A DNA stretch of 64,000 bases from Methylobacterium sp. PvR107 (GTDB taxonomy: Bacteria; Pseudomonadota; Alphaproteobacteria; Rhizobiales; Beijerinckiaceae): NCBI RefSeq assembly GCF_017833295.1, contig NZ_JAFIBW010000001.1, positions 124,001-188,000 on the forward strand, in the 5' to 3' direction. A program made the position numbers and the translations under genes. The notes below the pieces were generated by a model. That model had not been told where the DNA came from. It ran no database searches and worked only from the letters and a program-made list of their open reading frames with translations. How positions within the stretch are numbered: the first letter of the stretch is position 1; each line of letters begins with the position of its first letter. Positions 1 through 64,000 of this stretch are shown here, one piece after another.

Positions 1-348
1 GTCGGCTTCGGGCTGACCGTGCCGATCTACGTGCTGGTGGCGCTCCTGTTCGGGATCTACATCCCCGAGCTGTTCCCCACCGAGGTGCGGCTGCGGGCCT
101 CCGGCCTGTGCAACACGGTCGGGCGCGGGGCGACGATCGTGACGCCCTTCCTGGTCGTGAGCCTGTTCGAGACCTACGGCATCGCGGGCGTGACCGGCCT
201 GATGATCGGGCTCCTGGCCCTGCAGATCGTGGCCGTCGCCGTCTTCGGCGTCGAGCCGCGCCGCCAGAGCCTGGAGAGCCTGGAGCCCGGCCTCACGCCG
301 GCCGAGGCCAGCGGGGCACGCAGCGCGGTGCCCCGCCCGATCACCTGA
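1..348 (+). CDS. MFS transporter, C-terminal fragment (cut by window edge)
   Basis: The reading frame is open from base 1, so the 5' part lies outside the window. The visible 115 residues hold two hydrophobic segments around the motif PELFPTEVRLRASG, which is typical of the sugar/metabolite-proton symporter branch of the major facilitator superfamily (E-x-F-P-T-x-x-R). A polar tail of about 30 residues ends the protein. The substrate cannot be told from this piece. A 107-base gap separates it from the next gene. Confidence 0.8.
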   Translation, partial: VGFGLTVPIYVLVALLFGIYIPELFPTEVRLRASGLCNTVGRGATIVTPFLVVSLFETYGIAGVTGLMIGLLALQIVAVAVFGVEPRRQSLESLEPGLTPAEASGARSAVPRPIT

Positions 349-455
349 GCGCCCATCACGTTCCCGCGCCATCCCGGAGCCGCACTCGGCGGTCCGGAAC
401 GGCGGCTGAGTTCGGCCTGCGGGAAGCATCAACACGTTCGAAGGCGAGATCCCCG

Positions 456-1571
456 ATGCGCACACCATACCGCAGGCCGCTGGGATGGGTCCTGGCCGCC
501 ATTCTGCTGGCCGCCGGCCTGTCGCCATCCTCCGCGCACGGTCCGAACGCGCCGCCGCATCGGCTGGAGCCGCTCGGCGATTTGCCGCTGGAGAGCGGCG
601 AGACGATCCGGGACTTCGCGATCTCCTACGTCACCCACGGGACGCTGAACGCCGACAAGTCGAACGCGATCCTCATGACCACCGCGATCGGCGGCAACCA
701 TCACCGGATCGACTTCCTCATCGGCCCCGGCAAGGCCCTCGACACGGACCGGTACTTCGTCGTCGCCACCGACGCGATCGGCAACGGGCTGACCACGAGC
801 CCGAGCAACAGCCCGAGCCAGCACGGCACCGCCTTCCCGCACTTCACCATCCGCGACATGGTCGAGAGCCAGAAGCGGCTCCTGGACCGGCTCGGGATCG
901 CCCACGTCGTTGCGGTGGCGGGCGCCTCGATGGGCGGCATGCAGGCGCTGCAATGGGGCGTCAGCCATCCCGCCTTCATGGACGGCCTGGTGGCGCTGAC
1001 CCCGATGGCGCGCACCGCGCCCTGGTCGATCGCCGTCAACGAGGCCACCCGCAAGGCGCTGATGCTCGATCCGGCCTTCAAGGACGGCACTTACGAAAAG
1101 CAGCCCGAGCAGGGCTGGCGGCTGCGCGCCGATATCCTGCAGGTGCTGGCCGCCCGGACGCCGGAGGCCCTGCGCGGGATCGCGCCGCAGCCCCTCGACA
1201 TCCTGCCCTGGATGCGCGCGCAAGAGGAGGCGGTGCTCAAGGCCGGCTTCGACGCCAACGACTGGATCGCCCAGACCTGGGCCTACGACCGCCACGACAT
1301 CGGCCAGACGCCCGGCTACGGCGGCGATGTCCGGAAGGCGCTCGCCGCGATCAGGGCCCGAACGCTGATCCTCACCGGCGGCAACCTCGACCTGTACAAT
1401 CCGGTCGAGGAGGCGCGCGAGGCCGGTGCCTATATCCCGCAGGCAAGCGTCGTCGCCGTGCCCTCCGTGCAGGGCCACACGACGGCCACGGCGACCAAGG
1501 CCGCGGACGTGGAGTTCATGAACCGGACCGTCCGGGATTTCCTGGACGCGGCCGCGCCGCGCGGCCGTTGA
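456..1571 (+). CDS. Secreted alpha/beta hydrolase, MetX (homoserine O-acetyltransferase)-like
   Basis: 371 residues from the ATG at 456; the same frame is open further upstream but overlaps the transporter gene. Residues 1-30 form a signal peptide (Arg-rich start, hydrophobic core, Ser-Ser-Ala-His-Gly region). The mature part has the MetX-type alpha/beta-hydrolase layout. The nucleophile elbow is GASMGGMQALQWG, a candidate acid lies in LTGGNLDLYNP and the catalytic His is in VQGHTTA. Cytoplasmic MetX acetylates homoserine. A signal peptide argues against that role and for a periplasmic esterase or acyltransferase. It is followed 16 bases later by another secreted hydrolase, which suggests a two-gene unit. 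Confidence 0.75.
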   Translation: MRTPYRRPLGWVLAAILLAAGLSPSSAHGPNAPPHRLEPLGDLPLESGETIRDFAISYVTHGTLNADKSNAILMTTAIGGNHHRIDFLIGPGKALDTDRYFVVATDAIGNGLTTSPSNSPSQHGTAFPHFTIRDMVESQKRLLDRLGIAHVVAVAGASMGGMQALQWGVSHPAFMDGLVALTPMARTAPWSIAVNEATRKALMLDPAFKDGTYEKQPEQGWRLRADILQVLAARTPEALRGIAPQPLDILPWMRAQEEAVLKAGFDANDWIAQTWAYDRHDIGQTPGYGGDVRKALAAIRARTLILTGGNLDLYNPVEEAREAGAYIPQASVVAVPSVQGHTTATATKAADVEFMNRTVRDFLDAAAPRGR

Positions 1572-1587
1572 CACGGCGAGAGGTCAG

Positions 1588-2643
1588 ATGATGATCGGAC
1601 AGACGGCGATCGCGATCGGCGCGGCTCTGGCGGCGCTCGCCGCCGGCCCCGCCGCGGCGCAGCAGCAGGCCGCCCCGCTGCAGGTGCCGGCCAAGTCCGT
1701 GCCGGTGCCCGCCGATGTCAGCCCGCAGATGGGCAGGATCATCGGCCAGCCGCTGCGGACGAACTGGGACATTCACCCGAAGGACGGCGCGGCCTGGAAG
1801 CCCGTCGCCGAGGCCGGCGCGGAGGCGCTCAGGAAGCTCGTGCCCGGCATGATCGAGCGCTTGCACGTGAAGGTCGAGCGCACGACGATCGACGGGGTAC
1901 GGGCCTTCATCGTGACCCCGGACGTCGTCCCGCCGGAGAACCGCGACCGGGTCCTCGTCCACGTTCACGGCGGCTGCTTCGTGCTCAACCCCGGCGAGGC
2001 CGGATTGCCGGAGGCGCTGTTCATGGCCGGATTCGGCCACTTCAAGGTGATCTCGGTCGATTACCGCATGCCGCCGGAGGCGGTCTATCCGGCGGCCCAC
2101 GACGACGCCATGACGGTTTGGAAGGCCGTGACGCGGACGACGGATCCGCGCAAGACCGCGATCTTCGGGACCTCGGCCGGCGGCGCGCTGACCCTCGCCA
2201 TGGTGCTCCGGGCCAAGCAGGAGGGACTGCCCTTGCCGGCCGCCATCGCGCCCGGCACGCCGATGTCGGATACCACCAAGGTCGGCGACAGCTTCGTGAC
2301 GAACGCGATGCTCGACAACGTGCTGGTCTCGCCGGACGGCTTCTGTGACGACGGCGCCAAGGTCTACGCGGACGGCCACGACCTCAGGGACCCGATGCTC
2401 TCACCCGTCTACGGCGACTTCACGGGCTTCCCGCCCGCCATCCTGACCACCGGCACGCGCGACCTGCTGCTCTCGAACACGGTGCGCGTGCATCGCAAGC
2501 TGCGCGAGGCCGGCGTGGAAGCCTTCCTTCAAGTCGGGGAAGGCCAGTCCCACGCCCAGTACATCAGGGACGATACCGCTCCGGAAACCCGGGCGGTGTT
2601 CGAGGAAATTGCGCACTTCTTCGACAAGCATCTCGCTCACTAG
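1588..2643 (+). CDS. Secreted esterase, hormone-sensitive-lipase-like alpha/beta hydrolase
   Basis: 351 residues. Two consecutive ATG codons (1588, 1591) follow a GAGAGG ribosome site. An N-terminal signal peptide (residues 1-25, ending Ala-Ala-Ala-Gln) is followed by the HSL/family-IV esterase signatures. These are the oxyanion-hole motif HVHGGCF (the usual HGGG has Cys in the last place), the nucleophile elbow GTSAGGAL, an acid in GTRDLLL and the His in GQSHAQYI. It probably hydrolyses short-chain esters in the periplasm. It is likely co-transcribed with the MetX-like gene just upstream. Substrate unknown. Confidence 0.8.
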   Translation: MMIGQTAIAIGAALAALAAGPAAAQQQAAPLQVPAKSVPVPADVSPQMGRIIGQPLRTNWDIHPKDGAAWKPVAEAGAEALRKLVPGMIERLHVKVERTTIDGVRAFIVTPDVVPPENRDRVLVHVHGGCFVLNPGEAGLPEALFMAGFGHFKVISVDYRMPPEAVYPAAHDDAMTVWKAVTRTTDPRKTAIFGTSAGGALTLAMVLRAKQEGLPLPAAIAPGTPMSDTTKVGDSFVTNAMLDNVLVSPDGFCDDGAKVYADGHDLRDPMLSPVYGDFTGFPPAILTTGTRDLLLSNTVRVHRKLREAGVEAFLQVGEGQSHAQYIRDDTAPETRAVFEEIAHFFDKHLAH

Positions 2644-2733
2644 GGCCTCGCCCAGGGCAGCTGGCAGCGTCCGCTTGCGAGACGGTCGAACAAGCAGCTT
2701 AACGGCCGGGATGGGCGCATTCCGGACGTGGGG

Positions 2734-2991
2734 TTATCGCTGCGCTGAGCAGCTCATCGGCCGGCGATTCGTACGCCGAATCGCCGGCTTGCCTTGTCTG
2801 CGGTTAGGCTGCCGCTGCTGCGGCAGCGTTCGCGTGTAGGAGTGCCATCTCATCGCGCCGGCGAACCATCCGGCATGGGGCTTGCCGCTCTTGTCAGTGC
2901 CGAACACGACGAGGGCCGGCGCCGGCTTGGCGAGCGGGCTTTCAGCGGGCGTCCCTGCGCCCATCGTTTTCGTGGCGGTGGCTGCGGTCAT
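2734..2991 (-). CDS. Small protein with VVFGTDKSGKPHA motif, possibly 3'-frameshifted
   Basis: 85 residues from an ATG preceded by CTGGAG at 7-base spacing. The core VVFGTDKSGKPHAGWF resembles small conserved proteins that I associate with Methylobacterium; they carry a similar FGTD-x-x-GKPHA stretch near the N-terminus. After GWF the present frame becomes basic and low in hydrophobics, whereas the neighbouring frame reads DEMALLHANAAAAA, closer to what I would expect of the family. The 3' half may therefore be frameshifted. Function unknown. An attenuator-like hairpin lies directly upstream. Confidence 0.4.
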   Translation of the reverse strand: MTAATATKTMGAGTPAESPLAKPAPALVVFGTDKSGKPHAGWFAGAMRWHSYTRTLPQQRQPNRRQGKPAIRRTNRRPMSCSAQR

Positions 2992-3011
2992 GGCTGGCTC
3001 CAGAAAAGCAA

Positions 3012-3035
3012 AGGGGGCCTCGGATGAGACCCCCT
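3012..3035 (-). terminator. Terminator-like hairpin in the leader of the small minus-strand gene
   Basis: A G-rich arm (AGGGGG-C-CTC) and its complement (GAG-A-CCCCCT) enclose a GGAT loop, giving nine pairs with one internal mismatch. Read on the minus strand it is followed at once by TTTGCTTTT and then, within 20 bases, by the ribosome site and ATG of the gene starting at 2991. This is the shape of an intrinsic terminator placed as an attenuator rather than at a gene end. No T-run follows on the plus strand. Confidence 0.55.
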
Positions 3036-3259
3036 CGGGATGGTTGCAGATGGCCGATGTTGACGCGGTAGGCCGGACGGTCGCGCTCGGCGGTCCAGCA
3101 TCGGCGTGGTTGGCAGGGGCCTCATGGCGGCCCTCGATGGAGGCCACAAAACGGCCGCCCAACAGCACATGACAAGAGTATCTTCTTATTCTTCATGTCG
3201 GCATCGAAAGGGGTGCGGTGCGCTATGATGCCGAGCCGACGCAGCGGCCGGAGTGCTCC

Positions 3260-4321
3260 ATGAACTTAGACCGACGTCTCCTCCTGGCCGGCGCGGCCGC
3301 ACAACTCTTGCCGGTTCAAATTGCCGGCGCCGAGGACCGCCAAGTCACGCCGGCCAGTGCGCGCATGAAAGCCGTCGTCGCCGGGCCGGAGGGGGTCCTC
3401 TTCGCCGACTCTGACACCCCGACGCCGAAACCGACGGAGGTGCTTGTCAGGGTCAGGGCGGCCGCCCTCAACCGCGCCGATCTGGCCGTCGGGGCGGGGC
3501 AGCCGCATGGCCCGGGCACGATCCCCGGCCTGGAGTGGTCCGGTGAGGTCGTGGCGGTCGGTACGGCCGTGAACGACTTCCGTCCCGGTGAGCGCGTCAT
3601 GTGCTCCGGTGCTGGTGCGTACGCCGAGTATGCCGTCGCGGATCACGGTCGAACCCTCCCGCTACCGGCCGACATGTCGTTCGAGGTTGCCGCGACGCTG
3701 CCGGTCGCTCTTCAGACGATGCACGACGCCCTCATCACGCAGGCGCACCTGCAGCCGGGCGAGACGGTGCTGATCCAGGGAGCGAGTTCTGGGGTTGGAT
3801 TGATGGCCCTCCAGATGGCCCGCTGGCGGAAAGCCTCGGTTGTGATCGGCACATCGAGAAGCCCTGAACATCGCGCACGTCTGTCCCAGTTCGGTGCCAC
3901 GCTGGCGATCGATACGAACGACCCAAACTGGCCCGAGCAGGTTCGCCAAGCGACGGGCGGCCGAGGCGTCGACGTGATTATCGATCAGGTCTCCGCGCCA
4001 GTCATCAACGGCAACATGCAGGCTGCGGCCGTTCTCGGACGCATCGTCAACGTCGGTCGGCTCGGCGGCAGCCGAGGCGAGTTCGACTTCGACCTCCATG
4101 CCACGAAGCGCATCAGCTACATCGGCGTGACGAACCGGACCCGATCGATCGAGGAGCAGCGCGCGATCACCGAACGGGTCCGAGCGGATCTCTGGCAGGC
4201 GATTGCGGAGAAGAGATTCAGCCTGCCAATCGATAGCAGTTACCCGCTCGTCGAGGCACCAGCCGCGCTCGCGCGCATGAAGCAGAACAAGCATTTCGGA
4301 AAGATCGTCCTGACGATCTGA
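3260..4321 (+). CDS. Medium-chain dehydrogenase/reductase, zinc-independent quinone-oxidoreductase type
   Basis: 353 residues from the ATG at 3260; an in-frame ATG at 3218 would add 14 residues with no clear benefit. The N-terminus (Arg-Arg then LLLAGAAAQLL) looks like a signal or Tat-like leader, unusual for this family. The GroES-like domain follows from about residue 35 (AALNRADLAVGAGQPHG, GLEWSGEVVAVG). The Rossmann fold carries ILIQGASSGVGLMALQMAR, an NADPH-type motif. The structural-zinc cysteine cluster is absent, so this is a QOR/enoyl-reductase-like enzyme. It stands alone between long intergenic stretches. Confidence 0.8.
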   Translation: MNLDRRLLLAGAAAQLLPVQIAGAEDRQVTPASARMKAVVAGPEGVLFADSDTPTPKPTEVLVRVRAAALNRADLAVGAGQPHGPGTIPGLEWSGEVVAVGTAVNDFRPGERVMCSGAGAYAEYAVADHGRTLPLPADMSFEVAATLPVALQTMHDALITQAHLQPGETVLIQGASSGVGLMALQMARWRKASVVIGTSRSPEHRARLSQFGATLAIDTNDPNWPEQVRQATGGRGVDVIIDQVSAPVINGNMQAAAVLGRIVNVGRLGGSRGEFDFDLHATKRISYIGVTNRTRSIEEQRAITERVRADLWQAIAEKRFSLPIDSSYPLVEAPAALARMKQNKHFGKIVLTI

Positions 4322-4655
4322 GGCGTGCGCCGAGCGGCGCCCTCCTTTCCGAACGCAATAGGCGTTGCGTCGGCTTCATAAGGTTGCCTTGGAGGACATG
4401 CGCAGCCGTGGCCGGACGGCAGAGCAGTGCTTCATCCGGCCAGACGATCAGGCCGGGCTGATCCTGAAGCAGATGCTCACCGCGGGCTCCTTCGACTGCC
4501 CCGTGTCCGGCCGCCCGCCTCCCTGGGCTGCCGGCCGCCTGCGCCTGTCCGCTGCCGGGATCCAATCTTCCGGCTACCCAGGGCCGCTCCCACGCCGTCG
4601 CCTCTCATCGGGCTCGGTCCAAAACAGCGGTCCGGTCACGTCAGCAGGGCGAGGC
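4322..4655 (+). other. Intergenic region between convergent genes
   Basis: 334 bases between the reductase (plus) and the oxygenase of the biosynthetic cluster (minus). Open frames here have no recognisable protein features. It may mark the left edge of the cluster. Confidence 0.5.
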
Positions 4656-5564
4656 TCAGGCTCGTTCAGCGGAGACCAAGCGTCTTCGCGCATCCCTCGT
4701 CAGGCGGATCGCCGCCCCGGTGGCCGCTTTGGCGCGATCGCTCAAGACGGAGCAGCCTGGCCCGCGCGGCGTGACGCCGAGGCGTCGAAGATAGTGATTG
4801 GCCCGGTAGATGTCGGCTCGATACCAAGCCGGAAATTCAAAGTTGAGGCTCAGCGAGATCGAGATGTTGTCGTGGTTCTTGACCCAGTGCGCACCATGGG
4901 TCGGGATATGAACCGCATCGCCCGGATCGAGCCGAAAATGCTGCGCCTCGACGTCGACCCGCGGCTTGTAGTGGCCCGCCGAGATGTCGCCTGCATAGTA
5001 AACCTCAAGCTCTTCCTCGGTCGTGACTGTGCGATCGTTCGGATCGCAGACCCACAGATCCTTGGATCCGGCGATCTGCACCAGGAAGTTGACCTCGGCG
5101 TCGAAATGGAATGGCGTGACCCGATTGGGCGAGGTGATGAAGACCAGCATCTCGGGATTGCGGAGCAGGTGAGCACCTGACGGTCCCGCCACATCCCGTA
5201 CGAAGGCGGCCCAATCCGCGAGGACCGCAGCGTAGGCCGGGTTCACCTCGACGTGCTTCATGACGATCCACGCGCCTGCGCTCTCGATCCGTTCGATGAC
5301 GTCGGTCACCGGCCGGTCCGGCACGGGGATCTTTCCCCACTTGTCGTCGATGCTGACGTCGCCCGCGTCGAAGTAGAGATCACCCTTGCGCTTACTCACC
5401 TCACGCGCGAGGCGCATCAAGGCGTCGACCGTGAAGAGCGGATGTGCGGCCAACGGGTGGGTCGCCCGGAACGGCTCACGGTGAAGGGCCCGCCGACAGA
5501 CCTCGACAGGCTCGCGCGTCGCCCAGTGAACGGTGGCGGCCTCTCCCTTTTGCACCGTCGTCAT
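4656..5564 (-). CDS. JmjC/cupin-8-type Fe(II)/2-oxoglutarate-dependent oxygenase
   Basis: 302 residues; the ATG follows AAGGAG at a good distance. The double-stranded beta-helix carries an HxD pair (H153-F-D155 in TPFHFDAEVNF) and a distal His in HIPTHGAHW (H223 or H226), the usual iron triad. LWVCDPND between them is typical of cupin-8 aspartyl/peptidyl hydroxylases. The last 50 residues are basic. It lies leftward beside a methyltransferase and near the NRPS/PKS genes. I infer that it hydroxylates a carrier-bound amino acid or the released peptide. Its upstream region holds a TGACA-TT-TGTCA dyad like those before other cluster genes. Confidence 0.75.
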   Translation of the reverse strand: MTTVQKGEAATVHWATREPVEVCRRALHREPFRATHPLAAHPLFTVDALMRLAREVSKRKGDLYFDAGDVSIDDKWGKIPVPDRPVTDVIERIESAGAWIVMKHVEVNPAYAAVLADWAAFVRDVAGPSGAHLLRNPEMLVFITSPNRVTPFHFDAEVNFLVQIAGSKDLWVCDPNDRTVTTEEELEVYYAGDISAGHYKPRVDVEAQHFRLDPGDAVHIPTHGAHWVKNHDNISISLSLNFEFPAWYRADIYRANHYLRRLGVTPRGPGCSVLSDRAKAATGAAIRLTRDARRRLVSAERA

Positions 5565-6037
5565 TGAACGTCTCCTTCTTACGGTCAGATAGTGTTATAC
5601 AGGTCGATCCGGAGGCAATGACATTTGTCAATACTGTTTAAATCCCCCAAGATTTTGATTTCTTGCTGATCAAATCGGACATGCGACAACGATCGTTCCG
5701 ATAGATTGAGTGTTGGTCGTCGATGCGTTGTCATACTAATGTTTGCGTGACTCGAAAAAATCCTGTTATATTACCTGTGTTCTGCGATTGCGGAGCGCAT
5801 ATAGGCTATCGATGGCTGACAGGGCGCGACATGACGGGTTCTCGTCAGGTTCGTGTCGGCAGCATAGACGCGGGGTGCCGTGTTCCTCACCGTTGCCCGA
5901 TCCGTCATCGCCGGCGGCACGGTTGGCCTTTCAGGGTCCCACGTCATTCGTCGCCGGCTCGCGCCGGTGACGCCGATGGGGCAAGCCGGCCTCTTCGTCA
6001 GAAACGGTGTCCGCCGCCAGGCCCAGCACGACACGAG
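5565..6037 (-). other. AT-rich intergenic region upstream of the oxygenase gene
   Basis: About 470 bases, clearly richer in A+T than the flanking genes. It lies between two leftward genes, so the oxygenase probably has its own promoter here rather than being read from the methyltransferase promoter. No gene is supported. Confidence 0.5.
5618..5631. promoter_or_regulatory. TGA-N6-TCAA dyad (FNR/FixK-superfamily-like site)
   Basis: ATGACATTTGTCAA contains the perfect inverted repeat TGACA-TT-TGTCA. It sits 54 bases upstream of the ATG at 5564. It matches the outline (T)TGA-N6-TCAA shared with sites at 7560 and 22451, each before a transcription unit of the same cluster. The binding protein is not known; CRP/FNR-family proteins recognise this outline. 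Confidence 0.4.
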
Positions 6038-6931
6038 TCAGCCGTCAGCGCGGATCTCCTGTCCGGACTGCGTCGCGACGAAAACGGGGTCATGTTCCAG
6101 TAAGAACCCGGAATAAAAAGGAACCGTATGATCGGCATCACCCGGAATCTGGAGGGTCAGCTCCGCTGCAGACCAAGTGTCGAGCAAGCGATAACCGGCG
6201 CCCTCAAGTTCCTTCAGGAGCTCCTGTCGGTTCCTGACCAGGCAGGCCACCCGAAAGGACCCGCTATCCTGCACCGCCGCAAACGACGGGCCATCCGTCA
6301 CCGGTGTCCGGTTGATGAGAATGTATCTCGGTACGTCCTCCAGGGTCGAAAGCATGCTCGCGAGCGGTTGTTTCAGGTAGTGTAGGGCACCGGAAATCAG
6401 GAGAAGATCCGCGCCGCTGGCTTCGCGCCACGTATCCGCGAATGAGAGGCGGTCTGCGCCGCGCGCCTGCGCCAGCCTTCGCCCGCGTGCGATGTTCTCC
6501 GGGAGATCGTGTACGGTCCAGGCCAGATCCTTGTCTGGGAAAAAATCTGAATAACAATAATATAAATTGCCGACATTGCCTCCTAAATCGAAGATCGATC
6601 GGATGTTGGGGAGCAGGCGCTGCAGGTGGAAGAGAGCGGCATAGTCACTGGGACGCGCGCGCTTGTTCAGCGTGAGATGGAGGTCGGCGTTCGCGGGATT
6701 TTGGTGACCCTGCTGTGCATAGGCTGAAACCGCGGCCTCGGCCTCCTCCAATGTCCGGTAAGACCGTTGATAGCCGAGCGCCATGCGATACAGAGAGCGG
6801 AATCCAGGCGCTTCCCGAGCGGCGTTGATCACGCGCCGAGCCAGAGCCAGCCGACTCAGCCAGTTCAGCGCGGCTCCGGTGAACCGAACTTGGCGGACGC
6901 GCAGGGGTGTTTTTAGGGCTTCGGCGCTCAT
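6038..6931 (-). CDS. SAM-dependent methyltransferase, TIGR04325-like
   Basis: 297 residues from the ATG at 6931, chosen over an upstream TTG because CAGGAG lies nine bases before it. The SAM-binding glycine motif FDLGGNVGNLYY is at residues 114-125, followed by WTVHDLPE (acidic post-I motif) and LLLISGALHYL (motif II/III). The N-terminal 110 residues with YRTLEEAEAAV and the spacing fit the uncharacterised TIGR04325 family, which is often found in polysaccharide and natural-product loci. It is probably an O- or N-methyltransferase tailoring the cluster's product. It is divergent from the NRPS genes across a 727-base promoter region. Confidence 0.65.
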   Translation of the reverse strand: MSAEALKTPLRVRQVRFTGAALNWLSRLALARRVINAAREAPGFRSLYRMALGYQRSYRTLEEAEAAVSAYAQQGHQNPANADLHLTLNKRARPSDYAALFHLQRLLPNIRSIFDLGGNVGNLYYCYSDFFPDKDLAWTVHDLPENIARGRRLAQARGADRLSFADTWREASGADLLLISGALHYLKQPLASMLSTLEDVPRYILINRTPVTDGPSFAAVQDSGSFRVACLVRNRQELLKELEGAGYRLLDTWSAAELTLQIPGDADHTVPFYSGFLLEHDPVFVATQSGQEIRADG

Positions 6932-7658
6932 CGATTCTGGCTCCTGCGGATGTGATGTTGTCCTCAAATTCGTAAATCGTCGGAGCTGAACTCATTGTAG
7001 GACCGCGACCGAAGCTTTTAATGCTGTGTTTCGTAGATACGTCTTGAATCTGATGGCCTGTCTTTTCCGACCGATATTGGGACGTCGTCAGTCGCAGGGG
7101 ATCGATGCGACGTGACAGTGCTGGTCTTTCCGAAGCTCATTTGCGTCGAACCTGCCGAACGCAGGTATACCGTCTGCCCACTGGCCCCAGGGCGAGCGGG
7201 TCGCTCTCGAAGTGTCGCGATGTAGACGGTTCATCAACAGTGTCAGAAGAATGCGTCCTGCTCCCGGGATGTAGGCCAGTCGACATCGGCGCTCGTCAGT
7301 ACAAGAAAACTCAGTCTCGCCTCTTGATTTCAATGATCTATGCCGTATTCAATGGCTAGCATACGCAAATTTGCATTTCCTGACATCGCAAATGTCTCAT
7401 CGAGATGGCTTGTCGGTCGCATATTTTTGCAGTGCACAAATAAGACAGTTGTCTGACCATCTAGACCCGTCTGACAGAGCGTAGAACATTGCCGATAACC
7501 TGGACTTCGCGTCAGCTTCATTCGGTTGGCGCAGTTATCATGCGGAATCATCGTGTCAAGTTGATTAAAATCAACGGCGAATCGCATTATAACGCTAGGA
7601 GGGATGCCGGTAAGGCTTTGATCTCACATTATAGAGCCATGTTATCGAGGCCAAAAGC
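6932..7658 (+). other. Divergent AT-rich control region of the biosynthetic cluster
   Basis: 727 bases without a supported gene, between the leftward methyltransferase and the rightward NRPS operon. It holds several inverted repeats: GACAT-CGCAA-ATGTC (7382-7396), AGACA-GT-TGTCT (7443-7454) and the 7560-7575 palindrome. A TATAAC hexamer lies at 7588. The NRPS start is preceded by GAGG at 8-base spacing. This is the most likely place for control of the main operon. Confidence 0.55.
7560..7575. promoter_or_regulatory. Perfect FNR/FixK-type palindrome upstream of the NRPS operon
   Basis: GTTGATTAAAATCAAC is a perfect dyad and contains TTGAT-N4-ATCAA, the textbook FNR/FixK (anaerobox) consensus. 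It lies 84-99 bases before the NRPS ATG. The nearest -10-like hexamer (TATAAC, 7588-7593) would put the site centre near -33; another (TATAGA, 7630) near -75. Neither is the classical -41.5, so activation or repression cannot be decided. Confidence 0.55.
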
Positions 7659-10163
7659 ATGCATTCTTCGATGGCCGCTGAAGGTGGGCTGCGCGTTGCC
7701 GAGCATTCGCAGGACGGATTGACGGCAGGGCCCGGTTCGGCGGCACGTGTGCTGCCTGAGTGGCTTCTCAGGGCACCGGATCTGCGGAGGCCGTCCTTCG
7801 CCGCGGCGGTGGCGTCGCTCTGCGCCGCTGCGAGCGCCGTCTTCCATCGCTACACCGGGGCATCGCGGGTGCGTCTCCGGATCTGCGGCAGCGATGCGCA
7901 GCAACGCGTCGAGCCCGTCGAGCTGGAGGCGGACATCGCGGACGATCCGACCTGGAGCGCTTTCCGCGACGCGGTTCAGGTGCGCATCGCGGTCGCGGGA
8001 TCGGTTTCGCGTCCTCGGCAGGCCGCGTCATCGGTCATCGCTCACGGCATCCTGATCGACCTCGTGGGCGATGGGGGGACGGCCGACAGCCTGCGTCTCC
8101 GCGTGGAGCCGGGAGCGGCGGAGTACCGGGTCACGGCATCCGGGGCGTCCGGGATCCTCGATGCGGAGGGTCTTGCGGGCTGGCTCGCGGCGCTGCGGTG
8201 GCTGTTGGAGGCTGCGGCCAGCGCGCCCGACACGTCGGTCTCTCGCCTGCCGCTCTTGAGCCCCCCGGAGCGAGCCGCGCGGATCGCCAGCGGCACGGGA
8301 GCGCGACGGCCCTATCCGCGCGACGCGACGGTTCCGGACCTGTTCGCGGCCCAGGTCCGGCTTCGTCCGGACGCGGTGGCGATCCGGGACGGCACGCAAA
8401 CGTGGACGTACCGTGAGCTCGATGCCGAGGCCGACGCCCTTGCACGGTGCCTGATCAGCCGGGGCGCGAAACCGGGCGCACGCATTGGCCTGCTCTTGGA
8501 CCGCTCCGGGTCCGCCATCGTGACCCATCTCGCCGCGCTCAAGGCCGGTGCCGCTTACGTACCCCTCGACCCGGCTCACCCGGACGAACTCCTCGCGCTG
8601 CAGATCGCCGACAGCGACCCCGCCGTCGTCGTCTCGAGACGCGGCCTCGCCGCGGGGCGGGCGCACGGGAGTTTATGGACCTGCCCGACGCTTTGGCTCG
8701 ACGATCCCGCCCCCCTCCCCGAGCCGGGCGTTGCGCTGCCAGGACCGGGCGCGGCCGAGGATCTCGCCTACGTCATGTATACCTCGGGCACGACCGGGCG
8801 TCCGAAGGGCGTGATGGTCCCGCATCGCGGTATCGCGCGGCTCGTGGTCAACACCGATTTCGCGGCGCTTGGCCCGGACGAGATCTTCCTTCAGCTCGCC
8901 CCGCTGGCCTTCGATGCGGCCACCCTCGAGATCTGGGGACCGTTGCTCAACGGTGGCGAGCTCGTCGTCATGCCGGCGGGCCCGACCACCGTCGACGCCA
9001 TCGCCCGCGCCGTCAGGGACCATGGCGTCACCACGCTCTGGCTCACGGCCGGCCTCTTCCACCTGATGGCCGACGGGCCGCTCGAAGACCTCGCCTCCCT
9101 GCGTCAACTGCTGGCCGGCGGGGACGTGCTGTCGCCGCGCCACGTCAGGCAGGTCCTCGACGCGCTTCCGCAGTGTCGACTGATCAACGGCTACGGACCG
9201 ACGGAGAACACGACCTTCACCTGTTGCTACACGGTGCCGCGCGGTTTCCCGCCGGCCGAGACGATTCCGATCGGCAGGCCGATCGCGAACACCTGCGCGC
9301 ACATCCTCGATCCCCGGCTCGAGCCGCTGCCGCGCGGCGCCGTCGGCCAACTCTGCGCCGGCGGAGACGGCCTGGCACGCGGCTATCTCGGCCGCCCGGA
9401 TCTCACGGCCGAGCGCTTCGTGAGCGATCCGTTCTCCCGCGAGCCCGGGGCGCGGCTCTACCTGACGGGCGATCTGGTCCGCGAGCGTCCCGACGGGACG
9501 CTCGCGTTCCTGGGGCGCGTCGACGGCCAGGTGAAGATCAACGGCCACAGAGTCGAGCTGGAGGGCCTGGACGCCACCCTGCGCCGCCTGCCGGGCGTCC
9601 GTGACGCCGTAGCGATCGTCGAGGCCGACGCAGGCGGCGGCAAGAGCCTCGTCGCCTATGTGGTGCTGGAGCCGCCGGAAACCTCGCCTGAACGCCTGCG
9701 CACGGCGCTCGCGCAGCGTGTGCCGGCCGCGATGATTCCGAGTGCTTTCGTCGCGCTACCGTCGCTGCCGCTCGGACCGAACGGCAAGGTCGACCGCCGT
9801 GCGCTCAAGCGGCCGGTGCGGACCCGCCCCAACCTCGGGCGTCCCTGTGTTCCGCCGCGGGGGCCGGACGAGGAGCGGGTCGCCCGAGAGTGGCGCCGTG
9901 TGCTCGGGATCGACGCCGTCGGTGTCGAGGACAACTTCTTCGATCTCGGCGGCACGTCGCTTCAGCTGATGGCGATCCACCAAGCGCTGCGCGCGGTCCT
10001 GGCGCCGGATCTCACCATCGTCGACCTGTTCGCGAGACCGACCATCCGGTCGCTCGTCGCCTCCTCCCGCGCGCCCGATCCCGCGGACGCCCCGAATGCG
10101 CGGGCGCGCGCGACCCGGCAGAGCGACGCCCTCCGTCGTTTCCGGCAACACGCGAGGTCATGA
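7659..10163 (+). CDS. NRPS starter module: C-lobe remnant, adenylation domain (Val-like code), PCP
   Basis: 834 residues. Residues 1-215 match only the C-terminal lobe of a condensation domain (AVFHRYTG, then a LLSPPER linker); the HHxxxDG lobe is missing. The A domain (about 225-705) has YTSGTTGRPKG (A3), FDAATLEIWG (A4), NGYGPTE (A5), LYLTGD (A7) and NGKVDR (A10). Reading specificity positions against GrsA-PheA gives D-A-L-W-L-G-G-T-F-K, a valine-type code. The PCP (about 735-805) carries FFDLGGTSLQL with its phosphopantetheine Ser near residue 766. It probably loads valine and passes it to the KS of the next protein. The stop overlaps the next start (ATGA). Confidence 0.9.
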   Translation: MHSSMAAEGGLRVAEHSQDGLTAGPGSAARVLPEWLLRAPDLRRPSFAAAVASLCAAASAVFHRYTGASRVRLRICGSDAQQRVEPVELEADIADDPTWSAFRDAVQVRIAVAGSVSRPRQAASSVIAHGILIDLVGDGGTADSLRLRVEPGAAEYRVTASGASGILDAEGLAGWLAALRWLLEAAASAPDTSVSRLPLLSPPERAARIASGTGARRPYPRDATVPDLFAAQVRLRPDAVAIRDGTQTWTYRELDAEADALARCLISRGAKPGARIGLLLDRSGSAIVTHLAALKAGAAYVPLDPAHPDELLALQIADSDPAVVVSRRGLAAGRAHGSLWTCPTLWLDDPAPLPEPGVALPGPGAAEDLAYVMYTSGTTGRPKGVMVPHRGIARLVVNTDFAALGPDEIFLQLAPLAFDAATLEIWGPLLNGGELVVMPAGPTTVDAIARAVRDHGVTTLWLTAGLFHLMADGPLEDLASLRQLLAGGDVLSPRHVRQVLDALPQCRLINGYGPTENTTFTCCYTVPRGFPPAETIPIGRPIANTCAHILDPRLEPLPRGAVGQLCAGGDGLARGYLGRPDLTAERFVSDPFSREPGARLYLTGDLVRERPDGTLAFLGRVDGQVKINGHRVELEGLDATLRRLPGVRDAVAIVEADAGGGKSLVAYVVLEPPETSPERLRTALAQRVPAAMIPSAFVALPSLPLGPNGKVDRRALKRPVRTRPNLGRPCVPPRGPDEERVAREWRRVLGIDAVGVEDNFFDLGGTSLQLMAIHQALRAVLAPDLTIVDLFARPTIRSLVASSRAPDPADAPNARARATRQSDALRRFRQHARS

Positions 10164-13100
10164 CGATGGACGATTCAGGCATGCTGCTCGAGGGCATTGC
10201 CGTCATCGGCATGTCCGGCCGGTTTCCGGGCGCGCGGAGTGTCGACCAGCTCTGGTCGAACCTGACGACCGGCATCGACTCGATCACCCGATTCGGCGAC
10301 GCGGACCTTGAGGACAGCTTCCCGCCCGAAACCCGCGCCCAGCCGAATTTCGTCCGGGCGCGCGCCATCATCGACGAGGTCGACAAGTTCGACGCGGGCT
10401 TCTTCGGGATGTACCCGCGGGAGGCCCAGCTCACCGACCCTCAGCACCGCGTCTTCCTCGAATGCGCCTGGGAAGCCCTGGAGGACGGCGGCTACGACCC
10501 GGCTGCCTGTTCCGGATCGATCGGCGTCTTCGCCGGGTGCAGCGTCCCGACCTATTTTCTCAATAACGTCTGCACCGACCGCGGCGTCATCGACGACTTC
10601 ACGAATCAATACCAAGTCGGCGGCTATCCGACGCTCGTCGGCGCCGCGCAGGATTTCCTCGCGACCAAGACGTCCTACAAGCTTGATCTGCGCGGTCCCA
10701 GCATCACGTCGCTGTCCGCGTGCTCGACCTCGCTCCTGTGCGTCACGCAGGCCTGTCAGAGCCTGTTGCTCTACCAAGCCGACATGGCGCTGGCCGGCGG
10801 CGTCTCGATCAGCCTGCCGCAGAAGCGCGGTTACCTGCATCAGGATGGCGGGATGGTGTCGGCGGACGGCACCTGCCGGCCCTTCGATGCCGAGGCGACC
10901 GGCACGGTGTTCGGCAGCGGGGCGGCCGTCGTCCTGCTCAAGCGGCTGGACGACGCCGTTCGGGACGGTGACGCGATCTACGCGGTGATCCGCGGCTTCG
11001 GCGTCAACAACGACGGCGCCGCCAAGGTCGGGTACACGGCTCCGAGCGTCGACGGCCAGGCGGCCTGCATCATGGCCGCCCACGCCATGGCCGGCGTCGA
11101 CGCGAACACCATCGGATACGTCGAGTGCCATGGCACCGCCACGCCGCTCGGCGATCCGATCGAGCTGGCGGGTCTGGAGAAGGCCTTCCGCGCCTCGACC
11201 GGCGAGCGGCAATTCTGCGCCCTCGGCTCCGTCAAGGCCAATATCGGGCACCTCGACGTCGCGGCGGGAACGGCCGGGCTGATCAAGACCTGCCTGGCCC
11301 TCAAGCACCGGCGCCTGCCGCCGATGGCGCATTTCCGGACGCCGAATCCGCGCTTCGACTTCGCGGCGAGCCCCTTCTTCGTGAACACCGCCCTCGGCGA
11401 TTGGCCGGCGCGGGACGGCGTGCGGCGGGCCGGGGTCAGCGCGTTCGGCGTCGGGGGCACCAACGTCCATCTGGTGCTCGAGGAGGCGCCCGCTCAAGGG
11501 GCGGTCGAGGACACAGCCGGTCCGCAGGTCCTGCTGGTCTCGGCGCGCAGCGCCGAGGCGCTCGCCGAGGCGCGGGGCCGTCTGGCCGACCGGCTCGCGG
11601 CCCCCGATGCGCCGACCCTCGCCGACACCGCCTTCACGCTTCAAGTCGGGCGCCGCGCCTTCCCCTACCGGACCGCCATCGTCGCCGACGATCACGCGAC
11701 GGCGATCCGCGCGCTGCGGGAGGCGCCGTCGCCCGGCGCGGCGTCGCCCGCCGACCCGCCCGACATCGCCTTCATGTTCCCCGGCCAGGGCTCGCAGCAT
11801 CCCGGCATGGCGCGGGCTCTTTACGAGGGCGTGGAAAGCGTCCGCGCCGACATCGAGAGCTGCGTCGCGTTCCTCGCGCGCCACGAGGGCATCGATCTCC
11901 GCCGCGTCCTCTACGATCTGCCGCCGGACGCGGCGGCCGAGGCCCTGCGCTCGACCGCGATGGCGCAACCCGCGCTCTTCAGCGTCTCCTACGCCCTCGC
12001 CCGGCTCTGGCAGACCCTTGGGCTCGTGCCGCGCGCCACGATCGGCCACAGCGTCGGGGAGTTCGTCAGCGCCCAGCTCGCCGGCGTGCTGACCCTGGAG
12101 GACGCCCTGCGGGTCGTCGCGGCCCGCGGACGGCTGATGAACGACCTGCCCGGCGGTGCGATGCTCGCGGTCCGGCTGCCGGAGGCGGATCTGGCTCCAC
12201 GCCTGCCCGAGGGGGTCGCCGTCGCGGCGGTCAACGGGCCGACCCTGTCGGTGGCGTCCGGCCCGCACGAAGGCATCGCCGCCCTCGAGGCGTCCCTCGC
12301 GGCCGACGGCGTGGCGGCGCGCCGCCTGCACACCTCGCACGCCTTCCATTCGCCGATGATGGAGCCGATGGTCGATCGGCTGCACGATCTCCTCCGGACG
12401 GTCGAGCTGCGGCCGCCCTGCGCCCCGTACATCTCCTGCGTCACCGGCACCTGGATCACGCCGGAGCTGGCGACGTCGACCGAATACTGGGCCCGGCACG
12501 CGCGCGAGACCGTGCGCTTCCACGAAGGCGTCCTGACCCTGGTCGGCGAGACGCCCGCGATCCTGATCGAGGCCGGTGCCGGACAGGCGCTCACGACACT
12601 CGCCATGCAGGCCTGCCTGCGCCGCCCGGACGTGACCGTCGTGCCGTCCCTGTTGGCGGCCGGCGGCGACGGTGACGACCGGGCGGCGTTCCTCGGCGCG
12701 CTCGGGCGGGCCTGGGTCGCGGGCGCCAAGCCGGACTGGCGCCAGCTCCACGGGGACGGGCCGCGGCGGGTCTCGCTGCCGACCTATCCGTTCGAGCGCC
12801 AGAGCCACTGGATCGAGGCCAGGCCCTGGTCCGGCGCCGCGACGGCCGGGAACCCGCTGACCGGGCCGGCTTCGCTGCCGGCCGCGGAAACGCCGCCGAT
12901 GCCGGTATCGATGGAGAGGGAGGAGGGACGGATGCAGGACGGGCGCGAAGCGAGAGTCCTTCAGGCGGTCGCGGCGATCTTCACCGACTTGTCGGGCGAG
13001 GATGTCACCCGGACGCCAGGAAAGAGCTTCCTCGAACTCGGATTCGACTCGTTGTTTCTGACCCAGGCGGCCAGCAAGATCCAGGCGCGCTTCGGCCTGA

Positions 13101-16100
13101 AGGTGGCCTTCCGCCAGCTGCTCGGCGACCTCTCGACCCTCGACGCGCTGACGAAGCACGTTCTCGCCGCGCTGCCGCCGACCGCCTTCCGGGACGAGGC
13201 GCCTGCAGGCCCGCAGCCGAGCCCCGCGGTGGTCCCGGTTCCCGCGGCGCCCGTCGCGCCGGCGGAGGCCGCCGCGTCGCCGGTGGGCATGCAGGGTCTC
13301 GAAGGGCTGATGCGCGAACAGCTGCGTGTCATGAGCGAACTCGTCGCGCAGCAGCTCAAGGTGCTCAACGGCGCACAGGCCTCCCCGCCCGTGCACGCCC
13401 TCGTCCCGGCCGTCCCGGCAATCCCGGACGCGCCCGCGAAGGCCGGCGGCGCTCCCCGGGCCGACAAGCCCGCCGAGGCGCCGAGCCGGTTCGAGATCTT
13501 CAAAGGCGGCGGTCAGGCGCGCGGCGATCTCGAGCTGACGCCCGCGCAGCAGCGACACATCGCCGATCTGGTGGCGCGCTACACCCGCAAGACCGCCGGC
13601 TCGAAAGCCTTCACCGAACGGCATCGCAAGGTGCTGGCCGATCCCCGTGCCGTGTCGGGGTTCCGCGCCGAGTGGAAGGAGATGATCTACCCGATCGTCA
13701 CCGACCGCTCGGGCGGCTCGCGCCTGTGGGATATCGACGGCAACACCTATATCGACTTCCTCAACGGCTTCGGCCCGACCTTCCTCGGGCACAGGTCCGA
13801 TCTCGTCGTCGAGGCGGTGCGCGCGCAACTCGACAAGGGCTTCGAGATCGGCCCCCAGACCGCGCTCGCCGGCGAAGTCGCCGACCTCGTCTGCGAGCTG
13901 ACCGGCAACGAACGGGCGACCTTCTGCAACACGGGTTCGGAAGCCGTGATGGCGGCGATGCGGATCGCGCGCTGCGTCACCGGGCGCGACCGGATCGTGA
14001 TGTTCTCCGGCTCCTACCATGGGCAGTTCGACGAGGTTCTGGTCAAGCGCGGCGGCCGGTCCGGCGCGGAGCGCGCGCTGCCGGCGGCGCCCGGGATCCC
14101 GAGCCCGAATGTCGGGACCATGATGGTCCTCGAATACGCGGATCCCGCCGCGCTCGACTGGATCCGCGCTCACGGCGAAGAGATCGCCGCGGTGATCGTG
14201 GAGCCGGTGCAGAGCCGGCATCCCGGTCTCTGCCCGACCGGCTTCCTGCAGTCGCTTCGCGCCCTGACCGAAGCCGCCGAGATCGCCCTCATCTTCGATG
14301 AGGTCGTCACCGGCTTCCGCATGCACCCGGGCGGGATGCAGACGGTGCTGGGCATCCGTGCCGACATGGCGACCTACGGCAAGGTGGTCGGCGGCGGCAT
14401 GCCGATCGGCATCCTCGCCGGCAAGTCCCGCTTCATGGATGCGCTCGACGGCGGCGACTGGCGCTTCGGCGACGATTCCGCCCCCGAGGCCGGCGTCACG
14501 TTCTTTGCCGGGACCTTCGTGCGCCATCCGCTGGCCCTGGCCTCCGCCCGCGCGGTGCTCCGTCACCTCAAGGAGGCCGGGCCTGCGCTCCAGGAGGGGC
14601 TCGGGCGGCGCGCGCGCGGCTTCGTCGGCCGTCTCAACACCCTGCTCGAGGAGCGCGGGATCGAAAGCCGCATCGAGACGTTCGGCAGCCTCTTCTACTT
14701 CTCCTTCGCGGCCGAGGACCGCCTCGCGAGCCTGCTCTACTACCACCTGCGGCTGCGCGGCATTTACATCCAGGAAGGCTTCCCGTGCTTCCTGACGACG
14801 GCCCATTCGGACGCGGATCTCGACGCGTTCGTCACGGCCTTCCGCGAATCGCTGGACGCCCTGCGGGCGGTCGGGATCCTGGCCGGGCGGGCGGCGGCCG
14901 ATGCACCGGACTTCGCGACGCCGGCAGAGCTCCCTTTGCCGGCCGCGTCGCGGGCCGAGATTCCCCCCTCGCTCGAGCAAGCCCCGCTCACCGAGCCGCA
15001 ACTGGAGGTCTGGCTCGCGGCCCAGCTCGGCGACGCGACCTCGTGCGCCTTCAACGAATCGGTCAGCGTCCGCCTGCGCGGCCCGCTCGACGCGGCCGCC
15101 TTCACGGCCGCCTTCGCCCAGGTGATGGCCCGGCACGACGCGCTGCGGTGCCGGTTCAGCCCGGTCGGCGACGCGCTGCTCGTCTCCGAGGTCGCCCCGT
15201 CTCTGGTGACGCTGGACTTCTCGGGCCAGCCGATCCATTCCGCCAGCGAGGCCCTGCGCGGCCTCATCGAGGCCGAAGCGGCGCTGCCCTTCGACCTCGT
15301 GGCGGGACCGCCCTGCCGCGCGAGCCTCGTGCGCCTCGCGCCGGATGAGCACGTCCTCGTGCTGACGGCGCACCACATCGTCTGCGACGGCTGGTCGATC
15401 AACGTCATCGTGGAGGAACTCGCCTCGCACTACGCCGAGGCGGTCGGCCGAGCCCCGGCGGAACTCGGCCCGGTTCTTCCGTTCAGCCGCTACGCCGCCG
15501 CGCAGGCCGAGGCGCGCGCCACGCCGGAAATCTCCGAGGCCACGCGCTACTGGTGCGAGGTCCTGCGCGACCTGCCGCCCGCCATGGAACTGCCCGGCGA
15601 CCGGCCGCGCCCGGCCATCAGGACGTTCTCCGGCTCCATGACCTGCGGCCGGCTCGATGGCGCGCTCGTGAGCGCCCTCCGGTCGGTCGGGGCCGAACGG
15701 GGCTGTACGCTGTTCGCAACCCTCCTCGCGGGCTTCCAGACCCTGCTGGGCCGCCTCCTCGACGAGCGTGACGTCGTCGTCGCGGTGCCGTTCGCCGGTC
15801 AGTCCCTCGTCGAGGACCAGGTCCTCGTCGGCCACTGCGTCAATCTTCTGCCTCTGCGGGCCCGATGGGACGCCGAGACCGCCTTCGCCACGCTGATGGC
15901 GGAGGCGCGGCGCGCGCTGCTCGAGGCCCACGATCAGCAGAACTGCACCCTCGGCACGATCGTGCGCGCCCTCGGCCTTCCCCGGGACGTGAATCGTCTG
16001 CCGCTGACGACGGTGCAGTTCAATCTCGAGCGCGTCGCCTCCGACCTCGCCTTCGGGGATCTGGGGGTCAAGGTCGAAGCCAACCCGAAGCGCTTCGTCA

Positions 16101-18199
16101 ATTTCGACCTGTTCTTCAATCTCGTGGAGACCGGCGACGGCATCCGCATCGAGGTGGATTACAGCCGTGACCTCTTCGACGAGGCGACGGTTCAGCGCTG
16201 GATCGGTCACTACCGGACGCTCCTTGAAGCGGTCGTGGCGAACCCGGTCGGGCGGGTCGACACGGTGCCGATCCTGTCCCCGCGCGAGCGGGCGGAGTTG
16301 CTGCGTGTCGCCGCCGGTCCGGTCCGCGCCATTCCCGGCCTGTCCGTGCCGGCCCTGGTCGCGGCCGGGGCGCGGGATCCGGATCGCCCTGCCCTCGTCT
16401 GCGACGGCACCACGCTCACCCACGGGGAGATCGATCGCCGGTCGAGCCAAGTCGCCCATCACCTCAGGCGCAGGCTGGACGGGCGGCCGGGCGGCCGCAT
16501 CGCGGTCCTGGCCGACCGCTCGCCCGACATGCTCATCGCGCTCCTCGGGGTGATGAAGGCGGGCTGCGCCTACGTGCCGCTCGATCCGAGCCATCCCGCG
16601 TCCCGCATCGGGCACATCCTCACCGATGCCGACGTGGCCGGTCTCCTGGTGGCGGGCGGCGCGCCCGGGCTGCCGCCCGAGCTCGCCATGCCCGACGGGG
16701 CGGTCTTGATCGATCTGGCGGCCGAGGCGCCGGCGATCGACCAGGAGGACGCGACGCCGCCGCAGGTCGCCTTCGACCCGGCTCAGCCGGCCTACGTGAT
16801 CTACACATCCGGCTCGACCGGTCAGCCCAAGGGCGTCGAGATCTCCCACGGATCGGTGGTCAATTTTCTGATCTCGATGCTGCGCGAGCCCGGCCTCGGC
16901 GCGGATGACGCCCTGCTCGCGGTGACCACGGTGTCCTTCGACATCGCCGTGCTCGAACTGTTCGCCCCGCTCTGCGCCGGCGGCCGCGTGATCCTGGCCC
17001 CGAGCCGGACCTTGTCCGACACCTTCGCGCTGCTGGACCTCGTGCGCGCGAGCGGCGCCACCGTGATGCAGGCGACGCCGAGCCGCTGGCAGATGCTTGT
17101 GGAGGCGGGCTTCCAGTCCAGACCCGGCTTCCGGATGCTGTGCGGTGGCGAGCCGCTGACCCGGAATCTGGCCGACGCCCTGCTGGCGGGTGGCGGCGAA
17201 CTCTGGAACCTGTACGGGCCGACCGAGACGACCGTCTGGTCCTCGGTGGGCCGGGTGGAGGCCGGCGAGGCGCCAATCACGATCGGGGGCCCGCTCGACA
17301 ACACGCAGCTCCACGTTCTGGACGGCGCCGGCGCGTTGCTGCCGGTAGGGGTCCGGGGTCAGCTCCATATCGGGGGGGCCGGGCTCGCGCGCGGCTACCT
17401 CCATCGCGACGATCTGACCGCCGAGAAGTTCATCGCCGATCCGTTCTCCACGGCGGCCGGGGCGCGGCTCTACCGGACGGGCGACCTCGCCTGCCGGAAG
17501 GCCGACGGCAGCATCCGGCTTCTCGGCCGCGCGGATCATCAGGTGAAGCTGCGCGGCTTCCGGATCGAGCCCGAGGAGATCGAGGCGGTCCTGGCGCGGC
17601 ACGCGGGACTGGGCGCCTGTGCCGTGGCCCTGCGCGCGGACGTCACGGGCGAGCAGCGGCTTGTCTGCTACTTCGCCGAGACGAACGGGCCTGTCACGAC
17701 GGCGGCGCTGCGCGAGGCTCTCGGCCGGTATCTGCCCGACTACATGATCCCGAGCCTGTTCGTGCCGCTGGCGGCGCTTCCTCTCTCGCCGGCCGGCAAG
17801 GTCGACCGCAAGCGCCTCCCCGTGCTCGACGCGGTGCCCGCGATGGACGCGGCGCCGCTCTCCGCGGGCGGGCGGGCGCCCGGCACGCCGACCGAGCGGA
17901 CGCTGACCGCGATCGTGACGGACGTCCTCGGCATCGAGGCGATCGGTATCGACGACGACATGTTCGCCTTCGGCCTCGATTCGCTTCAGGTGTTCCGGAT
18001 CGTGGCGCGCGCGCATCAGGCGGGCATTCGGACCACCGCGAAGGACCTGTTCCTCCATCGCTCCGTGTCGGCCATCGCCGCCGGGAGCGACGTGGCGCCG
18101 GTCCAGGTGCGCAGCAGGCCGACGCTCGTCGGGGTCGCCCGCGCGGCGCGGCGCGCGGGGGCGAACGGCGGTCACCTGCGCTCCGAGGAATTCCAGTGA
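10160..18199 (+). CDS. Hybrid PKS-aminotransferase-NRPS megasynthase (KS-AT-ACP-AMT-C-A-PCP)
   Basis: 2679 residues from the ATG overlapping the previous stop. The order of domains is as follows. KS (10-435) has active Cys about 187 in SACSTSLLC and His in ECHGTATPLGDP and NIGHLDVAAGT. AT (535-875) has GHSVGE and HAFHSPM, which indicates malonyl-CoA. ACP (925-1000) has LGFDSLFL. A PLP class-III aminotransferase (1150-1585) has IFDEVVTGFR and the PLP Lys about 1406 in YGKVVGGG. C (1605-2045) has HHIVCDG. A (2060-2550) has positions D-I-L-Q-L-G-L-V-W-K, a glycine-type code. PCP has GLDSLQ, Ser about 2606. No KR, DH or ER is present, so the beta-ketone is the natural aminotransferase substrate, as in MycA/ItuA and McyE. 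Confidence 0.92.
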   Translation: MTMDDSGMLLEGIAVIGMSGRFPGARSVDQLWSNLTTGIDSITRFGDADLEDSFPPETRAQPNFVRARAIIDEVDKFDAGFFGMYPREAQLTDPQHRVFLECAWEALEDGGYDPAACSGSIGVFAGCSVPTYFLNNVCTDRGVIDDFTNQYQVGGYPTLVGAAQDFLATKTSYKLDLRGPSITSLSACSTSLLCVTQACQSLLLYQADMALAGGVSISLPQKRGYLHQDGGMVSADGTCRPFDAEATGTVFGSGAAVVLLKRLDDAVRDGDAIYAVIRGFGVNNDGAAKVGYTAPSVDGQAACIMAAHAMAGVDANTIGYVECHGTATPLGDPIELAGLEKAFRASTGERQFCALGSVKANIGHLDVAAGTAGLIKTCLALKHRRLPPMAHFRTPNPRFDFAASPFFVNTALGDWPARDGVRRAGVSAFGVGGTNVHLVLEEAPAQGAVEDTAGPQVLLVSARSAEALAEARGRLADRLAAPDAPTLADTAFTLQVGRRAFPYRTAIVADDHATAIRALREAPSPGAASPADPPDIAFMFPGQGSQHPGMARALYEGVESVRADIESCVAFLARHEGIDLRRVLYDLPPDAAAEALRSTAMAQPALFSVSYALARLWQTLGLVPRATIGHSVGEFVSAQLAGVLTLEDALRVVAARGRLMNDLPGGAMLAVRLPEADLAPRLPEGVAVAAVNGPTLSVASGPHEGIAALEASLAADGVAARRLHTSHAFHSPMMEPMVDRLHDLLRTVELRPPCAPYISCVTGTWITPELATSTEYWARHARETVRFHEGVLTLVGETPAILIEAGAGQALTTLAMQACLRRPDVTVVPSLLAAGGDGDDRAAFLGALGRAWVAGAKPDWRQLHGDGPRRVSLPTYPFERQSHWIEARPWSGAATAGNPLTGPASLPAAETPPMPVSMEREEGRMQDGREARVLQAVAAIFTDLSGEDVTRTPGKSFLELGFDSLFLTQAASKIQARFGLKVAFRQLLGDLSTLDALTKHVLAALPPTAFRDEAPAGPQPSPAVVPVPAAPVAPAEAAASPVGMQGLEGLMREQLRVMSELVAQQLKVLNGAQASPPVHALVPAVPAIPDAPAKAGGAPRADKPAEAPSRFEIFKGGGQARGDLELTPAQQRHIADLVARYTRKTAGSKAFTERHRKVLADPRAVSGFRAEWKEMIYPIVTDRSGGSRLWDIDGNTYIDFLNGFGPTFLGHRSDLVVEAVRAQLDKGFEIGPQTALAGEVADLVCELTGNERATFCNTGSEAVMAAMRIARCVTGRDRIVMFSGSYHGQFDEVLVKRGGRSGAERALPAAPGIPSPNVGTMMVLEYADPAALDWIRAHGEEIAAVIVEPVQSRHPGLCPTGFLQSLRALTEAAEIALIFDEVVTGFRMHPGGMQTVLGIRADMATYGKVVGGGMPIGILAGKSRFMDALDGGDWRFGDDSAPEAGVTFFAGTFVRHPLALASARAVLRHLKEAGPALQEGLGRRARGFVGRLNTLLEERGIESRIETFGSLFYFSFAAEDRLASLLYYHLRLRGIYIQEGFPCFLTTAHSDADLDAFVTAFRESLDALRAVGILAGRAAADAPDFATPAELPLPAASRAEIPPSLEQAPLTEPQLEVWLAAQLGDATSCAFNESVSVRLRGPLDAAAFTAAFAQVMARHDALRCRFSPVGDALLVSEVAPSLVTLDFSGQPIHSASEALRGLIEAEAALPFDLVAGPPCRASLVRLAPDEHVLVLTAHHIVCDGWSINVIVEELASHYAEAVGRAPAELGPVLPFSRYAAAQAEARATPEISEATRYWCEVLRDLPPAMELPGDRPRPAIRTFSGSMTCGRLDGALVSALRSVGAERGCTLFATLLAGFQTLLGRLLDERDVVVAVPFAGQSLVEDQVLVGHCVNLLPLRARWDAETAFATLMAEARRALLEAHDQQNCTLGTIVRALGLPRDVNRLPLTTVQFNLERVASDLAFGDLGVKVEANPKRFVNFDLFFNLVETGDGIRIEVDYSRDLFDEATVQRWIGHYRTLLEAVVANPVGRVDTVPILSPRERAELLRVAAGPVRAIPGLSVPALVAAGARDPDRPALVCDGTTLTHGEIDRRSSQVAHHLRRRLDGRPGGRIAVLADRSPDMLIALLGVMKAGCAYVPLDPSHPASRIGHILTDADVAGLLVAGGAPGLPPELAMPDGAVLIDLAAEAPAIDQEDATPPQVAFDPAQPAYVIYTSGSTGQPKGVEISHGSVVNFLISMLREPGLGADDALLAVTTVSFDIAVLELFAPLCAGGRVILAPSRTLSDTFALLDLVRASGATVMQATPSRWQMLVEAGFQSRPGFRMLCGGEPLTRNLADALLAGGGELWNLYGPTETTVWSSVGRVEAGEAPITIGGPLDNTQLHVLDGAGALLPVGVRGQLHIGGAGLARGYLHRDDLTAEKFIADPFSTAAGARLYRTGDLACRKADGSIRLLGRADHQVKLRGFRIEPEEIEAVLARHAGLGACAVALRADVTGEQRLVCYFAETNGPVTTAALREALGRYLPDYMIPSLFVPLAALPLSPAGKVDRKRLPVLDAVPAMDAAPLSAGGRAPGTPTERTLTAIVTDVLGIEAIGIDDDMFAFGLDSLQVFRIVARAHQAGIRTTAKDLFLHRSVSAIAAGSDVAPVQVRSRPTLVGVARAARRAGANGGHLRSEEFQ

Positions 18200-19248
18200 G
18201 GATCGGCTGGCGCAGGCGCTATCGCTGGCGCCGGTCGGCGGTGCTGGCAACCTTGGCGCTGCTCCTGGAAGGCACGCTGATCGGACGCGTCACCCGTGCG
18301 GGGGCCGAGCCGGATCTCGCCGCGCACGTCGTGCGTGCGCGGCTCCCGAACGAGCAGCCCGGTCCGGCCCGCAGGATCGGGATCCATGTCTGGCTGCCGT
18401 CCGGCCCCGTGACCGGCCCCGTGCCGCCGCTCGTCTATGCCCACGGCTGGGGCGGCCGCGCACGCGAGAACGCGGACCTTCTCCGCGCCCTCGCCGATCA
18501 GGGCTTCGTGGTGATCGGCATCGACTTCCCCGCCCCGGGCTTCGCCGGCCTGGATTTCCGCTCGGAACTGGCCGGCCAGCGCACCCGCATGCTCGCGGAG
18601 CGCGAGGTCCGCCTCCAGGCCGGCGACATCCAGGCTGCCCTGGACTGGCTGGCCGATACCGGACGCGCGCGGCTGCCCCGCAACCTCGCGGATCGCCTGG
18701 ACCCGCATCTCGCCGGCGTGCTCGGCTATTCCTTCGGCGCTTCCGCGGCGGCAGAGGCGGCCCGCGCGGACCGGCGGATCCGCGGGGTTCTGAACCTCGA
18801 TGGTTGGCTGTTCGGGAATCCGGCCGCCCCGGTCTTCGCCGCAGCCTACATGGTCATCACCGATTCCCTGGATCCGCCGTCGGCCGAGGCGCTCGCCGCG
18901 GACGATCCGGGCCGTCGTGCCCACGCGATCCAGGACGCGCAGGACAGCGACCGGCAGCTTCGGCAGCTGCGATCGGGCGGGTTCGCGATCGAGATCCCGC
19001 ACGCCACCCACGGGAGCTTCTCGGGCACGGGGGGCGATCCCGAGATCCGGAGCGTCGTCTCGGCCTACGCGGCAGCCTTCTTCGCCCGGTCCCTGCGCGG
19101 CAGCGCCGCCGACGTCTCGGAGGCGACGCACCCCTCGCCCCGGATCCGCTTCCGCGCATGGCCGCCTTCCGCGGAGGACGCGACGCTGTTGGCGCGTCCG
19201 GTCGCGGCCTCCGCCATCATGGCCTCATCCTGCAGGACCTCGCGATGA
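18196..19248 (+). CDS. Membrane-anchored serine hydrolase within the NRPS operon
   Basis: 350 residues from the GTG that overlaps the megasynthase stop (GTGA), with GAGGAA just upstream. An Arg-rich start and a hydrophobic stretch (residues 13-28) form a signal anchor. The rest is an alpha/beta hydrolase of the PAF-acetylhydrolase/dienelactone-hydrolase kind. It has VYAHGWGG (oxyanion hole), nucleophile elbow GYSFGASAA, an acid near MVITDSLDP and a His in IPHATHGSF. A periplasm-facing hydrolase translationally coupled to NRPS genes could mature a precursor, trim the product or detoxify it. The substrate is not evident. The stop overlaps the next ATG. Confidence 0.75.
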   Translation: MRIGWRRRYRWRRSAVLATLALLLEGTLIGRVTRAGAEPDLAAHVVRARLPNEQPGPARRIGIHVWLPSGPVTGPVPPLVYAHGWGGRARENADLLRALADQGFVVIGIDFPAPGFAGLDFRSELAGQRTRMLAEREVRLQAGDIQAALDWLADTGRARLPRNLADRLDPHLAGVLGYSFGASAAAEAARADRRIRGVLNLDGWLFGNPAAPVFAAAYMVITDSLDPPSAEALAADDPGRRAHAIQDAQDSDRQLRQLRSGGFAIEIPHATHGSFSGTGGDPEIRSVVSAYAAAFFARSLRGSAADVSEATHPSPRIRFRAWPPSAEDATLLARPVAASAIMASSCRTSR

Positions 19249-21668
19249 CACAGCTGCAATCGGCGCAGCGCACCTGCTGCGCATTTCCCTGCACCCCGGT
19301 GCAGGAACGCTTCTTCGTGGCCGAGCTCCTCGCGCCCGGCAACGCCGGCCTCAACATCGCGCTCCGCTGGTCGCTGGTCGGGCCCGTGAGCGGAACCATC
19401 GTGGGTCTCGCGCTCCGCCAGCTCATCGCCCGGCACGAGATCCTGCGCACAGCCTTCGTGGAGGGCGAGAACGGCCCCGTCCAGCAGGTCTATCCCGCGG
19501 CGGACCTGCACGTGCCCGAGCTCGACCTGCGGCTGCTGGGGACGGTGGAACAGGAATTCGACCGGATCTCCGCGGAGGAGGCCCGGCGGCCCTTCGACCT
19601 GTCGCGTCCGCCCCTGATGCGGGCGCAGCTGCTCCGGTTCTCCGAGCAGGAAAGCTTCCTCCTGATCACGGCCCACCACATCGTCGCCGACGGCTGGTCG
19701 ATGGGCATTCTCGCCCGAGAATTCGCGACGCTGTGCGACGGCCTCATCGGCGGGACGCCGACACCGCTGCCCGAGCTGCCCGTTCAGTACTCGGACTATG
19801 CCCTGTGGCAGCAGGCCCTGGCCGATTTCGGCGAGGGCGCGGCCGCGGACGCGTACTGGCGCGCGCGCCTGGCGGGCTTCCGCCGCTTCGAGATCGCCAC
19901 CGACTTCCCGCGCCCGCCGGCCCTGACGCGCGACAGCGCCATCACGTCGATCCTGATGCGCCCCGCCCTGACCGCCGCGGCGGACCGCGTGGCGCGGGCC
20001 AGCGGCGCGACGTGGTTCACCACGATGCTGACGGGTCTGCTGCTCGTGCTGCGCGCCCGCGCGGGCAGCGACGACGTGATTGTCGGCACTCAGGTCGCGG
20101 GCCGTTACGAGGTCGAGCTCGAGAACGTCGTCGGACCCTTCATCAACACGCTGGCGCTGCGGACCGATTTCGCCGGCGTGCAGACTTTCGCGGAGGCGCT
20201 GGCGCGCGTCGCCGACACCCTGCAGGGCGCGCTCGACAACGGCACCACGGCGCTCGAGACGATCATCGAGATCGTCAAGCCGGACCGGGACCCGAGCCGG
20301 CATCCGCTGTTCTCGATCAACGTCATACAGCAGCGGGCCTTCGACGAGGTGCGGTGCGCGAATCTCCTGCTGCGCGGCGTACCCTCGCAATCGGCCGGGG
20401 CCCTGTTCGACCTGAACTTCTTCTTCGTCGAGCGGACCGAGGGCTGGCGCTTCTCCTGCGAGTACAACACCGTCCTCTACCGGCCGGACACCGTCGTGGC
20501 GATGCTGGAGGACACGCTGTCGCTCCTGACCGAGGCGCTCGACGACCCCCGGCGGCCGATCCCACGGCTTGCCGCGCGGCCGGCCGCCGAGGAAGCCGTG
20601 GCGGCACCGCCTCCCGTCTCGCGCCCGGTGGGCCAGGCGGATGACATCGTCCGGCGCCTGCTTCCCTTGTGGCGGGCGACCCTCGGCGCGGGCAGCGATG
20701 AGGCCGGCTTCCTCGACGCCGGAGGCCATTCCCTGAGCGCGTTCCGTCTCATCGCCCGCATCCAGCAGACCTTCGAGGTCCGGCTCGAGATCGACCGGTT
20801 TCTCGGCAACCCGACGGTGAGCGGCCTCGCCGACGCGATCCGGAAAGCCACGGCCCCGCGCGACGCACTCGCCTCCGTGGTCACCCTGCAGCCGCACGGC
20901 GCCGCGACCCCGATCATCGCCTTCGACAATCCCTTCCTGTTCCAGGACCTTGCCAAGCGGATCGGCGCCGATCGGCCCTTCCTCTGCGTCATGCCGGCCG
21001 CCCATATCAACGGCGATCCCGCGCTCTCGTTCGCCGCGGTGGCGGCCCATTACGTCGAGGGCATCCGCCGGGCCCAGCCTCAGGGCCCCTACGTGCTTCT
21101 CGGCCACTGCTTCGGCAGTCATCTCGCCTACGCGGCGGCGCAGCAACTCGTCCGGGCCGGCGCCGAGGTCGCCTGCGTCATCGCGGTCGACGGCTGGGCG
21201 CCCGGCCATCTCGCCCGCCGTTCCCGGCGCGAGGCCTTCCTGATCAACACGTCCTACCGCCTGATCCGCTGGCAGATGGCGCTGGACAAGCTCCTGCGCG
21301 GGCAACTGCCCCTGACGCGGCTCCTCGAGAAGCTCCGGATCCGGCTCGGCCGGCCAAACCCGTCCGCGGTCCCGGACGCGGAAATCGAGCGAGTCCTCTG
21401 GCTGAAGGACCGACTGTCCCGGCACCCGATCGAACCCTACAGCGGCCCCATCCTCGTCGTGCGCGCGCTCGGAGAGCCCACGGGGCTGTTCTTGGACCCG
21501 ACACTCGGATGGCGCGAGCTCGCAACGGGGCGCCTCGAGATCCGGGACGCGCCCGGAAACCACTTCACCATCTTCGAGGGCGAGTCGGTCCAACACGTCG
21601 CCGCGGCGGTGCGCCAGACGCTCGCCCGGCTCGAGGATGCCGGCGCCTCGGAACCGGCGACCGCGTGA
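19245..21668 (+). CDS. NRPS termination protein C-PCP-TE lacking an A domain; TE with Cys nucleophile
   Basis: 807 residues. The ATG overlaps the previous stop (ATGA). The condensation domain (1-430) has an intact HHIVADG at about 143 and NTLALRTDF in its C-lobe. There is no adenylation domain. A PCP (about 460-535) follows with DAGGHSLSAF, Ser near 494. The type I thioesterase (550-800) has LLGHCFGSH, so the nucleophile position is Cys (about 622) instead of Ser; the general-base His is in GNHFTIFEG. Cys thioesterases are known from strained-ring formation, such as the obafluorin beta-lactone TE. The amino acid used by this C-PCP must be loaded in trans, or the module only transfers and releases the chain. 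Confidence 0.9.
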   Translation: MTQLQSAQRTCCAFPCTPVQERFFVAELLAPGNAGLNIALRWSLVGPVSGTIVGLALRQLIARHEILRTAFVEGENGPVQQVYPAADLHVPELDLRLLGTVEQEFDRISAEEARRPFDLSRPPLMRAQLLRFSEQESFLLITAHHIVADGWSMGILAREFATLCDGLIGGTPTPLPELPVQYSDYALWQQALADFGEGAAADAYWRARLAGFRRFEIATDFPRPPALTRDSAITSILMRPALTAAADRVARASGATWFTTMLTGLLLVLRARAGSDDVIVGTQVAGRYEVELENVVGPFINTLALRTDFAGVQTFAEALARVADTLQGALDNGTTALETIIEIVKPDRDPSRHPLFSINVIQQRAFDEVRCANLLLRGVPSQSAGALFDLNFFFVERTEGWRFSCEYNTVLYRPDTVVAMLEDTLSLLTEALDDPRRPIPRLAARPAAEEAVAAPPPVSRPVGQADDIVRRLLPLWRATLGAGSDEAGFLDAGGHSLSAFRLIARIQQTFEVRLEIDRFLGNPTVSGLADAIRKATAPRDALASVVTLQPHGAATPIIAFDNPFLFQDLAKRIGADRPFLCVMPAAHINGDPALSFAAVAAHYVEGIRRAQPQGPYVLLGHCFGSHLAYAAAQQLVRAGAEVACVIAVDGWAPGHLARRSRREAFLINTSYRLIRWQMALDKLLRGQLPLTRLLEKLRIRLGRPNPSAVPDAEIERVLWLKDRLSRHPIEPYSGPILVVRALGEPTGLFLDPTLGWRELATGRLEIRDAPGNHFTIFEGESVQHVAAAVRQTLARLEDAGASEPATA

Positions 21669-22636
21669 GGCGCAGACGGCCATGACGAGCCGCCTCGCAG
21701 AGACCCCGTGCCGTGCATGGGTGCATCGTCGAACGGAGGTTCACCTCTGGGGCTCGAACCGCGTGGTCCTTCTCCGCTGGTTCTGTCCGTCTCTGACTTC
21801 GCTTCCCCCGGGGAGGCGTTCCCAGGGTTCGGGGCTGACGGCACCGGTCCTGTGATGCGGCGCGCAGGATCGCCGAGGCACGTCCGGACGCGTCGTCCAC
21901 ACGTCGAGCTTACCGATTCCTGGCTGCTGCATGCACAGTCGCGGAGTTTCGGAAGCGAGAGTTTTTGCCGCTGTGAGCGAAAACGTCCCTTCGCATTCCT
22001 ATCCGACGGGTTGAGACCGCGGCGGCGGCGGTGACACTGCGATCATGCTCTCTGATTCGGGTAGGGCGGACTATGCGACGTGCCATGCTGGCGTCGGGCA
22101 GAGCCGCTGCACCACGGGGTCGGTCAACAGCCGGGATCAGAATCCGCTCTTACGCGCCAAGGCGTGGTGCGAAGGAAACCCCGCCGGATCGATTCGATCC
22201 CCAGCCGAATCCGGATCAATGAGCGGAAGACATCGTCTTGAAATGTAAGACGGTTTTCTATCAGTAAATATTCGAAATAATTATGTTCGAAGTCGGAATT
22301 TTGTGCTTCGGATGAGATAAGATCAAAAATTCATGCTATACGCGTGCCGAAAATCGGCCCATTGACGTGAAAATACAATAAAATTATCCGATTTTATACT
22401 TGGTCTAAAGTGAAAAATCCGGATCCGCAAGCTTGGCGTTTGAAGCAGATTTGACTTTTGTCAATCTGATAGGCCGGAGAATTGGCATAATCACGTTTAG
22501 GACGAAGCGATAATCCCGAAACGGATCCGACCGCGATCTCGCGACGTCGTACTTCATGGGACGGGTCGTGAATGGCGCCGCCATCACGGCCCCTGGCTCG
22601 GCTCAAGCAATTCCGAAGCGATCTGCAGGAGTGCAC
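21669..22636 (+). other. Long intergenic region before the PhyH-like gene
   Basis: 968 bases. The first half is GC-rich and holds only antisense-type frames. From about 22240 to 22500 it turns strongly AT-rich, with paired TTCGAA hexamers (22271 and 22286) and a TTGAC-TTTT-GTCAA dyad. No gene is supported. The AT-rich part is probably the promoter region of the dioxygenase. Confidence 0.5.
22451..22464. promoter_or_regulatory. TTGAC-N4-GTCAA dyad upstream of the PhyH-like gene
   Basis: TTGACTTTTGTCAA is a perfect 5-base inverted repeat of the TTGA-N6-TCAA class, 173 bases before the ATG at 22637. It shares its outline with the sites at 5618 and 7560 in the same cluster. Confidence 0.4.
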
Positions 22637-23500
22637 ATGTCGTCGACATCGGCCGCGGTTCTGCCCCCGCCCTCGGGCCGTCAGCGCTTCGCACCGCTCT
22701 CGGCTTTCAACACGTTAGGCTTTGCCGGACCGTTCACGCTGCGTGACACGGCTCAGGTCGAGACCTTGCGCCGCTTCATCGAAAGTCACCGAGACCCCGG
22801 CGTCCTCGGCCGCATCCTGTCCAAAGCACGTCTGACCGGCGATCGCCGTCTTCAACAGGTCGACGGCCATCTGGCATTCCGCCCGCTCTACGATTTCGCC
22901 GTGCAGCCCCAGCTGCTCGATGACGTCGAGTCCATCCTCGGTCCCGACATCCTCCTCTGGAAAGGCCGGATCATCGTTCGGCAGCCCGGCAGCTCGGGGC
23001 AGGATTGGCACGTGGACTTCGACAACAAGATGGTCGGCGGCGTCCACATAACCTTCGCGGTCGCGCCGATGACAAGCGACAACGGGGCGCTGCAACTGAT
23101 CCCGGGGACGCATCGCTACGAGGTCTCGCTGCACGAGAGTCAACGCAACGGTGCCTGCGACCTGCGCGACGCCGCCAGCATGCTCGCGCTCGCAGACGCC
23201 ACGCATCCAGAGAACGCGCCGCACGAACTCGTCACGATGGAGCTTGAGCCAGGAGAGTACTTCCTGACGAAGGGCGGCCTCTGGCACGGCGTACCGCCGA
23301 ACCACACCGTCGCGCCGCGTCCCGCCGTGCTATCGCGCTACATGACGCCGGACGTCGAGAGCCACATCTGGAGCCACGACGACTCCGCGCCCGTCGTCGT
23401 CAGCAAGCGGAGTCTGCCCTGCATCCTTGTGCGGGGCGAGGACAGCTTCCGGCTCAATCGCCTGCATGCGCCGCCGAGGCCGGCGGCGGGAAGAGCCTGA
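22637..23500 (+). CDS. Phytanoyl-CoA-dioxygenase-like Fe(II)/2-oxoglutarate oxygenase
   Basis: 287 residues from the ATG at 22637, which has AGGAG five bases upstream; the frame is open further 5' without a ribosome site. The PhyH fold shows the iron ligands H125-x-D127 (DWHVDFDN) and H217 (LWHGVPPNH), with R228 (APRPAVLSRY) as the likely 2-oxoglutarate binder. LQLIPGTHRYE is the usual PhyH strand. Relatives hydroxylate free or carrier-bound amino acids and small natural products. Its position at the right of the NRPS/PKS operon and the shared dyad upstream suggest a tailoring role, but it has its own promoter region. Confidence 0.75.
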   Translation: MSSTSAAVLPPPSGRQRFAPLSAFNTLGFAGPFTLRDTAQVETLRRFIESHRDPGVLGRILSKARLTGDRRLQQVDGHLAFRPLYDFAVQPQLLDDVESILGPDILLWKGRIIVRQPGSSGQDWHVDFDNKMVGGVHITFAVAPMTSDNGALQLIPGTHRYEVSLHESQRNGACDLRDAASMLALADATHPENAPHELVTMELEPGEYFLTKGGLWHGVPPNHTVAPRPAVLSRYMTPDVESHIWSHDDSAPVVVSKRSLPCILVRGEDSFRLNRLHAPPRPAAGRA

Positions 23501-24588
23501 CGCATCGCAACGCGGCGCGACGGAATGTCTGAACCGGCCGGACTCCAGCGCGACCATCGGACGATGAGGGCGGGCACGTCATCACCGGCCGGCGTCGGCC
23601 GGCGGCTGGGATCGTCCCGCCGCCCTGGAGGCCCCGGTCCGGTCCCGCAGGGGGCGGTCGCGCGACCCGCCGGCCACCAGGCACGCGCGAGCCTATCGGT
23701 TGTCGGTGCTCTGACCACAATCCGCTATGCGCTGACCCGGCGCGACGGCTCACCCGCAGCCGCAGAAGCGGCGGTTCCGCCTCGATCTGTTTCAGGATCG
23801 CGACGTTCCGAGGGGCTGGATATTTCTGTTGGGTGCGCCCAAGACAAGCATTGTCAGTCGCGGCTGGAAAGCGGAAGCCGTGAAAACTTGCGGGGGTGGT
23901 TGGCATCCCGTCTCATCCGGCCGTGCGCAGGCTGGGTGACCGACCGATATTATGGAAACTGTTCGGGTTGCGGGCGAGCGGCTGATGGCTACGGCACTTG
24001 TCTGTGCGTGGCCCAGGCATCTCATCCGGGACTGGAGAGCCACGCGCTCCAGCTCAGGGTGGGCGACCTCTTCGTTCAGCTCCATCGGTCCGAAGGCGCG
24101 CGTTTCCGGCCGCCCGCTCGGTTCTGCCCGCCATCTCGGCTGCCGGTGTGATCGAGAGCGATGTCGTGTCGCCGGCAGCGTGCACAGGCTCCTGACGAGC
24201 TGCGAACTGCGCTGCCGCCACACGGCGCGGGACGAGCGCCGTCAGCAGGGCAACACGGATCAGGATGCGGAAACATCGGCGGCCTTGGGGGGCACAGCCC
24301 TGAGCACGCGGACGGACGTTCCGCCGCCGCATCGCAGCCGTGGCGATCAGCCGGGTCCGGGCACGTCAGAGCGGGCATTCAGAGCGTCTCCCATGGGGTC
24401 GGGTTGCGGAGTTCTCCGCGCGGTGTGGCGCCGATTCGCCGAATCGCTTCGAGACAGGGGCTACGCAGGGCTCGGCCATCCGTGAGCGGCCATGATCGCT
24501 AGGGGGCGTGCCGTTCCGACATGTCTCCAGGTCGCGCAACAGGCCGCCGCGTCAACCGAAGCTGAGTGAAGCCACCCCGGGAGATCGC
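23501..24588 (+). other. Gene-poor region
   Basis: About 1.1 kb in which several overlapping frames on both strands are open, as expected at high GC. None shows a recognisable domain, good start or consistent codon pattern. It may hold decayed sequence at the right margin of the biosynthetic cluster. Confidence 0.4.
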
Positions 24589-24741
24589 TCAGGAACACAG
24601 ATCGAGGACCAGGGCCTCGATCTGCTTCTGATTTGACTGGCCTATCGCATCCAATAGGACCTTGCGTATGTGGACGCGAACCTTGTTGATGCTTGCGACA
24701 TCGCAGGTTTCATCATTTATTGTCTTGGAGAGGATTGTCAT
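24589..24741 (-). CDS. Small hypothetical protein (50 aa)
   Basis: A 50-residue frame with ATG at 24741 and a possible TAGGTG ribosome site. It is soluble and mostly helical in character: an N-terminal DETCDVASINKVRVHIRK half and a QSNQKQIEALVLDLCS end. No family recognised. It is divergent from the DUF6894-type gene. Shortness makes this tentative. Confidence 0.35.
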   Translation of the reverse strand: MTILSKTINDETCDVASINKVRVHIRKVLLDAIGQSNQKQIEALVLDLCS

Positions 24742-24887
24742 GTCAGCACCTAAAAGCTATTGACAAACCTTGATCTTGCATCATGTTGCCGAAAGGCTTC
24801 TGAAAAGTAGGTTACCTTGTACCTTGGTGCAGGTTCGCGGGGCTTGATAAAAGTCGCCTTCAGCACATGCGATGGTCGGGGGCAGGG

Positions 24888-25130
24888 ATGTTCAGACGTT
24901 TCTACTTCGACGTCGACAATGGACGGGAAACGGTTCGAGACGACCAGGGCGTCGAGGCTGAGGACCTGGAGCAAGCGTTGGCCGATGCCCGAACCGTCAT
25001 CAGCGAAATAGCCGATGACCTGAAGGCCATCGATATGGATAGTCTCTGGACGCTCGTCGTACGTGACGAGACAGGATTGACGGTCGCGCATCTGCCACTC
25101 GGATTGTTCTCTCGATCACAGCAAGGATAG
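24888..25130 (+). CDS. DUF6894-type small protein
   Basis: 80 residues from the ATG at 24888 (GGGGGCAGGG upstream). The opening RRFYFDVDNGRE with DDQGVEAEDLEQALADARTVISEIADDL fits the DUF6894 family. These are short proteins common in Methylobacterium and Bradyrhizobium, with an aromatic-rich first strand (FFDxDDG) and a following helix. Function unknown. Its stop codon abuts an in-frame transposase remnant, so the original downstream context has been disrupted. Confidence 0.6.
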   Translation: MFRRFYFDVDNGRETVRDDQGVEAEDLEQALADARTVISEIADDLKAIDMDSLWTLVVRDETGLTVAHLPLGLFSRSQQG

Positions 25131-25343
25131 TTTTTCGCCAAGACGGGGACCGGCCTGTTCAAGGCGCAGGTCATCCACCGGCGCGGACCATGGCGCTCAT
25201 TCGAAGCGGTCGCGTTCGCCACCGTCGAGTGGGTGGACGGGTTCGACGCCCGCCGACGGCTCGGACCGGTCGGCCACGTCCCTCCTGCCGACGCGGAGGC
25301 GCGCTCTGAGACCCGAGCCAAGATCTCAGCCCTGGCCGCCTGA
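25131..25343 (+). pseudogene. 3' remnant of an IS3-family transposase (orfB)
   Basis: Translation directly after the preceding TAG gives about 70 residues reading TGLFKAQVIHRRGPWRSF then VEWVDGFDARRRLGPVG, ending with a natural stop at 25343. This is the conserved C-terminal end of IS3-family DDE transposases, which usually reads as EVIHRRGPWR, then EWVDWFNxRRLLEPIG. The catalytic D-D-E region is absent and no start remains. It is a scar of an insertion sequence whose other end is lost. Confidence 0.8.
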
Positions 25344-25990
25344 CCGGGACGCGGCGGCCTCCGGAAAGCCCGGCGCGATTCCCCTTCGACGGCTTGGCCG
25401 CTGTTTGCCCGACCCAGTGGTAAGGCCTCGTTAACCATGATCGCCCAGAGAGGTCTCACCAGCCCATCGCTGGCCTTCCACGCCCACGCGATCCTCCGCT
25501 CAACACGCGTGGGCGTGGAAGCAAACCGCCTCGACCGCCGCGGCCGGCTCTGGCCCGGGCCGGACGGGCGGCTGACACCGCGGCGGATCGCGGTGCAGAC
25601 ACGCGAAGCACGCGCTTGGTGTCCGCCAGCCCGGACGCGGCGATCTGCGGGTCGGAACCACCGGAGCAGTGACGGGCGCCGACCGCCCATGGCGCGCATG
25701 CAGTCCAGCCGTTCGGGGACAGCGTCACGCGCCTGCCCGGTGTGATCGCTTCGCACAGGAGGGCGCGCAGCGCGCGAGATCCGGCAGCGGTCGACGCCTT
25801 CCGATGTTTCGACGACGCGAGGCGATCCGCATCGGGCCTCGGTGCGTGCCGCGCATCGCTCGGCTTGAGGCCCGAAACAATGCCGGCTTCTCACGGCAAA
25901 AACGCGGACCGGGTTTCCGGAAGGAGCCTGATTGATCGCATCCGCACCGGCAAGCTACTGTCCCGGCAACACTTTGCCGGGAGGACGGGG
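25344..25990 (+). other. Intergenic region upstream of the acyl-CoA synthetase
   Basis: About 650 bases. Open frames on both strands lack recognisable features. It probably includes leftover insertion-sequence flank and the promoter of the synthetase gene. Confidence 0.4.
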
Positions 25991-27628
25991 ATGGCCCGCG
26001 ACACGATCTACGACCGCGACCTCGACCGCGTGCCGGCCAACCATCAGCCGCTGACTCCCCTGCTCTATCTCGAACGGGCCGCGCGGGTTTTCCCCGATCA
26101 GGTCGCCGTCACCCACGGCGCCCTGCGGCGGCCCTACCGCGACCTCTATGCCCGCGCGCGCCGTCTCGCCTCGGCGCTGGCGGCGCGCGGGATCGGCCGC
26201 GGCGACACGGTGGCGGCGCTGCTCGCCAACACCCCCGAGATGATCGAGTGCCACTACGGCGTGCCGATGACCGGGGCCGTGCTCAACACCCTCAACACCC
26301 GTCTCGACGCCGACGCGATCCGCTTCTGCCTGGAGCATGGCGAGGCCAAGGTGCTGATCACCGACCGCGAATTCGCCAAGACGGCCGCGGCGGCCCTCGG
26401 CGGCCTCGCGACGAAACCCTTCGTCATCGACGTCGACGACCCCGAATATGACGGCCCCGGCGTTCGCCTCGGCGAGACCGACTACGAGGCCTTCCTGGCC
26501 GGCGGCGACCCGGAGCACGACTGGAATCTGCCGGACGACGAGTGGGACGCGATCACGCTGAACTACACATCGGGCACCACGGGCGACCCGAAGGGCGTGG
26601 TCTACCACCACCGCGGCGCGGCCCTGCTGGCGCTCGGCAACGTCATCACGGGCGGGCTCGGCCAGCACCCGGTCTATCTCTGGACCCTGCCGATGTTCCA
26701 CTGCAACGGCTGGTGCTTCCCCTGGACGCTGTCGATCGTGGCCGGCACCCATGTCTGCCTGCGGCAGGTGCGGGCCGAGGCGATGTACCGGCTGATGGAT
26801 GAGCACGGGGTCACGCATCTCTGCGGCGCGCCGATCGTCATGCAGATGCTGATCAACGCCCCCGATGCCGAGCGCCGCGACCTGCCCCGGCGCGTCGCCT
26901 TCTTCACTGCCGCCGCGCCGCCGCCGGAAGCGGTGTTGGCCGGCATGTCGGAGGCCGGGTTCGACGTCACGCACCTCTACGGCCTGACCGAGAGCTACGG
27001 CCCGGCGGTGGTCAATGCCTGGCACGCCGACTGGGACGCGCTCGCGGCCGACCAGCGGGCGGCCCGGAAGGCCCGCCAGGGCGTGCGCTATCCGGTTCTG
27101 GAAGCGCTCGACGTCCGCGATCCGGAGACGCTGGAGCCGGTGCCCGCCGACGGGGCGACGATCGGCGAGGTGATGATGCGCGGCAACGTGGTGATGCGCG
27201 GCTATCTCAAGAATCCCGCCGCCACCCGGGCCGCCTTCAAGGGCGGCTGGTTCCGCACCGGCGACCTCGGGGTGAAGCACCCGGACGGCTACGTCCAGCT
27301 CAAGGACCGCTCGAAGGACATCATCATCTCGGGCGGTGAGAACATCTCGTCGATCGAGGTCGAGGACGCGCTGTTCAAGCATCCGGCGGTCGCCGCCGCC
27401 GCGGTGGTGGCCAAGCCCGATCCGAAATGGGGCGAGACGCCCTGCGCGTTCGTCGAGCTGAAGCCGGGCGCGACGCCCAGCGCCGACGAGCTGATCCAGT
27501 GGTGCCGGGGGCGGCTGGCCTCCTACAAGCTGCCGCGCCACGTCGTGTTCGGGGAATTGCCCAAGACTTCGACCGGCAAGGTTCAGAAATTCATCCTGCG
27601 CGCGCGGGCCCGGCAGGACGGGGCCTGA
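25991..27628 (+). CDS. AMP-dependent acyl-CoA synthetase
   Basis: 545 residues from the ATG at 25991 behind GGGAGGACGGGG. An upstream in-frame start would add 83 residues of shadow sequence. ANL-superfamily motifs are in order: LNYTSGTTGDPKGVVYHHRG (P-loop), GLTESYGP, GGWFRTGDLG and LKDRSKDIIISGGENISS, with the terminal catalytic Lys in PKTSTGKVQKF. The size and motifs match fatty/methylmercaptopropionyl-CoA ligases of the DmdB type, which form CoA thioesters of medium or branched acids. No carrier-protein domain follows. Its distance from the NRPS genes and the intervening IS scar make a role in that cluster unlikely. Confidence 0.85.
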   Translation: MARDTIYDRDLDRVPANHQPLTPLLYLERAARVFPDQVAVTHGALRRPYRDLYARARRLASALAARGIGRGDTVAALLANTPEMIECHYGVPMTGAVLNTLNTRLDADAIRFCLEHGEAKVLITDREFAKTAAAALGGLATKPFVIDVDDPEYDGPGVRLGETDYEAFLAGGDPEHDWNLPDDEWDAITLNYTSGTTGDPKGVVYHHRGAALLALGNVITGGLGQHPVYLWTLPMFHCNGWCFPWTLSIVAGTHVCLRQVRAEAMYRLMDEHGVTHLCGAPIVMQMLINAPDAERRDLPRRVAFFTAAAPPPEAVLAGMSEAGFDVTHLYGLTESYGPAVVNAWHADWDALAADQRAARKARQGVRYPVLEALDVRDPETLEPVPADGATIGEVMMRGNVVMRGYLKNPAATRAAFKGGWFRTGDLGVKHPDGYVQLKDRSKDIIISGGENISSIEVEDALFKHPAVAAAAVVAKPDPKWGETPCAFVELKPGATPSADELIQWCRGRLASYKLPRHVVFGELPKTSTGKVQKFILRARARQDGA

Positions 27629-27665
27629 TCCAGACGCCGTCCGCCAGCGCTGCGCGCCAGGACGG

Positions 27666-27705
27666 CCCCAGGCTTGGCAAACCGGCGGGCCGCTCAGGCC
27701 TGGGG
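27666..27705. terminator. Stem-loop between convergent genes
   Basis: CCCCAGGC and GCCTGGGG form an 8-pair perfect stem around a 24-base loop just after the synthetase, overlapping the 3' end of the facing small gene. No T-run follows; a weak or Rho-assisted terminator is possible. Confidence 0.3.
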
Positions 27706-27879
27706 CGGGGTCCGGCGGTCGGCGCGGACCGGCACGGGCACGGGCTTCAGCGCGGACCGGGCGTCGCGGAGGTCGGACACGATCTGGGCGAAGAACGCCT
27801 GGAACGACATCAGGCTGAACAGGGCGATGGATGCGACCAGGGCGGCGGAGACCAGGGTCTTGGCGGTAGCGGGGTCCAC
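27694..27879 (-). CDS. Small single-pass membrane protein (61 aa)
   Basis: 61 residues from a GTG at 27879 with AAGGA eight bases upstream; an upstream extension of the frame lacks a ribosome site. Residues 7-30 (KTLVSAALVASIALFSLMSF) form one membrane helix. A short amphipathic stretch with FFAQIVSDLRDA and a Pro/Arg-rich tail follow. No family recognised. It lies between the acyl-CoA synthetase and a secreted hydrolase on the other strand. Confidence 0.45.
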   Translation of the reverse strand: MDPATAKTLVSAALVASIALFSLMSFQAFFAQIVSDLRDARSALKPVPVPVRADRRTPPQA

Positions 27880-28131
27880 GGCGTGAGTCCTTGCTGGGTC
27901 TCGTCCCGGGCGATCCGGGCGAGAGGCGCCGCGCACGGCGCCGGTGTCCTCCCAAAGTGGGCGCGCCGCGACCGCGGCGCCAGCGTTGCCGTGGTCGCGC
28001 CTGGCATGCGCGTGGGTTCGGGCTCGTGCCGCGCGTCACGTGGCGTGACGGTGCAGCTTTCGAGGCTGGCCGCGCGTTGCGTTTCCCGCAATAAGCGCCC
28101 GCGCGGCGCAGGGCGCATCGGGAGAGACGGC

Positions 28132-29403
28132 ATGGCCGGCAACGGCATCGCGAACGGCGCCCTCGCAGCGCTGCTCGCCGTTCAGGGGGCGATCCTGGCC
28201 GTGGGACCATCCCGGGCGCAGGGAATGGTTCCGGTCCAGGTCCCGGCGCCAACCCGGGCCGCGTCGCAGGCCGCGCCTCCGGGAACCGTCCCGGCACCGG
28301 CGCGGGAACCGGCCCAGCCGTCCGGTCTGGCACCGGACGAGCCGGTGACCCGGGCCGGCTACTTCTACATCGGCGGCCGCTACCAGAAGCTCGGCGACAA
28401 GACCGTGATGGTCGGCCAGATGTTCGTGCAGTCGCGCACACCGGCGCGGGTTACGCAACCCTACCCGCTGGTGATGGTGCATGGCCTCGCCCAGACCGGC
28501 GTGAACTTCCTCGCCACGGCGGACGGTCGCCCGGGCTGGGTGCAGTCTTTCGTCGAGAAGGGCTATCAGGTCTACGTGGTCGATCAGGTCGGGCGCGGGC
28601 GCTCGGGCACCAACCCGGAGGTCTACGGTCCCTATGACCGGCTCGGCAGCCGCAGCCTCGAGCGGACCCACACGGCACCGGAGATCTACGACCTCTACCC
28701 GCAGGCCAAGCTGCACACCCGGTGGCCGGGCGGGCCCGGCGTGCAGGGCAATGCCGGCTTCGATCAGTTCTTCGCCAGCCAGGTCCCGTTCCTCGCCAAC
28801 AGCCAGCAGACCGAGGAACTGGTCGATCCCGCCCTGCTGGCGCTGCTGGACAAGGTCGGGCCGGCGATCCTGCTGACCCATGGCCAGGCGGCGCTGTTCG
28901 GCTGGGCGGTCTCGGATGCCCGCCCCGACCTCGTGAAGGCGCATGTCTCGGTCGAGCCGAGTGGGCCGCCCTTCTTCGACGTGCAGTTCCGTGGCGGCAA
29001 GGATTTCTGGGAGAAGGCCGGCGACGGCCGCGCCCGCGCCTACGGGCTGACCCGTATGCCGCTGACCTTCGATCCGCCCGTGAAGGCGCCGGAGGACCTG
29101 ATCGTGGCGCAGCAGGCCAAGGCGGCGGACGGGCATGTGCGCTGCTGGCTGCAGGGCGAGCCCGCCCGGACCCTGCCGAACCTCGCGAAGGTTCCGACCG
29201 TGCTGGTCACCGCGGAGGCCTCCTTCCACGCCCCCTACGACACGTGCACGGAGGCGTTTCTGGCCCAGGCCGGCGCCAAGCCCGACGTGATCCGCCTCGC
29301 CGACCGGGATCTGCACGGCAACGGCCACATGATGATGCTGGAGACCAACAGCGACGCCGTGGCCGACATGCTGGCCGGCTGGATCGCCGGCCGTATGAAG
29401 TAA
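28132..29403 (+). CDS. Secreted esterase-713-like alpha/beta hydrolase without the nucleophile Ser
   Basis: 423 residues. A signal peptide (1-30, ending SRAQG) is followed by a Pro/Ala-rich linker to about residue 65. The fold then reads YPLVMVHGLAQTGVNFL (oxyanion strand), YVVDQVGRGRSG, and an acid/His end with LHGNGHMMMLE. At the nucleophile elbow, where relatives have THSQ(S/A)G, this protein reads LLTHGQAALFGW: the Ser is Gly (GGC, one base from AGC). Either the enzyme is inactive or another residue works. It stands 317 bases before a siderophore receptor gene; a link with siderophore hydrolysis is possible but unproven. Confidence 0.75.
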   Translation: MAGNGIANGALAALLAVQGAILAVGPSRAQGMVPVQVPAPTRAASQAAPPGTVPAPAREPAQPSGLAPDEPVTRAGYFYIGGRYQKLGDKTVMVGQMFVQSRTPARVTQPYPLVMVHGLAQTGVNFLATADGRPGWVQSFVEKGYQVYVVDQVGRGRSGTNPEVYGPYDRLGSRSLERTHTAPEIYDLYPQAKLHTRWPGGPGVQGNAGFDQFFASQVPFLANSQQTEELVDPALLALLDKVGPAILLTHGQAALFGWAVSDARPDLVKAHVSVEPSGPPFFDVQFRGGKDFWEKAGDGRARAYGLTRMPLTFDPPVKAPEDLIVAQQAKAADGHVRCWLQGEPARTLPNLAKVPTVLVTAEASFHAPYDTCTEAFLAQAGAKPDVIRLADRDLHGNGHMMMLETNSDAVADMLAGWIAGRMK

Positions 29404-29720
29404 CGCCGGGCTCTCCAACCGGAGCCCCGCCCGCGATCCACCCCCTGCCCCGAGGGCGGAGGCGCCGGGCTGCCCGGGCGCCCCGGTCCCGGTAGAGCGC
29501 GCCGTGCCGGCCGCGCCACCGAGGCGTGTCGCAGCAGCAACAGCCATCGCCTTCCGCGCGAAGGCCGCTTGCGGCCGCGCTTGGCTGGCCGTAGTCCGGG
29601 TGGGAGAAACGCTAATAATCACAGTAGTTTATCACAGTTCTAAACAGCACGGCAACCGCGTCGGTCCCGGATCCGGCGAACGCGACCGGCTGCCCGCGGC
29701 GTCGCACACGGCTAGGTACA
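29404..29720 (+). other. Intergenic region with receptor promoter
   Basis: 317 bases, GC-rich except 29605-29650, which holds the Irr-like box. No gene is supported. Confidence 0.5.
29628..29644. promoter_or_regulatory. Irr/ICE-type iron box upstream of the TonB receptor
   Basis: TTTATCA-CAG-TTCTAAA matches the dyadic iron-control element TTTAGAA-N3-TTCTAAA of rhizobial Irr proteins at 12 of 14 positions, with an exact right half. It is in the only AT-rich stretch of the 317-base intergenic region, about 80 bases before the receptor ATG. The placement fits iron-responsive control of a siderophore receptor. Confidence 0.5.
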
Positions 29721-32003
29721 ATGAGAGTCGCTCACCCCCGTCCCGGCGCCGAGCGCCCCCCCCTGCGTCCCACCCTGCGCGCCCTTCTGGCCGGCGTCTC
29801 GCTCGCCATCCTGGCGCAGGCCGCCGCGAGCCCGGCGCTGGCGCAGGACGCCACGCCGCCGCGCCGCGGCGTCTCAGGCCCGCCGGCCGGGAGCAGCGTG
29901 CAGCTCGAGGAACTCAGCGTCGAGAGCCAGGGTGGCGCCGCCCCGGTCCCGGCGGCCCGGGCTGGAGCGGCCGCCCGCGCGGTGGAGAGCCCGACCGGGC
30001 CGATCGACGGCTTCGTGGCGAAGCGCTCGGCCACTGCGACCAAGACCAACACGCCGCTGATCGAGACGCCGCAATCGATCACCGTGGTCGGCCGCCAGCA
30101 GCTCGACACCCAGAACGCCCAGACCCTGACCCAGGCGACCCAGTACGTCGCCGGCACCTATGCGGGCACGTTCGGCGCCGACACGCGCCTCGATTTCTTC
30201 CAGCTGCGCGGCTTCGTGGTCAGCGATTACGGCCTCTACCTCAACGGCCTGCAGCTCCTGAACTACGGCTTCGCCTACAGCCGGGTGAACACGTTCGGGC
30301 TTGAGCGCATCGAGGTGCTGCGCGGCCCTGCCGCGATCCTGTTCGGCGCCGGCAATCCCGGTGGCCTGATCAACCAGATCAGCAAGCGCCCGACCGAGAA
30401 CCCGTTCGGCTACATCGAGGTCGGCGGCGGCTCCTTCGACCAGCGCTACGCCGCCTTCGACGTCGGCGGCCCGGCCGACCGGGAGGGCCACTGGTTCACA
30501 CGGCTCACCGGCTATGCCCGCAACGGCGGCACGCAGGTCCAGGGCGCGCCGGACGACAGCTACTCCATCGCCCCGGCCTTCACCTATAAGCCGGACGGGT
30601 CGACCAAGTTCACGGTGCTGTCGAGCTTCCAGCACGACAACACGGCGGTGACGGCGAACTTCCTGCCCTATTACGGCACGGCGCGGCCCACGGTGCTCGG
30701 CCTGCGCATCCCGCGCGCGCTGAACGTCGGCGATGCCGGCTTCAACACCTACCAGCGCGACCAGGCCTTCATCGGCTACGAGTTCGAGCACGTCTTCGAC
30801 GACACCTGGGCGGTGCGCCAGAACGCCCGCTACGCCTACACGCAGAGCTATCAGAACTCGTATATCGGCCAGCTCGGCTACACCGACCCGCTCCAGACCC
30901 GGCTCGGCCGCTACCTGTTCCGGGACAACGCGAAGATCGCGCAGCTCGACGTCGACACCCAGGCCGAGGCCAGGTTTTCCGACGGCTTCTTCCGCCACGA
31001 CTTCCTGATGGGCGTGGAGTACCGGAACTTCCAGATCCACGACAACCAGGCCTCGGGCTTCCCCGGCCCGGACCTCAACATCCTCGCGCCGATCTACGGC
31101 CCGCAGGCGGTCTCGGCCTCGCCCTACCTGATCAACGCCGACTCGTTCCAGCAGGTCGGCCTCTACTTCCAGGACCAGATCAAGCTCACCCCGGAGCTGA
31201 CCCTGATCCTCGGCGGCCGCCAGGACTTCGTCCAGAACACCGTCTACGACCGCCTGAACCCGGCCAACACGAACGGCCGCAACGACAGCGCCTTCACCTA
31301 CCGGGCGGCGGCGATCTACAATTTCGACTTCGGCCTCGCGCCCTACATCATGTACGCGACCTCGTTTCAGCCCGAGGTCGGCACCGACATCAACAACCGG
31401 GCCTTCAGGCCCGATACCGGCGATCAGGTCGAGGGCGGCATCAAGTTCGAGCCGCCCGGCCAGGGCTATTTCCTGACGCTGGCGGGCTTCGACATCCACC
31501 GCAACAACGTGCTCACCCCCAACCCGGTGAACACGATCTTCCAGACACAGGTCGGCGCGGTGCGCTCCACCGGCTTCGAGGCGCAGCTGGTGGCCAACGT
31601 CGCCGACGGCCTCAACCTCGTGGCGTCCTTCACCAAGCTCGATTTCACCACCGTGCGGGATGCCGATCCGCTGCGGGTCGGCAAGATTCCGGTCAACATC
31701 CCGCAGACCCAGGCCTCGCTGTTTGCCGACTACACCATCCCGTTCGGGTCGTGGCGCGGCTTCGGCTTCGGCGGCGGCGTGCGCTACGTCGGCAGCTCGT
31801 TCGCCGACGTGGCCAACACCCTGCGGGTGCCCGACTACGTGCTGTTCGACGCGCAGGTGCACTACGATTACGAGAACTGGCGCTTCCAGGTGAACGCCGC
31901 GAATATCGGCGACCGGCGCTACGTCGCCTCCTGCCAGTCGAACGTCTCGTGCTTCTACGGCGAGGCCCGGCGGGTACTGGCGAAGGTCAGCTACAAGTGG
32001 TGA
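29721..32003 (+). CDS. TonB-dependent siderophore receptor
   Basis: 760 residues. A signal peptide (about 1-43, ending ASPALAQ) is followed by a TonB-box-like LEELSVES stretch and an Ala/Pro linker. The plug domain starts near residue 100 (NTPLIETPQSITVVGRQQL) with the canonical RGF (LRGFVVSDYGLYLNG) and EVLRGPAAILFGAGNPGGLINQISKRP. The 22-strand barrel fills the rest, with aromatic-rich alternating strands. A C-terminal LAKVSYKW, ending in an aromatic residue, is the outer-membrane signal. This is the FhuA/FoxA/FecA-like siderophore class. No ABC permease or biosynthesis genes are adjacent. Confidence 0.92.
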   Translation: MRVAHPRPGAERPPLRPTLRALLAGVSLAILAQAAASPALAQDATPPRRGVSGPPAGSSVQLEELSVESQGGAAPVPAARAGAAARAVESPTGPIDGFVAKRSATATKTNTPLIETPQSITVVGRQQLDTQNAQTLTQATQYVAGTYAGTFGADTRLDFFQLRGFVVSDYGLYLNGLQLLNYGFAYSRVNTFGLERIEVLRGPAAILFGAGNPGGLINQISKRPTENPFGYIEVGGGSFDQRYAAFDVGGPADREGHWFTRLTGYARNGGTQVQGAPDDSYSIAPAFTYKPDGSTKFTVLSSFQHDNTAVTANFLPYYGTARPTVLGLRIPRALNVGDAGFNTYQRDQAFIGYEFEHVFDDTWAVRQNARYAYTQSYQNSYIGQLGYTDPLQTRLGRYLFRDNAKIAQLDVDTQAEARFSDGFFRHDFLMGVEYRNFQIHDNQASGFPGPDLNILAPIYGPQAVSASPYLINADSFQQVGLYFQDQIKLTPELTLILGGRQDFVQNTVYDRLNPANTNGRNDSAFTYRAAAIYNFDFGLAPYIMYATSFQPEVGTDINNRAFRPDTGDQVEGGIKFEPPGQGYFLTLAGFDIHRNNVLTPNPVNTIFQTQVGAVRSTGFEAQLVANVADGLNLVASFTKLDFTTVRDADPLRVGKIPVNIPQTQASLFADYTIPFGSWRGFGFGGGVRYVGSSFADVANTLRVPDYVLFDAQVHYDYENWRFQVNAANIGDRRYVASCQSNVSCFYGEARRVLAKVSYKW

Positions 32004-32313
32004 GGCGGGGCGTATCGTCGTCCCGCCAGGGCCGGCTTCCGGGCGTCGCCCGCTGACGGTTGTCCGACCCAGGCCGTCCTCCCGAAGGATCGCCGCGCGG
32101 CGCAGGCCTCAAGGCGATCTCCGGGAACCGCCACGATGCCCGGGGTGCTCCTTGGGGATCCGCGCATGCGGGCACCCGGTGTGAGGGAACAAGCCCCAGA
32201 GCGATGCAGATCCTGCCGCGCTGGGCGCAAAACCGCTCATGTGGCACCGCAGAGATCGGGCACATGTCACTGTCGAAAAATGGCAAAACCGTTTCGTATG
32301 CAGTCTCGAAGCG
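32004..32313 (-). other. Intergenic region between convergent genes
   Basis: 310 bases between the receptor and the holin-like gene; nothing recognisable seen. Confidence 0.4.
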
Positions 32314-32706
32314 TCACGCCCTGGTGGTCCGCGCGACCTCCCGGACGTCCCGCTTGACCTGCCGCCATGTCCGCCAGGGCTCCAGGTTCGAGAGCGCCAT
32401 CCGGCGCGCTCCGAGCCAGCCGAGCAGGAGGGCTACGATCAGGAACGGTGCGGCGACGATCAGCGCCGCCGGCGCCTCGGAGCCGAGCGGCACCGCCAGC
32501 AGTTTCACCACGGCGTCGAGGCCGAGGAAGAAGATGACGATCAGCAGGATCGGGATGGTTCCGACGATGCCGATGAGCGACACGATCGCTCGGATATTGC
32601 CGTCGGTCTCGGTCCGCGCCAGCTGCAGCAGGGCCTCGATATGGGCTGTCCCGGCGCGCAGGGCCGCGACCAGCAGGGCCAGGGTTCCGTCGGGGTGTTG
32701 GCGCAT
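32314..32706 (-). CDS. Holin-X-like (superfamily III) membrane protein
   Basis: 130 residues. A soluble N-terminal helix (about 1-38) is followed by two membrane helices, GIVGTIPILLIVIFFLGLDA and APAALIVAAPFLIVALLLGW. A basic C-terminal tail (RRMALSNLEPWRTWRQVKRD) follows. The layout is that of Phage_holin_3_6/DUF1469 (YqjE-type) proteins, which in bacteria are membrane proteins of unknown function and need not be phage. It follows the sigma-1.1-like gene on the same strand, 78 bases apart. Confidence 0.55.
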   Translation of the reverse strand: MRQHPDGTLALLVAALRAGTAHIEALLQLARTETDGNIRAIVSLIGIVGTIPILLIVIFFLGLDAVVKLLAVPLGSEAPAALIVAAPFLIVALLLGWLGARRMALSNLEPWRTWRQVKRDVREVARTTRA

Positions 32707-32784
32707 CGTTCGGGCTCTTCCTCTCCGGCGCTGGACAGACCCGGGCCAACGGGGCCGCCGGCCGAAGCGTTCCGCCCCGGTGCC

Positions 32785-33213
32785 TCACAGCATCAGCAGC
32801 ACGGCGCCCAGGATCACCAGCGTCGCGAGGCCTGCCAGCACGACGGCCCGGGTGGCGCCGTCGGCCTCGTCCGAAGCCCGGGCCGGTCCTGCGGCCTGAA
32901 CCGGTGCCGGGTCCCGCGCCCCGGACGCCGCGGTGCCGGCCCCGTCCGTCAGCCGGACCGGGGGTGGCACCCCGGGATCCTGCGCCGGGAGGGTCAGCGC
33001 GGTCGCGACCGGCCGGTCCGTTGGCGGTCCGAAGGCCTCGGGTTCGACGCTGATTCCGGCCGCCTCGAGTTCCAGCATCACCAGGACCAGGTCGTCGACC
33101 GCCATGCGCTCCACCGGCAGCGTGGCCCGCAGGTCGTCCGCCGAGAGCTCCCCGCTGGCCCGTCCCAGGGCGATCAGCCGGTCGAGTGTCCCGCGATCGA
33201 TGGTCTCCGACAT
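32785..33213 (-). CDS. Membrane-anchored protein with sigma-70 region 1.1-like domain
   Basis: 142 residues. Residues 1-58 (LDRLIALGRASGELSADDLR, then VDDLVLVMLELEAAGISVE) resemble region 1.1 of RpoD, which reads LxxLGKxxGYLTYDDLN... MLxELGIxVVE. A Pro/Ala-rich linker follows. The protein ends with a membrane helix AVVLAGLATLVILGAVLLML. No other sigma domain is present. Region 1.1 normally masks the DNA-binding parts of free RpoD. A membrane-tethered copy might bind polymerase or another partner; this is inference. Confidence 0.6.
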   Translation of the reverse strand: MSETIDRGTLDRLIALGRASGELSADDLRATLPVERMAVDDLVLVMLELEAAGISVEPEAFGPPTDRPVATALTLPAQDPGVPPPVRLTDGAGTAASGARDPAPVQAAGPARASDEADGATRAVVLAGLATLVILGAVLLML

Positions 33214-33283
33214 GCCCGGCCCCCGTCGTGCCGCCCTGCCCGCCCACCGGTAACCCGCGAACAGCCCGCGGGTTACCGGCGCC

Positions 33284-34378
33284 TCAGCGGCCGAGCGCAG
33301 GCGCTGCCGGCACGGCTCCGCCGGCTCCCAGCCGGTTCGCGCCGCGCGAGCCCGGCCGATCCCCGAGCATCGGCCGCTCGATCAGGTACCAGCTCAGGAT
33401 CCCGAGGGGGATGGCGGCCGCCAGTGCCAGGCCCGCCACCGTCCAGGGGGAGATCCCGGGGATGCGGGCGATCAGCAGGTTCTGAAGCGGCCAGGCGTAG
33501 AGGTAGAGCCCGTAGGAGGGATCGACCTGCGCGGTGGCGCGGCTGAGGGCGTTGGGGCGCACCGCGAAGGCGAACCAGAAGATCAGGTAGCCGCCGAGGA
33601 TCGCGAAGGCCGGCTCGGCCAGCGGCCGGCTGAACATCAGCGGCAGGAGCAGCAGGGCGGCTGCGGCCGCGCCGCGCGGGGTATAGGCGATCCGGTCGGC
33701 GAACAGCCGGAAGGCGCCGCCGCAGGCGAACACGAAAGTGAGCCGGATCATCTCCGACAGGGAGCCGAGCGCGTCGCCCGGATGCGCGATGGGCAGGTAG
33801 AGCCAGCGCAGGGCCAGCAGCGCGCCGAGGCCTGCCATCAGGGCGAGGTAGCGCCCGCGCCGCCGCAGGGCGCGGGCCGTGCCGACGAGCCCGAGCAGCA
33901 GGTAGCAGCCGAACTCGCAGGGGATCGTCCACATCGCGCCGTTGAGCAGCGGATAGGGCAGCTCTGCGAAGGCGCCCGGCACGACCGGCATCAGCAGCAG
34001 CGACAGCCGGAGCAGGGTCTGCAGGGGCGAGGCCGCCGCGAGATCGCCGCCGCTCAACGGGGCGACGACCGCGATGCAGAGGAGCGAGGCCACCACGAAG
34101 GCCGGGTAGATTCGCCGCACCCGCCGCAGCACGAAATCGCCGAAGGAGCGCTTGGCGCAGTAGCTCGCGGTGATCAGGTAGCCGCTCACCAGGAAGAACC
34201 CGTCGACCGCGACCTCGCCGAGCGACAGGGTGCCGAAGACCTGCGTGAGCAACTCGCGCGAGCGATCGCCGTCCACCAGTTCGGGGGCGTGGGCGAGGAT
34301 CACCAGAACCGCGAACAGGAGACGCAGCGATCCGAAATTGTTCGCCCTCCGCTCCGGGCCGCCTACCGCCTCCGCCAC
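33284..34378 (-). CDS. Acyltransferase 3 family integral membrane protein
   Basis: About 364 residues if it begins at the GTG at 34378 (GGAG upstream). The frame stays open across the tRNA on the other strand, so the longer reading is not credible. Features are LRLLFAVLVILAHAPEL (helix 1 with the catalytic-type His), GFFLVSGYLI, VLRRVRRIYPAFV and about ten membrane helices, ending in SWYLIERPML. This is the Acyl_transf_3/OafA fold, which O-acylates sugars, lipopolysaccharide or exopolysaccharide at the inner membrane. The substrate is unknown. The exact start is uncertain. Confidence 0.8.
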   Translation of the reverse strand: MAEAVGGPERRANNFGSLRLLFAVLVILAHAPELVDGDRSRELLTQVFGTLSLGEVAVDGFFLVSGYLITASYCAKRSFGDFVLRRVRRIYPAFVVASLLCIAVVAPLSGGDLAAASPLQTLLRLSLLLMPVVPGAFAELPYPLLNGAMWTIPCEFGCYLLLGLVGTARALRRRGRYLALMAGLGALLALRWLYLPIAHPGDALGSLSEMIRLTFVFACGGAFRLFADRIAYTPRGAAAAALLLLPLMFSRPLAEPAFAILGGYLIFWFAFAVRPNALSRATAQVDPSYGLYLYAWPLQNLLIARIPGISPWTVAGLALAAAIPLGILSWYLIERPMLGDRPGSRGANRLGAGGAVPAAPALGR

Positions 34379-34552
34379 CTGTATCCGCTCCACGATCTCT
34401 CTGACGGCGACCAGGGGCCGGAAAACACGGCGCGAAGGCAAGGGCCCCGGGGCAACACCGATGCCGGATCTGCGCTGTCCTGTCGGCGGAGCACGACGGC
34501 ATCGCCGCCGTTGCGCCGGCGCCGCCGTTGGGCTAGGGAATAGCCACGGCCT

Positions 34553-34629
34553 GCACCCGTAGCTCAGCTGGATAGAGCGTTGCCCTCCGAAGGCAAAGGT
34601 CACACGTTCGAATCGTGTCGGGTGCGCCA
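34553..34629 (+). tRNA. tRNA-Arg (anticodon CCG)
   Basis: A 77-base cloverleaf. The acceptor stem GCACCCG pairs with CGGGTGC. The D-arm has AGCTCAGCTGGATAGAGC. The anticodon loop is CTCCGAA between TTGCC and GGCAA, and the T-arm has GTTCGAATC. The CCA is encoded. An island-like run of small ORFs and an IS element follow, as is common downstream of tRNA integration sites. Confidence 0.95.
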
Positions 34630-34662
34630 GTCTTCTCAATGACTTAGCAGGGGCAAGCCCTG

Positions 34663-35514
34663 ATGCAGGGATCGCGGGTGTCACCAAGGTGTCACCGCGA
34701 GAGCCCTCCAGCGCGTTCCCTGCCGTGGGCTCGCTCGCTTCTATCCACCGCAGCGATTTTCGCCAGCATGACGCTTTCCAGCCACGCTCAGGACGCAGCC
34801 GTCAAAGCCGAGTTGGCCCCGACGGGTACGCTGCGGGTCGGCCTCATCGAGGCGCCGACCGCCGGCTTGATCTTCGTCCGCCGCCTAGAAGACGGCACGC
34901 CGGACGGCGTCACGGCTGACCTGAGTGCCGATCTCGCAGGGCGGCTTGATCTCCCACGGGCCGTCACTCTGTTCCCGAACTCCGGCGCTGCGGCCGCCGC
35001 GCTCCAGGCCGAGACCATCGACGTGAGCTTCATGCCGGTCGACGCGGCGCGGCGGCAGGTGCTCGATTTCGGGCCGGGATACTACGATCTGGAGAGCACC
35101 TACCTGGTTGGCGGCGCCTCCGGCATCACCGATGTGACGCAGGTAGACAGGCCGGGGCTCCGGGTCCTGGCGATCGACGGCACCACGACGTTCCGCGCCT
35201 CCGCCCGCACCCTGACGCATACGCAGCCCGTCGCGATTCCCTCCGTGGCCGAGGCCGTGGATCGCATGCGCACCGGGCAGGCGGATGCCTTCGCCCTCTC
35301 ACGCGACACGCTTCGACCAATCGTCGAGCAGGTCCCGGGCTCTCGGATCGTCAGCGGCGGCTTCCAGCAGACGCAGGTCGCCGTCGCCGTCCCGCGAGGC
35401 CGCCCGGGCGCCCTCGCCTACGTCACGGCGTGGCTGGACGAGGCGAAACGCGCCGGCGTCGTCCGCCGGATCTTCGATGCCCGCGGCTTCCGCGACGACG
35501 CGGTCGCGCATTAA
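34663..35514 (+). CDS. Periplasmic substrate-binding protein, family 3 type
   Basis: 283 residues. The N-terminus is a long signal peptide (to about residue 43, LSSHAQ). The mature protein starts GTLRVGLIEAPTAG, followed by GVTADLSADLAGRL, AAALQAETIDVSFMPVDAARR and VAVPRGRPGALAYVTAWLDEA. This is the amino-acid/polar solute-binding fold of ABC importers (SBP_bac_3) with a two-lobed layout. No permease or ATPase genes are nearby, so it is an orphan binding protein. It begins only 34 bases after the tRNA. The start could also be a GTG five codons in. Confidence 0.7.
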   Translation: MQGSRVSPRCHRESPPARSLPWARSLLSTAAIFASMTLSSHAQDAAVKAELAPTGTLRVGLIEAPTAGLIFVRRLEDGTPDGVTADLSADLAGRLDLPRAVTLFPNSGAAAAALQAETIDVSFMPVDAARRQVLDFGPGYYDLESTYLVGGASGITDVTQVDRPGLRVLAIDGTTTFRASARTLTHTQPVAIPSVAEAVDRMRTGQADAFALSRDTLRPIVEQVPGSRIVSGGFQQTQVAVAVPRGRPGALAYVTAWLDEAKRAGVVRRIFDARGFRDDAVAH

Positions 35515-35579
35515 CCGGCACGCCGACCAGGTCGCCGCGGTAGCGCGACGGTCAGAGGGAGCGAACCGAGGAATATCGT

Positions 35580-35762
35580 ATGGCAGACAGCCACAGCAAA
35601 CAGCGCATCCAGGCTGAGGCGGCTTTCGCGAAAATGCAGGATCGTTCCGGCGGCCGGGTCCCTAATCAGCCGGCAGTCAGTGCTGCGGATCAGAATACCG
35701 CACGCCTGAAGGCTGCGCGCCTTGAACGAGATGCCGCCAAGGCCGGGTCGAAAATGCAATGA
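35580..35762 (+). CDS. Small hypothetical protein (60 aa)
   Basis: 60 residues behind GAGGAATATCGT. The sequence is hydrophilic, rich in Ala, Gln, Lys and Arg, without a membrane helix (begins MADSHSKQRIQAEAAFAKMQ). It is probably helical or disordered. No family recognised. It is part of the small-ORF run after the tRNA. Confidence 0.45.
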   Translation: MADSHSKQRIQAEAAFAKMQDRSGGRVPNQPAVSAADQNTARLKAARLERDAAKAGSKMQ

Positions 35763-35802
35763 CGCGCGAGGATGGATGCGAGGCCCTCGCCGAGCACCTG
35801 AA

Positions 35803-36120
35803 GTGAGCGAGGCCGGCGGTCAGCCCAACAAGATGGCTGAGGTCGCTGGGCTGGCCGCAGCGATCGCCGGTCGCATCCTCGAACTGCACGAGGCGGGCAC
35901 ATCGATCCCGCCGGAACAGTTCACCATGCTGATCCGTGCGGCCCGGATGCTTCTCGACAACGGCGTGCCATGGCCGCCTTCGGTGGAACACCTCGTGATG
36001 GAGGTCGCTAAGCGGGTCGAAGAAGCCAAGGCGGCATCCGTAGGCGCCGAGGCCGGATCCAAGGGCGACGATGTCGTGGTGAGCCTGACACGAGGGCTCA
36101 GCCCGAGGAAGCGATCCTGA
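35803..36120 (+). CDS. Hypothetical protein (about 105 aa)
   Basis: The frame is open from 35722. A GTG at 35803 or ATG at 35833 gives 105 or 95 residues without overlapping the previous gene. The body AEVAGLAAAIAGRILELHEA, then FTMLIRAARMLLDNG and VEHLVMEVAKRVEEAKAA, forms soluble amphipathic helices. The tail is basic. No family recognised. Confidence 0.4.
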   Translation: MSEAGGQPNKMAEVAGLAAAIAGRILELHEAGTSIPPEQFTMLIRAARMLLDNGVPWPPSVEHLVMEVAKRVEEAKAASVGAEAGSKGDDVVVSLTRGLSPRKRS

Positions 36121-36132
36121 GAGAACGAGCCG

Positions 36133-36333
36133 ATGTCGATCCCGAACATGGTCCTGTTCGTTCTGGCTCTGCTCGCCACCCTTGAGATGGCGGTGCGCTG
36201 GTCTCACCGGCAGCTATCCTGGCGGGATCCGCTATGCGGAGGTGCCGGCACGTTGATGCTTACAGAGCAGCTTGAGGAGCCGGCGGTCCGCCGCCAAATT
36301 GATTCCGGCCTGAGCTTGGCAAGAAAATCTTAG
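36133..36333 (+). CDS. Small membrane-associated hypothetical protein (66 aa)
   Basis: 66 residues. An N-terminal hydrophobic helix (MVLFVLALLATLEMAV) is followed by a polar region. It starts 12 bases after the previous stop. A terminator-like hairpin follows. Function unknown. Confidence 0.4.
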   Translation: MSIPNMVLFVLALLATLEMAVRWSHRQLSWRDPLCGGAGTLMLTEQLEEPAVRRQIDSGLSLARKS

Positions 36334-36361
36334 AGAAAGCGACGGTCGTAAACTGGGTGGG

Positions 36362-36400
36362 CCAACACCATCTATATCACTCAGATGATGGTGGGTTTTT
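36362..36400 (+). terminator. Intrinsic terminator
   Basis: CACCATC (36366-36372) pairs with GATGGTG (36387-36393), extended by CC/GG outside an AA bulge, and is followed by five T residues (36396-36400). It can end transcription of the small-ORF run. It sits only five bases before the next ATG, so it may also influence that gene's translation. Confidence 0.55.
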
Positions 36401-36404
36401 CGCG

Positions 36405-36653
36405 ATGTCCAATGTGCCGTTTAATCTCCGCGGTCAACTGGTGACGCCGAGTTCCAGAGAAGAAATTTCAGAAGCAAATGCTCAGACTATTCGTGACGAG
36501 GCCGAGGCGAAGCGAGTTAATTTCGACGAGCGAACCATGAGTCTCAGAACATTGCGGTTGGCGCGAGATGCGGACTTCAAGGAGAGCAACACGGTTCGCA
36601 GGGCAGGACCGCGCGCGGCACCGCGAGGATCAAAAGGAGGGGCAGCATGCTAA
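36405..36653 (+). CDS. Small hypothetical protein (82 aa)
   Basis: 82 residues from the ATG at 36405. It is hydrophilic with charged heptad-like stretches (SREEISEANAQTIRDEAEAK) and a basic tail. Base composition is lower in GC than the neighbours, as is the next gene, which hints at foreign origin. Its last codons overlap the start of the next small gene. Confidence 0.4.
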   Translation: MSNVPFNLRGQLVTPSSREEISEANAQTIRDEAEAKRVNFDERTMSLRTLRLARDADFKESNTVRRAGPRAAPRGSKGGAAC

Positions 36654-36823
36654 GTCCGGTTGATGCGTTAAAAACACTCCGCGACGAGATGGTGATGAAT
36701 CGCCGAAAACTCGTAGATCAGCAGGACAGTATTCAAAATGTGCAGGCCGAGATCGAAGCTATAGATCGCGCCATCGCGGACGAGGAGGCTATCAGTAGGG
36801 ATATCGGCTCCAAAGCTACTTAA
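36647..36823 (+). CDS. Short coiled-coil protein (58 aa)
   Basis: 58 residues from an ATG preceded by AAAGGAGGGG, a near-perfect ribosome site, seven bases inside the end of the previous gene. Almost the whole protein is one predicted coiled coil (RRKLVDQQDSIQNVQAEIEA). It is probably translationally coupled to the previous gene. Function unknown. Confidence 0.5.
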   Translation: MLSPVDALKTLRDEMVMNRRKLVDQQDSIQNVQAEIEAIDRAIADEEAISRDIGSKAT

Positions 36824-36864
36824 TCCTAGCGGAGGCGTGGCCGGGCGAGCGGGCTGCTCCCCCC

Positions 36865-37059
36865 GTGGTTGCGCGCAACCTCGCGCAAGAAATTGAGGTG
36901 ACGTACTATCGCTGGCGCATAGAATACCGCAGCCTGAAGTCGGATCAAGTGAAGCGGACGAATCATCTTGAGACGGAGAAGCAACGGCTCCGGAGAGTCA
37001 TTGCAGATCTGACCCTGGACAAGCTGATCTTGCAGGAGGCGTCTCGGGGAAACTTCTGA
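36865..37059 (+). pseudogene. IS3-family orfA, N-terminally truncated
   Basis: About 64 residues reading EVTYYRWRIEYRSLKSDQVK, then a leucine-zipper-like stretch and TLDKLILQEASRGNF before the stop. This is the C-terminal two thirds of an orfA protein. The helix-turn-helix start (normally preceding TYYRW) is gone. Confidence 0.7.
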
Positions 37060-37980
37060 GCCCCTCGCGCCGTCGCGCCTGTGTCGAACACATCATGCTG
37101 ACGATGGACGTCTCCGAGCGTCGCGCCTGCCGGGCGCTCGGTCAGCATCGCTCGACACAGCGCAAGGTGCCGCGGGGGCGCGACGACGAAGAGGCGCGGA
37201 CGGCCGACCTCGTGGCGTTGGCCGAGAAGTACGGGCGCTACGGCTACCGAAAGATCAGCGCCTTGCTGAAGGCGGCCGGTTGGTTCGTCAACGACAAACG
37301 CGTCGAGCGGATCTGGCGGCGCGAGGGCCTGAAGGTCCCGTCCCGGCCAAGCAGCCCAAACGAGGGCGGATCTGGGACAACGACGGCGCCTGCATCCGTC
37401 TTCGCCCGGAATTACCGCAATCACGTGTGGTCGTACGACTTCGTCGAGGCCCGCACGCATGACGGACGCAAGATCCGGATGCTCGACGTGGTCGACGCGT
37501 TCACACATGCATGCTTGGCGATCCGGGCCGCACGCAAGCTCAAGGCGATCAACGTGCTCTCAGATCTGTTCATCCTGCGTGGCGTACCGGGCCACATCCG
37601 CTCGGATAACGGGCCGGAGTTCGTCGCGAAAGCTGTCCGAGCTTGGATCACCGGCGTCGGAGCCAAGACCGCCTATATCACTTCTGGCTCACCGTGGGAG
37701 AATGGCTACGTCGAACGCTTCAACGCGCGGCTTCGCGACGAACTGCTCAACGGTGAGATCTTCTATACACTCACGGAGGCGCAGGTCGTCATCGAAAACT
37801 GGAGACGACACGACAACACCGTGCGCCCGCACGCCTCGCTGGGATACCGCCCGCCGGCACCGGACGTGTACATGCCAGCCTTCACCGCTTGGCGGGCTGC
37901 GCTTACCCGACCGACTCCGCCGGCCAAGCAATCTGTGGTGAAGCGACTCGACCCTTGGACCACCCCGTGGGGGCCGATCA
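36865..37980 (+). mobile_element. IS3-family insertion sequence, 5'-truncated
   Basis: It contains an orfA remnant and orfB in the usual order. The left end and the first 30 or so orfA residues are missing. The right end is tentatively at GGGGGCCGATCA (ending 37980), which resembles an IS3-type terminal repeat ending in CA. The matching left repeat is not found. Confidence 0.6.
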
Positions 37981-38066
37981 GGCCGTTATCGCAGGTGGGG
38001 CGGACGCGACATCAGCATTCCGCAGCCCTCGTACTGGACAAGCGGCAGGACTCATTCCCCGCTTGA
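37095..38066 (+). CDS. IS3-family transposase orfB with an internal compensated frameshift
   Basis: 323 residues. The HTH_21 region (SERRACRALGQHRSTQR) and the DDE core are present: VWSYDFVEARTHDG, IRSDNGPEFVAKA and SPWENGYVERFNARL. Between residues 82 and 106 the frame reads nonsense. The expected residues (AKQPKRGRIWDNDGACIRLR) occur in another frame from 37346. A 5-base tandem duplication of TCCCG at 37336-37345 and one extra T near 37411 account for the shift out and back. The C-terminal 50 residues read past the normal end into flanking DNA. It is probably inactive. Confidence 0.75.
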   Translation: MLTMDVSERRACRALGQHRSTQRKVPRGRDDEEARTADLVALAEKYGRYGYRKISALLKAAGWFVNDKRVERIWRREGLKVPSRPSSPNEGGSGTTTAPASVFARNYRNHVWSYDFVEARTHDGRKIRMLDVVDAFTHACLAIRAARKLKAINVLSDLFILRGVPGHIRSDNGPEFVAKAVRAWITGVGAKTAYITSGSPWENGYVERFNARLRDELLNGEIFYTLTEAQVVIENWRRHDNTVRPHASLGYRPPAPDVYMPAFTAWRAALTRPTPPAKQSVVKRLDPWTTPWGPIRPLSQVGRTRHQHSAALVLDKRQDSFPA

Positions 38067-38160
38067 TTGCGCAGACGGAGTGAGGTTGGCAGAAATATTT
38101 ATCCGTTACCGTTATCGAAATTGTCAGAACAGTACGGACGTCTTCTTATTAGAGATGGCT

Positions 38161-38610
38161 TTAGCTGCGGATATCTTTCTTCGTCACGAAGTTGAAATTC
38201 TCGACCATAACGTCCTTGACGATCTCGGAACCCAGCCGCTCATTGACCCGGTGCTTGACCTCGTCGAGGCGCTTGTTGATGTCGTATTTCTTGAGATTGC
38301 GGAAGTCGAGGTCACCGTCGGCATAGATCTGGCGGAACGCCTCATCCATGACGAACGGCGCGGGTGTCACGCCCGCACCTTTGATCAGATGCGCCTCGGC
38401 CGTGAAGATGATTGTGGCGAGGATGTAGCCCTGAACGCTGCCTTCGGCAATGATCGGGATGTTGAGCGGTCGCAGCTTCTGATAGCTCAGTCCCTCCAGG
38501 TACTCCTCGGCCCTCGGCCGCGGCAGGTCGGGCATCCAGGTGATCACCGCGTAGCTGGACAGCACCGTGATCGTGCAGATCCAGAGACCGGTGAGGACGA
38601 TTCGGGTCAC
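38161..38610 (-). CDS. FliL-like flagellar membrane protein
   Basis: 149 residues from a GTG with CAGGAG upstream. One N-terminal membrane helix (IVLTGLWICTITVLSSYAVI) is followed by a periplasmic domain. The domain ends KHRVNERLGSEIVKDVMVENFNFV, which resembles the C-terminal part of FliL (RExINxxLxxGxIxDVxFxxFxVQ). It is the last gene of the leftward flagellar arm, six bases after the FlgN-like gene. FliL proteins act at the stator; assignment by pattern only. Confidence 0.5.
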   Translation of the reverse strand: MTRIVLTGLWICTITVLSSYAVITWMPDLPRPRAEEYLEGLSYQKLRPLNIPIIAEGSVQGYILATIIFTAEAHLIKGAGVTPAPFVMDEAFRQIYADGDLDFRNLKKYDINKRLDEVKHRVNERLGSEIVKDVMVENFNFVTKKDIRS

Positions 38611-38616
38611 GCGCGG

Positions 38617-38952
38617 TCACTCCTGATAGCGTAGGGCGGCCGAGTAGGTGCCATCGGATTCCGCGCTCTGGATCATGGTCGAGACGATATCCGAGACCTC
38701 CTGCATGGCGCGCAGGTGGATGCCCAGGAGTTCGTGATTGCGCCGGAGCTTGGCGCGGACCCGTTCCAAGCCGTCGATCTCCGCGGGATTGAGAGCCGTC
38801 GCGTCGATAGCCCGTCCGAGACGTGCGAGCTCCACCAGGCTCTGGCTCTTGCGGCGGTTGAACTCATCCTGATCCCGCAGGTCGTGCACCGTCAGCGCGG
38901 CGGTCTCGGCTTCGATTGTGGCCTCGAGGCGATTGAGGGTCGAGAGCAGCAT
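38617..38952 (-). CDS. flgN: FlgN-like flagellar chaperone
   Basis: 111 residues, all helical, with DEFNRRKSQSLVELARL and LRRNHELLGIHLRAMQEVS. The helical pattern with an N-terminal LNRLEATIEAETAAL and a conserved KSxxLxEL stretch fits alphaproteobacterial FlgN, the cytoplasmic chaperone of hook-filament junction proteins FlgK and FlgL. Those genes lie in the same arm. Family resemblance is modest. Confidence 0.5.
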   Translation of the reverse strand: MLLSTLNRLEATIEAETAALTVHDLRDQDEFNRRKSQSLVELARLGRAIDATALNPAEIDGLERVRAKLRRNHELLGIHLRAMQEVSDIVSTMIQSAESDGTYSAALRYQE

Positions 38953-38987
38953 GATCCTTGTCCGTTGAACGAGGCCGGCGGGCCGGT

Positions 38988-39464
38988 CTAGACCGTCGGC
39001 GTCCGGGTGGCGTGCGTCGCATCGCCGGTCTCAGGATGCGCGGCGTCGATCATCCGGGCGATGCCGATGCCGCCGGACTTGGCGAGCTGGGCGCCGAGCT
39101 GCTCGGCCAGCATCGACTTCCAGATTGAACCGGCGTTGCCCTTGCCGAAGACCGCCGAAGCCTCTTGAGGAAGCATGGATTCGACAAAGGTCTGCAGGAC
39201 GAAGGCCTCGAATTGCTGGGCCGGGCTCCCCTTCGCTCGTGGCGCCGGAAGCGTTGCGGCGGTCCGGAAACGGGTCAGCACGGCGTCGGCGCTCGGCTGC
39301 GGCGCGACCGGGACGCCGGTCCGAAGACTTGAGGCGGTGCCCAGCGCAGCCGCGAAATCCCCGGAGGCGGCCTGCGTGAGCTTGGTCACGGCCGCCTGAT
39401 AGCGGGTCGGATCGGCGGCGCGCGCCACGTCGAGGACGATATCGGAAGGTGGTTGGACGCTCAC
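38988..39464 (-). CDS. flgJ: Rod-binding protein, FlgJ N-terminal type
   Basis: 158 residues from a GTG. The last 80 residues (AQQFEAFVLQTFVESMLPQ and SIWKSMLAEQLGAQLAKSGGIGIARMI) match the Rod-binding (FlgJ_N/CheL) domain that caps the growing rod in the periplasm. The muramidase half of enterobacterial FlgJ is absent, as is normal in alphaproteobacteria. Preceded by the FliJ-like gene, followed by flgN. Confidence 0.8.
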   Translation of the reverse strand: MSVQPPSDIVLDVARAADPTRYQAAVTKLTQAASGDFAAALGTASSLRTGVPVAPQPSADAVLTRFRTAATLPAPRAKGSPAQQFEAFVLQTFVESMLPQEASAVFGKGNAGSIWKSMLAEQLGAQLAKSGGIGIARMIDAAHPETGDATHATRTPTV

Positions 39465-39558
39465 AGCGCGCTCGTATTCAGAGGGGCCTGGCCGCGACAG
39501 GTCTGATCCTCGGATCCGGCCGAATCCGTCGCGGTTGCGGACAAGCTCAGTTCGCCCG

Positions 39559-39975
39559 CTAAGCTAACTGGCCTGGCTGACCGGAGGCTTGCCTCGCGGG
39601 ATCGGTGAGGCGGTCGAGCTGCTCGGCCCAATCGCGCTTCTCCAGGCGGTGCCGGTGCTCGTCTTCGAGGCGGCCGGCCCATGACGCGGTGCGCTTGTGC
39701 CGGCTGGCCCGGTCGCGAAGCTGCTGCGCGGAGATGTCCCGCTCCCCGCGCAGGTCCTGCGCCGCGACCGCGAGGGCCTTTAGGCGGCCGACCGACGTGG
39801 CGCGGATCGGCTCGTGGAAGGCCGAAGCCTCGTTGAGCGCGCGAATCAGGTCTTCCTGGGCCCTGTCGGCCGCCCGGACTTGCTGCTCCAAGGCGGCCAG
39901 TTCCCGCTCTGCGAGCCGGTGCATGCGTTCCTGCAGGCGAAGGAGCCGCCGCGTTCGGAGGAGCCGTGTCTGCAT
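39559..39975 (-). CDS. fliJ: FliJ-like coiled-coil export protein
   Basis: 138 residues, almost wholly charged helix (RLLRLQERMHRLAERELAAL, then DISAQQLRDRASRHKR). Size, basic start and coiled-coil build fit FliJ, the stalk of the export ATPase. It follows fliR by one base. Assignment is by architecture and context. Its usual partner FliI is broken in this locus. Confidence 0.55.
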   Translation of the reverse strand: MQTRLLRTRRLLRLQERMHRLAERELAALEQQVRAADRAQEDLIRALNEASAFHEPIRATSVGRLKALAVAAQDLRGERDISAQQLRDRASRHKRTASWAGRLEDEHRHRLEKRDWAEQLDRLTDPARQASGQPGQLA

Positions 39976-39976
39976 G

Positions 39977-40723
39977 TCAGCCCCTTCTCAGCCAGTGCTC
40001 GTATTCGAGGATGAACTGGCCGAGCATGTCGCTCGACAGGACCATCAGCAGGAGAAACCCGCCCAAGAGGATGAACGGCGTCGCGATGAAGAACACCGGA
40101 ATCTGCGGCGTGAGCTTGTTGGCGAGACCCAGGGCGAGGTTCACGATCACCGAATAGACCATGAACGGGCTCGTCAGGCGCAGGGCCATGAGGAAGGCCG
40201 CGGTGGTCCGATCGACGAGACCCGTCAGCATCGGCTGCGCGCCGAACGGATTGCCGGCTGGGATGCGGTCATAGGAGGCGACCAGGCCGCGGAAGAGTTC
40301 CCAATGCAGGTCCATGGTGAAGACCAGGACCGTCGCCGCCATCATGATCAGCGAGCCGACAAGCAAGGCCGCCTCGTTGTCGGCGACCGGGTTCCCGGGG
40401 ATGCCCCCGAGGCCGATCATCGTCGCCAGGCCGTTCATCATCGTTTCGAGTGCAAAATAGAAGGACCGGCCGAAGAACCCGATGGCGAGGCCGGTGAGCG
40501 TCTCGCACCCGATCCACCAGAAGGTGTCGGCCGGCGCGGCATTCCGCAGGCTCGCGCCGAATTTCGGAAGCAGCAGCGGCGCGACCGCCAGGGTCACCGT
40601 CAGGGCAATGAGCAGGCGGATGCGCGGCGAAACCCGTGTGCTGGACAAACCCGGGGTGACCAGGAGGCAGCCGCCGACGCGGCAGAAGATCATGAAGATC
40701 CCGAGGATCGTCTCCGGAATCAT
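39977..40723 (-). CDS. fliR: Flagellar export gate protein FliR
   Basis: 248 residues with six hydrophobic segments, starting ILGIFMIFCRVGGCLLVTPG. The family landmarks VSPRIRLLIALTVTLAV and GLAIGFFGRSFYFALE are present. FliR forms the core of the inner-membrane export gate with FliP and FliQ. It begins six bases after flhA ends, in the order fliQ-flhA-fliR known from rhizobia. Confidence 0.92.
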   Translation of the reverse strand: MIPETILGIFMIFCRVGGCLLVTPGLSSTRVSPRIRLLIALTVTLAVAPLLLPKFGASLRNAAPADTFWWIGCETLTGLAIGFFGRSFYFALETMMNGLATMIGLGGIPGNPVADNEAALLVGSLIMMAATVLVFTMDLHWELFRGLVASYDRIPAGNPFGAQPMLTGLVDRTTAAFLMALRLTSPFMVYSVIVNLALGLANKLTPQIPVFFIATPFILLGGFLLLMVLSSDMLGQFILEYEHWLRRG

Positions 40724-40729
40724 CGGCGG

Positions 40730-42820
40730 TCAGGAGATCGTGCCGAGCGACTTGATCTCGACCCCACGGGCGATCTCGACATGCGACAGCACCGCGATCG
40801 TCGGGAACAGCCGCTCGATGATCATCCGCACGTAGCTTCGGACCTCCGGTGCGGTGACCAGGGCGAATTTGTGGGCCGTCTTCATGTGGGACCGGATCGC
40901 TTCCGAGGCCTCGACGCCGAATTGCTCGATCAGACGCGGGTCGATGTCGACCTCGACCACGTCGCCCTTGCTGTCGCGCTTGAGACCCTGGTGGAAGGTC
41001 AGGTCCCAGCGGCTGCCGAGCCGCAGGACGCTGAGGACCCCGTTCTCCGCGAGATCGCCGCAGATCTGCTGCGCGATCCGCAGCCGGACATGCTCCGCGA
41101 TCTGCTCCGCCCGGCGCGCGTGCGGGACGATCTCGGCGACGGCCTCGATGACCAGGTGCAGATTCCGGATCGAGACCCGCTCGGCCAGCAGCAGCTTGAG
41201 CACGGCCTGAAGACCCGAATACGAGATCTGCGAAGGACAGATCTCGTCGACCAGGCGCTTGTACTCACCATCGAGGCGATCGATGAGCATGCGCAGATCC
41301 TTGTAGGAGAGGAGCTGCGGCAGGTTGTTGCGGATGACCTCGCTGACATGCGTCAGCATGACGGAGTGCCAGTCGATCGGGCTGAAGCCTTCGCGCCGTG
41401 CCTCCGGGGCGTAGGTGTCCGGCACCCAGACGGCACGCATACCGAAGGCCGGCTCGCGCACCTCCTCGCCCGTGAGGGCGGGCATCGGGCCGTCGCCCAC
41501 GACGATCATCATCTCGCCGGGGCGGACCTGCTGCGCCGCGATGACGGTCCCGTGGATTGCGATCTCGTAGCTCTTGCTCGGCACGGAGGCCGACTCGATC
41601 AGCTTGATGTCCGGGACCACGAACCCGTATTGCTGAGCGAATTTCCGGCGCATCCGTCCGACCCGATGGGCCAGCTCCTGCTGCGCGGGCTGCATCTGCA
41701 CGGCGAGGTGCTTGCCAAGCCGCAGCTCGATCTCGGCCGTCTTCAGCGACTCCCTCACGGCCTCGCTGTCCTGGCGTTCGAGAAGCAGCTGCCGCTCCTT
41801 GGCCTGTGTTGCGGCCTCGACCTTGGATTGCGCCTCGGCGAGCCGCCGCGGGATCAGGTAGGCCACGGTGGCCATCAGGATGCTCAGGATTGCGAACGGC
41901 ACGAACGGCATCCCGGGCATGATCGCGAAGACCGCCATCAATCCGGCTGAGACGAAGAGCGCTCGTGGATAGGCACCGAGCTGGCCGAGGATCGCCTGCT
42001 CCGCGGTTCCGCGGGTTCCCCCCTTGGAGACCAGGAGGCCCGCGGCCAGCGACACGATCAGCGCCGGGATCTGCGAGACCAGGCCGTCGCCCACCGAGAG
42101 CTTGGTGAAGACGTCCGCGGCCTTCGCCAGCGGCAGGCCGTGGCGGGTGACGCCGATGACGATCCCGCCAAAGATGTTGACCACGATGACGATCAGGCTG
42201 GCGACCGCCTCGCCGCGCACGAATTTCGAGGCCCCGTCCATGGACCCGAAGAACGCGCTCTCCTCCTCGAGTTCGCGGCGCCGCCGCTGCGCCTCCTTAT
42301 CGTCGATGAGGCCCGCCGAGAGATCGGCGTCGATCGCCATCTGCTTGCCCGGGATCGCGTCGAGGGTGAAGCGGGCCCCGACCTCGGCAATGCGGGTCGC
42401 GCCCTTGGTGATCACCAGGAAATTCACCGTGATCAGGATGGCGAACACGACCAGGCCGATCACGAAGTCGCCGCTCATGACGAACTGCGAGAAGCCCTGG
42501 ATGACGTGGCCCGCCGCATCGACGCCCGCATCTCCGTTGGCGAGGATCAACCGCGTCGTCGCAATCCCGAGGGCGAGGCGCAGGAGCGTGGCGATCAGCA
42601 GGATCGTCGGGAAGGACGAGAATTCGAGCGGCTTCTGAATCCAGAGCGCCACCATCAGGATCAGTACGGACAGCGCGATGGACAGGGCCAGCCCGATGTC
42701 GATCAGCACCGCGGGAACAGGCAGAAACAGCACCGCGAGGATCGCGATGATCCCGACGGCGAACCAGACATCCCGCCGAACTCGACCGTCCGGCGCGAGG
42801 GCTTCCAGGGCTGCTGCCAC
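40730..42820 (-). CDS. flhA: Flagellar export gate protein FlhA
   Basis: 696 residues. The N-terminal eight membrane helices carry the FHIPEP signature region ([17 protein letters not shown] and [20 protein letters not shown]). The cytoplasmic ring domain (about 350-696) includes [19 protein letters not shown] and the Rossmann-like parts. Full length for the family. It powers and selects export substrates at the base of the flagellum. Confidence 0.95.
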
Positions 42821-42940
42821 GCTCTCAACCCTTTCCGTCTCGCTCGTACTTCTGGATCACCAAGCTTGCGTCTGGATTGCGCCTGCCGCCCGCGCCCAGA
42901 CGATACGGCCCGAAAGCCGGGCTCACAGTCCCGGGGACGC

Positions 42941-43207
42941 TCAGAATCCGGAGATGATCCGGCCGTAGACCATCTCGGTAAAGGCGTAGATCTGGCCACC
43001 CATGAAGGAGCCTGTGACGATCATCACGATCAGGACCACCACGATCTTCGGGACGAAGGTCAGGGTGACTTCCTGAATTTGGGTGAGCGCCTGGAACAGA
43101 GCGATCAGGACACCCACGACCATCGCTGCACCGACCGCAGGCCCGGAGGCGAGGATGATGGTCCAGATCGCGGAACGGACGAGTTCCAGGGCGTCGACCT
43201 CGTTCAT
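42941..43207 (-). CDS. fliQ: Flagellar export gate protein FliQ
   Basis: 88 residues forming two membrane helices: AIWTIILASGPAVGAAMVVG, the conserved LIALFQALTQIQEVTLTFVP, and VLIVMIVTGSFMGGQ. Typical length. It is separated from flgD by an unusually long 278-base spacer with nothing recognisable in it. Confidence 0.92.
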   Translation of the reverse strand: MNEVDALELVRSAIWTIILASGPAVGAAMVVGVLIALFQALTQIQEVTLTFVPKIVVVLIVMIVTGSFMGGQIYAFTEMVYGRIISGF

Positions 43208-43485
43208 GAGACCGGCCGAGGATGGGTGGAGGAGCCCATGTCAGAGTCTTGGCGCGGCGGAACTGAACGTTCCGAAACAGGCGTACCAGCGAACAGCGTC
43301 AAGTCAGGCTCTCATCTCTACGAAAAATAGCCTGTCGCGCACCGCCCGTGCACAGCATGCAGTTCGTCATCACAACGTGATCTCCGAAGCACGGCGGTTG
43401 CAGGAGGGCCCGAGGCTCAGGCGCCGCCATCCGAATCTGAACACCCATTGCCTTTGGCGGCCCTCGATTCGCGGAGGAGCTTATC

Positions 43486-43899
43486 CTACGAGACGGTCAT
43501 GCCGGGTTCGTACGGGACATCCTTGCCGTTATCGAGATGAGCGAGCAGCCCGTTATTGGCCACCTGGACTGAGATGACCGTGCCGGTGACCGACTTGTCT
43601 GCAGAGGTCACCGTGTGACCGACCAGACTTCCAGCTTGCGACAACGTCGAAGACGTCAGGAGCGCGTCGAGCTTACTGTTGATATTCACGCTCTGCTCGA
43701 CTTGTGAGAATGTCGCGAGCTGTCCCATATACTCCGTCGATTTCATCGGATCGGTTGGGTTCTGGTTTTTCATCTGAGCCAGAAGGAGCTTGAGGAAATT
43801 GTCGTAGTTCAACGTCGTCTGCTTCGCGGCAGCGGCGGTGCGGTCCGGCGTCTTGGTCGACAGGGACTGAGAGGCGACATTCGTGGCGGATACAGGCAT
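43486..43899 (-). CDS. flgD: Hook assembly scaffold FlgD
   Basis: 137 residues with the family signature NYDNFLKLLLAQMKNQNPTDPMKSTEYMGQLATFSQVEQ. The short form without a C-terminal Ig/tudor domain is normal for alphaproteobacteria. It caps the hook during polymerisation of FlgE, yet no flgE is present in this locus. Confidence 0.92.
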   Translation of the reverse strand: MPVSATNVASQSLSTKTPDRTAAAAKQTTLNYDNFLKLLLAQMKNQNPTDPMKSTEYMGQLATFSQVEQSVNINSKLDALLTSSTLSQAGSLVGHTVTSADKSVTGTVISVQVANNGLLAHLDNGKDVPYEPGMTVS

Positions 43900-43943
43900 G
43901 GTTCGATCTCCATCCGATTTGGACGCTTGTGCCTGGTGACGCC

Positions 43944-44366
43944 TCAGGCAACCTGATGGGTGAGCGTGTTCATAAGCTGAGGCGATTGCGGGCTTTCCGG
44001 CTCGAAGAGTCCCCGCAGGACTCGCAGCGCTTCGAACGGGCGGCCGGAATCGAGGAAGGACCGGGCCGTGCCGAGGGCGGACACGGCCTTGGAGTCAGGA
44101 TTCTGGGCTACGATCGCGCTGTCGACCTCGTCGTAGGCCTGGCGGACCTGATCCGCGTTGCTCGGATCGATCAGCATGGCCTGCGCGATGAAGTAGAGCT
44201 GACGAATCGGCGTGGTCGCTTGTTCGGCCTGCAGAACGTGTGCCTCCAACAGGAAGGTTGCATCGTTGAGCAGCTCGATCGTCACCTTGCGATCGACGCG
44301 GAGAACAGCTCCGTTGATGAAGATCCGCTCATGACCGCGCAGGCTGAGATTGATGGAGCGGCTCAT
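43944..44366 (-). CDS. flbT: Flagellin synthesis regulator FlbT
   Basis: 140 residues from the ATG that overlaps the flaF stop (ATGA); a longer reading of the frame runs into flaF. The start MSRSINLSLRGHERIFINGAVLR and QLYFIAQAMLIDPSNADQ identify FlbT, which binds flagellin mRNA and controls its stability or translation in Caulobacter and its relatives. Confidence 0.92.
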   Translation of the reverse strand: MSRSINLSLRGHERIFINGAVLRVDRKVTIELLNDATFLLEAHVLQAEQATTPIRQLYFIAQAMLIDPSNADQVRQAYDEVDSAIVAQNPDSKAVSALGTARSFLDSGRPFEALRVLRGLFEPESPQSPQLMNTLTHQVA

Positions 44367-44710
44367 TGGAGACCATCGCGAATCAGCGTGTTCACGTAGA
44401 TCAGCGGCTCGAACCCGGTCGCGTCGCCGCGGAGAATCTGATCGGTCCGGCTCATGTTCCACAAACCGATCGAGATCAGGTCAGCCCGCAGCTCCTTGGG
44501 CAAGCCGTTCTCCGGATTCGCGAGATCGTCGATCAGAAGGCTCCAGAGGCGCTGCAGGAAGCTGGTGGCTTCCCGGCGCAGCGCCTCGGGCGCATCGGCG
44601 GCTTCGGCCCGCTTCATCAGGTTGATGGCGCGGTCGAAAGCCGCGCGTTCGCGCTCCCGGGCAAGGGCGGGCGAGTCGTCCATCATCTCCGCGTAGGACG
44701 CACCATACAT
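44363..44710 (-). CDS. flaF: Flagellin synthesis regulator FlaF
   Basis: 115 residues. ALARERERAAFDRAINLMKRA, then LWSLLIDDLANPENGLPKELRADLISIG and FEPLIYVNTLIRDGL are FlaF hallmarks. FlaF is needed for flagellin secretion and acts against FlbT. It is coupled to flbT by a 4-base overlap. Confidence 0.92.
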   Translation of the reverse strand: MYGASYAEMMDDSPALARERERAAFDRAINLMKRAEAADAPEALRREATSFLQRLWSLLIDDLANPENGLPKELRADLISIGLWNMSRTDQILRGDATGFEPLIYVNTLIRDGLQ

Positions 44711-44807
44711 CGCAAGTATGCCTCTCTGATAGTGATAAGATCAGTTCTTAAGAACTGATATCTGGCAAAATTCAGATCGTTTCTGTTGTTGAAATAGATT
44801 TTACCGA

Positions 44808-45866
44808 TCAGATATAATCTAACAGGCTCAACTTGCTGACCTGACCAGTCAGGGAATAAGCAACTTTGAGTTGCGCCTCCAGATTCTGGGTCCGGGTGAT
44901 GACTTCTTCCGAGTCGACCGCTTCAAGTTTTCCGAACCCCTCCGTCATGATGTTCTTCTGCGCGTCGATCTGTTTGCCGACTGTGCCGATCCGCGCTTGG
45001 ACGACGCCGATATCCGCCTGGATGTCTTTGACGCCCAGGGTCCCCGAGTTCGCCAGGCTGCGTAATTTGTCATAGACGACATTCTGCGTGGCGGGACCCA
45101 GACTGGCCAAGCCGATGTCGGATGCCAATGTATACAGCATCGCGAGTTGCCGCAGCGGCTTGGCATTGGTGTTGACGGAGCTCTCAACCGTCTCGTTGCG
45201 GGTGATTTCGCTTTTGATATTGGTGTCCGATGCCGAAGACCAGTTTTGTTTCCATTGATTGTCTTCAAAAAGCTGCGCAAAGCGACCGCCATCCTGAAGG
45301 AAATGCTCCATCTGGGCAGGGGTGATGTTGCTTGTATCCGGCTGCGTGCCGACCGGGACGCCGAACTCGTCCTTGAAGGCTTTCTGAAAGGCTGTCTTGG
45401 CGGCGGATTGCGGCGACGCCTCGTAATCGGCAATCGGACGCTGTCCCGTGTTGATGCCTCCGAACAAGTATTGGCCGCCGGTCGACGTGTTCAGGTCGCC
45501 GATCAAGGCCGAGAGCTTGGTGGCCGCCATCTGCGCGACGACGGTCCCGCTGGTATCGGTCAGCTTGCCGGGCGTCGTCAGCGCGAGAAAGGCTTCACCG
45601 TCCGTGCGGACGCGGTCGAGCGCGTGGTAAGAGCTGTCGAGACGCACACCTGTCAGATCGTTGCGCTTGCTCTGAGCATCGAGATTGTCGACTTCCTGCC
45701 GCAGGTTGAGGCTGAGCCCCGTCCTGTAGCCCAGCTCGAGACCGACATCGGCGAAGCGGCCCTTCGAACTCTCGGCGACAGCCTTGTCGAGATCGGCCTG
45801 AATCCGGGACACATTGGACCGCGGCGTCTTGAGGAACGTCGCTGTGGAGATGAAGCTCGCTTTCAT
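44808..45866 (-). CDS. flgL: Hook-filament junction protein FlgL
   Basis: 352 residues, complete. The N-terminal D0/D1 helices (residues 1-110) and the C-terminal helices (TRTQNLEAQLKVAYSLTGQV) flank a variable middle with GGQYLFGGINTG, a motif of the flagellin superfamily in FlgL. It begins four bases after the truncated flgK ends and looks intact. Confidence 0.9.
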   Translation of the reverse strand: MKASFISTATFLKTPRSNVSRIQADLDKAVAESSKGRFADVGLELGYRTGLSLNLRQEVDNLDAQSKRNDLTGVRLDSSYHALDRVRTDGEAFLALTTPGKLTDTSGTVVAQMAATKLSALIGDLNTSTGGQYLFGGINTGQRPIADYEASPQSAAKTAFQKAFKDEFGVPVGTQPDTSNITPAQMEHFLQDGGRFAQLFEDNQWKQNWSSASDTNIKSEITRNETVESSVNTNAKPLRQLAMLYTLASDIGLASLGPATQNVVYDKLRSLANSGTLGVKDIQADIGVVQARIGTVGKQIDAQKNIMTEGFGKLEAVDSEEVITRTQNLEAQLKVAYSLTGQVSKLSLLDYI

Positions 45867-45870
45867 CGGA

Positions 45871-46862
45871 CTACCTCACCGCATCGAGGAGTGTTTGGAG
45901 CATCGCATTGACCGTCGCGATAAGCTTGGCCGACGCGGCGTAGGACTTCTCGAGCTGGAGCATCGTGGCGACCTCGTCGTCGCGGTTCACGTCCGTGGCG
46001 TTCGAGAGCGCCGTCGAGGCGCTGTCCAGGAAGGCCGATTCGTTGTCGACCTGGACCGACGCGGCTTTGCGGGCCGCTTCCAGCCAGCTCGCCGAGGCCC
46101 CGGCCGCCGTCTGCAGCGATGTCGACAGCGGTAGCTCCGAGTCGGACGGAAAGGCGCGATCCGCGCCCAGCGCCGATCGAAGGGCAACCAGGTGAGCCGT
46201 GAACGAGGCCGCGTTCGTGCTGTTGTACAGATACTGCGCGCCCGCGTTCATCCCGCCGTCGCGCAGCGTGAACGGATTGCCGCCCTGCTCGGGATCGGCG
46301 GCCGTGTTCACGCGGATCGTGCTCGCCAGCCCGACGGCTCCCGCCGCCGGCAGGGCCGAATGCCCGTCATCGGTCAGCAGACCCGCCAGGGCAGTCCCGG
46401 TCACGACGGTGTTGTCCGTCTCGGCGAAGGCGTTGATCAACCCGCCGGCGATCGCGTCGAGCTGCTTCTGATACGTGATCGCGATCTCGTCGCGCACGGC
46501 GATCTGTCCGACGATTTGCCCGGCCTGGAGGGGCATCACGGCGCCGTTGCCCGTGACTTGGACGCTGTCGATGAAGACGGCCTTTCCGACCGTCCCGGCG
46601 GCGAAGTGCGCGGTCGGCTCGAAGGTCACGCGTCGCGGCCCCTGTTCGTAGAGCGGCGATCCATTATCGGCGTAGATCGCCATGTCATTGTCGGCGCGGA
46701 CAGCCGTGCTGATGCCGATTTCCTCGGACAGCTGCGCGAGGATCTTGTCCCGCCTGTCGAGGGCATCGCTGATATCGACCTTGCGCGCCGTGCCGAGCAC
46801 CACCTCCTTGTTGGCCTTGTCGAACTGGGCGAGCAGATCGTTGATCGACTTGACCGATGCAT
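45871..46862 (-). pseudogene. flgK: Hook-associated protein FlgK, 5'-truncated
   Basis: The reading frame covers about 330 residues: SVKSINDLLAQFDKANKEVV, then DALDRRDKILAQLSEEIGI, and the C-terminal RDDEVATMLQLEKSYAASAKLIATVNAMLQTLLD, which are the middle and end of FlgK. The N-terminal 150 or more residues, with the D0 helix needed for assembly, are missing. Upstream, the frame meets a stop and runs straight into the cut end of fliI. A GTG at 46803 could start a 310-residue remnant, but this would not make a functional junction protein. Confidence 0.85.
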
Positions 46863-46864
46863 CG

Positions 46865-47668
46865 ATCGGCCCCCAGCGTGTAGCTGCCCATCAGCCGCAG
46901 GTCCCGCGAATCCTCATAGCGCGCGATCAGCATCTTGAGCGTGCGCACGAGTTCGCGCTGCTGCGGGGTCCAGGCCAGGTCGGCCAAGCGGGAGATCGAG
47001 CCCAGCAGGTCGATCGCCGGATAGCGGCCCTGGTCGGCGATGGCCCGGTCGAGCACGATGTGTCCGTCGAGGGTGCCGCGGATGCTATCGGCCACGGGAT
47101 CGTTGTGGTCGTCCCCGTCGATCAGGACCGAAAAGATGCCGGTGATCGTGCCCTCGCCTTCGCGACCCGGCCCGGCCCGCTCCAGCAGGCGCGGCAGATC
47201 GCCGAAGACGCTCGGCGGGTAACCGCGCGCCACGGGCGGCTCGCCGGCCGCAAGCGCCACCTCCCGAGCCGCGTGGGCGAAGCGCGTCACCGAATCGAGC
47301 ACGAGCAGGACGGATTGGCCCTGGTCCCGGAAGTATTCAGCGACCGCGAAGGCGAGCTTCGGCGCCTGTCGGCGCATCATCGGGCTCTCGTCCCCCGTGG
47401 CGACCACGACGACCGCGCGCGATCGGCTCTCTTGGATCGGTCCCTCCAGGAACTCCCGGACCTCGCGCCCGCGCTCGCCCACCACCTCGCCGTCGATCGG
47501 CCGGTCCCGGCTCTCGATGCGCATGCGGTCGCCGAGCCGCAGCAGCGGCAGGTCGATGCGGACGCGGCAATGGCCGAAGCCGATTTCCCGCACGGATCCG
47601 CCGATCCGCACGAGGGGATGAGTGTCGCGGTCTTCCAGCGCGTCCGCGAGGCGGTCGAGCGCGTTCAT
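46865..47668 (-). pseudogene. fliI: Flagellar export ATPase FliI with P-loop deletion and lost C-terminus
   Basis: About 267 residues instead of about 440. The first 60 residues (HPLVRIGGSVREIGFGHCRV...) are the N-terminal barrel. At DGEVV it jumps to GERGREVREFLE, skipping the Walker A (GxxGxGKST) region and about 130 residues. Walker B (SVLLVLDSVTRFAHAAREV), GEPPVARGYPPSVF and GRYPAIDLLGSISR remain. At LMGSYTLGAD the sequence joins flgK in a different frame, removing the last residues. Without the P-loop it cannot bind ATP normally. Confidence 0.85.
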
Positions 47669-47708
47669 GCCGAAACCCGCGTCGCCGAGGCCCGAGGCAT
47701 CCGGCGGC

Positions 47709-48449
47709 CTACGCGGATGGGCCGAGGCCGCGGATCGCATCCTGCAGCGACGATTCCGACTCCGCCACGGCGGCTGCCGCACTCTGGAAGGTGCGCGTGA
47801 TTTCGATGAGCCGCGACATCTCCATGATCGGATTGACGTTGGCGCCTTCCTGGAAGCCCTGCTGAACCCGCACGGTGGTCTCGTCGCGCTGGTTGAAGTC
47901 GAGGATCGGCCGGCCCGGGATGTCCGACGCCACCGCGCCGCCAGCGACGCGCGTGAGCTTGGCGGCCGGATCGAGGCGGAACACCCCGAGCGCGCCGATC
48001 TGGTTGGCGCCCTGGGATATGATCCCGTCCTGACCGATTGTGAGCGGCGCCCCTTCCGGATCGACCGTCAGGGGCGACCCGCCGGGATCCAGGATCGCGC
48101 GCCCGTTGAGATCCTGGAGGTCGCCCGCCGCCGTGACCTGCATGCGCCCGTCCCGGGTATAGACAGGACCCCGCGGCCCCCGCACGGCCAGCCAGCCGTC
48201 GCCCTGAAGGCCGACATCGAGGGGCGAGTCGGTCTTGGTCAGCGGACCGGCCTTGCGCGACAGAAACGCCTCGCCCGGCGTCGAGAAGGCCACCTCGCGG
48301 TGCCCGGCTTGGGACAGGATCGTCTCGAACTTCACCTCCTCCCCGCGGTAGCCGGCCGTCCCTAGATTGGCGACGTTGGTTGCGACCGTGTTCAGGCGCT
48401 GTTCCAGAGCGACCTGGGCGGACAGGGTGACGTAGAGCGACGATTGCAT
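47709..48449 (-). CDS. flgF: Flagellar basal-body rod protein FlgF
   Basis: 246 residues, complete. It starts MQSSLYVTLSAQVALEQRLN with the rod-protein motif VATNVANLGTAGYR, has GDGWLAVRGPRGPVYTRDGRM, and ends with NVNPIMEMSRLIEITRTFQSA, the C-terminal D0 signature. It is a proximal-rod component. It precedes fliI as in other alphaproteobacteria and ends 40 bases before it. Confidence 0.92.
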   Translation of the reverse strand: MQSSLYVTLSAQVALEQRLNTVATNVANLGTAGYRGEEVKFETILSQAGHREVAFSTPGEAFLSRKAGPLTKTDSPLDVGLQGDGWLAVRGPRGPVYTRDGRMQVTAAGDLQDLNGRAILDPGGSPLTVDPEGAPLTIGQDGIISQGANQIGALGVFRLDPAAKLTRVAGGAVASDIPGRPILDFNQRDETTVRVQQGFQEGANVNPIMEMSRLIEITRTFQSAAAAVAESESSLQDAIRGLGPSA

Positions 48450-48450
48450 A

Positions 48451-49869
48451 TCAGCGGCCTCCCTGCCGGATACCCTGCAGCTTGAGAAGGACGTCCGGGT
48501 CGAGGCCGGAACTGGAGCTGTTCAGCAGCGACAGCGCCGGTGTCGACGCCGTGTCGTTCTTGGCGTCCCACAGGATGGTGAAGCGCTTGATGAACTGATC
48601 GAGCTTGACCGGATCCTTGAGGCTCGCGACAGAGAACTTGCGGTTGATCAGGTTGGCCTGCCCGTCGATGCTGCTCTTTGCCGCCTCGGGCGGAAGGCCG
48701 AGCGTGGTCCGAACGACTTCGGCCAGGGCCGGGTCGGCCAGGAAGCCGTACGCCGATGTCACGGTCGGTGCCTTGCGGCGGAAATACAGGGCGAGCCTCA
48801 CACCCTCGTTCTCGTTGCCGGCCTCCGACTCGAGCGTCTTCTGGACATAGGCGTCGACCGTGGCCGCGCGGCTTGCATGCCGCGCATCCTTGAATCGGCC
48901 GAGGATCTGGCTGAGCTTCTTGGGATCCTGCAGGCTCGCGACATCGAGCTTCTGGCCGATCAGCTTGGCCTGCTCGTCGGATCGCCGCGCGCTCGTGTCG
49001 GCGGGGAGGCCGAGCGCGGTCACGACCACATCCGTCAGCGCCGGGTCTGCGACGATGTCCTGGGCCGTGTGGACAGCGCTCGCCTTGTCTCGAAAATACT
49101 CTGTCTGCTTCTCGAGCTCGGCATCCGAGTCGGCGTAGGTTCCGGCCGGCCGGAAGTACGGATCGACAACGGAGTTTCTGCCCGCATAGCGGACCTCTAT
49201 GAATTTTCCGATGAATGTGCTCAGCTTATACGCATCCTGGAATGTATCAGGGTCAAATTTGCTCTGGATCTGCTCTTTCTGCGTCGACACATCGTCGTAT
49301 TCGGACGCTGGCGGTAGGCCCACCGTCATTCGGACGATCTGAGAGAGCTTGGAATCTTTGACGATGTCGTCGAGATCGATGCTCAGTACCGACATGTCTT
49401 GAAGGTATTGAATGGAACTTTGAGTTTGCGTGTCGTAAGTGGCCCTTTTTTGCGCCAAGGTCTGCTTCGGAGCCATCTTGTCGAGAATGTCTTGAATCTC
49501 GGGGTCGTCGGACCGCTCTACCCTGTTCGGATCGTCACCGAGAGTCCTGAAGTTGAAGGCGGCCGCGAAATCCCTGTAGCGCTCGTCCTGCAACCGGGTG
49601 ACCAGGACACGGCCGTTCGCATCCGCTTCACCCAGGAGGACCTTCCTCATGAAGCCCTTGGCGTAGATCATGTCGTCGAGGCCGAACGCCTTCATGGCGA
49701 AGGTGTAGAGCCGGGTGTTGCCGAGAAAGTCGTCAACCGTCTTGACCTGACCGATATGGTCTTGAAAATATTTGATCTCGTTCTTCGACGCCGGCTCCGA
49801 GGCGGTCCGGCTCAGGGATTTCTGCAGATTTGCTGTGATCGATCGATAATCAGTGAAGGTCGAAAGCAT
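48451..49869 (-). CDS. DUF1217 flagellar-locus protein
   Basis: 472 residues with repeated units of the DUF1217 type: VDDFLGNTRLYTFAMKAFGL..., IVKDSKLSQIVRMTVGLP..., DIVADPALTDVVVTALGLP... and FLADPALAEVVRTTLGLP.... Each unit is followed by a D-x-x-xLxxFIxRF-like helix. DUF1217 proteins sit in flagellar loci of rhizobia and have a reported role in motility, mechanism unclear. It ends one base before flgF and is divergent from motA across 175 bases. Confidence 0.75.
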   Translation of the reverse strand: MLSTFTDYRSITANLQKSLSRTASEPASKNEIKYFQDHIGQVKTVDDFLGNTRLYTFAMKAFGLDDMIYAKGFMRKVLLGEADANGRVLVTRLQDERYRDFAAAFNFRTLGDDPNRVERSDDPEIQDILDKMAPKQTLAQKRATYDTQTQSSIQYLQDMSVLSIDLDDIVKDSKLSQIVRMTVGLPPASEYDDVSTQKEQIQSKFDPDTFQDAYKLSTFIGKFIEVRYAGRNSVVDPYFRPAGTYADSDAELEKQTEYFRDKASAVHTAQDIVADPALTDVVVTALGLPADTSARRSDEQAKLIGQKLDVASLQDPKKLSQILGRFKDARHASRAATVDAYVQKTLESEAGNENEGVRLALYFRRKAPTVTSAYGFLADPALAEVVRTTLGLPPEAAKSSIDGQANLINRKFSVASLKDPVKLDQFIKRFTILWDAKNDTASTPALSLLNSSSSGLDPDVLLKLQGIRQGGR

Positions 49870-50044
49870 GGGGCGGGTCCTTCATCTGCGGGGTTGCCCC
49901 ATTCTGGGTTCGTGAGCTTGCCTGGACCTTGCTCGCCTCTCGTCTGTCCACGCGCTGCTGGGGGCGCAGGGGCGCTGCTCCAGCCCTGCGCAAGCATAGC
50001 GCTCTAGCCCGGGACGGATCGGAACGGGTTTGGGGACGCGGCGC

Positions 50045-50932
50045 GTGGGTGTTGTCATCGGCTTGCTGATTGCGGTCGCCTGCGTCGGGGGCGGCTTCTC
50101 GGCGATGGGCGGCCACCTGACTGTGATCTGGCAGCCCTTCGAGTTCATCATCGTCGGGGGGGCGGCCACCGGCGCCTACATGGTGGCCAACTCCTCCAAG
50201 GTCGTCGTGGACACCGGCAGGGCCCTTCTGGAGGCAGCCCTCGCGCGGGGGCCGAAACGGGACGATTACCTGGCGTTGCTCGGCCTGCTGTTCGCGCTGA
50301 CGCGGGAGCTGCGCTCCAAGCCGCGCAACGAGGTGGAAAACCACCTTGAGAAGCCCGATCAGTCCGAGATTTTCCGGGCCTACCCGCGGGTGACGCGGGA
50401 CGAGGAGCTGACCCAGTTCATCTGCGACTACATCCGCCTCATCCTGATCGGCAACGCGCGACCTTACGAGATCGAGGCGCTGATGGAGGAGGAGATCGCC
50501 ACCCATCGCGGCGACAAGCTGAAGGTGTACAGCGCGCTGATGAGCATGGCCGACGGGCTGCCGGCGCTGGGCATCGTGGCGGCGATCCTCGGCATCGTGA
50601 AGGCCATGGGCGCCCTCGACCAGTCGCCCGCTCTCCTGGGAAGCCTGATCGGCTCCGCTCTGGTGGGCACCTTCACGGGCATCTTCGCCTCCTACACGGT
50701 GGTGGCGCCCCTGGCCAACAAGGTGAAGGCCACCCGCGACGCGCAGGCGCGGGTCTACGTGATCGTGAAGCAGACTCTGCTGGCCTACATGAATGGCGCC
50801 CTCCCGCAGATTGCCGTCGAGCACGGCCGCAAGGCGATCACGGCCGCCTATCGACCGACCATCGACGAGGTTGAGAACGCGACGATCACGGGCTTGCCGC
50901 GCGGCGAAACCGTCCTGCGTGAGGCGGCCTGA
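50045..50932 (+). CDS. motA: Flagellar stator protein MotA
   Basis: About 295 residues from the GTG at 50045, which places VGVVIGLLIAVACVGGGF as the first helix in register with other MotA proteins; a TTG at 50030 adds five residues. Further landmarks are MGGHLTVIWQPFEFIIVGGA, the cytoplasmic loop RELRSKPRNEVENHLEKP, and the proline-bearing PALGIVAAILGIVKAMGALD. With MotB it forms the proton channel that drives rotation. motB is not in this window. Confidence 0.92.
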   Translation: MGVVIGLLIAVACVGGGFSAMGGHLTVIWQPFEFIIVGGAATGAYMVANSSKVVVDTGRALLEAALARGPKRDDYLALLGLLFALTRELRSKPRNEVENHLEKPDQSEIFRAYPRVTRDEELTQFICDYIRLILIGNARPYEIEALMEEEIATHRGDKLKVYSALMSMADGLPALGIVAAILGIVKAMGALDQSPALLGSLIGSALVGTFTGIFASYTVVAPLANKVKATRDAQARVYVIVKQTLLAYMNGALPQIAVEHGRKAITAAYRPTIDEVENATITGLPRGETVLREAA

Positions 50933-50934
50933 TC

Positions 50935-51864
50935 ATGGACCGTCAGCAAGTCGTCAACGACATCCGGGATCGGCTGCTCGACGCGGCCGGCCTCTCTCTC
51001 GAACGCCTGCCGATGCTGCACGTGATCCTCGACAGGGTCGCGACCTTCTGTGCGGATCAGCTTCGCCATTTCGCGGCCTCCCCGGTCTATTTCTCGCTGA
51101 GCAACGTGGAAAGCCAGCGCTTCGGGGACATTCTCGAGCCCTACGAGTCGAACGCGATCGCCGGCATCTTCCAGGCGCCGGAATGGGATAGCCACATCCT
51201 GGTCGGCTTCGACCGTGACTTCATCTTCACGATGGTCGAGGTCCTGCTCGGTTCCGACGGCTCCGAGCCACCCCTCGACGAGGAGCGCTCGTTCTCGAAC
51301 ATCGAGATGCGGATCGCCCAGCGCCTGTTCGATCAGATCGGCAAGGCGATGCAATCTGCCTTCGCGCTGGTGGCGGACACGCCGTTCAAGCTCGAGCGGA
51401 CCGAGCTGCGGATGGATTTCGCAGTGATCGGCCGCCGGAACAACCAGGCAGTCGCGGCGAAATTCCTCCTACAGGCGCTCAACCGCGGCGGCGAGATGTT
51501 CATCGTCATCCCGCAATCCGTCCTGAATCCGATGCGCCAGAGCTTGGCGCGTATCTTGGTCGGCGAGAGTTCGGCCCGAGATTCCCGGTGGACTCGGCAG
51601 ATCGCCGGCGAGGTGCAGAAGACGCCGGTCACGCTGAAGGCCATCCTGGAGGAGAAGCACCTGACGCTGGGCGCCCTCGCCGCTCTGGAGGTCGGTCAGG
51701 TTCTGGAGCTTCGCGCAACCCCCCGCAGCCGGGTCAAGCTCGTCGGCAACGACCGGGAGCTGTTCTGGTGCGATGTCGGGCAGGAGGATGGTGCGATCGT
51801 GCTGCGCGTGGACCGCTTCATCGATCAGGACCAGGAGTTTATCGATGATGTTCTCACTCGCTGA
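50935..51864 (+). CDS. fliM: Flagellar motor switch protein FliM
   Basis: 309 residues. The middle domain (about 45-230) and the C-terminal SpoA domain (about 240-305, LKAILEEKHLTLGALAALEVG) are present. The N-terminal EIDALL motif through which FliM usually binds CheY-P is not visible, so this is a divergent alphaproteobacterial form. It starts two bases after motA and overlaps the next gene by 20 bases. Confidence 0.88.
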   Translation: MDRQQVVNDIRDRLLDAAGLSLERLPMLHVILDRVATFCADQLRHFAASPVYFSLSNVESQRFGDILEPYESNAIAGIFQAPEWDSHILVGFDRDFIFTMVEVLLGSDGSEPPLDEERSFSNIEMRIAQRLFDQIGKAMQSAFALVADTPFKLERTELRMDFAVIGRRNNQAVAAKFLLQALNRGGEMFIVIPQSVLNPMRQSLARILVGESSARDSRWTRQIAGEVQKTPVTLKAILEEKHLTLGALAALEVGQVLELRATPRSRVKLVGNDRELFWCDVGQEDGAIVLRVDRFIDQDQEFIDDVLTR

Positions 51865-52183
51865 GGCCCTGCTCTTCGCCGCGTTGGTCGCGACGACCGC
51901 TTGCCTCGTGCCGATGTACATGCGGCTGAAGCGGCTGGACCGTTATCATGCGCAGTATCGGGACATGGTGGATTGGAGCGCCTCCGCCCTGGTCGGCGCG
52001 AGCAATGCCGTCCAGTCCTTCGCTCAAGACGGGCGGATCGTCCTCGAGGATCTCAGCCGGGAGATCGAATCCGCCAAGGCGGCGCTGGCCGAATTGCGGG
52101 CCGAGCGGGCCAGGCTGATGAGCTCCGCGCAATCCGCCGCCGGCCACGAGGCCACGGTTGGCGGGAGCCTGACCAGCGCCTGA
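51845..52183 (+). CDS. DUF6468 flagellar-locus membrane protein
   Basis: 112 residues from the first of two ATGs at 51845. One N-terminal membrane helix (AEALLFAALVATTACLVPMYM) is followed by RLKRLDRYHAQYRDMVDWSASAL and a coiled coil (LEDLSREIESAKAALAELRA). This is the DUF6468 pattern found between fliM and fliN in alphaproteobacteria. Function unproven, presumably motor-linked. Confidence 0.7.
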   Translation: MMFSLAEALLFAALVATTACLVPMYMRLKRLDRYHAQYRDMVDWSASALVGASNAVQSFAQDGRIVLEDLSREIESAKAALAELRAERARLMSSAQSAAGHEATVGGSLTSA

Positions 52184-52213
52184 CGCCGGCCGCCGGCACC
52201 AGAACCTCTCCGC

Positions 52214-52243
52214 CCGACGGTCGCCGGTTTCGGCGACCGTCGG
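52214..52243. terminator. Perfect 13-pair hairpin between DUF6468 gene and fliN
   Basis: CCGACGGTCGCCG and its exact complement enclose a GTTT loop. No T-run follows, and fliN starts 31 bases later on the same strand. It may act as a partial terminator, an RNA-stability element or a processing site inside the motor operon. Confidence 0.5.
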
Positions 52244-52274
52244 CGCGAACCTTCCCTTCGTTGAGGAGCACGTG

Positions 52275-52667
52275 ATGTCCCCCCCCTCAGACCAGCCGAA
52301 TGCCGGGTCCGGGCATGAGAGCAGTCATAGCGAGAGCTTGTTCGCGAAGATCGAGGCCCAGGCCAAAGATCAGCGCGCGCAGGACGAGCACCTGGGCAGC
52401 GGCCGGAACCTCGATTCCATCTTGCGGATCCCGGTCCTGATGCAGGTGGTCCTCGGCTCGGCCACGATGCCGGTCTCCAACCTGATGAAGCTTGGGCGCG
52501 GCGCGATCGTGCCCCTGGACCATCGCGTCGGCGAGCCTGTCGACGTGGTCGTGAACGGCCGGGTCATTGCCCGGGGCGAGGTGGTCGTGGTCGAGGACGA
52601 CAACTCGCGCTTCGGCGTCTCGCTTACCGAGATCGTCGGCCCCGCCTCGGCCGATTCCAACGGCTGA
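52275..52667 (+). CDS. fliN: Flagellar motor switch protein FliN
   Basis: 130 residues from the ATG at 52275; the GTG just before it is too close to GAGGAG. A polar N-terminal 45 residues precede the SpoA domain: ILRIPVLMQVVLGSATMPVS, LGRGAIVPLDHRVGEPVDV, VVNGRVIARGEVVVVEDD and FGVSLTEIV. It forms the C-ring with FliM and FliG. Confidence 0.93.
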   Translation: MSPPSDQPNAGSGHESSHSESLFAKIEAQAKDQRAQDEHLGSGRNLDSILRIPVLMQVVLGSATMPVSNLMKLGRGAIVPLDHRVGEPVDVVVNGRVIARGEVVVVEDDNSRFGVSLTEIVGPASADSNG

Positions 52668-52681
52668 CAGGAAGCATCGCC

Positions 52682-53710
52682 ATGGCCGCAGGCACCGTGA
52701 CCACGGTTGGTCGAAGAGTCCTGACGCCCGCCGAGGAGGTTGCAGCCGTCCTCATCGCGATGAACAAGGACACGGCCAGCCGTCTCGTCAAGTATTTCGA
52801 CAGCGCCGAGCTGAAGCAGATCACCCGCGCGGTCTCGCAGCTCGGGCCGGTTTCGCGGACGCAGCTGGAAGTCATTGTCGATCAGCTGGCCGCGTTCTTT
52901 GCCGACGGCGCCAACCTGATCGGGACGGCTCGCCAGATGGAGAAGCTGCTGGAGGGGGTCCTGGCGCCCGAACAGATCGCCGACATCATGTCGGACGTGC
53001 TCGGTGCCGGTGAGCGCTCGATCTGGGACCGGATCTCCAACGGCTCCGAAGCCGCCTTGGCGGGCTACCTGATCAAGGAACACCCGCAGACGGCGGCTCT
53101 CATCCTGTCGAAGGTCAAGCCGGCTTGCGCCGCCAAGGTGATGGCGCAGCTGCCGGCCCCGATCCGCAATGGCATCATGCGGCGGATGCTGACGTTCAAG
53201 CCGATCGTCGATGCGACGATGAAGATGATCGAGCAGACGATCCATGAGGACTTCATGATCAATCTGGCGCGCAACGCCGCGGCGGATACCCATTCGCGGA
53301 TGGCGGACATCATCAACAAGATGGAGCGCCAGAGCATGGAGGAGGTTTTGGACAACCTCACCCAGTCGCGTCCGAAATCGGCCGAAATCCTGAAGAGCCT
53401 GCTCTTCACCTTCGACGACATCATCGCGATGACGCCGCGGGCGCGCACGACGCTGTTCGACCAGATCCCGCACGAGAAGGTCATCCTCGCGCTGAAGGGC
53501 ACGAGCGGTCAGCTGCGGAATGTCGTGCTCAGCGCCCTGACCGCCCGCTCCCGGCGCCTCGTCGAGCACGAGCTGGAGGGCGGTGAGCCTGCGTCGCAGC
53601 GGGACGTGCTGGAGGCCCGCCGCGCCATCACCGATCAAGCCCTCGAAATGGCGGCGCGCGGCGAGATCGAACTCAGTCCGGCCGATTCGGACGAGACCTA
53701 CTTCCGCTAG
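52682..53710 (+). CDS. fliG: Flagellar motor switch protein FliG
   Basis: 342 residues with the N-terminal domain (AAVLIAMNKDTASRLVKYFD), the middle EHPQTAALILSKVKPACAA (the EHPQ-type motif) and the C-terminal torque domain with charged helix (KVILALKGTSGQLRNVVLSA). Full length. It links the C-ring to the MS ring and interacts with MotA. Confidence 0.94.
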   Translation: MAAGTVTTVGRRVLTPAEEVAAVLIAMNKDTASRLVKYFDSAELKQITRAVSQLGPVSRTQLEVIVDQLAAFFADGANLIGTARQMEKLLEGVLAPEQIADIMSDVLGAGERSIWDRISNGSEAALAGYLIKEHPQTAALILSKVKPACAAKVMAQLPAPIRNGIMRRMLTFKPIVDATMKMIEQTIHEDFMINLARNAAADTHSRMADIINKMERQSMEEVLDNLTQSRPKSAEILKSLLFTFDDIIAMTPRARTTLFDQIPHEKVILALKGTSGQLRNVVLSALTARSRRLVEHELEGGEPASQRDVLEARRAITDQALEMAARGEIELSPADSDETYFR

Positions 53711-53814
53711 CGCCGTTCCGGCTCAGGAATGGCCCTGAGCTTTCCTTCTGACGCGTCCTCTCCGCCGAAGCGGTCGCCGGCTCGGCGGGGAGCACTGGAA
53801 ACCGGTCCGCCGCC

Positions 53815-54876
53815 ATGTCCGACGACAAGGAGAGCAAAACCGAGCCCGCGAGCGACAAGAAGGTGGGCGAAGCGATCACACAGGGGAACATCCCGTTCTC
53901 GCGGGAGGCGCCCGTCTTCGCCTCCATCCTGGGCTTGCTGATCTTCCTGGTCTTCGTGGCGCGGGACCAGGGCGTTCCTTTCGTCCGGCGGCTCGCGTTG
54001 CTTCTGGAGCAGCCGCGGAACTTCAGCGTGGAGACCAGCCGTGACGCGACGCGCCTCGTCCACGCCCTGGCTCTGGAGATGGGCCGGTTCCTGCTGCCGA
54101 TTCTGGTGATCCTGCTCGTCTCCGGGATCGCCGCCTCGATCTTTCAGAATGCGCCCCGCATCGTGTTTGATCGGATCCAGCCGCAATGGTCCCGGCTTTC
54201 GCCCGCCAGCGGCTGGAACAGGCTCTTCAGCTTACAAGGATTCATCGAGTTCGGGAAAAGCCTCTTCAAGTTCCTCGCGATTGGCGGCATGTCCTACATG
54301 GTCCTGCGGGCTGACCGGCACGAGATCATCAATATCATGTTCGTGGATCCGATCGGAGTGCCCGAGTTCTTGCTGGCCCTGTCGGTCCGGCTCGTCTCGG
54401 CCGTCAGTGTGGCGACGATCGCGCTGGTCGCCGGTGACTTGGTCTGGACCCGGATACGCTGGCAGCGTGACTTGCGGATGTCGCGGCAGGAGGTCAAGGA
54501 CGAGTTCAAGCAGCTCGAAGGCGATCCGCTCGTCAAGGCGAAGATGCGCTCGCTGGCGCAGGATCGCCTGCGCACGCAGATGATGGCGGCGGTCCCCCGC
54601 GCCACGATGATCCTGGCCAACCCAACGCATTATGCCATCGCGCTGCGCTACGACCAGGGCGAGAACGATGCCCCGATGGTGCTGGCCAAGGGCAAGGATC
54701 TCATCGCCCTGCGCATCCGGGAGATCGCCGAGAAGCATCGAATCGAGGTCGTGATCGACAAGGCTCTCACCCGGGCGATGTACGACCATGTCGAGATCGA
54801 CCAAGCGATCCCGGCGGAGTTCTACCGGGCGGTGGCGAACCTCCTCGTCTACGTCATGACGCGCAAGGGACGCTGA
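53815..54876 (+). CDS. flhB: Flagellar export specificity switch FlhB
   Basis: 353 residues. A polar start (ESKTEPASDKKVGEAITQGN) with the GNIPFSREAP motif is followed by four membrane helices. The autocleavage site ANPTHYAIALRY (NPTH) lies near residue 264. Cleavage between Asn and Pro switches export from hook to filament proteins. It ends the rightward arm and faces the malate synthase gene. Confidence 0.95.
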   Translation: MSDDKESKTEPASDKKVGEAITQGNIPFSREAPVFASILGLLIFLVFVARDQGVPFVRRLALLLEQPRNFSVETSRDATRLVHALALEMGRFLLPILVILLVSGIAASIFQNAPRIVFDRIQPQWSRLSPASGWNRLFSLQGFIEFGKSLFKFLAIGGMSYMVLRADRHEIINIMFVDPIGVPEFLLALSVRLVSAVSVATIALVAGDLVWTRIRWQRDLRMSRQEVKDEFKQLEGDPLVKAKMRSLAQDRLRTQMMAAVPRATMILANPTHYAIALRYDQGENDAPMVLAKGKDLIALRIREIAEKHRIEVVIDKALTRAMYDHVEIDQAIPAEFYRAVANLLVYVMTRKGR

Positions 54877-54908
54877 GAGGAGGGCGGGCACCCCTCCGCC
54901 GTCTGCGA

Positions 54909-54943
54909 GGCGCCGGCGCGATCGTGTCCGATCCACCGGCGCC
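54909..54943. terminator. Bidirectional stem-loop between flhB and malate synthase
   Basis: GGCGCCGG pairs with CCGGCGCC (8 perfect pairs), and inside it GATCG pairs with CGATC around a 4-base loop. It lies exactly between the two convergent stop codons, which suits a terminator serving both genes, although no T-run follows. Confidence 0.55.
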
Positions 54944-54956
54944 GAGGCGGCGCGCC

Positions 54957-57104
54957 TCACGCGGCAAGGCGCTTCGCCTCCCGGCGGAACCGGTGCAGCA
55001 CGAACTCGGTGTAGCCGTTCGGCTGCTGTGCCCCCTCGAACACCAGGGCTGTCGCCGCCCGGAAGGCCGGCCCGTCGAAGTCCGGGGCCATCGGCCGATA
55101 GGCCGGATCGCCGGCGTTCTGGCGGTCGACGACGCCCGCCATCCGCCGCAGCGCCGCCTCGACCTGTGCGCGGTCGACGATCCCGTGGCGCAGCCAGTTG
55201 GCGATGTGCTGGCTGGAGATCCGCAGCGTGGCGCGATCCTCCATCAGGCCGACCTCGTGGATGTCGGGCACCTTCGAGCAGCCGACGCCCTGGTCGATCC
55301 AGCGGACCACGTAACCCAGGATCCCCTGGCAGTTGTTGTCGAGTTCCTCCCGCACCGCCTCCGGCGCGAAGGCGCCCTCGGCGAGCGGCAGGGTCAGCAT
55401 GGCGGCCCGGGTCGCGGGCGCCCGGCCGGCGAGGTCCGCCTGGTGGGCGCGCACGTCGGTCTGATGATAGTGAAGCGCGTGCAGCGTCGCGGCGGTCGGG
55501 GACGGGACCCAGGCGGTGTTGGCCCCGGCCTCGGGATGGCCGCCCTTAGCCTCCAGCATCGCCGCCATCCGGTCGGGGGCGGCCCACATGCCCTTGCCGA
55601 TCTGCGCATGGCCCGGCAGGCCGCAGGCGAGGCCGGCATCGACGTTGCCGTCCTCGTAGGCCTGGATCCAGGCGGTCGCCTTCATGGAATCCTTGCGGAC
55701 CACGGGGCCGGCCTCCAGCGCGGTGTGGATCTCGTCGCCGGTCCGGTCGAGGAAGCCGGTGTTGATGAAGAACAACCGGTCGGAGGCGGCCGCGATCGCC
55801 GCCTTGAGGTTGAGCGTCGTGCGCCGCTCCTCGTCCATCACGCCGATCTTGAGCGTCCGCGGCGCGAGGCCGACCAGCGCCTCGACCCGGCCGAACAGCT
55901 CGACCGCGAAGGCGACCTCCTCGGGGCCGTGCAGCTTGGGCTTGACCATGTAGACCGAGCCGGTCCGGCTGTTGCGGAGCGGACCGGTGCCCTTCAGGTC
56001 GTGCAGGGCGATCAGCGCGGTGACGGCCGCGTCGAGGATCGTCTCGGGGATCTCGGCGCCGTCGAGGGTCACAGCATCCGTGTACATGTGATGGCCGACA
56101 TGCCGGACCAGCATCAGCGACCGTCCCGGCAGGGTCAGGCGCCCGCCGTCGGGGGCCGTGAAGGTGCGGTCCGCGGCGAGGCGCCGCTCGACCGTGCGGC
56201 CGCCCTTGGACAGGCTGGCGGTGAGGTCGCCGCGCATCAGGCCGAGCCAGCTGCGATAGACCGCGACCTTGTCGGCCGAGTCCACGGCGGCAACCGAATC
56301 CTCCATGTCCATGATGGTCGAGAGGGCCGCCTCCAGCACCACGTCGGCGATGCCGGCCGGGTCGGTGCGGCCGATCGGGCTCGTGCGGTCGATGACGATC
56401 TCGATGTGCAGGCCGTTGTGGCGCAGCAGCAGTGCGGTCGGCGCCTCAGGTGTGCCGGTGAAGCCCGCGAAGTCCGCCGGGCCGGTCAGGCCGGCGCTGC
56501 GGCCGGCGCCGAGGTCGATCGCGAGGCGGCCATCCGTCACCGAGAAGCCCACGGCATCGGCCCAGGAGCCGACGCTGAGCGGCGCGGTCGCGTCGAGGAA
56601 CGCCTTGGTCCTGGCCACCACCGCCGCGCCCCGGGCCGGGTTGAAGCCGGTGCCGGGGGCGAGGTCGCCGTCCTGCGGGATCGCGTCGGTGCCGTAGAAG
56701 GCGTCGTAGAGGCTGCCCCAGCGGGCATTGGCGGCGTTCAGCGCGTAGCGGGCATTGGAGATCGGCACGACGAGCTGCGGCCCGGCGACAGCGGCGATCT
56801 CCGCGTCCACGTTCCCGGTGGTCACCTGCACGGCCTCGGGCTCCGGCTGCAGGTAGCTGATCCGCGTCAGGTGGGCCGCGTAGGCCGCCGGGTCGTGCGG
56901 CTGGCCGCGATGGTCGCGGTGCCAGGAATCGATGTCGGCCTGCAGGCCGTCGCGCCGGTCGAGCAGCGCCCGGTTGCGCGGTGCGAGATCGCGGACGAGC
57001 GCCGCGAAGCCCGACCAGAACTGGTCGGCCGAGAGGCCGGTCCCGGGCAGCGCCTCCTCGGACAGGAAGGTGCGGAGGTCCTCGGCGACGACGAGACTCG
57101 ACAT
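54957..57104 (-). CDS. glcB: Malate synthase G
   Basis: 715 residues, full length for the single-subunit G form. Landmarks are [15 protein letters not shown], the TIM-barrel part [34 protein letters not shown], the [18 protein letters not shown] loop (glyoxylate/Mg site) and the C-terminal cap with LLRKWVADG-equivalent [21 protein letters not shown]. It condenses glyoxylate with acetyl-CoA to malate in the cytoplasm. A LysR-type gene is divergent across 145 bases and is the likely regulator. Confidence 0.95.
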
Positions 57105-57249
57105 GGCGATCTCCAGGGATGCAGCGGGCGCCGTGCGTCAGAAAAAATCGAACGGCCCGTGAAAATTTTTTGAGCCCCAAATCGATAGACCGCTTGGAAT
57201 CCGCGAAAAAGGCGGCAAAAGGGATTTGATTCTTTCCGTAGCGTTGAGA

Positions 57250-58149
57250 ATGCACGACCAGAGCGACCTCGAGATCTTCGCCCGGGTGGTCCGCACCGGC
57301 AGCCTGACCCAGGCCGGGTCGGAACTCGGCCTGTCGGTGGCGGTGGTCTCGAAGCGGTTGAAGCGGCTGGAGGAGCGGCTTGCCGTGCGCCTGCTGCACC
57401 GCACCACCCGGCGCGTGGCCCCGACCGATGTCGGGGCGGCCTTCTTCGAGCGGATCGCCCCGATCGTCGACGCCATCGCGGAGGCCGAAAGCCTCGTGTC
57501 GCAGACTGCGACGCGGGCCCGCGGCACGCTGCGGGTGACGGCACCGAGCTCCTTCGGGCGGCTGCACATCGTCCCGCACCTGCGGGCCTTCTTCGCCCTC
57601 CACCCCGACGTGGTGCTCAACCTGGAGCTGAGCGACGATTTCGAGTCGATCGTCGAGCGCGGCTACGATCTCGCGATCCGGGTCGGCGCGCTGGAGAGTT
57701 CCGGTCTGACGGCGGTGCGCCTCGCGCCGGTGCGGCGGGTTCTCTGCGCGCGGCCGGGTTACCTCGACGCGGCGGGGCGGCCGCAGAGCCTCGACGACCT
57801 GCGCGGCCATGTCTGCCTCGCCACCGAGAACCAGAATCCGTGGCGACTCATCGGGCCGGAGGGGCCCTGTACGGTGAGCGCGTCCGGTCCCCTGCGCACC
57901 CATTCCAACGAGGTGGTGCGCGAGGCGGTGATCGGCGGCCTCGGGATCGCGCTCCGCTCCACCTGGGACGTGCACGCGGAGCTGCGCGACGGGCTTCTGG
58001 AGGTGGTGCTGCCCGCTTATACGGCCGCGGCCTCGGCGGGCATCTTCGCGGTCTATCCGAGCCGGGCCTTCGTGCCGGCCAAGACCCGGGCGTTCATCGC
58101 GTTCCTGAAGCAGACCTACCGGTCGAGCCGCGCCTGGGCGGCGGGGTGA
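57250..58149 (+). CDS. LysR-family transcriptional regulator
   Basis: 299 residues from the ATG at 57250. The winged HTH (about 5-64) reads LEIFARVVRTGSLTQAGSEL, then SVAVVSKRLKRLEERLAVRLLHRTTRRV. The effector domain follows to the end. It is the CrgA/AaeR-like subclass (VAPTDVGAAFFERIAPIVD). Divergence from glcB over an AT-rich 145-base region is the classic LysR arrangement, so it probably controls malate synthase. Effector unknown. Confidence 0.88.
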   Translation: MHDQSDLEIFARVVRTGSLTQAGSELGLSVAVVSKRLKRLEERLAVRLLHRTTRRVAPTDVGAAFFERIAPIVDAIAEAESLVSQTATRARGTLRVTAPSSFGRLHIVPHLRAFFALHPDVVLNLELSDDFESIVERGYDLAIRVGALESSGLTAVRLAPVRRVLCARPGYLDAAGRPQSLDDLRGHVCLATENQNPWRLIGPEGPCTVSASGPLRTHSNEVVREAVIGGLGIALRSTWDVHAELRDGLLEVVLPAYTAAASAGIFAVYPSRAFVPAKTRAFIAFLKQTYRSSRAWAAG

Positions 58150-58374
58150 GGCGCGTGCCGCGGAGTCTCGCTCCTGCAGGGACGGGAGCGCCCGATTGAC
58201 GTCCCATACCCTCTCCGGTCGATGCCTGCGGCACCGCCGTCCCTGCGCGCGAAGCGAAGCAGGCCGGCAGCGCCAAGCTGGCCGGAATCGCGCTGCCCTG
58301 GGTCACTTCGCTCCGGTCGCGATGACGGAGAGGGTCGCATCGACCGAGCTGTTCAGCCGGCGACCGTCCCGCCC

Positions 58375-59178
58375 TCACCCATGTGCGAAGACATCCGGAT
58401 CGGTCCGCGCCAGCATCCGTTTGAATGCCGCCCACTCGTTGTCGGGGGCCCCCTGGACCACGACACGGTCGTAGCCGGCGGCGTATTGCCCGGCGGTCTT
58501 AGTCGCGATGGCGGACGAGGGCCGGATCACCGGCGCGCCGGCCGCCTGGATCGCCAGCTGCGCCCGGCACGAGCGCTCCATGTTGTGCATCAGCCGGAAC
58601 GCCTCGCCGACCGTGCGCCCGCAGGTCAGCAGGCCGTGATTGCGCAGCACCATCACGGGCTTGTCGCCGAGGTCGGCCACCAGCCGCTGCCGCTCGTCGA
58701 GGTCGAGGGCGATGCCCTCGTAGGCGTGGTAGGCGACGCGCCCCGTGAACTGCATCGACCACTGGTTCAGGGGCAGCAGCCCCTCTTCCTGGCAGGAGAC
58801 CGCCACGCCCGCCACCGTGTGGGTGTGCAGCACGCAGATCGCGTCGTGGCGGGCGGCGTGGATGGCGCTGTGGATCGTGAACCCCGCCGGGTTGATGCCG
58901 AGCCCCATCGGATCCTCGAGAACCCGCCCGTCGATATCCACGGTCACGAGGTTCTCCGGCGTCACCTCCTCGAAGCGCATCCCGTAAGGGTTGATCAGGA
59001 ACCGGTGCCCGCGCCCCGGCAGTCGCGCCGAGATGTGGGTGTAGATGCTGTCGTCGAGGCCGAGGCGGTGGATCAGCCGGTAGGCGGCCGCGAGGTCGAC
59101 GCGCATCGCCCGGATTTCGGCAGGAGCGGCGGGATCCGCGTCCCGGTCCGCGACGATCGACTGCGTGGCTGCGCTCAT
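58375..59178 (-). CDS. Class II aldolase/adducin-like protein
   Basis: 267 residues. The fold shows YTHISARLPGRGHRFLINPYG (N-terminal binding strand) and zinc-ligand histidines in CVLHTHTVAGVAV and MVLRNHGLLTCG, as in fuculose-phosphate aldolase relatives. The NMERSCRAQLAIQAAG helix is typical of the short-chain adducin-like branch, whose substrates are mostly unknown. It is third in a likely unit SDR-amidase-aldolase, with a 200-base gap before it. Confidence 0.82.
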   Translation of the reverse strand: MSAATQSIVADRDADPAAPAEIRAMRVDLAAAYRLIHRLGLDDSIYTHISARLPGRGHRFLINPYGMRFEEVTPENLVTVDIDGRVLEDPMGLGINPAGFTIHSAIHAARHDAICVLHTHTVAGVAVSCQEEGLLPLNQWSMQFTGRVAYHAYEGIALDLDERQRLVADLGDKPVMVLRNHGLLTCGRTVGEAFRLMHNMERSCRAQLAIQAAGAPVIRPSSAIATKTAGQYAAGYDRVVVQGAPDNEWAAFKRMLARTDPDVFAHG

Positions 59179-59380
59179 GCGTCGGCTCCCTGCCGGTCGG
59201 CCCAGTCGGCTCTCCGGGACCGCCGCCCGGCTCAGGCGGTCCCGCGATCCGGGCGCTAGGGGGCGGAACGAGGCCCAGGCCCGGAATCGTCCGCAGGGTG
59301 CACCACGGGGGATCGCCGGGCAATGCGCCGCGCGCAGGTCGATGCGCTTGCGATGATGACGCGGCGGGGTGACGACGGCC

Positions 59381-60664
59381 TCAGCCCGCCAGCGCGGCCT
59401 CGATCCCGGCTCCGATCGCCAGCAGCCGGCGGTCCTGGCCGTGCCGGGCGAGCAGCATCAGCCCCGCCGGCCGGGACAGGCCCGGCATCGGCAGGGACAG
59501 GCCGGTGAGGTCGAAGAAATTGCCGAAGGCGGTGTTGCGCAGCATCAGGCGGTTGGCCGCCAGGAAGGCGGCATCGTCGGCCTCCAGCGGCGCGATCAGC
59601 GGCGCCGTGGTGGCGGTCGCCGGAAGCACCAGCACGTCGAGGGGGGCGAGCCGCCGGTCGAAGGCGGCGATCAACGCGGCCCGCCGGCGCATCGTCCGGA
59701 TGTAGCCCGCCGCCGTCGCATTCCGGCCGGCCACGATCCGGCGGTGGACCCGCCTGTCGTAGCGAGCGGCCTCGCGGTCCAGCCAGTCGGCGTGGATCGC
59801 CGCGGCCTCGATCGCCGCGATGGAGCCGTCCGGCAGCGCCGCGTCCATGGCGGCGAGGAGGTCGTCGACCGGGTGGTCGACGATTCGGGCACCGCTCCGG
59901 GACAGGTTGCCCAGCACCTGCTCGAACGCCTCGGCGACGAGCGGCTCCGTCTCGGTGAACAGCAGGCCCCGCGGCACGCCGATGCGCAGGCCGGCCACGG
60001 CGAACGCCTCTACCGGCGCGGGCTCCTCGCCCGCCATCACGGCATCCGCGGCCGCGCAATCCGCCACGGTCCGGGCAAGGGGGCCCAGGGAGTCGAGGGA
60101 GAACGACAGCGGGAAGGCGCCGTCCAGCGGCACGCGGCGGGCGGTCGGCTTGAAGCCCACCACGCCGTTCAGCGAGGCCGGGATCCGCACGGAGCCGCCG
60201 GTGTCCGAACCGATCGCGATGTCGCTCGTGCCCTGCCCCACCGAGACGCCGGCGCCCGATGACGATCCGCCCGGGATGCGCGCCGGATCGGCGGCGTTGC
60301 CGGGGGTGCCGTAATGCGGGTTCAGGCCGAGTCCCGAGAAGGCGAATTCCGACATGTTGGTCTTGGCCAGGATCACCGCCCCGGCCCGGCGCAGGCGCGC
60401 CACCACCGGCGCATCGGCCCGCGCCGGGGCCGCGTCCGCCAGCAGGATCGAGCCGGCGCGCGTGGTCTCGCCCGCCACGTCGAACAGGTCCTTGATCGAG
60501 ACCATCGCACCGTCGAGGGGGCCGAGGGAGAGCCCGTCCCGGCGCCGCGCATCCGCGGCATCCGCCGCCGCACGGGCCTCGGCGGGGTAGAGCCGCGTGA
60601 AGACCGCCGGGTCCCCCTCCCCGATCCGGGCCAGACGCTCCTCGACGGTTTCGCGTACGCTCAT
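59381..60664 (-). CDS. Amidase signature family hydrolase
   Basis: 427 residues from the ATG at 60664 (GTGAGGATC upstream); the longer frame lacks a ribosome site. The Ser-cisSer-Lys triad is visible as K58 (VSIKDLFDVAG), S134 (PGGSSSGAGV) and S158 (GSDTGGSVRIPA). The remainder follows the GatA/allophanate-hydrolase-like pattern. It hydrolyses an amide of unknown identity. It lies 50 bases after the SDR gene and is probably co-transcribed. Confidence 0.88.
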   Translation of the reverse strand: MSVRETVEERLARIGEGDPAVFTRLYPAEARAAADAADARRRDGLSLGPLDGAMVSIKDLFDVAGETTRAGSILLADAAPARADAPVVARLRRAGAVILAKTNMSEFAFSGLGLNPHYGTPGNAADPARIPGGSSSGAGVSVGQGTSDIAIGSDTGGSVRIPASLNGVVGFKPTARRVPLDGAFPLSFSLDSLGPLARTVADCAAADAVMAGEEPAPVEAFAVAGLRIGVPRGLLFTETEPLVAEAFEQVLGNLSRSGARIVDHPVDDLLAAMDAALPDGSIAAIEAAAIHADWLDREAARYDRRVHRRIVAGRNATAAGYIRTMRRRAALIAAFDRRLAPLDVLVLPATATTAPLIAPLEADDAAFLAANRLMLRNTAFGNFFDLTGLSLPMPGLSRPAGLMLLARHGQDRRLLAIGAGIEAALAG

Positions 60665-60714
60665 GATCCTCACCGGACGACAGACCTGCGCGCCTTGCAA
60701 GCGGGAGGCCCGCC

Positions 60715-61494
60715 TCAGAACGTGCCGGGATAGGCGCCGCCATCCATCAGCAGGTTCTGCCCGGTGATGAAGCCCGCCTGCTGGCTGCACAGGAACGCGC
60801 AGGCGGCGCCGAACTCGTCGGGGCGGCCGAAGCGGCCGGCGGGGTTGTCGCGCGCCCGCGCCTCCAGAAACGCCTCCACGGTGGTGCCCGCCTTGGCGGC
60901 ACCCGCTTCGGCGTTGCTGCGGATCCGGTCGGTGTCGAAGGGGCCGGGCAGCAGGTTGTTGATCGTCACGTTGTGCCGCACCGTCTTCCGGGCGAGGCCG
61001 GCCACGAAGCCGGTCAGGCCCGAGCGGGCGCCGTTCGACAGCCCGAGATGCTCGATCGGCGCCTTCACGGCGCCGGAGGTGATGTTGACGATCCGCCCGA
61101 ACTTCCGGTCAATCATCCCGTCGACCGTCGCCTTGATGAGCGCGATCGGCGCCAGCATGTTGGCGTCGAGCGCCCGGATCCAGGCGTCGCGGTCCCAGTC
61201 GCGGAAATCGCCGGGCGGCGGGCCGCCGGCATTGTTGATCAGGATGTCGGGCTCGGGGCAGGCGGCCAGCGCCGCGGCCCGGCCGGCCTCGGTGGCGATG
61301 TCACCCGGCACGAGGGTGACGGCGGCACCCGTCGCGCTGCGGATCTCCGCGGCGGTCCGCTCCAGAATCTCCGCGTTGCGGGCCGTGATCGTCACCGCGA
61401 CGCCCTCGCGGGCCAGCGCCAGGGCGCAGCCCTTGCCCAGCCCCTTGCTCGCCGCGCAGACGAGCGCCCGGCGCCCGTTCAAGCCGAGATCCAT
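60715..61494 (-). CDS. SDR-fold oxidoreductase with altered active site
   Basis: 259 residues. The Rossmann motif is changed (CAASKGLGKGCALALA in place of TGxxxGIG), with INNAGGPP preserved. At the catalytic YxxxK position the sequence reads SNGAR (in HLGLSNGARSGL): Tyr is Ser and Lys is Arg. Such substitutions mark a known atypical 3-oxoacyl-ACP-reductase-like SDR subgroup. It may bind a nucleotide without classical reductase activity. First gene of the SDR-amidase-aldolase unit. Confidence 0.85.
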   Translation of the reverse strand: MDLGLNGRRALVCAASKGLGKGCALALAREGVAVTITARNAEILERTAAEIRSATGAAVTLVPGDIATEAGRAAALAACPEPDILINNAGGPPPGDFRDWDRDAWIRALDANMLAPIALIKATVDGMIDRKFGRIVNITSGAVKAPIEHLGLSNGARSGLTGFVAGLARKTVRHNVTINNLLPGPFDTDRIRSNAEAGAAKAGTTVEAFLEARARDNPAGRFGRPDEFGAACAFLCSQQAGFITGQNLLMDGGAYPGTF

Positions 61495-61584
61495 GGGAAG
61501 CCTCCGTGAACCGGCCCTCGCCGCGAGGGCACCCGCCGCGTCATAGCGCGCCCGCGCCGGCCGTCGAAAGCCGTGCGGCGCCGT

Positions 61585-61863
61585 TCAGGCACACTCGCTG
61601 TAGCCGGACCGCTCGGCCTCCTGGCGCGCCAGGCTCAGGACGCGCCGGCGCGCCTGGCTGTCGCCGATCGCCAGCCAGTGCCGCACCAGGGCGAAGAGCT
61701 CGCCGGCATCCCCGTCCGGCGGCTCGTCCAGAAAGGTCTCGGCCGGGACGTTCAGCTCGCGCGCGAGCTGCTCCAGCAAGGTCCCCCGGCGGCCGAGGGG
61801 GCGGTCCCGCACGGGCCTGCTGGGCTGCGGCGGAGCCGAAGGCACGATCGTGAACACGGTCAT
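61585..61863 (-). CDS. Small protein resembling the tail of a Cro/C1-type regulator
   Basis: 92 residues. ELNVPAETFLDEP and LFALVRHWLAIGDSQARRRVLSLARQEAER resemble the end of XRE-family repressors (LGVPxxxFFD ... LLxxFxxIxDxxxRxxxLxLxxxL). The helix-turn-helix itself is missing; residues 1-27 are Pro/Arg-rich. It is either a trimmed regulator or a small relative with another job. Confidence 0.5.
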   Translation of the reverse strand: MTVFTIVPSAPPQPSRPVRDRPLGRRGTLLEQLARELNVPAETFLDEPPDGDAGELFALVRHWLAIGDSQARRRVLSLARQEAERSGYSECA

Positions 61864-61957
61864 CCTCTAGCAATGACGGCGGCGCCGGAGGGGTCTCGCC
61901 CCCTCGGCGCACGGTGAAGACATCCTTACGGCGCCCCGCGAAACACCCGGTTACCCG

Positions 61958-61995
61958 GGACCTTCCTCCGCCCGCGCGGGGTCGGCGGAAGGTCC
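61958..61995. terminator. Stem-loop after the small membrane ORF
   Basis: GGACCTTCC(TCC)GCC pairs with GGCGGAAGGTCC, twelve pairs with a 3-base bulge and a loop of about 11 bases. It lies 29 bases beyond the minus-strand stop at 62024 and could end that transcript. Confidence 0.4.
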
Positions 61996-62023
61996 GGGGG
62001 CGGCTCTGCGCGGCGGTCGGCGC

Positions 62024-62167
62024 CTACCACGTACGCAGGTCGCGGATGCTGGGCGCATCGACAAATTCATCCCTCTCCGGAGCGACGAAGCCGGCCCACA
62101 GCAGGGCCGCCGCCCCGGTGACGAGCGCGAGCGCGGTGCTGAGGACGAGGCTGAGTGTCACGGCCAT
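62024..62167 (-). CDS. Small single-pass membrane protein (47 aa)
   Basis: 47 residues: a membrane helix (LSLVLSTALALVTGAAALLW) then a polar end VAPERDEFVDAPSIRDLRTW. The ribosome site is weak. A hairpin follows the stop. The composition is unlike random high-GC frames, which supports it modestly. Confidence 0.35.
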   Translation of the reverse strand: MAVTLSLVLSTALALVTGAAALLWAGFVAPERDEFVDAPSIRDLRTW

Positions 62168-62432
62168 CCTGCCGGGCAGACGGCGTCGAACCGACGCGAG
62201 GCAGGTTCAGTGTGTCAGAAGATGTGTTGTCGCGAGCTTAAATAGGTTGGTCGCATTGCGGTTGCCGTCGGGCCGTCGTTGACAACGTTCCGGCCGCGCG
62301 GCCGGAGGGCTGCCTTCATCGGGCTGTTACCGGGCGGGACTACGCGCAGCCGGCGCGAACGCTTCCGCAGGGAATTGCCCGATGCCGGCCTAGTATTGCA
62401 GCAGCCCGCTCGACCCATGCGCGGAGCAGACG

Positions 62433-62636
62433 GTGCTCGTGATCTACGAGGATGATCGTCCGCTCGCCGCGATCCGATCCGTCGTCGACGCTGCCGGGCA
62501 CGACGTGCTGCCGAAGCTGTCCGACGCCTGCATCCGGATCCTGCAGCTCGAGATCGCGGTGTATCACGGCCGCATCGAGCCCTACGCCTGGACGCAGCAC
62601 GCTGTCGACGTCGTGGCGTCGCCGGCGGTCGTGTAG
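62433..62636 (+). CDS. Small hypothetical protein (67 aa)
   Basis: 67 residues from a GTG with GGAG six bases upstream. A balanced globular-looking sequence (VIYEDDRPLAAIRSVVDAAG, then LQLEIAVYHGRIEPYAW). No family recognised. It is preceded by 265 bases with no supported gene. Confidence 0.4.
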   Translation: MLVIYEDDRPLAAIRSVVDAAGHDVLPKLSDACIRILQLEIAVYHGRIEPYAWTQHAVDVVASPAVV

Positions 62637-62693
62637 CCGCGCCGCGTCACGCCGCCGGGGGCGTTTGCCGCCCGGGCCTGCGCCGAGATCCGC

Positions 62694-63164
62694 TTACGGT
62701 TCGGAGACGTCCTGGGTCAACGCGCCGAACTCGCTGACCATGCATTCGTGCATGCGGCGCAGCCAGGCTCGGGCTTCCGTGGTCTGCGCCTCCGCCCGGT
62801 CGGCCCGTTCGCCCGCCGTGCGGGCCTGCTCCTCGGCGCGTTCCGCCCGTCCGATCGCCTCGCGCAGCAATCCCTCGGCGTGCCGGGCCCGGTCTTCGGA
62901 CGCGCGTGCCGCCGCGTCGGATTCGCGCATCGCGCGCCGGGCATCCCGGACCGAATCCTGGGCGCTCTTCTGCAGAGCGCGCACCCGGGTCGCGACACCG
63001 CGGACGGCGGCCAGGGAGGCCGACCAGTCCTCGCCCTCGGCGGGGGCAGAGGGCACGGGACCGGAGAACAGCGCCACGACCCGGTCGATCGGGTCGGGTG
63101 TGCCGCCGCGCAGCCCGAGAGGGCCGGCCGGCGGCTCGACCGCAATTCTTGCCAGGCTGCTCAC
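62694..63164 (-). CDS. Alanine-rich coiled-coil protein, second of a pair
   Basis: 156 residues from the GTG that overlaps the upstream stop (GTGA). Residues 60-135 form a long coiled coil (AEEQARTAGERADRAEAQ). The end ARAWLRRMHECMVSEFGAL closely parallels the upstream neighbour's AEAWLGRVQDAIMAEFSDL. The two are tandem paralogues read as one translational unit. No membrane segment or known family. Confidence 0.55.
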   Translation of the reverse strand: MSSLARIAVEPPAGPLGLRGGTPDPIDRVVALFSGPVPSAPAEGEDWSASLAAVRGVATRVRALQKSAQDSVRDARRAMRESDAAARASEDRARHAEGLLREAIGRAERAEEQARTAGERADRAEAQTTEARAWLRRMHECMVSEFGALTQDVSEP

Positions 63165-63670
63165 GCGGCGGCCTGATTGGCCAGATCCGAAAACTCGGCC
63201 ATGATCGCGTCCTGAACGCGCCCGAGCCACGCCTCGGCGTTCTGGGCCCGCTCCTCGGCGACAAGAGCGCGCGCCTCGGCCGCCTTGGCGCGTTCCTCGG
63301 CGGCGATGACCTGCGCCTCGGCGCGCACCTGAGCGTCGCGGGCCTGCATCTCCGCGATGCGAGCGCGTTCATTGGAGGCGTTGATGTCCTCCCGAACCCG
63401 TTCCAGCACGTGCTCGATGCGCTCTTCCCGCTCCCGAGCCTGCGCCTCGATCTCGCGCGCCTGACGGGCGGCGGCCTGTACGCGGTGGATCAGCGCATCC
63501 CAATCCTGCGGCGGCGATTGCGGCGTCGGAATCCCGGTCTGCGCGTGCATCGACGTGACGACGCGCAGGACGCTGCCGAGGTTGGCTTCGGACGCAACGC
63601 TCGGTTCACGTGCGGTCTTGTCGACGGGCCGGAACCGAGGATCGCTCAGAAGCTTCTGCAGCTCACTCAC
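63161..63670 (-). CDS. Alanine-rich coiled-coil protein, first of a pair
   Basis: 169 residues from the GTG at 63670 (VSELQKLLSDPRFR). A short N-terminal helix is followed by a linker and a long coiled coil (residues about 75-150, with AEERAKAAEARALVAEERAQ), then the shared end AEAWLGRVQDAIMAEFSDL. Its stop overlaps the next start. Function unknown; an oligomeric scaffold or partner pair is possible. Confidence 0.55.
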   Translation of the reverse strand: MSELQKLLSDPRFRPVDKTAREPSVASEANLGSVLRVVTSMHAQTGIPTPQSPPQDWDALIHRVQAAARQAREIEAQAREREERIEHVLERVREDINASNERARIAEMQARDAQVRAEAQVIAAEERAKAAEARALVAEERAQNAEAWLGRVQDAIMAEFSDLANQAAA

Positions 63671-64000
63671 GGAACGCGCACTCCAAGTCCGCAAAAATCT
63701 TAGCTGACTAAACCGTCTATAATAGTTAACAAATCGTTAATACGTGGAATGTGTGGTATTTGACCTTTAGCGAAGGCAATTGTCGGTACGTTTACGGCCC
63801 GCTTCGTTGGTCGCGCGGTTCGGCCCAGGGCTGGCTCCACGCCGTCGCGGTGGATCCCCGGAGATGCGGGATCACGAAGGATGGCCGCCGCAGCCCTGGG
63901 CGTCGAGCCGGTCGCGGACGTGCCTCTCAGAGCGGCCCGCCCGTCGCATCCTCACACGGCGTCACGATGTCAGAACGCGCTGCCCCCTCCGCGCTCGTCC
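63671..64000 (-). other. Intergenic region at window end
   Basis: 330 bases. The first 90 are AT-rich (TATAATAGTTAACAAATCGT region) and probably hold the promoter of the coiled-coil pair. The rest is GC-rich without a supported gene. Confidence 0.4.

Follow-up and report, generated by a model that had tools for sequence, protein, structure and literature searches.

A widespread NRPS–PKS family represented in Methylobacterium sp. PvR107 and predicted to assemble a diamino acyl-glycine

The 64,000-nucleotide stretch of Methylobacterium sp. PvR107 DNA analysed here (the window) contains a compact hybrid gene cluster. We regard it, on the whole, as probably a member of a widespread NRPS–PKS family that makes a diamino acyl-glycine and releases it by a thioesterase (TE). 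In the proposed pathway, valine would be loaded onto PCP1 and extended with malonate by the KS-AT-ACP module. The aminotransferase (AMT) would convert the beta-ketone to an amine to give 3,4-diamino-5-methylhexanoyl-ACP, and the internal C domain would join this chain to glycine on PCP2. A thioesterase with a Cys-Asp-His triad would then free the product as the acid (C9H19N3O3) or as a lactam. If the predicted chain is true, the cluster is a compact genetic route (Val + C2 + NH2 + Gly) to vicinal diamines, which to our knowledge are uncommon in natural products.

Organization of the gene cluster

The first-pass annotation of this DNA described an A-PCP / KS-AT-ACP-AMT-C-A-PCP / C-PCP-TE cluster. 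All the named domains are present at 7659-21668, with Pfam scores far above cut-off (Table 1), and the starter A-PCP additionally matches TIGR01733 with 410 bits (cut-off 317). The annotation listed the three assembly-line proteins correctly but overlooked a fourth operon gene, which encodes an alpha/beta hydrolase. Its range, 4656-23500, further takes in the genes for the cupin/JmjC protein, the TIGR04325 methyltransferase and the PhyH-type oxygenase. Translational coupling across the four genes is suggested by the 4-base start/stop overlaps between adjacent ones (10160/10163, 18196/18199 and 19245/19248); the terminal protein probably starts at ATG 19245. No KR, DH or ER domain is found among the Pfam matches of the cluster proteins. 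The two A-domain codes were read from the translations, with the tenth residue, outside the alignment, assumed to be the usual Lys; by standard code tables, we provisionally read these codes as Val-type and Gly-type. Elsewhere in the genome there are two matches to PF01648 (phosphopantetheinyl transferase), one of which is perhaps AcpS.

Table 1 Features of the cluster and neighbouring genes in window coordinates.
Feature	Position	Strand	Properties
Cupin_8/JmjC-type protein	4656..5564	-	HxD...H motif; end coincides with synteny break at 4654
TIGR04325-family methyltransferase	6038..6967	-	187 bits (cut-off 80)
Starter protein	7659..10163	+	A (296 bits, Pfam) and PCP; N-terminal stretch without Pfam match
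Starter A domain	~8343-9788	+	Code DALWLGGTF, Val-type
Starter PCP (PCP1)	~9873-10061	+	
Main PKS-NRPS protein	10160..18199	+	KS, AT, ACP, AMT, C, A, PCP (Pfam)
KS	~10190-11335	+	
AT	11771-12727	+	Malonyl-type, motif HAFH
ACP	near 13040	+	
AMT	13550-14839	+	Aminotran_3, 174 bits (Pfam)
Internal C	14978-16303	+	267 bits (Pfam); motif HHIVCDG
Second A (A2)	16364-17800	+	286 bits (Pfam); code DILQLGLVW, Gly-type
PCP2	17900-18082	+	
Alpha/beta hydrolase	18196..19248	+	Weak PAF-AH/PETase-like Pfam matches; GYSFG elbow; signal-like N-terminus
Terminal protein C-PCP-TE	19245..21668	+	No A domain; ORF 18804-21668
Terminal C	19287-20591	+	274 bits (Pfam); HHIVADG intact
Terminal PCP	20655-20840	+	LDAGGHSL
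TE	20937-21614	+	80 bits (Pfam); Cys nucleophile GHCFG
PhyH-type oxygenase	22556..23500	+	HxD (WHVDF), as in hydroxylases, not halogenases

The cluster belongs to a widespread family

The annotation did not recognise a described cluster with this architecture. The layout is in fact widespread, as the core KS-AT-ACP-AMT-C-A is common to 118 of the 120 homologs among the matches listed, with relatives in Paraburkholderia, Rhizobium, Bradyrhizobium, Acidobacteriota and others. What stands of the supposed novelty concerns the product: in the open-licence literature, among the matches listed, no paper combines the architecture with a characterised product.

Among the homologs listed, the Val-type code occurs in all 76 fused starter A domains, a DILQ-type code in 105/118 of the first A domains past the AMT, and a Gly-type code in all 45 later A domains of fused homologs. 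The window, with the core, the Gly-type A and the Val-type starter all present, is a member of this Val-C2(N)-Gly family. Catalytic residues are likewise conserved in alignments of 80 genome loci plus the window: the PLP Lys of the AMT is kept in 81/81 rows, HHxxxDG of the internal C in 80/81 (the remaining row is a gap), the KS Cys in 72/73 (one gap), the AT Ser in 75/77 (two gaps) and the ACP Ser in 78/78. Some relatives carry other codes. Eleven of the 49 separate A domains have a Thr-type code, DFWNIGMVH; among the 74 A domains that follow the AMT, nine are of the DV.QI or DFWNIGMVH type and two of the Val type. As the A codes vary among relatives, the predicted product is not uniform across the family.

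Two published clusters resemble this family in outline. Pedobacter heparinus C6XWU5 appears in a survey table as A-CP-KS-AT-CP-PLP1 with the predicted product Nrp-Mal-Gly-Pk (PMC3870968, table 2); going by that entry, it shares the A-CP-KS-AT-CP-AMT order and the predicted Mal-Gly portion. Lichenicoccus roseus is described in PMC8776678, as far as that account goes, as carrying a hybrid NRPS-PKS cluster with a likely undiscovered product. One of our family loci comes from the same strain, and the two clusters are probably of the same family. Solanimycin was considered as a relative and set aside, as its outline in PMC10204066 gives a trans-AT system with a Gly-Dha peptide and a different layout.

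The predicted aminotransferase step

The AMT has its best PDB match in mycosubtilin synthase A (6kfm; E 3e-127, residues 3-426 of 430), and this Aminotran_3 domain, homologous to the AMT of MycA, lies directly after the ACP, which places the protein with the AMT-containing PKS/NRPS enzymes. From this homology and the lack of reductive domains, we infer that it converts a beta-keto to a beta-amino thioester. The KS-AT-ACP-AMT-C-A order is that of the AMT modules of mycosubtilin/iturin synthase A (MycA/ItuA) and of microcystin McyE. Those systems start from a fatty acyl or aryl chain, iturin-type enzymes using a fatty-acyl loading starter, whereas the window has a far shorter assembly line and an NRPS A-PCP with a Val-type code, which speaks against an iturin-type lipopeptide synthetase. 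Because the starter would be an amino acid on A-PCP, the AMT would yield a vicinal diamine. The earlier proposal that valine and malonate give a 3,4-diamino acid joined to glycine thus agrees with the Val-type starter, the malonyl-type AT, the beta-transaminase-like AMT and the Gly-type A2, all kept in most of the family.

The thioesterase

A Cys nucleophile is present in 58 of the 69 family TEs and Ser in the other 11. In an alignment of 31 Cys-type rows (30 chosen loci and the window, with the 11 Ser-type TEs left out), Cys82 is invariant and Asp109 and His233 are kept in at least 90% of rows. The predicted model is an alpha/beta-hydrolase (pLDDT 90.8), in which Asp109 comes after strand 102-108, the first one beyond the nucleophile; we take this as position I. 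Both by sequence and by Foldseek, the best match is AB3403 of Acinetobacter baumannii (4zxh), a full C-A-PCP-TE module, whereas the window's terminal module has no A domain. PMC11298585 describes the AB3403 TE as using Cys as its nucleophile, with the Asp where it usually lies. The monobactam- and beta-lactone-forming TEs SulM and ObiF share the Cys nucleophile, but the same source characterises them by a position II location of the catalytic Asp and, in the case of SulM, by a Gln-Cys-Asn motif; the window TE has Asp109 at position I and His-Cys-Phe, which does not support such ring formation.

Polysaccharide neighbourhood and the role of the product

Of the 80 family loci, 40, spread over 20 genus-level groups, have polysaccharide genes in their flanks; none of the 20 control NRPS loci does. 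Fisher's p of 1.4e-5 for this comparison ignores relatedness (16 rows are Paraburkholderia); the controls were 20 stretches of 7-20 kb, 18 from congeners and two from the same order, with hosts not matched to the family loci, and the EPS queries were drawn from the family loci themselves. Twenty-one of the 80 loci are shorter than 21 kb, and a polysaccharide gene occurs in 34 of the 59 longer ones. Two Rhizobium plasmids carry the cluster genes within an EPS locus or next to one. In the congener G149, whose cluster region is collinear with that of the window, genes for GT2, HlyD-type and GH16 proteins adjoin the cupin gene. The product may therefore decorate or accompany a surface glycan. In a fuller and quite tentative form of this idea, the family would make a vicinal-diamino acyl-glycine attached to or co-produced with EPS as a cationic or metal-binding group, and the terminal module would have decayed in several lineages to a Cys-TE that takes the chain straight from the preceding protein and may transfer it to an amine on a glycan. 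A genuine association with polysaccharides would tie thiotemplated modular assembly to the surface glycans of soil and plant-associated bacteria, rhizobial plasmids included, and define a testable new class of glycan substituent.

We lean slightly towards a different role with unchanged chemistry, namely a small molecule secreted in free form (as signal, inhibitor or metal binder) and unconnected with polysaccharides, for whose genes EPS loci are convenient insertion sites. At E 1e-4, eleven EPS queries had no match within the window or in the 20 kb on its left side, which places this cluster outside the EPS-linked subset, defined by polysaccharide genes at a distance of up to about 10 kb; as none were found beside the window's cluster, a glycan role is hypothetical here. 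In the window's genome, the closest homolog of the G149 GT2 shares only 31% identity and lies some 5 Mb off in coordinates, and a search with the G149 GH16 found no homolog; half of the family loci are also free of a polysaccharide gene. Against the free molecule stand the excess over the unmatched controls, found with family-derived queries, and the two Rhizobium plasmids.

Apparent erosion of the terminal module

The C-PCP-TE composition was left without explanation in the first-pass annotation. Among 69 terminal proteins, an A domain is not seen in 57 and a PCP not in 27; both counts include L074, which has 575 residues between C and TE and so probably a divergent A. In 44, the terminal C has lost the second His from its HHxxxDG motif, including L044, a minus-strand protein that is perhaps not the terminal one, while the internal C is intact. 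All five terminal proteins with an A domain and without this His have odd A codes. The terminal module thus looks eroded in relatives, and the window's terminal protein, with A missing and the C and PCP motifs intact, probably descends from a C-A(Gly)-PCP-TE module, as this comparison suggests; we infer the direction of change. A quick AMT tree, unresolved at many of its forks, requires at least 10 label changes for EPS, 5 for terminal A, 6 for His and 3 for PCP (L044 omitted, L074 scored as having A), and it cannot tell gain from loss. The altered modules form a ready-made series in which to study the loss of NRPS modules with release kept.

Because the C and PCP motifs of the window are intact (HHIVADG and GGHS), a further condensation with a residue loaded in trans is possible. 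Either A2 would charge the PCP with a second glycine or some other A domain would load it, to give diamino acyl-Gly-Gly or -Gly-X. We consider this a minority possibility, though a serious one: seven of the 69 terminal proteins have the full C-A-PCP-TE set and an intact C, and the later A domains of the listed fused homologs are uniformly Gly-type. It is opposed by the absent A domain and by the lack of the second His in 39 of the 57 terminal proteins in which no A domain is recognised. The nearby AMP-binding gene at 25742-27628 is an unlikely trans A domain, matching the acyl-CoA synthetase model PRK08162 (914 bits, cut-off 677) and lying in DNA common to cluster-free congeners.

Presence in Methylobacterium and an unlikely early release

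Of 111 genomes of the genus, four, counting that of the window, have an AMT match at E 1e-100, and four congeners without the cluster have the right flank in common with the window. This patchy presence could mean that loss of the terminal A left a decaying, non-productive operon in Methylobacterium, which we think very unlikely, given that the catalytic motifs read intact, the frames are open and G149 keeps the cluster at about 92% identity over 17 kb. Early exit is about as unlikely. Here the chain's own gamma-amine would attack the thioester on the ACP, yielding 4-amino-5-isopropylpyrrolidin-2-one, or a tetramic acid with a slow AMT, and the NRPS part would serve another substrate; five-membered ring closure of 4-amino acyl thioesters is chemically plausible, but the C-A after the AMT in the same protein is conserved in the listed homologs and its C motif is intact.

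Hydrolase and tailoring candidates

For the proposed diamino acyl-glycine pathway, several neighbouring genes are candidates for later steps. Homologs of the operon hydrolase occur in 32/80 family loci and 0/20 control loci; its N-terminus is signal-like, and the possibly exported protein may work after secretion. The cupin/JmjC protein (homologs in 24/80 loci) is a probable oxygenase and the TIGR04325 methyltransferase (11/80, with the same family annotated in the Rhizobium sp. CCGE531 locus) a possible tailoring enzyme; both may modify the product. The PhyH-type oxygenase is a doubtful member of the pathway and was rejected as a core gene, with homologs in 0/80 family loci. Fe(II)/2OG halogenases such as SyrB2 and CytC3 carry HxA/HxG in place of HxD. 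Alignment to 2fct places HxD (WHVDF) at this site, and the TIGR01762 score is 58 bits against a cut-off of 226, so the enzyme is not taken as such a halogenase. Farther along the window, at 33284-34687, lies an Acyl_transf_3 gene, of a family also seen near EPS loci.

Family architecture and spread

Of 7992 candidates scored against the hybrid protein of the cluster, 7970 matched below 1e-30, and the KS-AT-ACP-AMT-C-A core is present in 118 of the 120 listed (P0105 and P0120 are without it). The window cluster is one member of a common family rather than a singular case. Its host is a Methylobacterium, and among the matches listed the closest is a protein named from Methylobacterium tardum (94%). 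In the same 120 homologs the starter A domain, where fused, carries a Val-type code in 76/76 cases, the first A domain after the AMT (A2) is DILQ-type in 105/118, DISD-type in 8 and a near variant in 5, and later A domains are Gly-type in 45/45. The substrate names of these codes (Val-, Gly- and Thr-type) are what we take them to specify. A GTDB genome scan using a 6-row AMT alignment as query yielded 555 confirmed loci, and the best 80 were kept: Pseudomonadota 59, Acidobacteriota 16, Vulcanimicrobiota 2, Gemmatimonadota 1 and 2 without phylum. The new element is the view of the family as a whole: the diamino-acyl-glycine logic is conserved, the Cys-TE module appears to be eroding, and polysaccharide genes recur as neighbours. 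We know of no product of this family.

Outside the group of the window cluster the A-domain codes vary. In the best 80 loci, 11 of 49 separate A domains have a Thr-type code and several are DAFL/DIFL-type, while A2 variants comprise DV.QI-type (7 loci), DFWNIGMVH (2) and Val-type (2). The Val-type code lies on A2 of loci L030 and L074, and two Bradyrhizobium loci (L023 and L033) have a Thr-type code on both the starter A domain and A2, indicating that the family product varies.

Gene organization and predicted chemistry

Pfam and direct translation of the window bore out the domain list of the first-pass annotation, and the A-domain code letters are the same. Adjacent genes of the four-gene set (7659-21668) overlap by 4 bases at all three junctions, which suggests a single coupled operon.

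Genes of the window cluster and its surroundings
Feature	Position	Basis
Starter gene	7659-10163	Pfam, translation
Hybrid gene	10160-18199	Pfam, translation
Fourth gene, alpha/beta hydrolase with signal-like N-terminus	18196-19248	
Release gene	19245-21668	Pfam, translation
Small DUF6894 protein	24867-25130	
TonB-dependent receptor	29721-32003	
Integrase-core (rve) transposase gene	37095-38066	

Across the window and the best 80 of 555 loci, catalytic motifs are kept: KS Cys in 72/73 and AT Ser in 75/77 (exceptions are gaps), HAFH in 75/77 ATs (one HGFH, one gap), ACP Ser in 78/78, AMT Lys in 81/81 and the internal-C HHxxxDG in 80/81 (one gap). The transaminase domain of mycosubtilin synthase is nearest to the window AMT. 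By established domain logic, valine would start the chain and be extended by a C2 unit, transamination would give 3,4-diamino-5-methylhexanoyl, and glycine would then be joined to it. This earlier reading of the chemistry is reasonable.

Terminal module and thioesterase

The terminal module of the family appears to be eroding. Among 69 terminal proteins (the window and 68 loci from the best 80 of 555, with L044 and L074 as doubtful rows), an A domain is seen in 12 and not in 57, the second His of HHxxxDG is replaced by Q, S, A, N or P in 44, the PCP motif is not seen in 27, and five have two C domains. All five proteins that have an A domain and lack the second His carry odd A codes, which fits decay, as we infer the direction of change to be. 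The window protein is intermediate between the extremes, without an A domain and with C motif and PCP intact.

The TE nucleophile is Cys in 58/69 and Ser in 11/69. In a model of the window TE (pLDDT 90.8), built from 31 aligned Cys-type sequences, the elbow carries Cys82, and the conserved Asp109 comes after the next strand; the best Foldseek match of the model is AB3403. Hydrolysis and lactam formation are both candidate modes of release. SulM/ObiF-like formation of a beta-lactam or beta-lactone is not supported, as the window TE does not match the Asp position and motif described for such enzymes in PMC11298585.

Polysaccharide neighbours

In 34 chosen loci, 207 genes were called beside the assembly line and 190 scanned; glycosyltransferases, flippases, sugar transferases, PPTases, PAF-AH-like hydrolases and cupins are among the most frequent families. 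When a fixed set of queries was used, a polysaccharide gene was found in 40/80 loci (best 80 of 555) versus 0/20 control NRPS loci, a comparison favoured by queries drawn from family loci and made with controls not host-matched. The count is 34/59 for those loci longer than 21 kb. Hydrolases (32/80), cupins (24/80) and methyltransferases (11/80) were each found in 0/20 controls, and PPTases in 44/80 versus 2/20.

GH16, polysaccharide pyruvyl transferase, DegT and PPTase genes surround the assembly line on two Rhizobium plasmids, together with a flippase, a sugar transferase and a TIGR04325 methyltransferase in CCGE531 and an exopolysaccharide transport protein in SL42. At the Rhizobium loci L139 and L140, both on large plasmids, the three-gene version is embedded amid exopolysaccharide genes, with GMC oxidoreductase and DegT genes. 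In the congener G149 (L101:14809-19105), genes for an HlyD-type protein, a processive GT2 and a GH16 directly adjoin the cupin gene. The window strain has none of these three next to its cluster; its best GT2 homolog is 31% identical and located elsewhere, and no GH16 homolog was found. Neither the window nor the 20 kb on its left gave a match to extracellular polysaccharide queries. Hence the glycan link is a tendency seen across the family, and for the window strain it is a hypothesis.

Patchy distribution and probable accessory DNA

The family is patchy in its distribution: an AMT match was obtained in 4/111 genomes of the genus (E 1e-100) and in 6/385 of the class (E 1e-120), the window's own counted in both. 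Positions 4654-33932 of the window are collinear with G149, and the left break coincides with where the cupin gene ends. In four congeners that gave no AMT match, the shared part of the first 36 kb compared is confined to about 25930-32008, although their stretches extend 10 to 12 kb further left. We infer that 4654-25930 is accessory DNA. The transposase gene lies between this region and flagellar genes, and the interval from the cluster to the acyl-CoA synthetase gene contains the DUF6894 gene. The TonB-dependent receptor, with strong matches in 46/59 genomes of the genus (own counted), belongs to the backbone and not to the cluster. A distant relative in the congener G090 (L104:1-20000; 51% AMT identity) is encoded in one open frame of roughly 4834 aa, adjoined by a gene that by eye resembles asparagine synthase.
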